Shown piece after piece: positions 1 through 64,000 of a stretch of 64,000 nucleotides of DNA (positions are counted from its first letter, which is position 1; each line of letters opens with the position of its first letter). Both the position numbers and the translations under genes were made by a program. The notes under the pieces were generated by a model that was given only the letters and a program-made list of their open reading frames with translations, made no database searches and had not been told where the DNA came from. The stretch spans positions 154,071,148-154,135,147 of the forward strand of contig NC_053040.3 in NCBI RefSeq assembly GCF_002575655.3, read 5' to 3'. The DNA is from Aegilops tauschii subsp. strangulata (lineage: Eukaryota > Streptophyta > Magnoliopsida > Poales > Poaceae).

Positions 1-295
1 AAACTTGGATCGTAGTCCGACGGATGCCCTCGCCCCACGATCACGGGGTGGAAACCGCCATTCCACTCGCTCCTTGCTTCGTGTGCACCCGCCACATGTA
101 CTCCATGCATTAGGGGGGGTAGGTGGCGTACGCGGAGAGCGCGGGGACGGGCGCCATGGTAGGAAATGGCGTCACTGGTTGGAGCGGAGGGTCGGCTCTG
201 ACTCCCTGATCCACTGGGAGAAGCAGGGAGGCCGCATTGGAGGAGCGGGGCGGCCGCTTTCAGTACAAGAAGCTGCCCCCCTGCCTCATTCTTCC

Positions 296-301
296 TATAA
301 G
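296..301 (+). promoter_or_regulatory. Candidate TATA box of the B3 gene
   Basis: A TATAAG motif lies 73 bases before the ATG at 374, followed by a CT-rich leader, as expected for a plant RNA polymerase II promoter. The assignment rests on position and motif only. Confidence 0.4.
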
Positions 302-373
302 AAGGGGCAGGGGTGGTGCATTTTCATACACCCGCACTCCTTCTTCTTCCTCCGCAACCTTTCTTCATCTGCC

Positions 374-581
374 ATGGTGAGAGGACGAGGGCGTGGTGGT
401 ATTCCAGCGGCAGCGATGAGGCTTCTTCTCGACAGCGCATCCCCCCTCCTCCGGATCCTGCGGTAGCGGAGCACGCCGCGAGAGGAGGAGGGAGGGGCAA
501 GGCCGAGGTTGCCGTTGCACCCGAGGAAGAGGAGGACGAGGTGGCGCCTTGGCCGCACCTCCACTGGCGGTTCCTCCTCCA
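374..581 (+). pseudogene. Frame-broken N-terminal part of the B3 gene
   Basis: The ATG at 374 has a good context (GCCATGG) and opens a short Arg/Gly-rich stretch, but that frame stops at 466. A different frame from about 400 to 578 reads a Ser/Pro-rich then Glu/Asp-rich stretch ending in a WRFLL-like run, which looks like the natural lead-in to the B3 frame that follows. Joining the parts needs two frame changes, near 400 and near 578. These could be real mutations, sequencing errors or, less likely, an intron. Family resemblance of the N-terminus is from memory, so the model is tentative. Confidence 0.45.
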
Positions 582-1031
582 ATGGAAGGCCATGTCGGGG
601 ATCAACCTCGAGAGTTCATCATCAGGCTGTACAAACCTCTGTGCGGTCATCTTCGTCTTCCAACTCCATTCGCACGGGAGATGGAGCTTGAACGGCCACG
701 CGCTCTGAGGTTGCATATGAGGGGATGTGGGAATGGTGGCATGTGGGTGGACGTTGACTTCCGAGCCCCTCATATTGTGTACCTCCGCCGTGGTTGGAAG
801 ACCTTTGCTCGTGCCCACGGCTTCTCGGAGGGGCATGTTCTCCAGTTCAAATTAATGGAGAGCGGCCTGCTCTCCGTCAAGATCTTCGGGCGCTCAGGAT
901 CTCGCTTAAGGTGCTGCGCGGAGAGCTTGACCAACGACGAAAGCTCCTCCTCGAGAGAAAGCGACGAGGAGGACAGTGACGACGATGACGACGGCATCGA
1001 CCGGGAGGTTGACGACTCTGACTCCGGCTGA
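582..1031 (+). CDS. B3 DNA-binding domain protein (149 aa from the first in-frame ATG)
   Basis: The frame from ATG 582 to TGA 1029-1031 holds one plant B3 domain at residues about 10-103. Visible hallmarks are the FIIRL start, the LRLPTPF strand, an LxxRGW motif near residues 67-72, FARAHGFSEGHVLQFKL at 75-91 and a closing VKIFG. After it comes CC and a Ser/Glu/Asp-rich acidic tail (119-149). B3 domains bind DNA in plant nuclear transcription factors (ARF, ABI3/VP1, RAV and REM families); this looks like a short REM-type grass protein with no ARF or AP2 domain. The frame is open upstream to 420 but has no earlier ATG. An intact domain next to frame breaks suggests a recent pseudogene or a start at 582. 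No intron is needed. Confidence 0.65.
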   Translation: MEGHVGDQPREFIIRLYKPLCGHLRLPTPFAREMELERPRALRLHMRGCGNGGMWVDVDFRAPHIVYLRRGWKTFARAHGFSEGHVLQFKLMESGLLSVKIFGRSGSRLRCCAESLTNDESSSSRESDEEDSDDDDDGIDREVDDSDSG

Positions 1032-1570
1032 GCGTCGCCCACACCATCTTCATCAGGTGGCAGCACCAGCATCTGCACCTGCATCTCCTTCCCGGCAGCG
1101 TGGTTTGCCAGGGAGTTGGATGCAGAGGTGGGGATGGTGCTTCCTGGCTTCCTCCAGCAGCCTTCCAGCTGGACCCCGACAGGCTTCCTCTCGGGCTGCA
1201 GCTCCACTAGCCCTACCGCATCCTGCTGGCCCTGGTGACGGTGGTTGACGGGTCGCCTCTGCCATGCTCTCCATCAATGCATTCCCCGTCGTCCTCCTGC
1301 CCCTCCCAGGCTAGCTCTCCTGGAGCCCGATGGGGGCAGACTGGGCCCCTGCCCAGGCGCTCCTTTTGCCTTCTTTGCCTTCTACTTTCGTGCCTAGGAG
1401 GAGAGGGACAAGAAAGGGCATCACGGGGCACTTATCTTTTTTTCAATCTTAAACTTGTCGGCACTTGCCAAATTTTAGTTCAAATAGTGTAATCTCTCGA
1501 GTCCATGTTTGTGTCCTGTAAGGCTTGTACTTGCATTATCAGCATATTAATGAAAAGGATGAACTTTGTC
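1032..1570 (+). other. 3' flank of the B3 gene, possible 3' UTR
   Basis: After the stop the sequence is GC-rich to about 1420, then turns T-rich and AT-rich with a TTAATGAAAAG word near 1547 that could serve as a polyadenylation signal. Overlapping short frames show no domain. A transcript end near 1570 is plausible but not provable here. Confidence 0.3.
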
Positions 1571-2208
1571 GGGAACTCGTGCATGTATATGTCCATGCAG
1601 AGGTGGGATGCCTCCTTAATTTTAAATAAATGAGTCTTCCCCGGCAGGCTATCCTACCGGTACCCTTTTATTTGTTTGACGGAGAACCGAGCCTAGCGGG
1701 CAAAAAATACAGGGACCAGCCCCCCGCCAACCTCTTTTCGACAAAGGCCACTGCGACCACCCTGACTGAAGCAATGTTCGAGTCAAGGATAGGAGCACCT
1801 AAGTTTCGAAGGGGCGATGAGGTTTTCTCATGCACAAGTTTCAGCTTACAGAACACTTTATGGATAGGAGGTAGAACTTATCTGTTTGGCTTGCCAGGGA
1901 TCGCAGGGCTGGTCCATCTTCCCAACTCCTTGGAGAGGCCAAGTTCACGGCAGGAACCTGCAGCTTCATGCAAATGGGAACGATGCAAGATGTGATCCTA
2001 TCTATATGCATATGCAAATGCTTATGAAATTCTTATGCAATGCTCCTGGAATGCTCATGCATGCATGCAACTTGGTTGGGGACCCCAATGCTTCGTTTAT
2101 TTCTCTGGTACTCAGGGTCATCACTTGGCTTTGTACAAGGGGTAACATGCAACTGAGGCAAGGCCTGTACAAAAGGGTGGCTGCCGGGCAGGGCCTGACA
2201 GCCGCGCC
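1571..2208. other. Unassigned stretch, possibly LTR or 3' UTR of the gypsy fragment to the right
   Basis: No domain is visible on either strand. It directly follows, in the - direction, the C-terminal end of a gypsy polyprotein at 2209, so it may be that element's 3' untranslated region and LTR. Several ATGCA-type words recur at 2005-2075. No terminal repeat partner is present in the window to confirm this. Confidence 0.25.
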
Positions 2209-3454
2209 TTACGGGTAGAACTTGCAGAGATGCTCAATATTCCATGAGTTTTGCAATTTAATGCCATCTCCGGTCTCTAGATGGGCTGCGCCAGGTCTGG
2301 TGACTTGTACTACCCAGTAAGGGCCTTCCCACTTCGGTGTCAACTTGTTTGTACCCTTGGCGGACTGAACGTGCCTAAGGACCAGGTCGCCTTCCTCAAA
2401 ACACCGGGCATGAACCCTGCGGCTATGATAGCGACGCAGGGCTTGCTGATAGTGTGCAACACGTGTAGCAGCCCGGAGACGGTTCTCCTCGAGTAGCACA
2501 GCGTCGTCACGCCGGTGCTGATCTTGCGCTACTTCAACGTAGGCAAGCACTAGAGGCGACTCATAAATGAGTTCCATGGGGATAACTACTTATGCCCCAT
2601 AGAATAGGGAGAAGGGAGTCTGCCCGGTAGCTTGATTTGGTGTCGTTCTGAGGGACCAGAGAACTACCGGCAGCTCATCGATCCACCGCCTGCCGTGCTT
2701 CTGCAGCGTATCAAAGGTTCTTGTCTTGAGTCCCCGCAGCACTTCAGCGTTCGCCCTCTCAGCTTGCCCATTGCTCCTGGGATGTGCGACAAAGGCAAAT
2801 GAGATCTTGCTTCCGAGGGCATGAACATATTGCATGAAGGCGCGGCTCGTGAACTGGGTGCCGTTGTTGGTAATGATTCTTGCTGGGACTCCAAAACGAC
2901 ACACCAATTCTTTCAAGAACTTGATAGCTGACTAAGCAATCACCTTTCTCACAGCAGTCACTTCCGGTCACTTTGTAAACTTGTCAATAACAATGAACAA
3001 GAATTCAAAGCCCCCGATTGCTCAGGGGAAAGGGCCAAGGATATCGAGCCCCCAGACCGAAAATGGCCATGACAAAGGGATTGTCTGAAGAGCTTGGGCA
3101 GGCAGGTGGATGTTCTTGGAATGGAACTGGCAGGCTTCACATTTGGTGACTAGCTCAACCGCATCTTGGAGGGCTGTGCGCCAATAGAATCCTTGTCGGA
3201 ATGCTTTCCCAACCAATGCCCTTTATCCAATGTGGGAGCCGCACATGCCTTTGTGTATCTCAGCCAGCAGTTCCTTTCCTTCTTCCTGGCAGATGCACTT
3301 CAATTTCACACCGTTGGGCCTCCTTCTGTATAGAGTGTCATTGACAAACTGATACATACTGGCCCTCCGGGCTACTCTTTCAGCTTCATCTTGGTCATCG
3401 GGAAGCTCTCCGGTTTGGAGAAAGTGGACTATGTGCCTTGCCCAAGTTGGACCC
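2209..3454 (-). pseudogene. Ty3/gypsy pol fragment (integrase and C-terminal region), decayed
   Basis: Read on the - strand, this gives in order a post-RNase H linker, an integrase zinc-finger region (CEACQFHSKN near 3115), the first catalytic part (WGLDILGPFP near 3030), the integrase core (2916-2590) with the SNGQAERAN glutamate motif, and a C-terminal region (2577-2209) ending in NIEHLCKFYP. The order and the final motif fit the Tat/RIRE2-like gypsy lineage. The second catalytic aspartate reads Asn (ITNNGTQF), and several stops break the frame, so it cannot encode an active integrase. Protease and RT are missing because another element starts at 3455. Confidence 0.8.
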
Positions 3455-4512
3455 TGTGGCTGCTACCTCTTGAGCATGCGTTGGTTTTCCCTTGAAGAGG
3501 AAAGGGTGATGCAGCAAAGTAGCGTAAGTATTTCCCACAGTTTTTGAGAACCAAGGTATCAACCCAGTAGGAGACTACACACAAATCCCTAGTACCTGCA
3601 CAAACAATCAAGAACCTTGCAACCAACGCGATAAAGGGGTTGTTGGTATTTTTGTTGTATAGATTGAAAAGTAAAGATTGTAAAATAAACAGCGACAGAA
3701 ATAGCACGTTGGCAGGAGATTAATATGATGGAAAATAGACCCGGGGGCCATAGGTTTCACTAGTGGCTTCTCTCAAGGTAACAAATTCTACGGTGGGTGA
3801 ACAAATTACTGTCGAGCAATTGATAGAAAAGTGCATAGTTATGAGAATATCTAGGCATGATCATGAACATAGGCATCACGTCTGTGACAAGTAGACGAAA
3901 CGATTCTGCATCTACTACTATTACTCCACACATCGACCGCTATCCAGCATGCATCTAGAGTATTAAGTTCATAAGAACAGAGTAACGCATTAGGCAAGAT
4001 GACATGATGTAGAGGGATAAACTCAAGAAATATGATATAAACCCCATCTTTTTATCCTCAATGGCAACAATACAATACGTGCCTTGCTGCCCCTGCTGTC
4101 ACTGGGAAAGGACACCGCAAGATTGAACCCAAAGCTAAGCACTTCTCCCATTGCAAGAAAGATCAATCTAGTAGGCCAAACCAAACTGATAATTCGAAGA
4201 TACTTGCAAAGATATCAAATCATGCATATACGAATTCAGAGAAGAATCAAATATTATTCATAGATAATCTTGATCATAAACCCACAATTCATCGGATCTC
4301 GACAAACACACCGCAAAAAGTATTACATCAAATAGATCTCCAAGAAGGTCGAGGAGAACTTTGTATTGAGATCCAAAGAGAGAGAAGAAGCCATCTAGCT
4401 AATAACTATGGACCCGAAGGTCTGTGGCAAACTACTCACACATCATCGGAGAGGCTATGGTGTTGATGTAGAAGCCCTCCATGATCGATTCCCCCTCCGG
4501 CGGAGCGCCGGA
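3455..4512 (-). mobile_element. Truncated LTR of a Sabrina/WHAM-like gypsy element
   Basis: A TG-starting terminus at 3455 abruptly replaces gypsy coding sequence. What follows matches my memory of a very common Triticeae gypsy LTR (the GTGATGCAGCAAAGTAGCG word near 3508 and the ACCAAGGTATCAACCCAGTA word near 3551). It breaks off near 4512 inside the usual CCCCCTCCGGCGGAGC segment and joins internal sequence. The orientation is inferred from the - strand coding remnant at 7317-8146. The family name is uncertain. Confidence 0.5.
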
Positions 4513-4569
4513 AAATTACATTGAAAATTATGTTCACGGAGGGCTTCGTCTATTTTCAATGTAATTTTC
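4511..4569. repeat. Perfect 18-bp inverted repeat at an LTR/internal deletion scar
   Basis: The arm at 4511-4528 (GAAAATTACATTGAAAAT) is exactly the reverse complement of 4552-4569, with a 23-base spacer. It sits where the truncated LTR meets internal element sequence. Confidence 0.9.
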
Positions 4570-5292
4570 TTTATTATGGCATGAATGTTCAGATCCGAAA
4601 GATTCAAGATAAAAGTTTAATATTGACATAAAAATAATAATACTTCAAGCATACTCTCTAAGCAATTATGTCTTCTCAAAATAACATAGCCAAAGAAAGC
4701 TTATCCCTACAAAATCATATAGTTTGGCCATGCTTCATTTTCATCACACAAAATGCTCTCATCATGCACAACCCCGATGACAAGCCAAGCAATTGTTTCA
4801 TACTTTAGTATTGTCAAACTTTTTACAACTTTCACGCAATACATGAGTGTGAGCCATGGACATAGCACTATGGGTGGAATAGAATATAATGATGGGGGTT
4901 GTGTGGAGAAGACAAAAAAAGAGAAAGTCTCACATTGACGCGGCTAACCAACAGGCTAGGGAGATGCCCATCAATTGATGTCAATGCAAGGAGTAGGGAT
5001 TGCCATGCAACGGATGCACTAGAGCTATAAATGTATGAAAGCTCAACAAAAGAAACTAAGTGGGTGTGCATCCAACTTGCTTGCTCACAAAGACCTAGGG
5101 CATTTGAGGAAGCCCATTGTTGGAATATACAAGCCAAGTTCTATAATGAAAATTCCCACTAGTATATGAAAGTGACAAAATAAGAGACTCTATATCATAA
5201 AGAGCATGGTGCTACTTTGAAGCACAAGTGTGGAAAAATGATAGTAGCATTGTCCCTTCTTTTCTTTTATTTCGGGCCTTCCCTTTTTCTAT

Positions 5293-5640
5293 TTGGCCTT
5301 TACTTTTTTATTTGGCCTTTCCTTTATTTTTATTTTTTCCATGGGACAATGCTCTATTAATGATGATCATCACACTTCTATTTATTTACAACTCAATGAT
5401 TACAACTCGATACTAGAACAAAATATGACTCTATATGAGTGCCTCCGGCGGTGTACTGGGATGGGCAATGAAACAAGAGTGACATGTATGAAAAATTATG
5501 CATGGTGGCCTTGCCACATATACGATGTCAACTACATGATTATGCAAGGCAATATGACAATGATGAAGCGTGCCATAATAAATGAAACGGTGGAAAGTTG
5601 CATGGCAATATATCTCGAAATGGCTATGGAAATGCCATAA
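5293..5640 (+). other. Small Cys-containing ORF (115 aa) inside the gypsy internal region
   Basis: The frame starts with a hydrophobic, signal-peptide-like segment (residues about 1-22, ending SMGQCS) and holds several Cys (YECLRRC, VTCMK, WPCH) and Asn-X-Ser/Thr sites. It is antisense to the element's presumed coding strand. The surrounding sequence is a high-copy repeat and I recognise no family, so this may be a fossil or chance frame. No function is claimed. Confidence 0.25.
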
Positions 5641-7316
5641 TAGGTAGGTATGGTGGCTTTTTTGAGGAAGATATAAGGAGGTTTATGTGTGATAGAGCGT
5701 ATCATATCACGGGGTTTGGATGCACCGGCGAAGTTTGCACCAACTCTCAAGGTGAGAAAGGGCAATGCACGGTACCGAAGAGGCTAGCAATGATGGAAAG
5801 GTGAGAGTGCGTATAATCCATGGGCTCAACTTTAGTCATAAAGAACTCACATACTTATTGCAAAAATCTACAAGTCATCAAAAACCAAGCATTACACGCA
5901 TGCTCCTAGGGGGATAGATTGGTAGGAAAAGACCATCGCTCGTCCCCGACCGCCACTCATAAGGATGACAATGAAAGAGCACCTCATGTTTCAAATTTGT
6001 CACACAACGGTTACCATACGTGCATGCTACGTGACTTGCAAACTTCAACACAAGTATTTCTCAAATTCACAATTACTCAACTAGCACAACTCTAATATCA
6101 CCATCTTCATATCTCAAAACAATTATCAAGTATCAAACTTCTCATAGTATTCAATGCGCTTTATATGAAAGTTTTTATTATACCCATCTTGGATGCCTAT
6201 CATATTAGGACTAATTTTATAGCCAAAGCAAATTACCATGCTGTTCTAAAGAACTCTCAAAATAATATAAGTGAAGCATGAGAGATCAATAATTTCTATA
6301 AAATAAAACCACCACCGTGCTCTAAAAGATATAAGCGAAGCTCTAGAGCAAAATTATCTAGCTCAAAAGATATAAGTGAAGCACGTAGAGTATTCTAATA
6401 AATTCCGATTCATGTGTGTCTCTCCAGAAGGTGTGTACAACAAGGATGATTGTGGTAAACTAAAAAGAAAAGACTCAAATCATACAAGACGCTCCAAGCA
6501 AAACACATATCATGTGGTGAATAAAAATATAGCCTCAAGTAAAGTTACCGATAGACGAAGACGAAAGAGGGGATGCCTTCCGGGGCATCCCCAAGCTTAG
6601 GCTTTTGGTTGTCCTAGAATTTTACCTTGGGGTGCCTTGGGCATCCCCAATCTTAGGCTCTTGCCACTCCTTATTCCATAATCCATCAAATCTTTACCCA
6701 AAACTTGAAAACTTCACAACACAAAACTCAACATAAAATCTCATGAGCTCCGTTAGTGTAAGAAAACAAACCACCACCTTAAGTTACTGTAATGAACTCA
6801 TTATTTATTTATATTAGTGTTAAACCTACTGTATTCCAACTTCTCTGTGGTTCATACCCCCTGATACTAGCCATAGATTCATCAAAATAAGCAAACAACA
6901 CACGAAAAACAGAATTTGTCAAAAACAGAATAGTCTATAGTAATCTGTATCAAACGCAAACTTCTGTAACTCAGAAAAATCTGCCAAAATAGGGCGACCT
7001 AGATAATTTGATTATTGATCTACTGCAATTGGAATCAATATTTTATCACTTTCTAGTGATTTTTAACAATTGTCTTCGTGAGAAGAACGTTTCTGTCTTT
7101 TTCAGCAAGATCAAATAATTATCATCCAAGAAGATCCTATAGGTCTTACTTGGCACAAACACTAATTAAAACATAAAACCAAATCTAACCAGAGGCTATA
7201 TGAATTATTTATTACTAAACAGGAACAAAAAGCAAGGAACAAAAGTAAAATTGGGTTGCCTCCCAACAAGCACTATCGTTTAACGCCCCTAGCTAGGCAC
7301 AAAAACAAGAATAGAT

Positions 7317-8146
7317 CTAGGTATTACCATAGTGATAAGGCAAATCATGAAAACTCATCTCATATTCCCTACGTTCAGCAGCAAGTTTTCTTTGAGGCAA
7401 GCAAAAGTAATCAAAAGGGCTAAATTTAATGGGACAAAAGTCCCCAAGATCAAGCTCGGGAGGTATGGGTTCCTCCTTTGGCCCCTTATATTGCACAACC
7501 AATTCATCATTATAAGCATTCTTTTGGCAAAAAGTCATGAGCCTTTGTTCAAGAGAAAAAACTAACCCATTGTTATGAATAGCAAAATCATCATTAAGTT
7601 CAGAGATTCTATCAACTAGAACATCGGTAGGAACCTTCTTTCTAAGGTTTTCATTGTAAGCAACATGATCTAAAGATCGTAAACGCATTATGTCTTCTTG
7701 ATTAAAAAGGATAGCTTCTATGGGAGGACGACTAGCGTCCACCCTATAATGCGCAAAAATTTCATTGGCCTCTTACATTATAAATCTAAACTCATGTGCC
7801 AAAAAGATAGTAGCTGCACGCTTAACAGAAGAATGCTCGATGTTGGAAAATTCTAGAAAATCCTTTGTATGCAAGGATGCATATGAATAAACTGTCTTTC
7901 AAGTTCAACTACGAGCAAAGATATAGCACCCGCAAGAGTACTAGTTCTATGAAGAATAGACCCACCCATAGTAAAGAAATATTGAATAAATCCTTTCCCA
8001 ATGATATTACGACTACCAATCCGATACTTTTTAGTGTGTAAAATAGTGGGTTCTTCACGAGGATCATCAAAAGCATCAAAGTTTTCCATGTTATTACTAT
8101 TATCCTTATCAATGATAACCTCCCCAGGTTCAGGCATGAAGGCAAC
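7317..8146 (-). pseudogene. Hypothetical element-encoded protein remnant
   Basis: Two - strand frames, from 8146 to about 7853 and from 7742 to 7317, seem to be one protein. A third frame between them reads through a FLAHEFRFIM-like bridge with a stop, so at least one frameshift and one nonsense codon are present. The 3' half is hydrophilic with Glu-rich and Pro-rich parts (EEPIPPELDLGDF). No CCHC knuckle, protease or RT motif is visible. It may be a gag-like or element-specific protein. The ORF would extend past 8146 only by chance, into a younger LTR. Confidence 0.4.
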
Positions 8147-8181
8147 TATAACATCCCAAATTTTCAATTTGGAATGTTATA
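8147..8181. repeat. 16-bp hairpin at the LTR edge
   Basis: Positions 8147-8162 pair with 8166-8181 across a 3-base loop with a single mismatch (TATAACATCCCAAATT against AATTTGGAATGTTATA). Confidence 0.85.
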
Positions 8182-8770
8182 CATAGGTCATCATATGCAT
8201 ATCATATTTTATTTGCATTTGGGTGTGATCCTAAAAATCCTAAGCAACTTAAGGACCCACGGAGAGAGTTGGGGATTTTATTATTTTCATATTTGAATTT
8301 TCTCAAATATTGAAAAGGGGATCATTTTGGTTTTAATTATTTTTCTCTCCAAAATTATTTCATAATAAAAATAAAAGAGAAGAGATAATATGACTTCTCC
8401 AAAAATAAATGAAATATTGGAGAAAAAAATGTTAAAATCAAATGAATAATTTTATTTGGATTTTATTGCTATTTTTATTTGAATTAGAAAAATATGCATT
8501 TTTTAAAAATTGCATTTTAGGCCAACAAAATGTTCACTTTGTTCTAAATATTCTATTTAGACGGTGAAAATTGTTTTTGGCATTTTTAGAATTTTTTATA
8601 TTTTATTAGGATTTTTCTCGGCCGAATCTTATTAAAAAAATGTTTCGGACCGAGTCGGGCCGAAGCCCAGCCGCGTGCCTCCCGCTTCGGCTCGGGAGAG
8701 GACTCCCGAGCGCCGCCGCCGCCATGGACGATCTGTCCGTCCCGGACACGCCGCCGTCGCGCCCTCCCCC

Positions 8771-8780
8771 TTTAAATACC
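8771..8780 (+). promoter_or_regulatory. Candidate LTR TATA box
   Basis: TTTAAATACC in an otherwise very GC-rich stretch of the LTR, on the element's coding strand. It is the best promoter candidate for this element. Confidence 0.35.
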
Positions 8781-10880
8781 CGCCGCCGCCACCCCTCACC
8801 ACCACCCCGCCCCGCCCCGCAAGCCGCCGCAGCAGCAAGCCACAGCAGCCGTCGCCTGCCGCCGCCCGCCGCAGCGCCGCACGCCGCCGCCGCAGCGCCT
8901 CGCCTCGCCCCGCCGCCTTCTCGAGCTCCGCCGCGCGCCGGAGAAGCCGCCGCCGCCGCCGGAATCCCGCCGTTGACCTCGCCGATTTTCGACCCGGTTT
9001 TTTTCGGTTTAGGTAAAACCGCCGTTTTTTTAAAAACCCTAGGTGCGTTTTTTCTAGATCGGTTCGGTTTTTATGCGGTTTAGTTATTTAGTAAATGTTC
9101 ACTCGTTCGTTCGTTTAAGCGAACGCGTTCGCCCGTTCGTCTCTATTAACGAACGTTCACGCCTTAGTCTTTTCTTTTTATTTTCTTTTTCGGCCAGGGA
9201 CCTATCCGCGATTATTTTTGTCACAGATTAGCCCTTGATCTTCAAACCCTCGCCGTTTCTTAACCATTTGCCCAAATCCAGTGAAACCAACGCCAAAATC
9301 TTCGCCTCGAGCCCCTCTTTCTGTTTAATCCACTTGAACATGATTTTGTCAATTTAAAATTTGGTTTCAAACAGATTTGAATTCGAAGTTCTTTTGACCG
9401 TAGTTTCAGTTCCGTAGCTCCGATTCGGTTGATTCTTTTTGCAGATCAAATTTGTTCAGTTGAACTTTCAGATTAGATCTTCTTGTTTGAGTTTTACCCG
9501 TGCATCTTTGCTTGATTGCTTATGTATGCTATTGTTTGTTTGCGATAGAATTCCCGGAGTGCGAAGCGTGCTACTACGAGTCTCTAGGGTTTGCGGATCG
9601 TCAGCAAGGCAAGTAACACATTGATCATACTCTTTTCATACCCAGTTTTTATGCATTAGTTACAATCCTCAAACACTGCATGATTAGGATGTGATTAACT
9701 TGTGGGTATTTGGGAAGTAGTTGATGAGGTAGAACCTATTACCTGTTTTACTATCAAACCCTTGGGAGTTACTTCTACGTTATGCTTATATTGCCATGCT
9801 ATGCTTGTAGACATGGATTGGGTTTGAGTGTATCCATGACAGATGTGAGATTATTAATTAATGGTTAACTTAAGGTGGCTACTTAAACACACATCTGGGT
9901 GGATTGGTTGCAGGCACCTGGGGATATACCAGTGTTGTCTTTCTGGTTCGTCACCCAGGTTCAAAGGGATCATAAGATTATTCATGCTAGAAACTTCCGT
10001 GTGCAGCCACAAGCTATTATGGGCTCTAGCATAGTCGAGTATGTTGCATGACCTCTTTCAGTGGTGGCCTAGCAGATGTAGGGGAAAGTAGGTGTAACTG
10101 TCCACCCAGAGTAAAGAGTTAATGTTTCTGAAAGACTGTGTCTCGGTCATCCATTTCTCAAACACCATGTAGTGCGAGAAATCCAACGGAGGAGATCGAG
10201 TCTTGTGGGGAAAACTGCCCAAACCTCTACAGAGTGTATAAACTAATCATGGTTAGCCGTGTCCCCGGTTATGGACATCTTGAGTATCTGGTACATGAAT
10301 TATTGATTTGATCTCATCACTCTAAATTAATTTGTTGGGTTGTTAATTACTTCTTAATTTGGGATTGAGATGGGGATTTACCTTCTCAATGTTTCAACCA
10401 CCATGATAGTTAAATAAAATATATTCCTTTGCAGTAGGGAAAAATTGGCTTTTCGCAAAACATTATAACCATAGAGCCTCCACCAGCCATATATGCATGT
10501 AGTGATAGTATTTTTCTGTTCCTTGCTCTACTGTGTTATATTGCCAGCATATTCCATGTGCTGACCCGTTTCGGGCTGCAACATATCATGTTGCAGACTT
10601 TTCAGACGAAGAGTAAGGTGCGCTAGGTCGTTGTCGTGCTCTCAGCTGTGCCGTTGGAGCTGATGGACTCACTTTATCTTCCAAGCCTTCCGCTATTATC
10701 TTTTAGATGGCCTTAAGCCATATTTATTGTAATAAGTTCTCTTTTGAGACATTCGATGTGATAAGTGTGTGATTGAACTCTGCTATAAATCCTTCAAGTA
10801 CTGTGTGTGTCAGCATTACCGATCTAGGGATGACACTTGAACATAGATGTTTGACCGTCTGAGGTCGGATCGCTACAAGA

Positions 10881-10892
10881 TGGTATCAGAGC
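10881..10892 (+). other. Primer-binding site (initiator tRNA-Met)
   Basis: TGGTATCAGAGC lies three bases after the LTR end. This is the standard 12-base complement of the 3' end of plant initiator tRNA-Met, used to prime reverse transcription. It fixes the LTR/internal border. Confidence 0.9.
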
Positions 10893-10984
10893 ACATGCTG
10901 ATTGTAGGATACGACCACTAAGATGAGCCATAGGTCACTCTTCTCTACACATTTCTGACCCCTCTCCATTTTCTACTCTTTAGG

Positions 10985-11710
10985 ATGGCGGACTCAAGGA
11001 ACAAGTTTGCACAACTGGATGAAGACACACCCTTTGGACGGCACTTGAAGGAAGTCACTAGGTACCTGAACATCAGAATACCAAGCTTCACCGGGACCTA
11101 CACCGTCACTTTACCAGAAGAGGAGCATTGGATGATTCGAGTTCAAGTTCCAGGAAGGACGTTCACGCCAGTTACTGAGCCCATAGAGTTTTCCTTTGAT
11201 GCACCAACCTGGAGTCTAGGTAAGAGCATGGCAGCCCACATCGCCATGGGACGCATTGGCGAAGTTTATCACAAGGATCTTAAGGACACCATCTATCAGA
11301 TATGTGGGCACCGAGATGAGCAATGGGAGATGATCAGCACCAGGAGGGACAGGTCCATTGCAGCTTTCATCCAGTTAAATCAGCACATTCGTCGCCAGGA
11401 GAACCAGATGTGCGCAAGCATGATAGATTTGAAGAAGGTGATGACCAGGAACATGGAGCTAGAGGAGGAACTCAAGTCTACACGCGATGGATATGAGGAG
11501 GAAATCGCCATACTTGTGGAGAAGAACGACGACTTGACAAGGAAACTAGGAGTATTCATGGGAGACCCCGCGCCAGGAGGAGATGATGACCATCCCGAGG
11601 ACTACATCATCATCAACGACACCGACTCCGACCCCGACGATAGTGATGATGATTATGAAGACGAAGCTGGAGCAGATATCATGGAGTCTTCCACCGATCA
11701 AAATTTCTAG
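10985..11710 (+). CDS. Intact extra ORF before gag (orf0-like), 241 aa
   Basis: An uninterrupted frame starts 92 bases after the primer site. Residues 1-100 form a mixed domain I do not recognise. Residues about 135-190 are heptad-rich and charged (RNMELEEELKS, EEEIAILVEKNDDL), consistent with a coiled coil. The C-terminus (about 196-232) is strongly acidic (DTDSDPDDSDDDYEDE). An additional ORF between the 5' LTR and gag, orf0, is reported for the rice chromoviruses RIRE3 and RIRE8, and the placement matches. Function is unknown. It is intact although the following gag-pol carries many stops. Confidence 0.6.
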   Translation: MADSRNKFAQLDEDTPFGRHLKEVTRYLNIRIPSFTGTYTVTLPEEEHWMIRVQVPGRTFTPVTEPIEFSFDAPTWSLGKSMAAHIAMGRIGEVYHKDLKDTIYQICGHRDEQWEMISTRRDRSIAAFIQLNQHIRRQENQMCASMIDLKKVMTRNMELEEELKSTRDGYEEEIAILVEKNDDLTRKLGVFMGDPAPGGDDDHPEDYIIINDTDSDPDDSDDDYEDEAGADIMESSTDQNF

Positions 11711-11912
11711 ATGACCACCATATGATTAGTAGTATTCCCCCATGTATATAGTAGTAGTCCAAGCACTTTTGTAACGATAGTTCTAGACCGATTGTATGCC
11801 CTTGCTTGAATTGATTTGGTGTGATATGATTGTGATTGTCTCATGTGCATATGGGTAGTGTTTTCTTACTAGACCTCATTCTATTCTAATCTCTCCCCTC
11901 TAAACCCATCAG

Positions 11913-14900
11913 ATGCCTCCGAGACATGACACCGGATTTGTCTTCTCACCGGAGATCACTCAGTTGATCCAGCAGCAGAATGCCTTGATGCAAATATTAG
12001 TCCAGAACCAAGGAAACAACAACAACAACCCACCGCCACCACCCCCAGTTGACAACTTAGCCCGTTTTCTGAGGTTGCAGCCGCCGGTGTTTTCCAGTAG
12101 CACCGAGCCAATAGTTGCTGATGACTGGCTAGGCAGGATTGGAAGGGAGTTGACCACCGCAGGTTGCACAAATGCTGAGAAGGTGCGTTTTGCCGCACAT
12201 CAATTGGATGGACCCGCAGCCTCATGGTGGGATAATTACACCGCCACTTTCCCTATAGCCAATATCACTTGGGATCAGTTTCAGCAAGCATTCCGCACTG
12301 CACATGTCTCAACTAGAGCTATGAATATGAAGAAGCATGAGTTTCGCAACTTGCGCCAGGGAAACCGTACTGTGGGGCAGTACGTGGATGAGTTCAGTAA
12401 GTTAGCTCGCTATGCCCCGGATGATGTGTCCACCGATGCCGCGAAGCAGGAGAAGTTTATGGAAGGGTTGAATGATGAGATGAGTATGCAGTGGATGGTG
12501 GCAACATTTGCAAACTACCAGGAGCTGGTAGACAGGGCTCTTATGATTGAAGGGAAGCAGCAGCATATTGTGAGCCGCAAAAGGAAGTATGGACAAGGGA
12601 AGTACAATTCAGGAGCGCAACAGAAGCCTCGTTTTACCCCGAACTCGGGAGGATATAACCATAACCATGGAGGCCATAACCACAATGGAGGAAGTTCACA
12701 TAACCATAGTGGCCCCAAGAATGGAAACGGGAATGGAGCGGGCAGCAATCAGAACCGCCCTAACCCAGCCACACCCGCCAAGAAGGATCAAAGTCACATT
12801 ACTTGTTTCAAGTGCGGGAAGACTGGACACTACGCCAATGAGTGCTCTGAACCAAATAATGGAAATGGCAATGGAAGCTCTGGGAAGAAGCCCAGCCCTT
12901 TCAACATGGGACAAGTGAACCACGTGAACGTGGAGGAGGTTGAAGAGCAGCCAGATGCAGTTATCGGTAAGTTTTTGGTTGAGTCATTTACTGCAATTGT
13001 TCTTTTTGATACTGGTGCATCACATTCATACATTTCAAGGGGATTTGTGGATAAGTATAAGTTGCCCACCAAAGTTCTTAGAACACCTATGTTAGTAAGC
13101 TCGCTAGGAGCCTAGTATATGGCAAGCCAATGATGTTTTCAGATGCCATTGACCATAGGTAGGCATGTTTTCCCCTCAGACTTAATAATTTTGGAGTCAC
13201 AAGGACTGGATGTGATACTGGGAATGGATTGGCTATCGATGTATGGGGGAAACATCGATTGCGCCAGTAAGTCAATTCTGCTCACCACACCGGAGGGAAA
13301 AAGAATCAAGTATGTATCCAGGCATGCGCCAAGGAGAACCCAAGTAAATTCCCTCTTAGGAGTTGTTCAGGAGGAAGTACCGGTTGTGAAGGATTACCCG
13401 GATGTATTTCCAGAGGAATTACCAGGCATGCCGCCGGACCGAGACATTGAGTTTTTGATAGAGTTGTTGCCAGGCACCGGACCGATATCGAAGTGACCAT
13501 ACCGGATGCCCACAAATGATCTGGAAGAGATCAAGAAGCAGATTAAGAAGTTATTGGAGAAAGGTTACATTCGATGAAGTTCGTCACCATGGGGAGCCCC
13601 AGTGCTCTTGGTGGAGAAGAAGGATGGATCATTAAGAATGGTTGTTGATTATCGTGCGCTGAATGAAGTGACGATCAAGAACAAGTACCCACTACCGATG
13701 ATCAATGACTTGTTTGACCAGCTGCAAGGAGCTAAAGTATTCTCCAAGATCGATCTACGATCAGGATACCACCAGCTGAAGATCCGAGAACAGGATATAC
13801 CTAAGATGGCTTTCACCACAAGGTACGGGCTATATGAATACATGGTTATGTCATTTGGATTGACTAATGCCCTTGCCTATTTCATGAGTATGATGAATAA
13901 GGTGTTCATGGAGTTCTTGGATAAGTTTGTTGTGGTGTTCATTGATGATATTTTGGTGTACTCGAAGAATGAAGAGGAACACAAGGAGCATTTGCGATTA
14001 GTTCTCGAGAAGCTCAGGGAACATCAGTTATATGCCAAGTTCAGCAAATGTGAGTTTTGGTTGAAGGAAGTTGGATTTCTTGTACATGTTATATCAGGAG
14101 AAGGTATATCAGTGGATCCTACCAAGGTTCAGTCAGTCACTGAGTGGTTGGCACCCACCTCACTTGGAGAGATCCGCAGTTTCCTTGGACTCGCGGGATA
14201 CTATCGAAGGTTCAATGAGAATTTCTCCAAGATTGCAAAACCAATGACGGAGTTGTTGAAAAAGGACACCAAGTTCAAATGGAGTGAAGAATGTGAGGCA
14301 AGTTTTCAGGAGCTGAAGAAACGTTTGGTTATAGCCCCAGTGCTGATTCTGCCGGATATACGCAAGGATTTCCAAGTGTATTGCGACGCTTCTCACTTAG
14401 GACTTGGAGGTGTACTTATGCAAGACGGAAGAGTTGTCTCATATGCCTCACGTCAGCTTCAACCGCATGAGTTGAATTATGCCACGCATGATTTGGAGTT
14501 AGCAGCCGTAGTGCATGCACTCAAGACCCGGAGGCATTTTCTTATTGGAAACCGTTGTGATGTGTACACGGATCATAAGAGTTTGAAGTACATTTTCACG
14601 CAGAAGGAGCTAAATCTCAGGCAAAGGAGATGGTTGGAGCTTATAAAAGATTACTATATGAAGTTGCACTACCATCCAGGCAAGGCCAATGTCGTAGCCG
14701 ACGCTTTGAGCCAGAAGAGTTATGCCAATACCCTCGTGAGCGGAGGATTACCAAAGGAATTAGCAGAAGATCTCCGGGAGCTTTGTTTGGAGATAGTTCC
14801 TCGAGGTTTTGTTGAGGCATTGGAAGTTTAGTCAAAATTATTGTGAAAGATTCAAGAAGCACAAAAGGATGATAAGGAAATTGCTAAGATAAAGGAGAAG

Positions 14901-15792
14901 ATGAGTAAAGGAAAGGCCAAAGGTTTTCGTGAGGATGAGCACGACACCTTGTGGTTTGAGGACCGTGTTTATGTGCCCAATAATGCAGAGATCAAGAAGT
15001 TGATACTACAGGAAGCACATGACTCGCCATACTCGATACACCCCGGAAACACCAAGATGTATTTGGATTTGAAGGAACATTTCTGGTGGACTGGTATGAA
15101 GAAGGATATTGCCGAGTATGTAGCCATATGTGATGTATGTCAGAGAGTGAAAGCATAACATCAGAAACCAGCAGGATTACTGTAGCCTATGCCGATACCC
15201 GAATGGAAGTGGGATAAGCTTGGCATGGATTTTATCACCGGATTACCCAGGACCCGATCGGGATATGATTCTATTTGGGTAGTAGTGGATCGTTTGACCA
15301 AAGTGGCCCACTTTATCCTAGTAAAGACCACCTATACCAGTGCGAAGTTGGCCAAGATATATATGGCCAGGATCGTATGTCTGCACGGAGTACCAAGGAC
15401 CATCGTATCAGATAGAGGAACACAGTTTACTTCAAAGTTTGGCACCAGCTGCACCAGACTTTGGGTACCAGGCTAGAGTTCAGTACAACTTTTCATCCGC
15501 AGACAGATGGACAGACCGAGAGAGTCAATCAGATTCTGGAGGACATGTTGAGAGCTTGTGCACTAGATTATGGATCTAGTTGGGATGACAATTTGCCTTA
15601 CGGGGAGTTCTCATAAAACAACAGCTACCAGGCCAGTTTGAAGATGACACCTTTCGAAGCCCCGTATGAAAGGAGGTGCAGAACACCGTTGATGTGGGAT
15701 GAAGTTGGAGACCGTCAGTTGTTTGGGCTGGATTTGATCAAAGAGTCCGAAGAGAAGGTTAAGCTGATTCGAGATAGACTGAAGGTAGCTCT
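11913..15792 (+). pseudogene. Decayed chromovirus gag-pol
   Basis: One reading frame from ATG 11913 holds gag (WWDNY and LRQGNRTVGQYVDEF region), a CCHC knuckle (CFKCGKTGHYANEC, near 12806), aspartic protease (LFDTGASHSYIS, near 13000), RT ([11 protein letters not shown] near 13632 and [11 protein letters not shown] near 13940), RNase H ([13 protein letters not shown], near 14380), the integrase zinc finger (to 15158) and the integrase core (MDFITGLP near 15225, SDRGTQF near 15410). In-frame stops lie at 13113, 13494, 13575, 14829, 15156 and 15183; a frameshift occurs near 15440 and another stop near 15614. The chromodomain end is missing because an Angela-type LTR begins at 15793. Confidence 0.88.
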
Positions 15793-16702
15793 TGTTGGGG
15801 AACATAGTAATTTCAAAAAAATTCCTATGCACACGCAAGATCATGGTGATGCATAGCAATGAGAGGGGAGAGTGTTGTCCATGTACCCCCGTAGACCGAA
15901 AGCGGAAGCGTTATGACAACGCGGTTAATGTAGTCGTACGTCTTCACGATCCGACCGATCCAAGTACCGAACGCACGGCACCTCCGAGTTCAGCACACGT
16001 TTAGCTCGATGACGTCCCACGAACTCACGATCCAGCAGAGCTTCGAGGGAGAGTTCCGTCAGCACGACAGCGTGATGACGGTGATGATGATGCTACCGAC
16101 GCAGAGCTTTGCCTAAGCACCGCTACGATATGACCGAGGTGGATTATGGTAGAGGGGGGCACCGCACACGGCTTGGAACAATCAACTTGTGTGTTCTAGG
16201 GTGCCCCCTGCCCCCGTATATAAAGGAGTAAGGGGGAGGCCGGCCGGCCCTTGCAGGGCGCGCCAGGAGGAGGAGTCCTCCTGCTAGTAGGAATAGGACT
16301 CCCCTTTCCTACTCCTACTAGGAGGAGGAAAGGAAGGAGGAGAGGAAGAAAGAAGGAGAGGGAGGAAAGGAGGAAAGGGGGCCCGGCCCCCTAGTCCAAT
16401 TCGGTTTGGGCTAGGGGGCTGCGCGCCCTGCCTCCTCTCTTCCACCACTTGGCCCATGAGGCCCAATACTTTTTCCCCGTATTCCCGTAACTCCCCGGTA
16501 CCCCGAAAAAATACCCGAATCACTCGGAACCTTTCCGATGTCCGAATATAGTCGTCCAATATATCGATCTTTACGTCTCGACCATTTCGAGACTCCTTGT
16601 CATGTCGCCGATCTCATCCGGGACTCCGAACTACCTTCGGTACATCAAATCACATAAACTCATAATACAAATCGTCACCGAACGTTAAGCGTGCGGACCC
16701 TA
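15793..16702 (-). mobile_element. Angela-type (BARE1/WIS/Angela) Copia LTR, partial
   Basis: It starts TGTTGGGGAACATAGTAATT and runs in parallel with the complete solo LTR at 53902 over about 900 bases, including the AACGCGGTTRATGTAGTCGT word and the GTGCGGACCCTA word. On the + strand this is the reverse complement of the LTR, so the element's sense is -. It stops where the CACTA terminus begins at 16703. Its remaining part, which should start CGGGTTCGAG, is not found again outside the other LTR. Confidence 0.8.
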
Positions 16703-17400
16703 CACTACAAAAAAATACACTTCCGTGATGATACGTGTTTGTCACAGTAGGTCGCATTTTTTTGTCATGCATGTACATCCATGACAATTTTATGACAGAA
16801 TCAAGATAGTCATACCTGTGCTATCGTAGAAGTGTTCCATGACATTACCAAAATTATCATCACGTAAGTGTCCACTTCCATGACGATAAATCGCGCGTCA
16901 CAGAAGTGCTTTCGTCAAGGGTGAACGACACGTGGCATCCACCGTAACGGAACACTGTTAAGCTATCGGGTCCGGTTTTGGATCCGATAACCCGTTAATA
17001 GCCCCGACCAATGGGGATTTTCCACGTGTAAAATCATCATTAGCTGGAGGAAACACGTGTCAGCTCACTGTTGGGACAGATGTCATCCACTCATTGGACA
17101 CAAAGCAACTATGATATGTCGACACGTGGCATGGCCCAACAGAGGCCCATTCCTATGAAAAGGCCGGCCCGTTTGACTTGGTCAAAAGGTGGCGGCCCGG
17201 CCCACGGCAAGCCTGTTAACGGCCTGTTCGCATATAGCCCATTTACATCCCGCTAACCCAGGGTCCGTTTACGGCCTAACCGAATTAGGCCCAATAGCGT
17301 CATCTGGGCCGTCCAATATAATTCCAGCCTATTTTAACTTCCGGCCCATGAATGGCCCATGACGTCTTTCGGCCCATATGAGGCCCTTGTTACTCTCGGC

Positions 17401-17520
17401 CCATTAACGGCCCGTGGTAAAACTGGCCCGTAATGAACAGTGTATCACTTTATACCCATTAACGACCCGTGGTGAAACTGGCCCGTAATGAACGGTGTAT
17501 CACTTTATACCCATTAATGG
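17401..17520 (+). repeat. 55-bp tandem repeat in the CACTA subterminal region
   Basis: Units begin at 17401, 17456 and (start only) 17511, each opening CCATTAA; the first two differ at only a few bases. They carry GGCCCG words, so they multiply candidate transposase-binding sites. Confidence 0.85.
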
Positions 17521-17875
17521 CCCATTATTCAGTTGGGCCGTTTCCTGCGCATGTTATCTTTCGGCCTTCTCGGGGCCCATTTATTTTTGGGCTCATTTCC
17601 ACATTCGTTTACTTACGGCCCGTTACTGTCATTTCCTGCTTGTGGGCCAAATTCAGCCCGTGGTTACAGTCGGCCCGTTTGTGGCCCATTAATATTTTGG
17701 GCCGTTTTGATAGCGTCATCAAAATATGGCCGATTAACGACGGCCCGTTATGGTCGGCCCATGAACGAACGATTTCAACTCTAGCCCATTTACGGCCATA
17801 ATGTGGTCTGTTATTGGCCCATGTTTGGCCAACCGATCATAAACCCGTAGAAGGCCGATCGATGATATGGCCTAT

Positions 17876-17983
17876 AGAAGGCCCATTGTGTCTACGGCCC
17901 GTATAAGGCCCATTGTTTCTATGCCACGTAGAAGGCCCATTGTTTCTACGGCCCTTAGAAGGCCCATTGTTTCTACGGTCCGT
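17876..17983 (+). repeat. Four 27-bp tandem units at the array insertion point
   Basis: Units start at 17876, 17903, 17930 and 17957, each near AGAAGGCCCATTGTTTCTAC. A degenerate fifth unit starts with the last base of the target duplication and continues at 51623 (GGAGGCCGATG), so the two flanks of the array were contiguous. Confidence 0.85.
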
Positions 17984-17984
17984 A
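17980..17984 (+). repeat. Left target-site duplication CCGTA
   Basis: CCGTA precedes the TGTAACGCC terminus at 17985 and is repeated exactly at 51618-51622. Confidence 0.9.
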
Positions 17985-20900
17985 TGTAACGCCCACGATG
18001 CAGCTATATCTCCCACGTGTCGAGGCACGACTTAGAGGCATAACCGCATAGTGGTTTTGTCGCAAGAAGGATCATCTTCACACAATCCCATGTAATGAAC
18101 AAGAATGGGATAAAGAGTTGGCTTACAATCGCCACTTCACACAATACATAAATAAATATCATCCATCATCCAAAATACAATCATATAGACCGACTACGGT
18201 CAAAATCCAGATGAAAATAAGACAACCCCAAATGCTAGATCCCCGATCGTCCCAACTGGGCTCCACTACTGATCATCAGGAAAAGACACATAATAACGAC
18301 CACGTTCCTCGTCGAACTCCCACTTGAGATCGACGCCATCATCTGCACTGGCATCGTCGGCACCTGCAACTGTTTTGGAAGTATCTGTGAGTCACGGGGA
18401 CTCAGCAATCTCACACCCACGAGATCAAGACTATTTAAGCTTATAGGACAAGGAGGTGCAAAGAGGTGGAGCTGCAGCGGCAAAAGCATGTATGGTGGCT
18501 AACTTACACAAATGAGAGCGAGAAGAGAAGCAATGGAACGGACGTCATCTAGCAATGACCAAGAAGAGGTCCTGAACACCTACTTACGTCATACATAACA
18601 CAGACCGTGTTCACTTCCCGGACTCCGCCGAGAAGAGACCATCACGGCTACACACGCACTTGGTGTATTTTAATTGGGTCAAGTGACAAGTTATCTACAA
18701 CCGGACATTAACAAATTCCCATCTGCCTCATAACCGCGGGCACGGCTTTCGAAAGATAATACCCTGCAGGGGTGTCCCAACTTAGCCCATCATAAGCTCT
18801 CACGGTCAACGAAGGATAAACCTTCTCCCGGAAAGACCCGATCAGTCTCGGAATCCCGGTTTACAAGACATCTCGACAATGGTAAAACAAGACCAGCAAA
18901 GCCGCCCGAATGTGCCGACAAATCCCGATAGGAGCTGCACATATCTCGTTCTCAGGGCACACCGGATGAACACTACGTACAGCTAAAACCAATCCTCGAG
19001 TTTCCCCAAGGTGGCGCTGCAAGTGGCTCTAGTTTGGACCAGCACTCAGAGGAACACTGGCCCGGGGGTTTAAAATAAAGATGACCCTCGGGCTCTAGAA
19101 AACTCGGGGGAAAAAGGTATAGGTCGCAAATGGTAAAACCAAGGTTGGGCCTTGCTGGAGGAGTTTTATTCAAGGCGAACTGTCAAGGGGGTCCCATAAA
19201 TCACCCGACCGCGTAAGAAACGCAAACTCAAGGAACATAATCCCGGTATAACAGTAACTAGGGCGGCAAGAGTGGAACAAAACACCAGGCATAAGGCCGA
19301 GCCTTCCACCCTTTACCAAAATATATAGATGCATTATTTAGATAAGATATATTGTGATATCCCAACATATCCATGTTCCAACATGGAACAAACTTCAACT
19401 TCACCTACAACTAGCAACGCTATAAGAGGGGCTGAGCAAAAGCGGAAATATAGCCAAACAACAGTTTGCTAGGAAAGGATGGTTAGGGCTGACATGGCTG
19501 AAATAGGAGACATGATATACCAAGTGATAGGTAGCGAGCATGGCAATAGAGCGAACAACTAGCATAGCAAAGATAGAAGTGATTTCGAGGGGTGGTCATC
19601 TTGCCTGCAAGATTCTCAGAGTTGTCGAAAGCTTGATCCTCGTAAGCGTACTCGACAGGTTCCTCGTTCACGAACTCGTCTCCCGGCTCTACCCAAGACA
19701 AGAACACAAACAAACGGAACCACAATCAACAACGAGAAATGCACAAGCAACATGATGCAAGACATGTATGATATGCAAGATATGATATGCGATGCATATG
19801 CGTGCTCCAGAAGGAAAATGATGAACATGGCAGTAACTTGGTAAACCAAGCATGCCACTGGAAATATGAGATGATTTCGGTCGAAATCGATATAAAGATC
19901 ACCGGAATCGGATGCACGGTTTGCAAATGGCAAGCAAAACAAGAATGACACTAATCTGCGATATACAGCAAGATAGCACTTAAAATACAACAAGCAATAA
20001 TGCTACAGCACCCCAACATAGCAACAAAGCACATGGCAGTAATCTACAGGAGATGCTTGACAAAATATGAACACTGAGCTACGGCTAGTTCACAACATAT
20101 CAAGCTCAAACAAGCATGGCAAAAGTGCAAAAGATTACAGGTTCACAGACTTGGTGAAAAACTGGACATGGCAGAAATCAGCATCAGGTAGCAATGTTCA
20201 GAGCACGAAATCAACATGCTACAGGAACTTAACATAGGAAAACAAGGCATGGTAGTGTTCTACTAAATGCACATGACAAAAATCCCTTACTGACCATAAG
20301 CCAAAAAGGACCAGAAGAAATGATGGCAAGCATGTAAACATAGCAAGTTTCGTTATCAGGTTTCAGACTTAGCAGAAAACAGAGCATGGCAGAAATATTA
20401 ATATGTAGGCCTCTTTGTGAGCTTGATGCACTCACTACAGAGCAATGCACGACAAACCAAGCATACCTACAGCAAGATGGCATGTTTATGAAGCTATCCA
20501 TGGCAAGAACAATTACATAGCATGTATGGATCAACTACAATAAGCTTGGCAAAAATGCATGTCATGTTAAGAATCTGCCAAAAATATTTTATAGAAAAAG
20601 TAGAGCAAGATTGAGTCATGCTATGGTACTCTAAAATTGCAAACAATTGCAGGACTGGATCAATTACAACTATATCTACAAAACATCCTTACTGAACATC
20701 TCCAAAATATGCATGGATCTCTCTGTAGCATCAAGTTTACATGGCAACAAAATTACAGCAGACAAAGACTTAGAGAAATCACTAAGTCCCTAAAAACAGA
20801 AATATTACGGGACCTACTTTGCATGCTTGTGCTAGTCACCACAGAGATCACAAAAATACATGGACTATACCACTGGAAAGATGGCATGGCATACTTCAAA

Positions 20901-21206
20901 ACACATGTAGAGCTCATGCTCAAAAGATGCACAGATTAAATGATACAAAAATGACAAATCTCCAAGTTCTGATAAGAACCAGAGATTAACAGCAACTAGC
21001 CCTCTTCCAACGAAGATTTGGGAATCAAGATGACCTGTAATGAAAATGGTGCAATTGAACAAAATGAAGAGCATCACGAGGCGAACAATTTGACATATTG
21101 TACACGCGAATCGGAGCTACATGCACAAAGTTATCGCATCCGGAACAGAGCAAGATACTGAGAAAAACTAAGACTTAGAAGAATTAGAGGTCGCGAGAAA
21201 GTCAAC

Positions 21207-21224
21207 GGGGGGGGGGGGGGGGGG
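21207..21224 (+). repeat. Poly-G tract (18 bases) in LTR1
   Basis: 18 consecutive G. The same site has 18 G in LTR2 (31045-31062), 19 in LTR3 (40874-40892) and 12 in LTR4 (50706-50717). Confidence 0.9.
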
Positions 21225-21645
21225 CTCTACCAGATCGGATCGAAGGTCGCCCGAGCTCCTCGAGCCCGAGCTCGTCGGCGGTGAGGCAGGGCCGGCGGGG
21301 CCCGGCGCGGCGAGGGCGCTGGCGGCGGAGGAGGGAGCCGGAGGCGGCGGTCGCCGGCGGGGGCGGCGGGGCCGGCGGAGGCGGCGGCGGCCGGTGGCGA
21401 CGGACGGTGGCGGTGGCGGCGGGGAGGCGCCGGCGGGTCGGCGGGGCGGCGTGGGGCGGGGCCGGCGGCGGTGCGCGGCGGCGCGGGCACAGGAGGAGGC
21501 GGCGGCGGGCTCGGGCGGGCCCACTGTGGGCTTCGCGGGCCGGCGGCGGGGCGGTTGGACGTTGTCCGGCGCGGACGGACGCGTCCGGCGGCGCGGAGGG
21601 AGAGGGTTACGGTTTCGTCTGAGATTTCGTTTTTCGGGATGCCCA

Positions 21646-21657
21646 CTTATAAATAGG
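21646..21657 (-). promoter_or_regulatory. Candidate LTR TATA box (same site in all four LTRs)
   Basis: CTTATAAATAGG on the + strand, so CCTATTTATAAG on the coding - strand, precedes the GC-rich leader. Equivalent sites are 31475-31486, 41314-41325 and 51074-51085. On the + strand the word also reads as a consensus TATAAATA, so the direction is ambiguous from the motif alone. Confidence 0.45.
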
Positions 21658-22190
21658 TAGAGGGAGCTAGGAGACTCCAAATGAGGTGCGGTTTTCGCCC
21701 ACACGATCGTGATCGAACGACCTAGAGCATGGAAGAGAGTTTGGTGGGTTTTGGGCTGGTTTTGGAGGGGTTTTTTGCTGGACACTCAAATGGACTTTGC
21801 GGATGCCCGGTTAACCGTTGGAGTAACAAACGACCTCCGAATGGAACGAAACTTGACCGGTAGTCTCCGGGTGGTATATTAAGGACACTTGACAAGCCTC
21901 GGTCCATTCCGAGAAAGTTTGACACACGCACACGAAAGAAAACAGGAGGGGTGCACCGGAGGAGATAGGAGCGCCGGATTGGAAAACGGACAATGGGGAA
22001 AATGCTCGGATGCATGAGACGAACACGTATGCGAATGCAATGCGCATGATGACATGATATGAAAATGCATGACATGACAAAATACAAAACGAAAGACAAA
22101 ACCCGACAACGGAGGGAAAAACATATCACATAGCCGGAAATGGCAAGAGTCGGAGTTACAAATATGGCAAGTTACATGCGGGGTGTTACA

Positions 22191-22203
22191 ACACTCCACC
22201 ACT
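22191..22203 (-). other. Polypurine-tract-like site of copy 1
   Basis: The - strand reads GTGGTGGAGTGT immediately before the LTR terminus TGTAACACCCC. This is the expected place of the plus-strand primer. The same sequence stands at 32020-32032 and 41859-41871. Confidence 0.6.
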
Positions 22204-22226
22204 ACGAGAGGATCTCGTCCCGAGAT

Positions 22227-25200
22227 CTAGGACTGAAAGAACTCCGGATATTCGGAACGGAGATGGTCGTCGCGTTCCCAGGTGGCTTCCCGGTCGGAAT
22301 GGTGCGACCACTTCACTTTCAGGAATTTGATAGACTTGTTGCGAGTCTTGCGCTCAGTTACTTCAAGAATAGCAACTGGGTGCTCATGATAAGATAAATC
22401 TTCTTGGAGGTCAATCTCTTCGAAGTCGATAGTGCGCTCAGGCGTCTTGAAGCACTTGCGGAGCTGTGACACGTGGAACACATCGTGCACGTTCGCGAAG
22501 TTGGAAGGAAGCTCAAGTTGATAGGCGAGGTCGCCTCTTTTACCAATGATCTTGAAAGGACCCACGTATCTAGGGGCAAGCTTCCCTTTGATACCGAAGC
22601 GACGAGTGCCTTTCATTGGAGAGACGCGGAGGTAGACATGGTCTCCGATCTCGAAAGCCAAATCACGATGCTTACTATCATAGTAGCTCTTCTGACGCGA
22701 TTGCGCGGCTTTGAGATTATCACGGATGACTTTACACATTTCTTCAGCTTCAGTGATTAAGTCATTGCCAAGAAGTTGGCGTTCACTAGTCTCTGACCAA
22801 TTGAGAGGAGTACGGCACTTTCTGCCATAGAGAATCTCGAATGGGGCCTTGCCCGAACTCGCTTGGAAGCTGTTGTTGTAGGAGAATTCAGCATAAGGAA
22901 GACAATCTTCCCATTTCATGCCAAAGGAAATGACACAAGCCCTGAGCATATCTTCAAGAATTTGATTGACTCCCTCGACTTGGCCACTAGTTTGAGGATG
23001 GAAAGCTGTGCTGAAGCGAATGTTTGTGCCCATGGCCTTCTGGAAGGAGTCCCAGAACTTAGAGGTGAAGATGCTTCCACGATCAGAAGAAATCAATTGT
23101 GGAATGCCGTGCAAAGAGACAATTCTGGAGGTGTAGAGCTCTGCCAGCTGAGCTGCTGTGATGGATTCTTTGATAGGAAGGAAATGAGCCACTTTAGAGA
23201 GCTTGTCGATGACAACGAAGATAGCATCATTTCCGCGCTTGGACTTGGGAAATCCAGTCACGAAGTCCATTTCGATATGATCAAACTTCCATTCTGGGAT
23301 AGCAAGAGGTTGGAGGAGACCAGCTGGTCGTTGGTGTTCTGCTTTAACTCTTCGGCAGACATCACATTCATTCACGAATTGAGCAATTTCTCGCTTCATT
23401 CGAGTCCACCAATACGACTGCTTGAGGTCATGATACATCTTCGTACTTCCAGGATGAATGGAAAAGAGAGAATTGTGCGCCTCATTCATTATGACTTTCC
23501 TTAGATCACCTTTCGGAACCACAATCCGGTCCTCGAAGAACAAAGTGTCTCTGTCATCAATGCGATAGCACTTGTATTTGGAGAGACCCTTGTCGATACC
23601 ACGTTTCACCTTCTTCACCATGGCATCAAGGAGTTGTGCCTCACGAATTTGATCTTCCAAAGTAGGAGATACTATGAGGTTGGCAAGAACGCCTTGAGGA
23701 ACAACTTGGAGATTCAGCTTGCGGAAAGCTACACAAAGACCCGGTTGGAAAGGCTTGAGGATTAAGCTGTTGCAATAAGCTTTCCTGCTTAAAGCATCTG
23801 CGATGACATTTGCCTTGCCTGGAGTATATTCAATACTCGGATTGTACTCTTGAATCATTTCGACCCATCGAGTCTGCCTGAGGTTGAGGTTGGGCTGAGT
23901 GAAGATATACTTGAGACTCTTGTGATCAGTGAAAATGTCCACTTGTCTTCCCAACAAGAGATGTCTCCACGTAATCAATGCATGGACAACTGCCGCCAAC
24001 TCAAGATCGTGAGTGGGGTAGTTCTTCTCGTTGGGCTTCAATTGCCGAGAGGTATAGGCCACAACTTTCTTCTCTTGCATTAACACAGCACCGAGACCTT
24101 GGAGAGAAGCATCACAGAAAACTTCATACGGCTTGGATTCATCAGGAGGGGTCAAGACAGGAGCTGTGACTAGTTTCTGTTTGAGAGTGTTGAAAGCAAC
24201 GTCACACTCAGGAGACCAGACATACTTCACATGCTTCTGTAGGAGGTTGGAAAGAGGCTTTGCAATCCTGGAGAAATTCTCAACGAATCTCCGGCAATAG
24301 CTTGCAAGACCCAGAAAACTTCGAAGCTGCTTGACATTTTGAGGAGGTTCCCAATCCAGAACTGCGGACACCTTCTCGGGGTTAACAGCGATGCCTTTGG
24401 CAGAGATGATGTGACAAAGGAAAAGAACTTCATCAAGCCAAAACTCACATTTGGAGAACTTCGCATAGAATTGATACTCTCTGAGCTTGTCGAGCACCAA
24501 TCGCAAATGTTTGGCGTGATCCTGCTTGTTCTTGGAGAAGACCAAGATATCATCGAGATACACCAGAACGAATTCATTGGTGTAGGGGTTGAAGATGAAA
24601 TTCATCATCCGAGAGAACACCGGAGGAGCATTGACAAGGCCGAAAAACACGACAGTATATTCATAAGAACCAAAGCTTGTTCTGAATGCTGTCTTGGGAA
24701 TATCTTCTTCACGAATGCGAATCTGATGTTAACCCATACGAAGGTCAAGCTTCGAGAATACTTTAGCGCCCTTGAGTTGCTCAAAAAGCTCATTGATGTT
24801 GGTAAGTGGATACTTGTTCTTGATTGTCTTCTTGTTCAATGGACGGTAGTCGACACAAAGTCGGTCCGTGCCATCCTTCTTCTTGAAAAAAAGAACACCA
24901 CAACCCCATGGAGAAGAACTCGGTCTGATCAAACCCAGACGCTCTTGTTCATCGAGCTGCTTCTTCAATTCCTTCAGCTCATTTGGTCCAAGCTTGTATG
25001 GACGCTTGCAAACGGGTACAGTACCAGGCTCTAGTTCGATAACGAACTCAACTGGCCGGTGCGGAGGCATACCCGGAAGCTCTTCTGGAAAGACATCTTG
25101 ATACTCGCAAACGACTGGAATTTGAGAGATGGCATCCAATTCGCCCTTCTCATTGAGAGAGAAAAACCGAATGGTTTCATCGCGAGCGGCAAAAACAATC

Positions 25201-26669
25201 ACATCCTCAGACGAGTGTGTCAATTGAATTTGCCTGGCAGCACAATCAAGTTGAGCCTTGTGCTTAGAAAGCCAGTCCATCCCGAGAATAAGATCAATAT
25301 CCGAGTCACCAAGAACAATTGGAGAAGACTGAAATTTGTAGTCGCCTATCTTGATGGAAACATCCGGGACACAATTATTAGAAGTCATTTGCTTGCCCGG
25401 AGACACAATCTTCAACGGGATAGGGATCTTTTCCGTCACAAATTCATGCTTGGCAACAAAAGGTCTTGAAATGAAAGAAAGAGATGCACCAGTATCAAAA
25501 AGAACTTTTGCAGGAATATCATTAACAGGAAGATTACCCATTATCACATCAGTAGATTCCTCCGCTTGGGCTGCATTCATCATGTTCACCTTTGCAAACT
25601 TTGGGTTATGCTTGACCACTGCATTGCTGGAAGATCTGACAGGAGGAGGAGGAGGAAGACGCCTCTGGTTGAAGCACTTGTTAGCATAGTGACCTTTCTG
25701 CTGACATTTGTTGCAAGTCACCTCTGAGAGTGGACGGTGATAAGGAGCATTGGACTTGGGAGCTTGATTCTGAGACTTGTTCTGATAGCCAGAGTTAGAA
25801 GAGTTTGAAGAACCATGGCCACCTTTGTTCTTCTGCTGGTAAGGATGACGAAACGGAGGAGGAGGAGGCAACCAGAACTTCTGTTGCTTAGCTGTCACAA
25901 GTGAGGAAGAAGAAGACTGAACTGCGTCCCTGACTCTCTTCTTAGAAGCCTCACACTTGAGCTGAGCAGCCTCTTGCTTCAGTGCCATATTGTAGAATTG
26001 ATCAAAGTGAGTAGGCTCAACAAGAACGAGAGCTAACTGCAGATCCTCTTTAAGTCCACCTCTGAAGTGATAGATCATGCTCTTCTCATCAGGAACGTCT
26101 TGTTTAGCGAAGCGAGCAAGTTTCTGAAACTGAATGTTGTATTGATACACAGACATGTTTCCTTGCTTGAGATTGCAGAACTCCTCACGCTTGCTCTCAA
26201 CAACACTTTGTGGAATGTGGTGCGCTTTGAAGTCCCGACAGAAGTCAGTCCAAGTGATCACACGACCTCCTCTAGAATCTTTGTATTGCTGAAACCAATC
26301 AGCAGCTTGGTCCTTGAGCTGGAAAGAAGCGAACTTGACAAAGTCCTCAGGCCTGACATTGCTACATTCAAAATGCTTGTTGATGTCCACGAGCCAATCA
26401 TCGGCATCCGTGGCCTCGGCACAGTAGCTGAAAGACTCGGGCTGATTTGCAAGAAACTGGTTGAGAGTGGCAAAGTGAAACTGATTGTTGGCTTGACCTT
26501 GATTGCCTTGCCCCTGAGTACGTTCTTGCAAGAGTTGCAGAATCATCTGAGCATTGGCGTTGGTGGCTGCCATGATTGCTTGCCATGCCTCCGGAGGTGG
26601 AGGTGGTGGCGGAGGGTTCGCTTGACTCCCTTCATTGCGATCCGGATTCTGACGCGTTGGCGGAGCCAT
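22227..26669 (-). pseudogene. Chromovirus gag-pol, copy 1, with one nonsense codon in RT
   Basis: The frame runs from ATG 26669 to a stop at 22227, about 1480 codons, broken only by TAA at 24731-24729 (codon 647). In order: Pro-rich N-terminus, gag, CCHC knuckle ([14 protein letters not shown], about residue 317), protease (LFDTGAS, about 390), RT ([17 protein letters not shown], about 593; YLDD about 704), RNase H (FCDAS about 851; ELAA, TDHKS and ADALS motifs), integrase zinc finger (H, H, C, C about 1065-1105), integrase core (MDFVTG, SSDRG and GQVEG carry D, D and E) and a C-terminal chromodomain ([12 protein letters not shown]...EATWERDD). The nonsense codon follows LDLRMG, where family members read a GYHQ motif. 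All other catalytic residues look intact. Copy 1 has Ser where copies 2 and 3 have Gly in a WSET(S/G)ERQL segment. Confidence 0.93.
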
Positions 26670-27805
26670 CCTGAAGAGGGTGACATCCGTTAGCATCTTG
26701 ATAGACAAAAGATAAGTAGAATCAATGGACAGAAATTGCAATATATAGTCTTCGCAATAAACATTCGAACGAAGATGAACGAATGAATTCCGTAGTAAAT
26801 CATCACACTTCCATAAGTTGAGAAGCCACTTGAAAAAGATATGGAATGAACATATGAATTCGAAGCAACTCGAATACCACAATACAAAATAAAACCAAGT
26901 ATTGGCTTGCAGAATAAGCCGGAACAAACATATGATAGATATTTCGTCCGAAGTTTTCGTGGTGGGGCCCACACGGGCTCAATCGTACAGCACCATCATA
27001 TGCAGGGCTGTGCACATGACATACGAAGCGTCCCCGAGTCGGCAAAGCCATGGACTCTTTAAGACACAACGAGACCACTGTAAAATCAACCGTATACAGG
27101 CGGACCACTAGACGTCGAACCCCAATCTCATATCATGCGTCTGTCGGAAAGAAATCCTAAGGCTACTTGAATTCCCACTTATAAACTCCCGAAACTTTCT
27201 GGTTATGCAATCTGGTCTAGGGGATACAGGGGACACAAATATATATCACCCAAACTAGCAATCCCTAGATCCAGCTATATCCATCCGTCAACACATAACC
27301 AAGAAACCTTCGGAAATCGTTTACCTCAACCTTCGAAAAACATCCGTTATACAAGTTATGGCAATACTCCCGAACTCCCGCCCCAGTACTGGGTGGCGTC
27401 GAGGTGATCTCACCAACAACTGCATAAAAGAGATTTCGATGTCGGCAAAACTCAGGCATTCCAGAACTGCAACGATAAAATTGTGACGACAACACCTCGG
27501 AGCTCAACTCCCCGGGACACTGCCACAACCCCTAAATGACAGGAGGCACCAAGAACAATGTTCTCGTCACAAATCAATCGGAACGATTCCAAGATACCCG
27601 CGTGATCCTAAATTTTTTTTAGTGAAATTTGAGGAGAGAATAGTCAAAACTTCTACGTCAGGAGACCTCACCAGAGCGACGAAGGGACTGAGGAGTAAAA
27701 AGAATCCTAGTCTCCGATATATACAATCCTAAGACTCAAAACATTTTTATTCTAGACTCAACAACGCCAGCGATTCGATCAAGCAGGGGCTCCTAAGTCG
27801 GGGAA

Positions 27806-27820
27806 GGCTCTGATTACCAA
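27806..27820 (-). other. Primer-binding-like site of copy 1
   Basis: Two bases after the LTR2 end on the - strand comes TTGGTAATCAGAGCC. It resembles the initiator tRNA-Met site TGGTATCAGAGC with one extra A. Identical sites stand at 37635-37649 and 47473-47487. Confidence 0.65.
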
Positions 27821-27822
27821 CT

Positions 27823-30800
27823 TGTAACGCCCACGATGCGGCTATATCTCCCACGTGTCGAGGCACGACTTAGAGGCATAACCGCATAGTGGTTTTGTCG
27901 CAAGAAGGGTCATCTTCACACAATCCCATGTAATGAACAAGAATGGGATAAAGAGTTGGCTTACAATCGCCACTTCACACAATACATAAATAAATATCAT
28001 CCATCATCCAAAATACAATCATATAGACCGACTACGGTCAAAATCCAGATGAAAATAAGACAACCCCAAATGCTAGATCCCCGATCGTCCCAACTGGGCT
28101 CCACTACTGATCATCAGGAAAAGACACATAATAACGACCACGTTCCTCGTCGAACTCCCACTTGAGATCGACGCCATCATCTGCACTGGCATCGTCGGCA
28201 CCTGCAACTGTTTTGGAAGTATCTGTGAGTCACGGGGACTCAGCAATCTCACACCCACGAGATCAAGACTATTTAAGCTTATAGGACAAGGAGGTGCAAA
28301 GAGGTGGAGCTGCAGCGGCAAAAGCATGTATGGTGGCTAACTTACACAAATGAGAGCGAGAAGAGAAGCAATGGAACGGACGTCATCTAGCAATGACCAA
28401 GAAGAGGTCCTGAACACCTACTTACGTCATACATAACACAGACCGTGTTCACTTCCCGGACTCCGCCGAGAAGAGACCATCACGGCTACACACGCACTTG
28501 GTGTATTTTAATTGGGTCAAGTGACAAGTTATCTACAACCGGACATTAACAAATTCCCATCTGCCTCATAACCGCGGGCACGGCTTTCGAAAGATAATAC
28601 CCTGCAGGGGTGTCCCAACTTAGCCCATCATAAGCTCTCACGGTCAACGAAGGATAAACCTTCTCCCGGAAAGACCCGATCAGTCTCGGAATCCCGGTTT
28701 ACAAGACATCTCGACAATGGTAAAACAAGACCAGCAAAGCCGCCCGAATGTGCCGACAAATCCCGATAGGAGCTGCACATATCTCGTTCTCAGGGCACAC
28801 CGGATGAACACTACGTACAGCTAAAACCAATCCTCGAGTTTCCCCAAGGTGGCGCTGCAAGTGGCTCTAGTTTGGACCAGCACTCAGAGGAACACTGGCC
28901 CGGGGGTTTAAAATAAAGATGACCCTCGGGCTCTAGAAAACTCGGGGGAAAAAGGTATAGGTCGCAAATGGTAAAACCAAGGTTGGGCCTTGCTGGAGGA
29001 GTTTTATTCAAGGCGAACTGTCAAGGGGGTCCCATAAATCACCCGACCGCGTAAGAAACGCAAACTCAAGGAACATAATCCCGGTATAACAGTAACTAGG
29101 GCGGCAAGAGTGGAACAAAACACCAGGCATAAGGCCGAGCCTTCCACCCTTTACCAAAATATATAGATGCATTATTTAGATAAGATATATTGTGATATCC
29201 CAACATATCCATGTTCCAACATGGAACAAACTTCAACTTCACCTACAACTAGCAACGCTATAAGAGGGGCTGAGCAAAAGCGGAAATATAGCCAAACAAC
29301 AGTTTGCTAGGAAAGGATGGTTAGGGCTGACATGGCTGAAATAGGAGACATGATATAGCAAGTGATAGGTAGCGAGCATGGCAATAGAGCGAACAACTAG
29401 CATAGCAAAGATAGAAGTGATTTCGAGGGGTGGTCATCTTGCCTGCAAGATTCTCAGAGTTGTCGAAAGCTTGATCCTCGTAAGCGTACTCGACAGGTTC
29501 CTCGTTCACGAACTCGTCTCCCGGCTCTACCCAAGACAAGAACACAAACAAACGGAACCACAATCAACAACGAGAAATGCACAAGCAACATGATGCAAGA
29601 CATGTATGATATGCAAGATATGATATGCGATGCATATGCGTGCTCCAGAAGGAAAATGATGAACATGGCAGTAACTTGGTAAACCAAGCATGCCACTGGA
29701 AATATGAGATGATTTCGGTCGAAATCGATATAAAGATCACCGGAATCGGATGCACGGTTTGCAAATGGCAAGCAAAACAAGAATGACACTAATCTGCGAT
29801 ATACAGCAAGATAGCACTTAAAATACAACAAGCAATAATGCTACAGCACCCCAACATAGCAACAAAGCACATGGCAGTAATCTACAGAAGATGCTTGACA
29901 AAATATGAACACTGAGCTACGGCTAGTTCACAACATATCAAGCTCAAACAAGCATGGCAAAAGTGCAAAAGATTACAGGTTCACAGACTTAGTGAAAAAC
30001 TGGACATGGCAGAAATCAGCATCAGGTAGCAATGTTCAGAGCACGAAATCAACATGCTACAGGAACTTAACATAGGAAAACAAGGCATGGTAGTGTTCTA
30101 CTAAATGCACATGACAAAAATCCCTTACTGACCATAAGCCAAAAAGGACCAGAAGAAATGATGGCAAGCATGTAAACATAGCAAGTTTCGTTATCAGGTT
30201 TCAGACTTGGCAGAAAACAGAGCATGGCAGAAATATTAATATGTAGGCCTCTTTGTGAGCTTGATGCACTCACTACAGAGCAATGCACGACAAACCAAGC
30301 ATACCTACAGCAAGATGGCATGTTTATGAAGCTATCCATGGCAAGAACAATTACATAGCATGTATGGATCAACTACAATAAGCTTGGCAAAAATGCATGT
30401 CATGTTAAGAATCTGCCAAAAATATTTTATAGAAAAAGTAGAGCAAGATTGAGTCATGCTATGGTACTCTAAAATTGCAAACAATTGCAGGACTGGATCA
30501 ATTACAACTATATCTACAAAACATCCTTACTGAACATCTCCAAAATATGCATGGATCTCTCTGTAGCATCAAGTTTACATGGCAACAAAATTACAGCAGA
30601 CAAAGACTTAGAGAAATCACTAAGTCCCTAAAAACAGAAATATTACGGGACCTACTTTGCATGCTTGTGCTAGTCACCACAGAGATCAAAAAAATACAAG
30701 GACTATACCACTGGAAAGATGGCATGGCATACTTCAAAACACATGTAGAGCTCATGCTCAAAAGATGCACAGATTAAATGATACAAAAATGACAAATCTC

Positions 30801-32019
30801 CAAGTTCTGATAAGAACCAGAGATTAACAGCAACTAGCCCTCTTCCAACGAAGCTTTGGGAATCAAGATGACCTGTAATGAAAATGGTGCAATTGAACAA
30901 AATGAAGAGCATCACGAGGCGAACAATTTGACATATTGTACACGCGAATCGGAGCTACATGCACAAAGTTATCGCATCCGGAACAGAGCAAGATACTGAG
31001 AAAAACTAAGACTTAGAAGAATTAGAGGTCGCGAGAAAGTCAACGGGGGGGGGGGGGGGGGGCTCTACCAGATCGGATCGAAGGTCGCCCGAGCTCCTCG
31101 AGCCCGAGCTCGTCGGCGGTGAGGCAGGGCCGGCGGGGCCCGGCGCGGCGAGGGCGCTGGCGGCGGAGGAGGGAGCCGGAGGCGGCGGTCGCCGGCGGGG
31201 GCGGCGGGGCCGGCGGCGGCCGGTGGCGACGGACGGTGGCGGTGGCGGCGGGGAGGCGCCGGCGGGTCGGCGGGGCGGCGTGGGGCGGGGCCGGCGGCGG
31301 TGCGCGGCGGCGCGGGCACAGGAGGAGGCGGCGGCGGGCTCGGGCGGGCCCACTGTGGGCTTCGCGGGCCGGCGGCGGGGCGGTTGGACGTTGTCCGGCG
31401 CGGACGGACGCGTCCGGCGGCGCGGAGGGAGAGGGTTACGGTTTCGTCTGAGATTTCGTTTTTCGGGATGCCCACTTATAAATAGGTAGAGGGAGCTAGG
31501 AGACTCCAAATGAGGTGCGGTTTTCGCCCACACGATCGTGATCGAACGACCTAGAGCATGGAAGAGAGTTTGGTGGGTTTTGGGCTGGTTTTGGAGGGGT
31601 TTTTTGCTGGACACTCAAATGGACTTTGCGGATGCCCGGTTAACCGTTGGAGTAACAAACGACCTCCGAATGGAACGAAACTTGACCGGTAGTCTCCGGG
31701 TGGTATATTAAGGACACTTGACAAGCCTCGGTCCATTCCGAGAAAGTTTGACACACGCACACGAAAGAAAACAGGAGGGGTGCACCGGAGGAGATAGGAG
31801 CGCCGGATTGGAAAACGGACAATGAGGAAAATGCTCGGATGCATGAGACGAACACGTATGCGAATGCAATGCGCATGATGACATGATATGAAAATGCATG
31901 ACATGACAAAATACAAAACGAAAGACAAAACCCGACAACGGAGGGAAAAACATATCACATAGCCGGAAATGGCAAGAGTCGGAGTTACAAATATGGCAAG
32001 TTACATGCGGGGTGTTACA
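27823..32019 (-). mobile_element. LTR2 (inner LTR)
   Basis: It serves as 5' LTR of copy 1 and 3' LTR of copy 2. Near its left end it shares GATGCGG and AGGGTCATC with LTR3 and LTR4 against LTR1; over most of its length it follows LTR1 at sites where LTR4 differs. It has a private 9-bp loss in the GC block near 31215 and a private AAAAAAATACAAGG variant near 30689. The G tract is 18 bases at 31045. Confidence 0.9.
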
Positions 32020-35000
32020 ACACTCCACCACTACGAGAGGATCTCGTCCCGAGATCTAGGACTGAAAGAACTCCGGATATTCGGAACGGAGATGGTCGTC
32101 GCGTTCCCAGGTGGCTTCCCGGTCGGAATGGTGCGACCACTTCACTTTCAGGAATTTGATAGACTTGTTGCGAGTCTTGCGCTCAGTTACTTCAAGAATA
32201 GCAACTGGGTGCTCATGATAAGATAAATCTTCTTGGAGGTCAATCTCTTCGAAGTCGATAGTGCGCTCAGGCGTCTTGAAGCACTTGCGGAGCTGTGACA
32301 CGTGGAACACATCGTGCACGTTCGCGAAGTTGGAAGGAAGCTCAAGTTGATAGGCGAGGTCGCCTCTTTTACCAATGATCTTGAAAGGACCCACGTATCT
32401 AGGGGCAAGCTTCCCTTTGATACCGAAGCGACGAGTGCCTTTCATTGGAGAGACGCGGAGGTAGACATGGTCTCCGATCTCGAAAGCCAAATCACGATGC
32501 TTACTATCATAGTAGCTCTTCTGACGCGATTGCGCGGCTTTGAGATTATCACGGATGACTTTACACATTTCTTCAGCTTCAGTGATTAAGTCATTGCCAA
32601 GAAGTTGGCGTTCACCAGTCTCTGACCAATTGAGAGGAGTACGACACTTTCTGCCATAGAGAATCTCGAATGGGGCCTTGCCCGAACTCGCTTGGAAGCT
32701 GTTGTTGTAGGAGAATTCAGCATAAGGAAGACAATCTTCCCATTTCATGCCAAAGGAAATGACACAAGCCCTGAGCATATCTTCAAGAATTTGATTGACT
32801 CCCTCGACTTGGCCACTAGTTTGAGGATGGAAAGCTGTGCTGAAGCGAATGTTTGTGCCCATGGCCTTCTGGAAGGAGTCCCAGAACTTAGAGGTGAAGA
32901 TGCTTCCACGATCAGAAGAAATCAATTGTGGAATGCCGTGCAAAGAGACAATTCTGGAGGTGTAGAGCTCTGCCAGCTGAGCTGCTGTGATGGATTCTTT
33001 GATAGGAAGGAAATGAGCCACTTTAGAGAGCTTGTCGATGACAACGAAGATAGCATCATTTCCGCGCTTGGACTTGGGAAATCCAGTCACGAAGTCCATT
33101 TCGATATGATCAAACTTCCATTCTGGGATAGCAAGAGGTTGGAGGAGACCAGCTGGTCGTTGGTGTTCTGCTTTAACTCTTCGGCAGACATCACATTCAT
33201 TCACGAATTGAGCAATTTCTCGCTTCATTCGAGTCCACCAATACGACTGCTTGAGGTCATGATACATCTTCGTACTTCCAGGATGAATGGAAAAGAGAGA
33301 ATTGTGCGCCTCATTCATTATGACTTTCCTTAGATCACCTTTCGGAACCACAATCCGGTCCTCGAAGAACAAAGTGTCTCTGTCATCAATGCGATAGCAC
33401 TTGTATTTGGAGAGACCCTTGTCGATACCACGTTTCACCTTCTTCACCATGGCATCAAGGAGTTGTGCCTCACGAATTTGATCTTCCAAAGTAGGAGATA
33501 CTATGAGGTTGGCAAGAACGCCTTGAGGAACAACTTGGAGATTCAGCTTGCGGAAAGCTACACAAAGACCCGGTTGGAAAGGCTTGAGGATTAAGCTGTT
33601 GCAATAAGCTTTCCTGCTTAAAGCATCTGCGATGACATTTGCCTTGCCTGGAGTATATTCAATACTCGGATTGTACTCTTGAATCATTTCGACCCATCGA
33701 GTCTGCCTGAGGTTGAGGTTGGGCTGAGTGAAGATATACTTGAGACTCTTGTGATCAGTGAAAATGTCCACTTGTCTTCCCAACAAGAGATGTCTCCACG
33801 TAATCAATGCATGGACAACTGCCGCCAACTCAAGATCGTGAGTGGGGTAGTTCTTCTCGTTGGGCTTCAATTGCCGAGAGGTATAGGCCACAACTTTCTT
33901 CTCTTGCATTAACACAGCACCGAGACCTTGGAGAGAAGCATCACAGAAAACTTCATACGGCTTGGATTCATCAGGAGGGGTCAAGACAGGAGCTGTGACT
34001 AGTTTCTGTTTGAGAGTGTTGAAAGCAACGTCACACTCAGGAGACCAGACATACTTCACATGCTTCTGTAGGAGGTTGGAAAGAGGCTTTGCAATCCTGG
34101 AGAAATTCTCAACGAATCTCCGGCAATAGCTTGCAAGACCCAGAAAACTTCGAAGCTGCTTGACATTTTGAGGAGGTTCCCAATCCAGAACTGCGGACAC
34201 CTTCTCGGGGTTAACAGCGATGCCTTTGGCAGAGATGATGTGACAAAGGAAAAGAACTTCATCAAGCCAAAACTCACATTTGGAGAACTTCGCATAGAAT
34301 TGATACTCTCTGAGCTTGTCGAGCACCAATCGCAAATGTTTGGCGTGATCCTGCTTGTTCTTGGAGAAGACCAAGATATCATCGAGATACACCAGAACGA
34401 ATTCATTGGTGTAGGGGTTGAAGATGAAATTCATCATCCGAGAGAACACCGGAGGAGCATTGACAAGGCCGAAAAACACGACAGTATATTCATAAGAACC
34501 AAAGCTTGTTCTGAATGCTGTCTTGGGAATATCTTCTTCACGAATGCGAATCTGATGTTAACCCATACGAAGGTCAAGCTTCGAGAATACTTTAGCGCCC
34601 TTGAGTTGCTCAAAAAGCTCATTGATGTTGGTAAGTGGATACTTGTTCTTGATTGTCTTCTTGTTCAATGGACGGTAGTCGACACAAAGTCGGTCCGTGC
34701 CATCCTTCTTCTTGAAAAAAAGAACACCACAACCCCATGGAGAAGAACTCGGTCTGATCAAACCCAGACGCTCTTGTTCATCGAGCTGCTTCTTCAATTC
34801 CTTCAGCTCATTTGGTCCAAGCTTGTATGGACGCTTGCAAACGGGTACAGTACCAGGCTCTAGTTCGATAACGAACTCAACTGGCCGGTGCGGAGGCATA
34901 CCCGGAAGCTCTTCTGGAAAGACATCTTGATACTCGCAAACGACTGGAATTTGAGAGATGGCATCCAATTCGCCCTTCTCATTGAGAGAGAAAAACCGAA

Positions 35001-37651
35001 TGGTTTCATCGCGAGCGGCAAAAACAATCACATCCTCAGACGAGTGTGTCAATTGAATTTGCCTGGCAGCACAATCAAGTTGAGCCTTGTGCTTAGAAAG
35101 CCAGTCCATCCCGAGAATAAGATCAATATCCGAGTCACCAAGAACAATTGGAGAAGACTGAAATTTGTAGTCGCCTATCTTGATGGAAACATCCGGGACA
35201 CAATTATTAGAAGTCATTTGCTTGCCCGGAGACACAATCTTCAACGGGATAGGGATCTTTTCCGTCACAAATTCATGCTTGGCAACAAAAGGTCTTGAAA
35301 TGAAAGAAAGAGATGCACCAGTATCAAAAAGAACTTTTGCAGGAATATCATTAACAGGAAGATTACCCATTATCACATCAGTAGATTCCTCCGCTTGGGC
35401 TGCATTCATCATGTTCACCTTTGCAAACTTTGGGTTATGCTTGACCACTGCATTGCTGGAAGATCTGACAGGAGGAGGAGGAGGAAGACGCCTCTGGTTG
35501 AAGCACTTGTTAGCATAGTGACCTTTCTGCTGACATTTGTTGCAAGTCACCTCTGAGAGTGGACGGTGATAAGGAGCATTGGACTTGGGAGCTTGATTCT
35601 GAGACTTGTTCTGATAGCCAGAGTTAGAAGAGTTTGAAGAACCATGGCCACCTTTGTTCTTCTGCTGGTAAGGATGACGAAACGGAGGAGGAGGAGGCAA
35701 CCAGAACTTCTGTTGCTTAGCTGTCACAAGTGAGGAAGAAGAAGACTGAACTGCGTCCCTGACTCTCTTCTTAGAAGCCTCACACTTGAGCTGAGCAGCC
35801 TCTTGCTTCAGTGCCATATTGTAGAATTGATCAAAGTGAGTAGGCTCAACAAGAACGAGAGCTAACTGCAGATCCTCTTTAAGTCCACCTCTGAAGTGAT
35901 AGATCATGCTCTTCTCATCAGGAACGTCTTGTTTAGCGAAGCGAGCAAGTTTCTGAAACTGAATGTTGTATTGATACACAGACATGTTTCCTTGCTTGAG
36001 ATTGCAGAACTCCTCACGCTTGCTCTCAACAACACTTTGTGGAATGTGGTGCGCTTTGAAGTCCCGACAGAAGTCAGTCCAAGTGATCACACGACCTCCT
36101 CTAGAATCTTTGTATTGCTGAAACCAATCAGCAGCTTGGTCCTTGAGCTGGAAAGAAGCGAACTTGACAAAGTCCTCAGGCCTGACATTGCTACATTCAA
36201 AATGCTTGTTGATGTCCACGAGCCAATCATCGGCATCCGTGGCCTCGGCACAGTAGCTGAAAGACTCGGGCTGATTTGCAAGAAACTGGTTGAGAGTGGC
36301 AAAGTGAAACTGATTGTTGGCTTGACCTTGATTGCCTTGCCCCTGAGTACGTTCTTGCAAGAGTTGCAGAATCATCTGAGCATTGGCGTTGGTGGCTGCC
36401 ATGATTGCTTGCCATGCCTCCGGAGGTGGAGGTGGTGGCGGAGGGTTCGCTTGACTCCCTTCATTGCGATCCGGATTCTGACGCGTTGGCGGAGCCATCC
36501 TGAAGAGGGTGACATCCGTTAGCATCTTGATAGACAAAAGATAAGTAGAATCAATGGACAGAAATTGCAATATATAGTCTTCGCAATAAACATTCGAACG
36601 AAGATGAACGAATGAATTCCGTAGTAAATCATCACACTTCCATAAGTTGAGAAGCCACTTGAAAAAGATATGGAATGAACATATGAATTCGAAGCAACTC
36701 GAATACCACAATACAAAATAAAACCAAGTATTGGCTTGCAGAATAAGCCGGAACAAACATATGATAGATATTTCGTCCGAAGTTTTCGTGGTGGGGCCCA
36801 CACGGGCTCAATCGTACAGCACCATCATATGCAGGGCTGTGCACATGACATACGAAGCGTCCCCGAGTCGGCAAAGCCATGGACTCTTTAAGACACAACG
36901 AGACCACTGTAAAATCAACCGTATACAGGCGGACCACTAGACGTCGAACCCCAATCTCATATCATGCGTCTGTCGGAAAGAAATCCTAAGGCTACTTGAA
37001 TTCCCACTTATAAACTCCCGAAACTTTCTGGTTATGCAATCTGGTCTAGGGGATACAGGGGACACAAATATATATCACCCAAACTAGCAATCCCTAGATC
37101 CAGCTATATCCATCCGTCAACACATAACCAAGAAACCTTCGGAAATCGTTTACCTCAACCTTCGAAAAACATCCGTTATACAAGTTATGGCAATACTCCC
37201 GAACTCCCGCCCCAGTACTGGGTGGCGTCGAGGTGATCTCACCAACAACTGCATAAAAGAGATTTCGATGTCGGCAAAACTCAGGCATTCCAGAACTGCA
37301 ACGATAAAATTGTGACGACAACACCTCGGAGCTCAACTCCCCGGGACACTGCCACAACCCCTAAATGACAGGAGGCACCAAGAACAATGTTCTCGTCACA
37401 AATCGATCGGAACGATTCCAAGATACCCGCGTGATCCTAAATTTTTTTTAGTGAAATTTGAGGAGAGAATAGTCAAAACTTCTACGTCAGGAGACCTCAC
37501 CAGAGCGACGAAGGGACTGAGGAGTAAAAAGAATCCTAGTCTCCGATATATACAATCCTAAGACTCAAAACATTTTTATTCTAGACTCAACAACGCCAGC
37601 GATTCGATCAAGCAGGGGCTCCTAAGTCGGGGAAGGCTCTGATTACCAACT
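32020..37651 (-). mobile_element. Internal region 2 (INT2)
   Basis: Same length as INT1 (5632 bp) and nearly identical by eye; one private base is GTACGACAC near 32640. It includes a leader without genes (36499-37634), the primer site at 37635-37649 and the polypurine-like site at 32020-32032. Confidence 0.9.
32056..36498 (-). pseudogene. Chromovirus gag-pol, copy 2, same nonsense codon
   Basis: Same domain order and length as copy 1: gag, CCHC, protease, RT, RNase H, integrase, chromodomain. The start is ATG 36498. The frame is broken only by TAA at 34560-34558, the equivalent codon to copy 1, so the mutation predates the multiplication. The protein otherwise matches copy 3 except at the Asp/Tyr site noted there. 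Confidence 0.93.
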
Positions 37652-40600
37652 TGTAACGCCCACGATGCGGCTATATCTCCCACGTGTCGAGGCACGACTT
37701 AGAGGCATAACCGCATAGTGGTTTTGTCGCAAGAAGGGTCATCTTCACACAATCCCATGTAATGAACAAGAATGGGATAAAGAGTTGGCTTACAATCGCC
37801 ACTTCACACAATACATAAATAAATATCATCCATCATCCAAAATACAATCATATAGACCGACTACGGTCAAAATCCAGATGAAAATAAGACAACCCCAAAT
37901 GCTAGATCCCCGATCGTCCCAACTGGGCTCCACTACTGATCATCAGGAAAAGACACATAATAACGACCACGTTCCTTGTCGAACTCCCACTTGAGATCGA
38001 CGCCATCATCTGCACTGGCATCGTCGGCACCTGCAACTGTTTTGGAAGTATCTGTGAGTCACGGGGACTCAGCAATCTCACACCCACGAGATCAAGACTA
38101 TTTAAGCTTATAGGACAAGGAGGTGCAAAGAGGTGGAGCTGCAGCGGCAAAAGCATGTATGGTGGCTAACATACACAAATGAGAGCGAGAAGAGAAGCAA
38201 TGGAACGGACGTCATCTAGCAATGACCAAGAAGAGGTCCTGAACACCTACTTACGTCATACATAACACAGACCGTGTTCACTTCCCGGACTCCGCCGAGA
38301 AGAGACCATCACGGCTACACACGCACTTGGTGTATTTTAATTGGGTCAAGTGACAAGTTATCTACAACCGGACATTAACAAATTCCCATCTGCCTCATAA
38401 CCGCGGGCACGGCTTTCGAAAGATAATACCCTGCAGGGGTGTCCCAACTTAGCCCATCATAAGCTCTCACGGTCAACGAAGGATAAACCTTCTCCCGGAA
38501 AGACCCGATCAGTCTCGGAATCCCGGTTTACAAGACATCTCGACAATGGTAAAACAAGACCAGCAAAGCCGCCCGAATGTGCCGACAAATCCCGATAGGA
38601 GCTGCACATATCTCGTTCTCAGGGCACACCGGATGAACACTACGTACAGCTAAAACCAATCCTCGAGTTTCCCCAAGGTGGCGCTGCAAGTGGCTCTAGT
38701 TTGGACCAGCACTCAGAGGAACACTGGCCCGGGGGTTTAAAATAAAGATGACCCTCGGGCTCTAGAAAACTCGGGGGAAAAAGGTATAGGTCGCAAATGG
38801 TAAAACCAAGGTTGGGCCTTGCTGGAGGAGTTTTATTCAAGGCGAACTGTCAAGGGGGTCCCATAAATCACCCGACCGCGTAAGAAACGCAAACTCAAGG
38901 AACATAATCCCGGTATAACAGTAACTAGGGCGGCAAGAGTGGAACAAAACACCAGGCATAAGGCCGAGCCTTCCACCCTTTACCAAAATATATAGATGCA
39001 TTATTTAGATAAGATATATTGTGATATCCCAACATATCCATGTCTCAACATGGAACAAACTTCAACTTCACCTACAACTAGCAACGCTATAAGAGGGGCT
39101 GAGCAAAAGCGGAAATATAGCCAAACAACAGTTTGCTAGGAAAGGATGGTTAGGGCTGACATGGCTGAAATAGGAGACATGATATAGCAAGTGATAGGTA
39201 GCGAGCATGGCAATAGAGCGAACAACTAGCATAGCAAAGATAGAAGTGATTTCGAGGGGTGGTCATCTTGCCTGCAAGATTCTCAGAGTTGTCGAAAGCT
39301 TGATCCTCGTAAGCGTACTCGACAGGTTCCTCGTTCACGAACTCGTCTCCCGGCTCTACCCAAGACAAGAACACAAACAAACGGAACCACAATCAACAAC
39401 GAGAAATGCACAAGCAACATGATGCAAGACATGTATGATATGCAAGATATGATATGCGATGCATATGCGTGCTCCAGAAGGAAAATGATGAACATGGCAG
39501 TAACTTGGTAAACCAAGCATGCCACTGGAAATATGAGATGATTTCGGTCGAAATCGATATAAAGATCACCGGAATCGGATGCACGGTTTGCAAATGGCAA
39601 GCAAAACAAGAATGACACTAATCTGCGATATACAGCAAGATAGCACTTAAAATACAACAAGCAATAATGCTACAGCACCCCAACATAGCAACAAAGCACA
39701 TGGCAGTAATCTACAGAAGATGCTTGACAAAATATGAACACTGAGCTACGGCTAGTTCACAACATATCAAGCTCAAACAAGCATGGCAAAAGTGCAAAAG
39801 ATTACAGGTTCACAGACTTAGTGAAAAACTGGACATGGCAGAAATCAGCATCAGGTAGCAATGTTCAGAGCACGAAATCAACATGCTACAGGAACTTAAC
39901 ATAGGAAAACAAGGCATGGTAGTGTTCTACTAAATGCACATGACAAAAATCCCTTACTGACCATAAGCCAAAAAGGACCAGAAGAAATGATGGCAAGCAT
40001 GTAAACATAGCAAGTTTCGTTATCAGGTTTCAGACTTAGCAGAAAACAGAGCATGGCAGAAATATTAATATGTAGGCCTCTTTGTGAGCTTGATGCACTC
40101 ACTACAGAGCAATGCACGACAAACCAAGCATACCTACAGCAAGATGGCATGTTTATGAAGCTATCCATGGCAAGAACAATTACATAGCATGTATGGATCA
40201 ACTACAATAAGCTTGGCAAAAATGCATGTCATGTTAAGAATCTGCCAAAAATATTTTATAGAAAAAGTAGAGCAAGATTGAGTCATGCTATGGTACTCTA
40301 AAATTGCAAACAATTGCAGGACTGGATCAATTACAACTATATCTACAAAACATCCTTACTGAACATCTCCAAAATATGCATGGATCTCTCTGTAGCATCA
40401 AGTTTACATGGCAACAAAATTACAGCAGACAAAGACTTAGAGAAATCACTAAGTCCCTAAAAACAGAAATATTACGGGACCTACTTTGCATGCTTGTGCT
40501 AGTCACCACAGAGATCACAAAAATACATGGACTATACCACTGGAAAGATGGCATGGCATACTTCAAAACACATGTAGAGCTCATGCTAAAAAGATGCACA

Positions 40601-41858
40601 GATTAAATGATACAAAAATGACAAATCTCCAAGTTCTGATAAGAACCAGAGATTAACAGCAACTAGCCCTCTTCCAACGAAGATTTGGGAATCAAGATGA
40701 CCTGTAATGAAAATGGTGCAATTGAACAAAATGAAGAGCATCACGAGGCGAACAATTTGACATATTGTACACGCGAATCGGAGCTACATGCACAAAGTTA
40801 TCGCATCCGGAACAGAGCAAGATACTGAGAAAAACTAAGACTTAGAAGAATTAGAGGTCGCGAGAAAGTCAACGGGGGGGGGGGGGGGGGGGCTCTACCA
40901 GATCGGATCGAAGGTCGCCCGAGCTCCTCGAGCCCGAGCTCGTCGGCGGTGAGGCAGGGCCGGCGGGGCCCGGCGCGGCGAGGGCGCTGGCGGCGGAGGA
41001 GGGAGCCGGAGGCGGCGGTCGCCGGCGGGGGCGGCGGGGCCGGCGGAGGCGGCGGCGGCCGGTGGCGACGGACGGTGGCGGTGGCGGCGGGGAGGCGCCG
41101 GCGGGTCGGCGGGGCGGCGTGGGGCGGGGCCGGCGGTGGTGCGCGGCGGCGCGGGCACAGGAGGAGGCGGCGGCGGGCTCGGGCGGGCCCACTGTGGGCT
41201 TCGCGGGCCGGCGGCGGGGCGGTTGGACGTTGTCCGGCGCGGACGGACGCGTCCGGCGGCGCGGAGGGAGAGGGTTACGGTTTCGTCTGAGATTTCGTTT
41301 TTCGGGATGCCCACTTATAAATAGGTAGAGGGAGCTAGGAGACTCCAAATGAGGTGCGGTTTTCGCCCACACGATCGTGATCGAACGACCTAGAGCATGG
41401 AAGAGAGTTTGGTGGGTTTTGGGCTGGTTTTGGAGGGGTTTTTTGCTGGACACTCAAATGGACTTTGCGGATGCCCGGTTAACCGTTGGAGTAACAAACG
41501 ACCTCCGAATGGAACGAAACTTGACCGGTAGTCTCCGGGTGGTATATTAAGGACACTTGACAAGCCTCGGTCCATTCCGAGAAAGTTTGACACACGCACA
41601 CGAAAGAAAACAGGAGGGGTGCACCGGAGGAGATAGGAGCGCCGGATTGGAAAACGGACAATGAGGAAAATGCTCGGATGCATGAGACGAACACGTATGC
41701 GAATGCAATGCGCATGATGACATGATATGAAAATGCATGACATGACAAAATACAAAACGAAAGACAAAACCCGACAACGGAGGGAAAAACATATCACATA
41801 GCCGGAAATGGCAAGAGTCGGAGTTACAAATATGGCAAGTTACATGCGGGGTGTTACA
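37652..41858 (-). mobile_element. LTR3 (inner LTR)
   Basis: It serves as 5' LTR of copy 2 and 3' LTR of copy 3. The left end is of LTR2/LTR4 type, most of the rest of LTR1 type. Private changes include CTTGTCGAAC near 37976, GCTAACATACAC near 38165, CATGTCTCAACATGG near 39039 and GGCGGTGGTGC near 41132. The G tract is 19 bases at 40874. Confidence 0.9.
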
Positions 41859-44800
41859 ACACTCCACCACTACGAGAGGATCTCGTCCCGAGATCTAGGA
41901 CTGAAAGAACTCCGGATATTCGGAACGGAGATGGTCGTCGCGTTCCCAGGTGGCTTCCCGGTCGGAATGGTGCGACCACTTCACTTTCAGGAATTTGATA
42001 GACTTGTTGCGAGTCTTGCGCTCAGTTACTTCAAGAATAGCAACTGGGTGCTCATGATAAGATAAATCTTCTTGGAGGTCAATCTCTTCAAAGTCGATAG
42101 TGCGCTCAGGCGTCTTGAAGCACTTGCGGAGCTGTGACACGTGGAACACATCGTGCACGTTCGCGAAGTTGGAAGGAAGCTCAAGTTGATAGGCGAGGTC
42201 GCCTCTTTTACCAATGATCTTGAAAGGACCCACGTATCTAGGGGCAAGCTTCCCTTTGATACCGAAGCGACGAGTGCCTTTCATTGGAGAGACGCGGAGG
42301 TAGACATGGTCTCCGATCTCGAAAGCCAAATCACGATGCTTACTATCATAGTAGCTCTTCTGACGCGATTGCGCGGCTTTGAGATTATCACGGATGACTT
42401 TACACATTTCTTCAGCTTCAGTGATTAAGTCATTGCCAAGAAGTTGGCGTTCACCAGTCTCTGACCAATTGAGAGGAGTACGGCACTTTCTGCCATAGAG
42501 AATCTCGAATGGGGCCTTGCCCGAACTCGCTTGGAAGCTGTTGTTGTAGGAGAATTCAGCATAAGGAAGACAATCTTCCCATTTCATGCCAAAGGAAATG
42601 ACACAAGCCCTGAGCATATCTTCAAGAATTTGATTGACTCCCTCGACTTGGCCACTAGTTTGAGGATGGAAAGCTGTGCTGAAGCGAATGTTTGTGCCCA
42701 TGGCCTTCTGGAAGGAGTCCCAGAACTTAGAGGTGAAGATGCTTCCACGATCAGAAGAAATCAATTGTGGAATGCCGTGCAAAGAGACAATTCTGGAGGT
42801 GTAGAGCTCTGCCAGCTGAGCTGCTGTGATGGATTCTTTGATAGGAAGGAAATGAGCCACTTTAGAGAGCTTGTCGATGACAACGAAGATAGCATCATTT
42901 CCGCGCTTGGACTTGGGAAATCCAGTCACGAAGTCCATTTCGATATGATCAAACTTCCATTCTGGGATAGCAAGAGGTTGGAGGAGACCAGCTGGTCGTT
43001 GGTGTTCTGCTTTAACTCTTCGGCAGACATCACATTCATTCACGAATTGAGCAATTTCTCGCTTCATTCGAGTCCACCAATACGACTGCTTGAGGTCATG
43101 ATACATCTTCGTACTTCCAGGATGAATGGAAAAGAGAGAATTGTGCGCCTCATTCATTATGACTTTCCTTAGATCACCTTTCGGAACCACAATCCGGTCC
43201 TCGAAGAACAAAGTGTCTCTGTCATCAATGCGATAGCACTTGTATTTGGAGAGACCCTTGTCGATACCACGTTTCACCTTCTTCACCATGGCATCAAGGA
43301 GTTGTGCCTCACGAATTTGATCTTCCAAAGTAGGAGATACTATGAGGTTGGCAAGAACGCCTTGAGGAACAACTTGGAGATTCAGCTTGCGGAAAGCTAC
43401 ACAAAGACCCGGTTGGAAAGGCTTGAGGATTAAGCTGTTGCAATAAGCTTTCCTGCTTAAAGCATCTGCGATGACATTTGCCTTGCCTGGAGTATATTCA
43501 ATACTCGGATTGTACTCTTGAATCATTTCGACCCATCGAGTCTGCCTGAGGTTGAGGTTGGGCTGAGTGAAGATATACTTGAGACTCTTGTGATCAGTGA
43601 AAATGTCCACTTGTCTTCCCAACAAGAGATGTCTCCACGTAATCAATGCATGGACAACTGCCGCCAACTCAAGATCGTGAGTGGGGTAGTTCTTCTCGTT
43701 GGGCTTCAATTGCCGAGAGGTATAGGCCACAACTTTCTTCTCTTGCATTAACACAGCACCGAGACCTTGGAGAGAAGCATCACAGAAAACTTCATACGGC
43801 TTGGATTCATCAGGAGGGGTCAAGACAGGAGCTGTGACTAGTTTCTGTTTGAGAGTGTTGAAAGCAACGTCACACTCAGGAGACCAGACATACTTCACAT
43901 GCTTCTGTAGGAGGTTGGAAAGAGGCTTTGCAATCCTGGAGAAATTCTCAACGAATCTCCGGCAATAGCTTGCAAGACCCAGAAAACTTCGAAGCTGCTT
44001 GACATTTTGAGGAGGTTCCCAATCCAGAACTGCGGACACCTTCTCGGGGTTAACAGCGATGCCTTTGGCAGAGATGATGTGACAAAGGAAAAGAACTTCA
44101 TCAAGCCAAAACTCACATTTGGAGAACTTCGCATAGAATTGATACTCTCTGAGCTTGTCGAGCACCAATCGCAAATGTTTGGCGTGATCCTGCTTGTTCT
44201 TGGAGAAGACCAAGATATCATCGAGATACACCAGAACGAATTCATTGGTGTAGGGGTTGAAGATGAAATTCATCATCCGAGAGAACACCGGAGGAGCATT
44301 GACAAGGCCGAAAAACACGACAGTATATTCATAAGAACCAAAGCTTGTTCTGAATGCTGTCTTGGGAATATCTTCTTCACGAATGCGAATCTGATGTTAA
44401 CCCATACGAAGGTCAAGCTTCGAGAATACTTTAGCGCCCTTGAGTTGCTCAAAAAGCTCATTGATGTTGGTAAGTGGATACTTGTTCTTGATTGTCTTCT
44501 TGTTCAATGGACGGTAGTCGACACAAAGTCGGTCCGTGCCATCCTTCTTCTTGAAAAAAAGAACACCACAACCCCATGGAGAAGAACTCGGTCTGATCAA
44601 ACCCAGACGCTCTTGTTCATCGAGCTGCTTCTTCAATTCCTTCAGCTCATTTGGTCCAAGCTTGTATGGACGCTTGCAAACGGGTACAGTACCAGGCTCT
44701 AGTTCGATAACGAACTCAACTGGCCGGTGCGGAGGCATACCCGGAAGCTCTTCTGGAAAGACATCTTGATACTCGCAAACGACTGGAATTTGAGAGATGG

Positions 44801-47489
44801 CATCCAATTCGCCCTTCTCATTGAGAGAGAAAAACCGAATGGTTTCATCGCGAGCGGCAAAAACAATCACATCCTCAGACGAGTGTGTCAATTGAATTTG
44901 CCTGGCAGCACAATCAAGTTGAGCCTTGTGCTTAGAAAGCCAGTCCATCCCGAGAATAAGATCAATATCCGAGTCACCAAGAACAATTGGAGAAGACTGA
45001 AATTTGTAGTCGCCTATCTTGATGGAAACATCCGGGACACAATTATTAGAAGTCATTTGCTTGCCCGGAGACACAATCTTCAACGGGATAGGGATCTTTT
45101 CCGTCACAAATTCATGCTTGGCAACAAAAGGTCTTGAAATGAAAGAAAGAGATGCACCAGTATCAAAAAGAACTTTTGCAGGAATATCATTAACAGGAAG
45201 ATTACCCATTATCACATCAGTAGATTCCTCCGCTTGGGCTGCATTCATCATGTTCACCTTTGCAAACTTTGGGTTATGCTTGACCACTGCATTGCTGGAA
45301 GATCTGACAGGAGGAGGAGGAGGAAGACGCCTCTGGTTGAAGCACTTGTTAGCATAGTGACCTTTCTGCTGACATTTGTTGCAAGTCACCTCTGAGAGTG
45401 GACGGTGATAAGGAGCATTGGACTTGGGAGCTTGATTCTGAGACTTGTTCTGATAGCCAGAGTTAGAAGAGTTTGAAGAACCATGGCCACCTTTGTTCTT
45501 CTGCTGGTAAGGATGACGAAACGGAGGAGGAGGAGGCAACCAGAACTTCTGTTGCTTAGCTGTCACAAGTGAGGAAGAAGAAGACTGAACTGCGTCCCTG
45601 ACTCTCTTCTTAGAAGCCTCACACTTGAGCTGAGCAGCCTCTTGCTTCAGTGCCATATTGTAGAATTGATCAAAGTGAGTAGGCTCAACAAGAACGAGAG
45701 CTAACTGCAGATCCTCTTTAAGTCCACCTCTGAAGTGATAGATCATGCTCTTCTCATCAGGAACGTCTTGTTTAGCGAAGCGAGCAAGTTTCTGAAACTG
45801 AATGTTGTATTGATACACAGACATGTTTCCTTGCTTGAGATTGCAGAACTCCTCACGCTTGCTCTCAACAACACTTTGTGGAATGTGGTGCGCTTTGAAG
45901 TCCCGACAGAAGTCAGTCCAAGTGATCACACGACCTCCTCTAGAATCTTTGTATTGCTGAAACCAATCAGCAGCTTGGTCCTTGAGCTGGAAAGAAGCGA
46001 ACTTGACAAAGTACTCAGGCCTGACATTGCTACATTCAAAATGCTTGTTGATGTCCACGAGCCAATCATCGGCATCCGTGGCCTCGGCACAGTAGCTGAA
46101 AGACTCGGGCTGATTTGCAAGAAACTGGTTGAGAGTGGCAAAGTGAAACTGATTGTTGGCTTGACCTTGATTGCCTTGCCCCTGAGTACGTTCTTGCAAG
46201 AGTTGCAGAATCATCTGAGCATTGGCGTTGGTGGCTGCCATGATTGCTTGCCATGCCTCCGGAGGTGGAGGTGGTGGCGGAGGGTTCGCTTGACTCCCTT
46301 CATTGCGATCCGGATTCTGACGCGTTGGCGGAGCCATCCTGAAGAGGGTGACATCCGTTAGCATCTTGATAGACAAAAGATAAGTAGAATCAATGGACAG
46401 AAATTGCAATATATAGTCTTCGCAATAAACATTCGAACGAAGATGAACGAATGAATTCCGTAGTAAATCATCACACTTCCATAAGTTGAGAAGCCACTTG
46501 AAAAAGATATGGAATGAACATATGAATTCGAAGCAACTCGAATACCACAATACAAAATAAAACCAAGTATTGGCTTGCAGAATAAGCCGGAACAAACATA
46601 TGATAGATATTTCGTCCGAAGTTTTCGTGGTGGGGCCCACACGGGCTCAATCGTACAGCACCATCATATGCAGGGCTGTGCACATGACATACGAAGCGTC
46701 CCCGAGTCGGCAAAGCCATGGACTCTTTAAGACACAACGAGACCACTGTAAAATCAACCGTATACAGGCGGACCACTAGACGTCGAACCCCAATCTCATA
46801 TCATGCGTCTGTCGGAAAGAAATCCTAAGGCTACTTGAATTCCCACTTATAAACTCCCGAAACTTTCTGGTTATGCAATCTGGTCTGGGGATACAGGGGA
46901 CACAAATATATATCACCCAAACTAGCAATCCCTAGATCCAGCTATATCCATCCGTCAACACATAACCAAGAAACCTTCGGAAATCGTTTACCTCAACCTT
47001 CGAAAAACATCCGTTATACAAGTTATGGCAATACTCCCGAACTCCCGCCCCAGTACTGGGTGGCGTCGAGGTGATCTCACCAACAACTGCATAAAAGAGA
47101 TTTCGATGTCGGCAAAACTCAGGCATTCCAGAACTGCAACGATAAAATTGTGACGACAACACCTCGGAGCTCAACTCCCCGGGACACTGCCACAACCCCT
47201 AAATGACAGGAGGCACCAAGAACAATGTTCTCGTCACAAATCGATCGGAACGATTCCAAGATACCCGCGTGATCCTAAATTTTTTTTAGTGAAATTTGAG
47301 GAGAGAATAGTCAAAACTTCTACGTCAGGAGACCTCACCAGAGCGACGAAGGGACTGAGGAGTAAAAAGAATCCTAGTCTCCGATATATACAATCCTAAG
47401 ACTCAAAACATTTTTATTCTAGACTCAACAACGCCAGCGATTCGATCAAGCAGGGGCTCCTAAGTCGGGGAAGGCTCTGATTACCAACT
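41859..47489 (-). mobile_element. Internal region 3 (INT3)
   Basis: 5631 bp, one base shorter than the other two because of a deletion near 46887 (CTGGTCTGGGG against CTGGTCTAGGGG). It includes a leader without genes (46338-47472), the primer site at 47473-47487 and the polypurine-like site at 41859-41871. Confidence 0.9.
41895..46337 (-). pseudogene. Chromovirus gag-pol, copy 3, same nonsense codon
   Basis: The start is ATG 46337; the frame is broken only by TAA at 44399-44397, the same codon as in copies 1 and 2. A private change in gag turns Asp to Tyr in the NVRPE(D/Y)FVKF segment near 46013. Catalytic motifs of protease, RT, RNase H and integrase and the chromodomain are present as in the other copies. 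Confidence 0.93.
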
Positions 47490-50400
47490 TGTAACGCCCA
47501 CGATGCGGCTATATCTCCCACGTGTCGAGGCACGACTTAGAGGCATAACCGCATAGTGGTTTTGTCGCAAGAAGGGTCATCTTCACACAATCCCATGTAA
47601 TGAACAAGAATGGGATAAAGAGTTGGCTTACAATCGCCACTTCACACAATACATAAATAAATATCATCCATCATCCAAAATACAATCATATAGACCGACT
47701 ACGGTCAAAATCCAGATGAAAATAAGACAACCCCAAATGCTAGATCCCCGATCGTCCCAACTGGGCTCCACTACTGATCATCAGGAAAAGACACATAATA
47801 ACGACCACGTTCCTCGTCGAACTCCCACTTGAGATCGACGCCATCATCTGCACTGGCATCGTCGGCACCTGCAACTGTTTTGGAAGTATCTGTGAGTCAT
47901 AGGGACTCAGCAATCTCACACCCACGAGATCAAGACTATTTAAGCTTATAGGACAAGGAGGTGCAAAGAGGTGGAGCTGCAGCGGCAAAAGCATGTATGG
48001 TGGCTAACTTACGCAAATGAGAGCGAGAAGAGAAGCAATGGAACGGACGTCATCTAGCAATGACCAAGAAGAGGTCCTGAACACCTACTTACGTCATACA
48101 TAACACAGACCGTGTTCACTTCCCGGACTCCGCCGAGAAGAGACCATCACGGCTACACACGCACTTGGTGTATTTTAATTGGGTCAAGTGACAAGTTATC
48201 TACAACCGGACATTAACAAATTCCCATCTGCCTCATAACCGCGGGCACGGCTTTCGAAAGATAATACCCTGCAGGGGTGTCCCAACTTAGCCCATCATAA
48301 GCTCTCACGGTCAACGAAGGATAAACCTTCTCCCGGAAAGACCCGATCAGTCTCGGAATCCCGGTTTACAAGACATCTCGACAATGGTAAAACAAGACCA
48401 GCAAAGCCGCCCGAATGTGCCGACAAATCCCGATAGGAGCTGCACATATCTCGTTCTCAGGGCACACCGGATGAACACTACGTACAGCTAAAACCAATCC
48501 TCGAGTTTCCCCAAGGTGGCGCTGCAAGTGGCTCTAGTTTGGACCAGCACTCAGAGGAACACTGGCCCGGGGGTTTAAAATAAAGATGACCCTCGGGCTC
48601 TAGAAAACCCGGGGGAAAAAGGTATAGGTCGCAAATGGTAAAACCAAGGTTGGGCCTTGCTGGAGGAGTTTTATTCAAGGCGAACTGTCAAGGGGGTCCC
48701 ATAAATCACCCGACCGCGTAAGGAACGCAAACTCAAGGAACATAATCCCGGTATAACAGTAACTAGGGCGGCAAGAGTGGAACAAAACACCAGGCATAAG
48801 GCCGAGCCTTCCACCCTTTACCAAAATATATAGATGCATTATTTAGATAAGATATATTGTGATATCCCAACATATCCATGTTCCAACATGGAACAAACTT
48901 CAACTTCACCTGCAACTAGCAACGCTATAAGAGGGGCTGAGCAAAAGCGGAAACATAGCCAAACAACAGTTTGCTAGGAAAGGATGGTTAGGGCTGACAT
49001 GGCTGAAATAGGAGACATGATATAGCAAGTGATAGGTAGCGAGCATGTCAATAGAGCGAACAACTAGCATAGCAAAGATAGAAGTGATTTCGAGGGGTGG
49101 TCATCTTGCCTGCAAGATTCTCAGAGTTGTCGAAAGCTTGATCCTCGTAAGCGTACTCGACAGGTTCCTCGTTCACGAACTCGTCTCCCAGCTCTACCCA
49201 AGACAAGAACACAAACAAACGGAACCACAATCAACAACGAGAAATGCACAAGCAACATGATGCAAGACATGTATGATATGCAAGATATGATATGCGATGC
49301 ATATGCGTGCTCCGGAAGGAAAATGATGAACATGGAAGTAACTTGGTAAACCAAGCATGCCACTGGAAATATGAGATGATTTCGGTCGAAATCGATATAA
49401 AGATCACCGGAATCGGATGCACGGTTTGCAAATGGCAAGCAAAACAAGAATGACACTAATCTGCGATATACAGCAAGATAGCACTTAAAATACAACAAGC
49501 AATAATGCTACAGCACCCCAACATAGCAACAAAGCACATGGCAGTAATATACAGAAGATGATTGACAAAAGATGAACACTGAGCTACGGCTAATTCACAA
49601 CATATCAAGCTCAAACAAGCATGGCAAAAGTGCAAAAGATTACAGGTTCACAGACTTGGTGAAAAACTGGACATGGCAGAAATCAGCATCAGGTAGCAAT
49701 GTTCAGAGCACGAAATCAACATGCTACAGGAAATTAACATAGGAAAGCAAGGCATGGTAGTGTTCTACTAAATGCACATGAAAAAAATCCCTTACTGACC
49801 ATAAGCCAAAAAGGACCAGAAGAAATGATGGCAAGCATGTAAACATAGCAAGTTTCGTTATCAGGTTTCAGACTTGGCAGAAAACAGAGCATGGCAGAAA
49901 TATTAATATGTAGGCCTCTTTGTGAGCTTGATGCACTCACTACAGAGCAATGCACGACAAACCAAGCATACCTACAGCAAGATGGCATGTTTATGAAGCT
50001 ATCCATGGCAAAAACAATTACATAGCATGTATGGATCAACTACAATAAGCTTGGCAAAAATGCATGTCATGTTAAGAATCTGCCAAAAATATTTTATAGA
50101 GAAAGTAGAGCAAGATTGAGTCATGCTATGGTACTCTAAAATTGCAAACAATTGTAGGACTGGATCAATTACAACTATATCTACAAAACATCCTTACTGA
50201 ACATCTCCAAAATATGCATGGATCTCTCTGTAGCATCAAGTTTACATGGCAACAAAATTACAGCAGACAAAGACTTGGAGAAATCACTAAGTCCCTGAAA
50301 ACAGAAATATTACAGGACCTACTTTGCATGCTTGTGCTAGTCACCACAGAGATCACAAAAATACATGGACTATACCACTGGAAATATGGCATGGCATACT

Positions 50401-51617
50401 TCAAAACACATGTAGAGCTCATGCTCAAAAGATGCACAGATTAAATGATACAAAAATGACAAATCTCCAAGTTCTGATAAGAACCAGAGATTAACAGCAA
50501 CTAACCCTCTTCCAACGAAGATTTGGGAATCAAGATGACCTCTAATGAAAATGGGGCAATTGAACAAAATGAAGAGCATCACGAGGCGAACAATTTGACA
50601 TATTATACGCATGAATCGGAGCTACATGCACAAAGTTATCGCATCGGGAACAGAGCAAGATACTGAGAAAAACTAAGAAGAATTAGAGGTCGCGAGACAG
50701 TCAAAGGGGGGGGGGGGCTCTACCAGATCGGATCGAAGGTCGCCCGAGCTCCTCGAGCCCGAGCTCGTCGGCGGTGAGGCAGGGCCGGTGGGGCCCGGCG
50801 CGGCGAGGGCGCTGGCGGCGGAGGAGGGCGCCGGAGGCGGCGGTCGCCGGCGGGGGCGGCGGAGGCGGTGGCGGGTCGGCGGGGCGGGACCGGCGGCGGT
50901 GCGCGGCGGCGCGGGCACAGGAGGAGGCGGCGGCGGGCTCGGGCGGGCCCACTGCGGGCTTCGCGGGCCGGCGGCGGGGCGGTTGGACGTTGTCCGGCGC
51001 GGACGGACGCGTCCGGCGGCGCGGAGGGAGAGGGTTAGGGTTTCGTCTGAGATTTCGTTTTTCGGGATGCCCACTTATAAATAGGTAAAGGGAGCTAGGA
51101 GACTCCAAATGAGGTGCGGTTTTCGCCCACACGATCGTGATCGAACGACCTAGAGCATGGAAGAGAGTTTGGTGGGTTTTGGGCTGGTTTTGGAGGGGTT
51201 TTTTGCTGGACACTCAAATGGACTTTGCGGATGCCCGGTTAACCGTTGGAGTACCAAACGACCTCCGAATGGAACGAAACTTGACCGGTAGTCTCCGGGT
51301 GGTATATTAAGGACACTTGACAAGCCTCGGTCCATTCTGAGAAAGTTTGACACACGCACACGAAAGAAAACAGGAGGGGTGCACCGGAGGAGATAGGAGC
51401 GCCGGATTGGAAAACGGACAACGGGGAAATGCTCGGATGCATGAGACGAACACGTATGCGAATGCAATGCGCATGATGACATGATATGAAAATGCATGAC
51501 ATGAAAAAATACAAAACGAAAGACAAAACCCGACAACGGAGGGAAAAACATATCACATAGCCGGAAATGGCAAGAGTTGGAGTTACAAATATGGCAAGTT
51601 ACATGCGGGGTGTTACA
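47490..51617 (-). mobile_element. LTR4 (right outer LTR), the most diverged copy
   Basis: 4128 bp. I see more than 40 bases private to LTR4, for example CATAGGG near 47889, AACCCGGGGG near 48606, ACATGGAAGT near 49330 and TTGTAGGAC near 50151. It also has a shortened G tract (12), loss of about 70 bp in the GC block (50850-50900) and loss of an 8-bp GACTTAGA word near 50675. Its TG and CA ends are intact and it is followed by CCGTA. Confidence 0.9.
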
Positions 51618-51622
51618 CCGTA
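51618..51622 (+). repeat. Right target-site duplication CCGTA
   Basis: Exact copy of 17980-17984, directly after the LTR4 end. Confidence 0.9.
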
Positions 51623-51881
51623 GGAGGCCGATGTAAACTGCAGCCGGTGGGCATCAAAGTTCGCCACCAGTGCAAATATAGGGAACACCCTACACTATAC
51701 AAAAATGGCTTGCTGTTTTCTTCAACCGGTGGCTGCACGTTAAGAACAAATTTTGTATCGCACCAAAACAAATTACAACTATAAAACAAAAGGAAGGTTG
51801 GCATAGAAGTTAACAGTCTAGCAGATAAATGCACCACCAGAAGTTCAGAAGCTCAGTTCATTTGACCTGACTGTTACATTT
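51623..51881 (-). other. CACTA sequence resumed: 3' flank of the transposase pseudogene
   Basis: It begins with the degenerate fifth 27-bp unit and runs to the stop codon of the transposase-like gene, so it is probably its 3' untranslated region. No domain is visible. Confidence 0.5.
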
Positions 51882-53896
51882 TCATGCTGTATTGTCCGAT
51901 GGAGCACCATAACCTTGGCCTTCAGTTCTCCTAGGCTCCTGAACAACATAGCAAATGTTTGATAGTCTGGTTTCAAAACCATGCATGTCTTGACAACATC
52001 GAACAATGTCTCTCCTTGTTTCACAAAGGGTCTCTGTTAGGGAATGGACTTGTGTCTGGAGTGCAGATACAACATTGTTTTGAGCTTGCATATCTTGATC
52101 ATGAGGCAGTTTGGACGAGATTGCCTTAACAACCAACCCAGTATTACGCAGGAACGTGCTTTTGGCACTGTTAGTGGACAGGTACTGACCCACTGCAGCA
52201 AGAGCTGACATTGCGGTTATAGTTGCCTCGCCACCTTCAGAAGGTGGCGGTTCCACTATTTTTTCCATAGCTCACTGAAAAGTTGTGGTTTTACATTAGT
52301 AGTACCAGAACAGAAGATATTAAGGAGGCAGCAAAACCAAACAAAATAGCTTTGGTCTATATACAGAACTTATTCTGGTGAACCCATGTAAATAATAGTT
52401 GTATTTTATTGCAAAGTACATAATAAAAACAGGTTCCAAACATATGACCATGTACCATCGCTAATGTGTTGTCTATTTCTTCACATTGTATTGAGGGCTA
52501 AGGATAAAGAGACGAATTTTATAATACGGTAAGCATAGTATGACATCATTCATATCACAAAACAACTGAGAACAGACAAACATGCAATTATAACGTTGTG
52601 TGGGCAAGTCCAGCACGGAACTAGATTACAGGTCAAGATCAAAGGAACATCACTCCTCTCTTTTAAACCTTGTAAGGTGCAACGATACGCTAAGACAATT
52701 GTGTATAAAATTGAAAAGAGTAATAGACATTGGCTGCAAACCATGCAGTTCAAGGCACAAGTCAGAGTAAGTAGTAGTTAAACGGCATGAGGATTAAGGA
52801 CTTACAACCGTGGCTTTGACTGGTGTAGTCATGCCCTTCTTCTTGCTAGTGTGACAGTCCTTGAAGATTTCCACAGCATTTGGTTCAGGTACTTTTTGTT
52901 CCTTGCGGGCTTTCCTCTGCATTTGGAATAAGTCAATATAGATCTGATAATATGGTACAGCGAAAAGAGTGAAACAACAGCTAATTACAAGAGCCTCGCA
53001 GTGTGCAATATAGCTACGAGATCCTGTCGTCTGTTGGAATTTCACTTTCGTACGGTTGGCCTTGTTCTTTGAACAGTTCACCTACAAGAAGATAGATTTG
53101 TGTGGCGCATGCGTAAATAGGACTTCAACATGTGATCTGATCACATATATATAATTTACCTAATACTTCGGATCAAACCAGTGTTTAACGAGGCCTCTCC
53201 AGTCTTCATCAGATATATTTTCCACTGGAGATGTTTGGGCAAGTTCACTGTTAGCCTTGCCTTCAAAGTGAGTTTTCCTCGAGTTATACCGATACTGTCG
53301 CAGAGCAGACTTGAAAACATGGGTGCAAGCTTGTCTGGTTGCATCATCTTGGCTATCCAACTTGAACCTCATCTGTTGAAAATTATGGGAGACTCATTAT
53401 CAGCAACCTAGAAAGTATTGGATAGAGCAAGACGATATTACTAGTTTCCATACATAACCATACTTATAGATAAATGGTCGAGGAAGGTGTTGAACTGGGT
53501 TTCGTCTTTGTCATTCCTGTACTGAATCCATGTTGGGAGGATACGTACATGACACCTAACAGCAACCGCTGCCTCTGATACTAACTTGGCTGACTCTGTA
53601 GCATCACGTGGCCTTTTTAAACCTGCCTCAAAATGGATCTCCATTCTACCTCCTCTAGATTTAGTTAACCTATCGAGCATTATCCCTGATGTTTGTTTCC
53701 TCTTGCGCCTAGGTGCTAGTCCAACAACAAACATAGGAAGTGTTAGTGTACATCAAACTGTGAGACTACATATAAAGAAGCATGCAACTGTAACTTGACT
53801 CCAACAACTACCTTCTTGCTGTTGAAGCTCACAAAGTTCATCTGATCTTGCCAACTCATCTTGTGTCAAGAGTGCTACGAAAGTAGTGTCAGGTGG

Positions 53897-53901
53897 CAAG
53901 T
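53897..53901 (+). repeat. Left target duplication GCAAG of the solo LTR
   Basis: GCAAG directly before TGTTGGGGAACG; repeated at 55613-55617. Confidence 0.92.
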
Positions 53902-55612
53902 GTTGGGGAACGTAGTAATTTCAAAAAATTTCCTACGCACACACAGGATCATGGTGATGCATACCAACGAGAGGGGAGAGTGTTGTCCACGTACCCTCGT
54001 AGACCGAAAGCGGAAGCGTTAGCACAACGCGGTTGATGTAGTCGTATGTCTTCACGATCCGACCGATCAAGTACCGAACGTACGGCACCTTCGAGTTCAG
54101 CTTGATGACGTCCCTCGAACTCTGATCCAGCCGAGCTTTGAGTGAGAGTTCCGTCAGCACAACGGCGTGGTGACGATGATGATGTTCTACCGACGCAGGG
54201 CTTCGCCTAAGCACCACTACGATATTATCGAGGTGGACTATGGTGGAGGGGGGCACCGCACACGGCTAAGAGATCCAAAGGATCAATTGTTGTGTCTAGA
54301 GGTGCCCCCCTGCCCCTGTATATAAAGGAGCAAGGGGGGAGAGGCGGCCGGCCAGGAGGAGGCGCGCCAGGGAGGAGTCCTACTCCCACCGGGAGTAGGA
54401 CTCCCTCCTTTCCTAGTTGGAGTAGGAGAAGGGGGAAGGAGGAGGGAGAGAGGAAGGAAAGGGGGGCGCCGCCCCCCCTCCTTGTCCAATTCGGACTAGA
54501 GGGGGAGGGGGCGCGCGGCCTGCCCTGGCTGCCCCTCCTATTCTCCACTAAGGCCCATCTTGGCACATTAACCCCCCCGGGGGGCGTTCTGGTAACCCCC
54601 GGTACTCCGGTAAAATCCCGATTTCACCCGGAACATTTCCGATATCCAAATATAGGCTTCCAATATATCAATCTTTATGTCTCGACCATTTCGAGACTCC
54701 TCGTCATGTCCGTGATCACATCCGGGACTCCGAACTACTTTCGGTACATCAAAACACATAAACTCATAATATAACCGTCATCGAACTTTAAGCGTGCGGA
54801 CCCTACGGGTTCGAGAACTATGTAGACATGACCGAGACACGTCTCCGGTCAATAACCAATAGCGGAACCTGGATGCTCATATTGGCTCCTACATATTCTA
54901 CGAAGATCTTTATCGGTCAAACCGCATAACAACATACGTTGTTCCCTTTGTCATCGGTTTGTTACTTGCCCGAGATTCGATCGTCGGTATCTCAATACCT
55001 AGTTCAATCTCATTACTAGCAAGTCTCTTTACTCATTCCGTAATACATCATCCCGCAACTAACTCATTAGTTACAATGCTTGCAAGGCTTATAGTGATGT
55101 GCATTACTGAGTGGGCCCAGAGATACCTCTCCGACAATCGGAGTGACAAATCCTAATCTCGAAATACGCCAACCCAACAAGTACCTTTGGAGACACCTGT
55201 AGAGCACCTTTATAATCACCCAGTTACGTTGTGACGTTTGGTAGCACACAAAGTGTTCCTCCGATAAACGGGAGTTGCATAATCTCATAGTCATAGGAAC
55301 ATGTATAAGTCATGAAGAAAGCAATATCAGAATACTAAATGATCAAGTGCTAAGCTAACGGAATGGGTCAAGTCAATCACATCATTCTCCTAATGATGTG
55401 ATCCCGTTAATCAAAGGACAACTCATGTCTATGGCTAGGAAACTTAACCATCTTTGATTAACGAGCTAGTCAAGTAGAGGCATACTAGTGACACCCTGTT
55501 TGTCTATGTATTCACACATGTATCATGATTCTAGCATGGATAATAAACATTTATCATGAAATAAGGAAATAAATAATAACTTTATTATTGCCTCTAGGGC
55601 ATATTTCCTTCA
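53902..55612 (-). mobile_element. Complete solo LTR, Angela-type (BARE1/WIS/Angela Copia)
   Basis: 1711 bp, starting TGTTGGGGAACGTAGTAATT and ending GGGCATATTTCCTTCA on the + strand, which is the reverse complement of the familiar LTR start TGAAGGAAATATGCCC. GCAAG flanks both sides, and no internal region or second LTR is present, so it is a solo LTR left by LTR-LTR recombination. Open frames inside it are not genes. Confidence 0.92.
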
Positions 55613-55617
55613 GCAAG
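55613..55617 (+). repeat. Right target duplication GCAAG of the solo LTR
   Basis: GCAAG directly after the LTR end at 55612. Confidence 0.92.
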
Positions 55618-55904
55618 GGAGCTTGGGAACGTGCTGCTAGCTGAGTTGACGAATGAGTAAATCGTGCAGCTGGTGGTACTGTGGAAGGTGTTGCAACAAC
55701 TAGGGTTGTCTCTGCTTGTTTGGTGGCAGCTATTTGTTTCTGTTTGGCTTGTTCTGCAGATCGTGTAGCATGGGATACCCTGTCGGTACAATTTTTCGCT
55801 GGACTTTAACCTTCTATTGCACCATCAGTACCAGCAGAATCTGCAGGATTGTTCTGCTTCCCTTCCCCTGTCGTTCTGTCTTGCTTCCTCTTTCTCTGTG
55901 CCAT

Positions 55905-57850
55905 GTTAAGTCAAGCCGACAAGAAAAACGAATAGCAATTTAGTTCTTCAGAACAAATGTACTTTGATGTAAGAACATGGTGTGATAGACAGATATTGTA
56001 TGTTCTAGAAACAGGAACACGTGTCTTAGTCACAAAATGTGTAAAGTAAGCAGATGCAATTCAACAAAATTAGAAGCAATACAAGCTAGACATCATACAT
56101 AACATGCAACCACATATAACAGTGCCAAGTTAGAGGGAGCACCTGTGATGGTGCACTAGGGGAGACGTGCTCATCACCAACACAGCTACGTTGAGTGTCT
56201 ATGCATGTGTTGTCTTGGAAATCATCTTAGGGGATGGAGGAGTAGAATATGTAGAGGCCCTCCATTTGGAAGGAGCACCTTCATCCGCTACCTTGCTAAC
56301 TTCCTTCTGCTTTATTGATTTTGAATTGTCAAGTAAAACCGACAAGAAAAAGCAATAAAATTCACTCTTCAGAACTCATTCGTGCATGATACTGACAATC
56401 ACTACTTTGATGTAAGGCAAACACATGATTCCAGGATGGAATAATACGAAAAACAGGACGGCATGGCATATTCACAACTGTTTGTGTAAACTAAGCAGAA
56501 ACCATTTCACCAAATAAGAAGCAATGCAAGCTAGACACCACGTGAAAGATGCAACCAATATGACTCTGCCAAGTTAAAAGTGTCCCATCATAAATGGCAT
56601 TTCAACAAATTAGAAGCAGCGCATGCTATAAATCATATCAAAGATGCAACTAATATCACACTGCATATACTGAAGGTGTCTCGTCATATTGATTTATGCG
56701 GGATACAAAAAAATAGTTTTATGTGAGGACATGCTTAATAGACAGATGTACTATGTACTAAATACAGGAAGGCATGTCACATTAACAGGTATAATGTATA
56801 AGCTAAGCAGAATAGCACATGCAGTTTAACCAGATTGGAAGAATTACAATCTAGACACCATATGCAACATGCAACCACATATCACGCTGCCAAGTTAGAG
56901 CAAGCACCTGCGATGCTAGTGTAGGGGAAATGCGGTAATCAACTACAGAGCTACGTTCACTATCTTCATCTAGCCTTGCTGTTTCTTGAGAATCATGTCG
57001 GGAGGCTGACGCTGCATTCTTTAAATGAGGAGTATTCCGCTTGCCTGACTGCCTCATCATAAGTGATTGATGAGGGATACACAAGAACATTAGTTTGATG
57101 TAAGAACATGGTTAATACACAGATGTACTAGTATGTACCAAAAACAGACATGCATGTCATATTCAAAGGTATAATGTGTAAGCTAAGCAGATGCAATTTA
57201 ACCAAATTGGAAGCAATACAAGCTAGACATCCGGCTGGAGTGGTAAGCATGATCATCTAGGACCTAAGAGCCTGGTGGGAGGCGGGCTGCTTCGCCACCG
57301 TCGAGGCTTTTTAGTTGGCTTCCAGGTGATGCCTCTCTTTGCTGGGCTTGTCACTGGCTCGGCCAGTGCCCTGACTAGCTATTTGTCTTCTGGTGCTCAC
57401 GGGATGGTGGTTCATGTAAAAAATATCTTTCCTTGTCTTAATAAAGACCGACTTCGGCCTTTCGAATACAAGCTAGACACCATATGGAACATGCAACCAC
57501 ACATGACACCGTGAAGTTAAAGCAAGCACCTGGGATCGTGGTTCATGGCGAGCGAGATCATCAACTCCAGAGCTACGTTCCCCGTCTCCATCTGCTGACA
57601 CTACACCCTTTATAGTCTTGAAACGTGTCTGGCTTAGCCGCGTACCACGCGGGAGCGACTTCTCTCTTATCTTTTGTGCTTCTGTCAAGGCAGGGTCTGA
57701 AATACCCTTGCATAAAAACACAATAGTGAGAGTATGGGTGAAGTGTGTGCAGAACTAGTGCACTGTAAAAGTAGCAGAGAGCAGGTGGCTGAAAAATAAA
57801 TGACAGGAGACATATGATAGCTCTACAACATTGCATGGCAAACAAAATTA
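55905..57850 (-). repeat. Tandem exon-intron repeats upstream of the transposase gene
   Basis: Three related exon-like segments end at CAG|GTGCT splice donors near 56151, 56909 and 57531 on the - strand. Their ends read TQRSCVGD..., ERSSVVDY... and ERSSGVDD... followed by a few residues and Gln. Each is followed by a related intron with the word CATGCAACC(A)CATAT and a CTAGACACCAT-type word. The one near 56151 needs a frameshift. They look like duplicated 5' exons of the CACTA gene; a further intron fragment repeats near 56530 and 56620. Confidence 0.6.
57215..57479 (+). mobile_element. 235-bp non-LTR (SINE or truncated LINE) insertion with 15-bp target duplication
   Basis: AATACAAGCTAGACA occurs at 57215-57229 and again at 57465-57479, flanking foreign GC-rich sequence (57230-57464) within an otherwise repeated intron. 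The 3' end forms a stem-loop (AAAGACCGACTTCGGCCTTT), as in grass LINE/SINE tails. No clear pol III A and B boxes are seen, so SINE and 5'-truncated LINE cannot be told apart. Confidence 0.75.
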
Positions 57851-59300
57851 GATTCTACTCCGTATGATTTTCTAATATATGAGCATAGGAAATGCAGGTA
57901 CTCCTCCAGCACACCACCACATGTGGTCATGTCAAGAATATAGTTGACTGAAAATAAATAAGTCAGTCAATTTTTTTAATGAACCGTCCGATCTATAAGG
58001 AACGGGCAGATGGCCTTCGTCTACCTCCCGCCAGTCACTGTTGACGATCTTTCTCGAACCGCCAGCGACCACCGGCCCAGACCCCTGCCTCCGCCGCCCC
58101 GCCCTCCCCTCGACCTCACACCACCGCCGTGCTTGGCAGCGCCCCCAGGCCATCCCTTTAATCCCAGCCGACCTCCAGATCGGGTGCCAGTAGCTCTAGG
58201 CCCCACACGCCCCTAAGATAAACACCGAGGCGCTGCTTCCCCGACGTAATAGGCGGACTAGCGCCTGTTACGCCGGGGAATGCTTCCGTTAATTGGGAAT
58301 CAACTGACCAAGAATTGAAATTCAGGGGGGTGGCGGACCTCTAGCTAAGGTGAAATAGTATATGAGGAGAAACCTTGTGCATCGCGAGTTTCTAGGAACA
58401 TCTAGTATCAAGAAGAAGCGGTCAACTAGTGTCTTCTGTGGGATGAATACCGTGCAAGCAGACACGTAAGATTTGCACGAATAAGGGAAGAGGAGTACCC
58501 TTATCGGCTGCCAGTGTGGTCTCCTCCATATGTCGCGGCGATCTTCTTTTTTCTCCCGGGGGAACCTATGTTTTGGAGAACCGTGGATTCTTGGACAAAC
58601 CCATGGCCAAATTGTTGACTGTGTTGCCGTGGCCATATGTCGGTAGAGGGGAAGCAGATCCGAGGCGGCAAAGGACGGCGTAGCAGGAACAACTCCGGTG
58701 CGGTGGAGGGTGGCGAAGTTGGAGCGGCAGCAGTGAGGCCCAGGACGGCGTGGTTGAACTGGCTTGGGTACGGACAGCTCGGCCTCGGCTTCAACTACTA
58801 GCCGTGGAGGGCGTTGCGGTTGAGGTTGCGGTGGACGACGACGTTGGGATATCGGCTCCGGCGTGATGGAGGAGGGCGGCGGTTGATGGGTGGACTGGGG
58901 TGGCGGACGGAGGACGCCGGGGTTTCGCGGCTGGTGGGGAGGTAGTTCTTGCGCCCACGGAGTACGAATGGGGAATCGGACGGGTGGGCAGGGGGGGAGG
59001 GGGGAGAACCATGTTTCGGTCTGGGACGCGCTGGTTTTTCGGTTTTTTGAACAGAAGATGGGACGCGCTTGTTTGAAATTTGGGGAAAGGACAAACTTTG
59101 CCCCCTCTTAAATTTTGGACCTACTGCGGGTCGGTGGTAGGATGGTAATCCGAGGTGTCCCAAATAGTGGGCGGGAGCGATTTCGGCCGCGCGCATGTGC
59201 GCTTAGGTGGCCATTGTGTATGAATGTTTTTCGGAGGCGGTTGCGTGGCGTCTAGATGAAGCTACAAACCTACCCCGGTTTAGACCTTTGGATGTCGGGC
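57851..59300. other. GC-rich stretch without a convincing gene
   Basis: It holds Pro/Arg/Ser-rich frames on both strands (58010-58216 and 58640-59196) typical of GC-biased sequence, with no domain. It might be a promoter and first exon region of a gene read leftward, perhaps the transposase gene, but no splice model can be supported. Confidence 0.25.
58237..58280. repeat. Near-perfect palindrome, 19-bp arms
   Basis: TTCCCCG at the left and CGGGGAA at the right bound arms that pair with two symmetric mismatches around a GACTAG centre. Confidence 0.75.
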
Positions 59301-61566
59301 CGGTAGGTTTCACGGGTCGGAGTTATTAGAAAAGTAATTTCCTTGTACTACCAAACATTGGTCTCACGCGGTTTCGGGTGAGTAGAGGCTCTTTTGGCGC
59401 TTCGTTCGAAATTTTGAAACACAAGCATTCACGTTTAGAGTACTCTTGAACTTTGAGGATTGACCTAAATAGACAACGTTAAATTTGACCTTGTATGTTT
59501 GAAAACCTCATTAAATTATCCGCTTCTTTTTGAAATTTTGACACTTGAAAATCCTATAAGTACGATTATTTTGGAATGGAGGAGCTAAAATAGAATCTAT
59601 TTTGTACACGACTACATATGCTATCATGTACAAAATCAGAGCAAAGATTGGTGCCCCCATAATTTAAGTATGATTACAAACGCCATGATATCAAATTCAA
59701 ATAATTGAATGACTTCATGTTGAATTCGATTTTTTAAAACCACCTTAAGTTGAATTCAAATGTATGCTAGTTCATAGGTAGCTATTTATAATGTTCATTG
59801 TGTAACTTTCGTATGTATAATGTGCTTTACACACACAACATGAACTATACTCACGTTTATATTCGAGTGCTAAAGCGATGCATTGTCTGGAGTTCAAAAT
59901 ACTAACTATGTGGATCAATTGTGTCGAATAATAACATAGACATGCTCAAATTCAATAGAATCTAGATGTCTGATGGATCAATGACCGTTCCTTACGCGAA
60001 TTGCAAATATCATGATCCCATCCTAATATTTGGATACAATTTATATCTTTAATCAATGTGTACAGCAATCTTGTACGTGTAGTTTCACTCTCCATCGGTG
60101 GTCTCTCACACATGCTCACACACTCTCTCCCGAGGTGTCTTTCTCGCACACATGCTCTCGATATAACCCTCCCTCCCTCTCGTAACCATTTACGACCGTT
60201 TTCACTAACCTTTATCACAAGCACTCTTCCTCTCGCAAGCATACACACGCACAATCCCCATCGACCCTTTCTATATACATAGACCTGCCTACGTGTCTCC
60301 TGTACGCACATTATCTTTAGGCATGTCTCTCACGCATTGTCTCACACCTCTCTTCCTAATCGACGAGTATGATTCTAGCAGAGCATTCTGTAGGATGCCC
60401 CTTAAAGTTAGGTTGGATGAATAGTAATATCAGAGATAAAGAGGTTACCTTAGTCCGAGAACCCAGGGTTACAAATCCTAGCCGGCTTTGTCAGTGGACA
60501 TAGAGTCCTTCACAATTATGCTATCTTTGTCTTGTACGACTAGTCATCCATGGGTCTTCCCAAATGCGTCACGGTCCGACCAATGTGGCGCGGGACGGAA
60601 CCGAACGAAGGGCCTCACCTCGACCCACCGGACCTCACGCGGTGAAACACCCTCTGCCCCCATGTCTCGTTATCTTCTCACACCCACACATACCAACACA
60701 GACACCACACAAAAAATATATTCTCCTGGTGCCTCTATCCACTCCCCCTTACATATACACACTCAAGGGAATCTCTCGCCGTGACGTCATATTCGTCTCT
60801 CTCTCTAGACCACTCTCATTTCTCGTGCTATCTCTCCCACGCCCCGCTGTCGGCCCCTCTATCCATGCCTCTCACGAATACGTAATACACACACATACCT
60901 CTCTAGGCCCTGCCAAATGCATCAACTACACATTCACACATGTTACATCACGTACCCCATTGATCTAAAAAGTCCTCTCTTCACGTTTATTTTGCATACA
61001 ACATTCCTTTTGAATAAAGTGTGGCCAAAAATATATTTTAGAATTTCTACATATATACAACATTACAAAGTTATATGGAGGAGTATGAACGCTTGCATTG
61101 CATGGTGCCCACAATGATATTTATTCCGCACTGTGAATTTGTATATTTTTATACTATATATAAAGGTAGTCATAATAAAGAGAAACGAAGAGCATCTCTC
61201 TCTTCATCGCATACCCCCCTCTACGCCCCTTTCAGGTACGCACACAAACTATCTCCAGGTCCTCTAAAAGTAAGCCCCCAGCACATTCACGCATGTTTCA
61301 TCTTTCTCTCGCGATATATACAGTGACGATCATTGTATTTGAAGCGAAAGCACGATACGTACATTGGACTTCAGAATCCACTCATTACGGTCACCATTTA
61401 TGTTTTGTGGTTATTATACAGTCACGGGCTCACCGTACAACTCTGTATTTGCTCAAGACACGACTAGTTGACCAGTTAAACGCTCCACGTGGCACCTCTA
61501 GTGTTGCATCACATTATCTCACTACCATCGGGCCCACCCATCGGCTTGTATCTACTCTACATCTAC
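59301..61566. other. AT-rich then CT/CA-rich sequence, no gene found
   Basis: 59.3-60.0 kb is AT-rich and unstructured. From 60.05 kb the + strand becomes pyrimidine-rich with CTCTC, CACAC and CCCTC words. A word group of AGG(C/T)CCT followed by CACATTCAC(A/G)CATGT recurs at about 60906 and 61257, with a third copy near 62723, so this is old degenerate repeat DNA. Frames here are low-complexity. Confidence 0.4.
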
Positions 61567-62069
61567 ACTCTTATAAAATACTAGCAAGATGCCCATGCGT
61601 TGCACGGAACATCAAGATGCATTTGTATGAGTAGTTTATCTTGTGGGAGAAAAGGATGAACAAGGGAAGGCCTTATTTGCAAGTGTGGAGAGGGGTGTGG
61701 GTATCTTTTTGCAAAATTGCCATAGTTTCCTTCCTATCCGTCAGATATAGATCGGCCGGCCTATATTGCAGGATGGCAGGCACACGATCATGACCGACTA
61801 TGCTTTTTATAAGAGTAGGGATAAAATACACTCTTATAAAAAAACAGAGTTGGTGATGATGGTGTGCCTGCCATCCTGCAATATAGGCCGTCCGATTTAT
61901 ATCTGACAGATAGGAAAGAAACTATGAAATTTTTGCCTAAGATATACCCACACACCTCTCCACATTTGCAAATAAGGCCTTCCCTCGTTCATCCTTTTCT
62001 CTCACAAGATAAACTAGTCATACAAATGCATCTTGATGTTACGTGCAACGCACGGGCATCTTGCTAGTA
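61567..62069. mobile_element. Long fold-back (MITE-like) element, about 490 bp
   Basis: The arm starting TACTAGCAAGATGCCC at 61579 is matched in reverse complement by the arm ending at 62069, and homology runs inward for over 200 bases to the GGATGGCAGGCACAC words. At the centre TTTTTATAAGAGT (61804) pairs with ACTCTTATAAAAA (61830). The word ACTCTTATAAAA also flanks the left end at 61567. Terminal sequence of this type is common in grasses; a Mutator-type MITE is possible, but I see no clear 9-bp target duplication. Confidence 0.75.
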
Positions 62070-62199
62070 AGAATGAAAACAAACGACAAAAAAATATTGG
62101 ACGGTGGTTCGAAGTCATGACCGCGGGCACAGCGGACAAGGTGGCCTTGTATTGGTATGCTGAGCCATCTGTTTTAACACATAGGAGCTGGTGTGGTGA

Positions 62200-62440
62200 T
62201 TATACACACACGCACGCATGCACACGAACTGCATGCACGCAACACTCACACGAACACATGCACCCACGCACGCACTCAACACTCACACGTACACACGCAG
62301 CCACGCACGCACGCAACACTCACACGCACACACGCACGCATGCATGCACACACCAGTACACCACACGACCAACACACACACTCACGCTCAAGTGCTCAAC
62401 CTACACGTGCATGCGCACACATCAGGCCCTGACACACATA
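62200..62440 (+). repeat. CACACG/CACGCA low-complexity tract
   Basis: An imperfect array of CACACG, CACGCA and ACACTCACACG words over about 240 bases. Overlapping His/Thr-rich frames in all three + registers are artefacts of this repeat. Confidence 0.85.
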
Positions 62441-63195
62441 CACAACCAGGTGATTCCCGCGCACGGGGTGGAGTCTTGTTGCGCCTGTGTAAATTTGTGT
62501 TTATCTGACCTTTTCCCTATGCGAACTGACAGGTGGGACCCACAAGGAACATAGTCAATTTAACTAGTCAACATGGTGCCACGCAGTCTATTTGGCCGGT
62601 CAACAGAGTGCAATCCGATGCTGAACCATGAGCAAGTGACCGTATAATCACCGCAAAACGTATATAGGTGACCGTAATCAGCTTATTCTGAAGTTCGGTG
62701 AACGTATTACGCTTTTCTCTCTGTAGGCCCTCCAAAACTACATCTCTACACGTTCTCGCATGTTACATCTAACAACTATGCAATACAACACTACTACTAC
62801 ACTCTAACACAATAAATCATATGTGTTTTTAGTTTTACTAGATATCATATTGTTACTTAATTATTCAGTTCGCATACATTAAAATTGCCTTTGAAATGTA
62901 TGGCCAGTATCATATACCGCGCGGGAAAAATCCCGCCCTTTCTTGTTTAATCGGGTTTGTATCGATGGATCATGCGAAACAGGAAAACTATAGTACTATA
63001 TACAGTACAAGTGATAGTTCACTGGGCCATCGTGTCGTGTACTCCTCCGTCATAAGAGTGGAGCGCTCGCTTTCATAAATCTTCTAGTCCCTTTCGCCGA
63101 CATGTGGGGCATCAAGCTACCGGGTCCACGTGCCATACCGGAATACAGTGCAGAGCAGCCGGGGTGAAGCACCCAGTCATGGCGCCGGCGTAGTA
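62441..63195. other. Unassigned sequence
   Basis: No domain, terminal repeat or RNA gene seen. It includes a third copy of the CT-rich word group near 62723 and an AT-rich stretch at 62780-62890. Confidence 0.3.
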
Positions 63196-63910
63196 ATGAG
63201 CAATGAGGCGTCAAATCACAAAGCTGGACCTTTCCCGCAGTTAAGTTGGAGGGATGAAGTAATAATGCTAAAAAAAGAAGTTGGAGGGACGAAGCAACCA
63301 TCATTTCACTCGTTGCTGAATCCGCTTCTCCCTCATCTTCTTCAAGTTAACCACGTGTTGCTTCTGCCGTTGTTCTACCTCATGTGGGAAGCGGATCGGC
63401 TTGGTAAAGCACTGACACGTGGGACCGCATGTTAGCAAACCGCCAGGACAACGTCCTCTAAAAATAAGAAACCTCCCCCGCCATCCGTGTGGCAAAATCA
63501 CCTCCTTTTTACTAATCTTGATTCTATAATTTTTTAGATCAATATAATTGAGATTTGTATAGATAGCACACAGGAGCAAAACCAAGTGGTACGGTTAAGG
63601 GCATCCACAATGTGTAGCCAAATGTGAAAATAGCTTTTGGCATCGTGGGAACCATTGTGGACGGTGTTGCCAAAGCCAAAAGGATGGAACCAAAGCTCCC
63701 TGATTGATTGATTGAAGGAATAGAAAAATGCAACGTCTCTCCTCTTTCTCCCGTGCTTGGACGCATGTACAGTATAGAGGACAGAGTCTACTCCTCTGTC
63801 CCTTCTATCACAAATAACAAAGCAGTGAGGCGTCAAATCACAAAGCACGGATGAAGCAACCATCATTTCACTCTTCGCTGACTCCACTTCTCCATCGTCT
63901 TCTTCGAGAA
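63196..63910 (+). repeat. Direct repeat of about 100-150 bp, copies about 620 bp apart
   Basis: GAGGCGTCAAATCACAAAGC occurs at 63205 and 63827. A second shared block, GAAGCAACCATCATTTCACT, follows at about 63293 and 63854 with a similar continuation. The spacing inside the copies differs, so one copy has an internal deletion. No gene is visible in or between them. Confidence 0.7.
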
Positions 63911-64000
63911 ACCATCTCACCGGACTAAGCTGGACGGACGACGCTATTGTGTACGAGTAGTACTAGTACATTTACGCGTCCTTTGGTTCAACGGACTTCC
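63911..64000. other. Window end, nothing recognised
   Basis: Short unassigned sequence, too little to interpret. Confidence 0.3.

Follow-up and report, generated by a model that had tools for sequence, protein, structure and literature searches.

How does a retrotransposon come to stand at a single site as four LTRs and three internal regions? The locus in question lies in a 64,000-nucleotide stretch of Aegilops tauschii subsp. strangulata DNA, hereafter the window, to which all positions refer unless a contig is named. Between 17985 and 51617, four LTRs (L1 to L4, ~4.2 kb each) alternate head to tail with three internal regions (I1 to I3, ~5.63 kb each). The array is 33.6 kb long and has an LTR at either end, the alternating order of a tandem LTR-retrotransposon insertion.

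Structure of the array and its insertion site

Self-comparison of the window returned a single long direct-repeat family, recurring every 9,829-9,838 bp, and just one other repeat of at least 200 bp, a 941-column pair at 80%. The LTRs measure 4,128-4,207 bp and the internal regions 5,631-5,632 bp. Probes of 20 bases for the LTR head and the LTR tail found four plus-strand matches each (up to 4 mismatches) and no minus-strand occurrence in the window. The self-comparison and the exact LTR ends confirm the head-to-tail order of four LTRs and three internal regions that had been predicted for this DNA. CCGTA adjoins the outer ends only (17980-17984 and 51618-51622), while CAACT stands directly before all three inner LTR heads and ACACT directly after all three inner tails, both being internal-region sequence. 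The further claim of a duplication at the outer ends with none at the inner borders was therefore correct, and a single 5-bp target duplication outside with none inside is the pattern of a tandem LTR-retrotransposon insertion. CCGTA is also present in the host repeat unit, which makes the match between the two copies slightly less telling than it would be in unique DNA. The array and its surroundings comprise the following features.

17844..17984, plus strand: host 27-bp tandem repeat, 5.2 copies, within which the element inserted (repeat analysis)
17980..17984, no strand: target-site duplication CCGTA, left copy, adjoining L1; the same five bases adjoin L4
17985..22190, minus strand: L1, outer left LTR (3' LTR in the sense of the element), 4206 bp (self-comparison, LTR ends)
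22191..27822, minus strand: I1, internal region, 5632 bp (self-comparison, alignment)
27823..32019, minus strand: L2, inner LTR, 4197 bp (self-comparison, LTR ends)
32020..37651, minus strand: I2, internal region, 5632 bp (alignment)
37652..41858, minus strand: L3, inner LTR, 4207 bp (self-comparison, LTR ends)
41859..47489, minus strand: I3, internal region, 5631 bp (alignment)
47490..51617, minus strand: L4, outer right LTR (5' LTR in the sense of the element), 4128 bp, diverged copy (alignment, polarisation, tree)
51618..51622, no strand: target-site duplication CCGTA, right copy, adjoining L4

The left flank holds five 27-bp units (17844-17978), after which a sixth begins. Rejoined across the array, this interrupted unit shows mismatches at 10 of its 27 bases, its first 17 bases matching at 13, and the right flank holds no further 27-bp unit beyond the remainder of the interrupted one. 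A host CACTA repeat had been said to continue on the far side; what continues there is that remainder. It is plausible, if unproven, that the host of the retrotransposon is a CACTA element. A terminus-like CACTACAAAAAAA lies at 16703, a motif not rarer than chance (2 matches vs 1.31 expected), and a stricter form of the CACTA terminus motif gave 0 matches. The right flank yielded no matching far CACTA end, and 12-base matches with one mismatch occurred solely inside the internal regions. Recombination between two independent neighbouring insertions, which predicts end duplications that do not match, was also considered and rejected, since the joined flanks keep the host-repeat register for 17 bases (13 matching) and CCGTA stands at both ends.

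The element is a Ty3/gypsy retrotransposon on the minus strand, with gag, protease, RT, RNase H and integrase in order (Pfam matches above cut-off in unit 1). The Pfam run covered unit 1, and units 2 and 3 were compared with it through the lengths of their open frames.

24729..26978, minus strand: gag-protease open frame of unit 1, 749 aa, ending at an in-frame stop (Retrotrans_gag, RVP_2)
22227..24728, minus strand: open frame of unit 1, 833 aa, same frame past the stop, covering most of RT together with RNase H, integrase and a weak chromodomain match
34558-36807 and 32056-34557, minus strand: open frames of unit 2, lengths as in unit 1
44397-46646 and 41895-44396, minus strand: open frames of unit 3, lengths as in unit 1

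The RVT_1 match in the 833-aa frame begins at profile position 80, and the match to Chromo (PF00385), the domain whose place at the integrase C-terminus marks chromoviruses such as the Tekay lineage, is weak, falling under the Pfam cut-off of 25.1 (E 0.00049, 20.4 bits). An identical in-frame stop lies inside the RT domain of I1, I2 and I3 and is missing from all five of the other internal copies compared from the genome; I1-I3 also agree at 51 columns where these five share another state. The LTR-internal junction occurs 2,689 + 2,822 = 5,511 times genome-wide (up to 3 mismatches) vs 0 times for a reversed control, indicating that the retrotransposon family is abundant. Among named matches, the best for gag-protease came from Aegilops tauschii and the best for pol from Triticum aestivum and Aegilops geniculata. 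A search of viral contigs and of prokaryotes (one genome per species) confirmed no relative of the pol frame, as expected for a plant element.

Divergence among the copies and the order of events

Substitutions relative to L4 number 54/4128 for L1 (1.31%), 53/4128 for L2 and 57/4128 for L3, vs 10/4197 (0.24%) between L1 and L2, 12/4206 (0.29%) between L1 and L3, and 10/4197 (0.24%) between L2 and L3. In a larger alignment, where gaps in the GC-rich stretch are placed otherwise, the three L4 pairs count 55, 55 and 59. The internal regions are closer still, at 3/5632 for I1-I2, 4/5631 for I1-I3 and 3/5631 for I2-I3 (0.05-0.07%), and the difference between L1-L4 and I1-I3 is pronounced (Fisher p 3e-16). 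Differences between L1 and L4 are spread unevenly, with 14 to the left and 40 to the right of column 2050 (p 0.0005), and cluster most in columns 3001-3500, where 15 of them fall and GC content is highest (0.66).

As outgroups for polarising the changes served 20 of the 36 non-array matches to a 1-kb stretch of LTR (the top 19 plus one of lower rank), among which the copies L015 and L027 end early and L011 and L012 are without inner stretches; the state held by at least 80% of the outgroup letters was taken as ancestral. Fifty columns separate L1-L3 from L4, 16 of them derived in L1-L3, 29 derived in L4 and 5 ambiguous, indicating that both original LTRs gathered changes before copying. Their rates before copying do not differ (29 vs 19, p 0.19, ambiguous columns left out), and a preliminary reading from CpG context, which suggested 10 changes for L4 and 5 for the stem of L1-L3, is in line with 29:16. 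Far fewer columns are derived in one copy only (3 in L1, 3 in L2, and 5 in L3 with 1 more ambiguous); L2 and L3 together hold 1 derived and 1 ambiguous, L2, L3 and L4 together 1 derived, and a single ambiguous column sets L2 and L4 against L1 and L3. The nearest among the nearly full-length outgroups is 154/4089 from L1. A FastTree phylogeny of 24 LTRs reads (L4,(L1,(L2,L3))), with supports of 1.000 for the four array LTRs (branch length 0.016), 0.995 for L1-L3 and 0.853 for L2 and L3; these became 1.000, 0.994 and 0.868 when a second array, described below, was added. The tree of internal regions pairs I1 with I3 weakly (0.836), contrary to the pairing of L2 with L3.

The array thus has one duplication, a most diverged L4, a clade of L1-L3 with derived changes in common, and near-identical internal copies. 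Judged from these sequences, one insertion probably aged first, and the unit of left LTR plus internal region was afterwards copied in place two times. A single minus-strand Ty3/gypsy element would have inserted in the 27-bp host repeat, making one CCGTA duplication, and its two LTRs would have diverged as in any old insertion. Much later, the left LTR together with the internal region would have been copied twice, most simply by unequal exchange on sister or homologous chromosomes, first between misaligned LTRs and then between misaligned units, to complete L1-I1-L2-I2-L3-I3-L4. The original insertion would then have been one unit, the exchange presumably a reciprocal crossing-over between LTRs, and L2 and L3, on the likely order of steps, the youngest pair. 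In-place copying itself is well supported, and its form less so. Where the original prediction had one insertion multiplied in place by unequal LTR-LTR recombination, the mutation pattern and the tree bear out the multiplication, and we infer the LTR-LTR crossing-over.

The exchange point and a second array

Where did the exchange fall? After a random crossover within a 4.2-kb LTR, the left part of each inner LTR should resemble L4 and the right part L1. Starting at column 524, L2 and L3 resemble L1, the exceptions being columns 1536 and 2066 and, in L2, 2387, which places the exchange point within roughly the leftmost eighth of the LTR, unless its trace was erased afterwards. An L4-derived left part would account for columns 18 and 87, as would private changes of L1, and nothing firm speaks for such a part. 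An L4-derived left end of L2 and L3 (columns 18 and 87; chance 0.004) was set aside on polarisation, since L1 alone is derived there, and the 3 private changes of L1 then resemble the 3 of L2 and 5 of L3. At column 2066, L1 has the state of all 19 outgroup letters while L2, L3 and L4 share another, in conflict with the main grouping.

The mutual differences of L1-L3, 4-5 times those of I1-I3 (p 0.01-0.02 per pair, pairs not independent), are an excess that plain copying does not predict and count against it. At 1.3e-8 substitutions per site per year, the age would be ~0.5 million years for the outer pair, ~90-110 thousand for L1-L3 and ~20-27 thousand for the internal copies; the latter two ages should agree and, by the same comparison, do not. 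Gene conversion of the LTRs by many other LTR copies could be the source of the excess.

A second array of the same retrotransposon family, again with four LTRs and three internal regions, spans 33.75 kb on contig C2 (C2:236139907-236173657). It was recognised from four matches, spaced 9,835-9,836 bp, to an L4 right-half query, with no match in the stretches one period beyond either end. A 5-bp duplication of its own, CTACT, flanks it on both sides, and it has the same orientation as the studied array. Its inner LTRs are mutually identical (0/4196) and, unlike those of the studied array, group with the right rather than the left outer LTR: the right outer LTR differs from them at 12 positions and the left at 21/4196, the outer pair differing at 15/4196. 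Pairwise, its three internal regions show 2, 8 and 10 differences in ~5,640 positions, one standing apart (8-10 vs 2). Of the 24 variable columns, 6 are derived in the inner pair together with the right outer LTR (between columns 382 and 4006), 1 in the inner pair together with the left outer LTR (column 3261) and 6 in neither outer LTR but in both inner ones; the left outer LTR alone is derived at 3 and the right outer LTR alone at 2, and 6 are ambiguous. Except at 3261, the inner LTRs resemble the right outer LTR as far as column 4006. The youngest copies in this array postdate insertion; the first duplication is old, since the left outer LTR is further from the inner LTRs than from the right outer one and a single internal region is set apart, and it might go back to the insertion itself. 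These two features count against the reading drawn from the studied array. In this array too the inner pair is younger than the outer pair, which we count in favour of in-place copying.

Both arrays fit the polarity of crossing-over only if their exchange points lay near opposite LTR ends, which may reflect chance, later conversion or unit-wise copying. The last reading comes from the inner LTRs of both arrays following one outer LTR over nearly the full length. A tentative and rather improbable extension is that this abundant grass family regularly multiplies in place by whole LTR-plus-internal units instead of by exchange at random points, in which case a replication-linked or end-directed step may operate. 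Among ~100 zero-mismatch junction sites listed for part of contig C1, out of the 5,511, three same-strand pairs lie 9.6-9.85 kb apart and are candidates for further tandems; two other close pairs on C1 (6.6 and 7.2 kb) were not counted.

C1 113347106/113356956, same strand: candidate tandem pair by junction spacing
C1 149772852/149782681, same strand: candidate tandem pair by junction spacing
C1 153244455/153254074, same strand: candidate tandem pair by junction spacing

Other origins and published tandem insertions

What else could leave four LTRs within one duplication? A concatemeric cDNA, arising by template switching or from read-through RNA, might have integrated as three units and then decayed. 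The single outer duplication and the intact inner borders suit such an event, and the mechanism is put forward for Triticeae complex insertions in the available part of one report (PMC1950507), but it expects outer LTRs that were initially identical and LTRs and internal regions of equal age, whereas 1.31% stands against 0.05-0.07%. A concatemer would also have outermost LTRs no less similar than the rest, which these are not (1.31% for L1-L4 vs 0.24%, 0.29% and 0.24%), and the 16 derived changes common to L1-L3 count against it too. The multimeric cDNA of the original prediction does not by itself explain this pattern; it would survive only with later homogenisation of everything but L4, and we judge it quite improbable. 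Less probable still is that the assembler repeated one real unit: the internal regions are indeed 99.9% alike, but L1-L4 and I1-I3 each have substitutions of their own, the window contains no N bases, and the same assembly holds the second array with its different duplication.

The peculiarity of L4 would also be explained if, in a three-unit insertion or a younger array, it had later been overwritten through gene conversion by another family member, and the greater density of L1-L4 differences in the right half (14 vs 40) points that way. Genome queries with a stretch from the left half of L1 (18500-19500) and one from the right half of L4 (49500-50600, 1.1 kb) argue against it. With the former, the array LTRs were the four best of 40 scored from 5,062 candidates, L4 reaching 1783 bits and the next copy 1741; with the latter, L4, L1, L3 and L2 came first at 98-100% and the next copy at 96%, so that this stretch of L4 is nearer L1-L3 than any other scored copy (40 of 6,545 candidates). 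None of 20 fetched copies was as near L4 as L1-L3 are (best 32/1660 vs 11/1660 for L1-L4), and L4 does not look, from these comparisons, to have been imported from elsewhere. The four array LTRs moreover form one clade on their branch of 0.016, the left half by itself already shows most changes in L4 (11 private columns vs 3, 0 and 4 in L1, L2 and L3), and L1-L3 hold 16 derived changes of their own, leaving overwriting a very slight chance. We give no greater chance to a cDNA or one-LTR circle from the same locus having recombined into the resident element, as in the cDNA recombination of yeast. A cDNA made from the array locus would draw its U3 from L1 and its U5, the left end in the window, from L4, an origin consistent with columns 18 and 87 and with most of the remaining L2 and L3; yet these are two sites only, both explicable as private changes of L1, the interrupted RT frame would need the help of another copy, and in the C2 array, of the same orientation, the inner LTRs follow the opposite LTR. 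A search of the LTR for TATA and poly(A) motifs, moreover, did not find the U3/R/U5 borders.

In-place copying of an aged insertion, the reading we prefer, places the array beside several published structures, and a literature search at the level of titles found none dealing with this locus. Tandem LTR-retrotransposon insertions are published for rice, Arabidopsis, almond and cotton, and the survey that describes them (IDENTAM; TLI1, TLI2), as far as its available text goes, leaves their origin open, unable to decide, for the locus that it traced, between complex insertion and subsequent recombination (PMC11899658). TLI1 and TLI2 resemble the studied array in LTRs shared between units, one 5-bp duplication and a mostly gypsy membership, and TLI2 sits inside another transposon (a MULE), to which the studied array may be likened as an insertion within a transposon (PMC11899658). 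The two loci detailed in the available text have two units whereas the studied array has three, and their origin is undecided there, while the divergence pattern of the studied array favours recombination after insertion (PMC11899658). The cereal LTR elements for which template switching was proposed likewise share LTRs within one flanking 5-bp duplication, but their outer LTRs, in the part of the report available, are highly homologous, whereas L4 is the odd one out and our outer LTRs are among the least alike pairs (PMC1950507). Head-to-tail multi-LTR arrays are also described, in the portions available, for TRIM elements, with four, six and seven LTRs in Wukong (PMC4528315) and at least 12 LTR copies in Cassandra (PMC7215508). 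For barley, the Cassandra paper also mentions BARE1 structures with three LTRs, numbering at least 4,600 (PMC7215508). Cassandra and Wukong are small and without coding capacity, in contrast to the studied unit of 9.8 kb with gag-pol remnants (PMC7215508, PMC4528315). The array had been called an unusually long tandem; its three 9.8-kb units stand, and the word unusual is weakened by published arrays in which much smaller elements reach higher LTR numbers and by the C2 array, which indicates that a four-LTR array of this size is not unique in the genome.

Tandem LTR elements are thus a published class, of which the studied array is a well-resolved further case with an unusually clear record of its formation. 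Its original LTRs had diverged before copying, making the order of events readable from one sequence. The comparison of outer-pair divergence with inner and internal divergence, polarised with family copies, is applicable to every array in a long-read genome, and such a test would show how often multiplication in place, rather than transposition, adds retrotransposon DNA.

Repeats and coding frames around the array

Open coding frames lie elsewhere in the window, and a pair of direct repeats flanks the tandem Ty3/gypsy array on either side.

420-1028, + strand: B3 DNA-binding domain match (E 1.3e-8) within an open frame that may belong to a plant gene
11904-14828, + strand: upstream of the array, frames for gag-protease and RT-RNase H from a Ty3/gypsy element other than the array's
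15793-16703 and 53901-54806: direct repeat pair, one copy on either side of the array, 80% alike

Both direct repeats start with TGTTGGGGAAC and look like LTRs from another element family. The left copy breaks off, relative to its counterpart at 54806, where a terminus-like CACTACAAAAAAA starts at 16703, and repeats rich in GGCCCAT/GGCCCGT come after this start (16703-17984); the segment could represent an end of a CACTA transposon that has inserted into another LTR. To the right of the array, diverged internal repeats of ~50 to 250 bp each, 72 to 81% alike, cluster at 55904-57593.

LTR and internal divergence

Per-site divergence within the first three LTRs is 4 to 5 times that within the three internal regions (17985-47489), although both should share one age; the excess is possibly due to conversion by other LTR copies.

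Other tandems of the family

Contig C2 of the same genome carries another array of this family at 236139907-236173657 (pieces L035-L038 and L040-L042), composed of four LTRs and three internal regions, with a distinct target duplication, CTACT, and zero difference between its two inner LTRs. On contig C1, the LTR-internal junctions at 113347106, 149772852, and 153244455 each have an adjacent same-strand junction one unit away, and these pairs are candidates for further tandems of the family.
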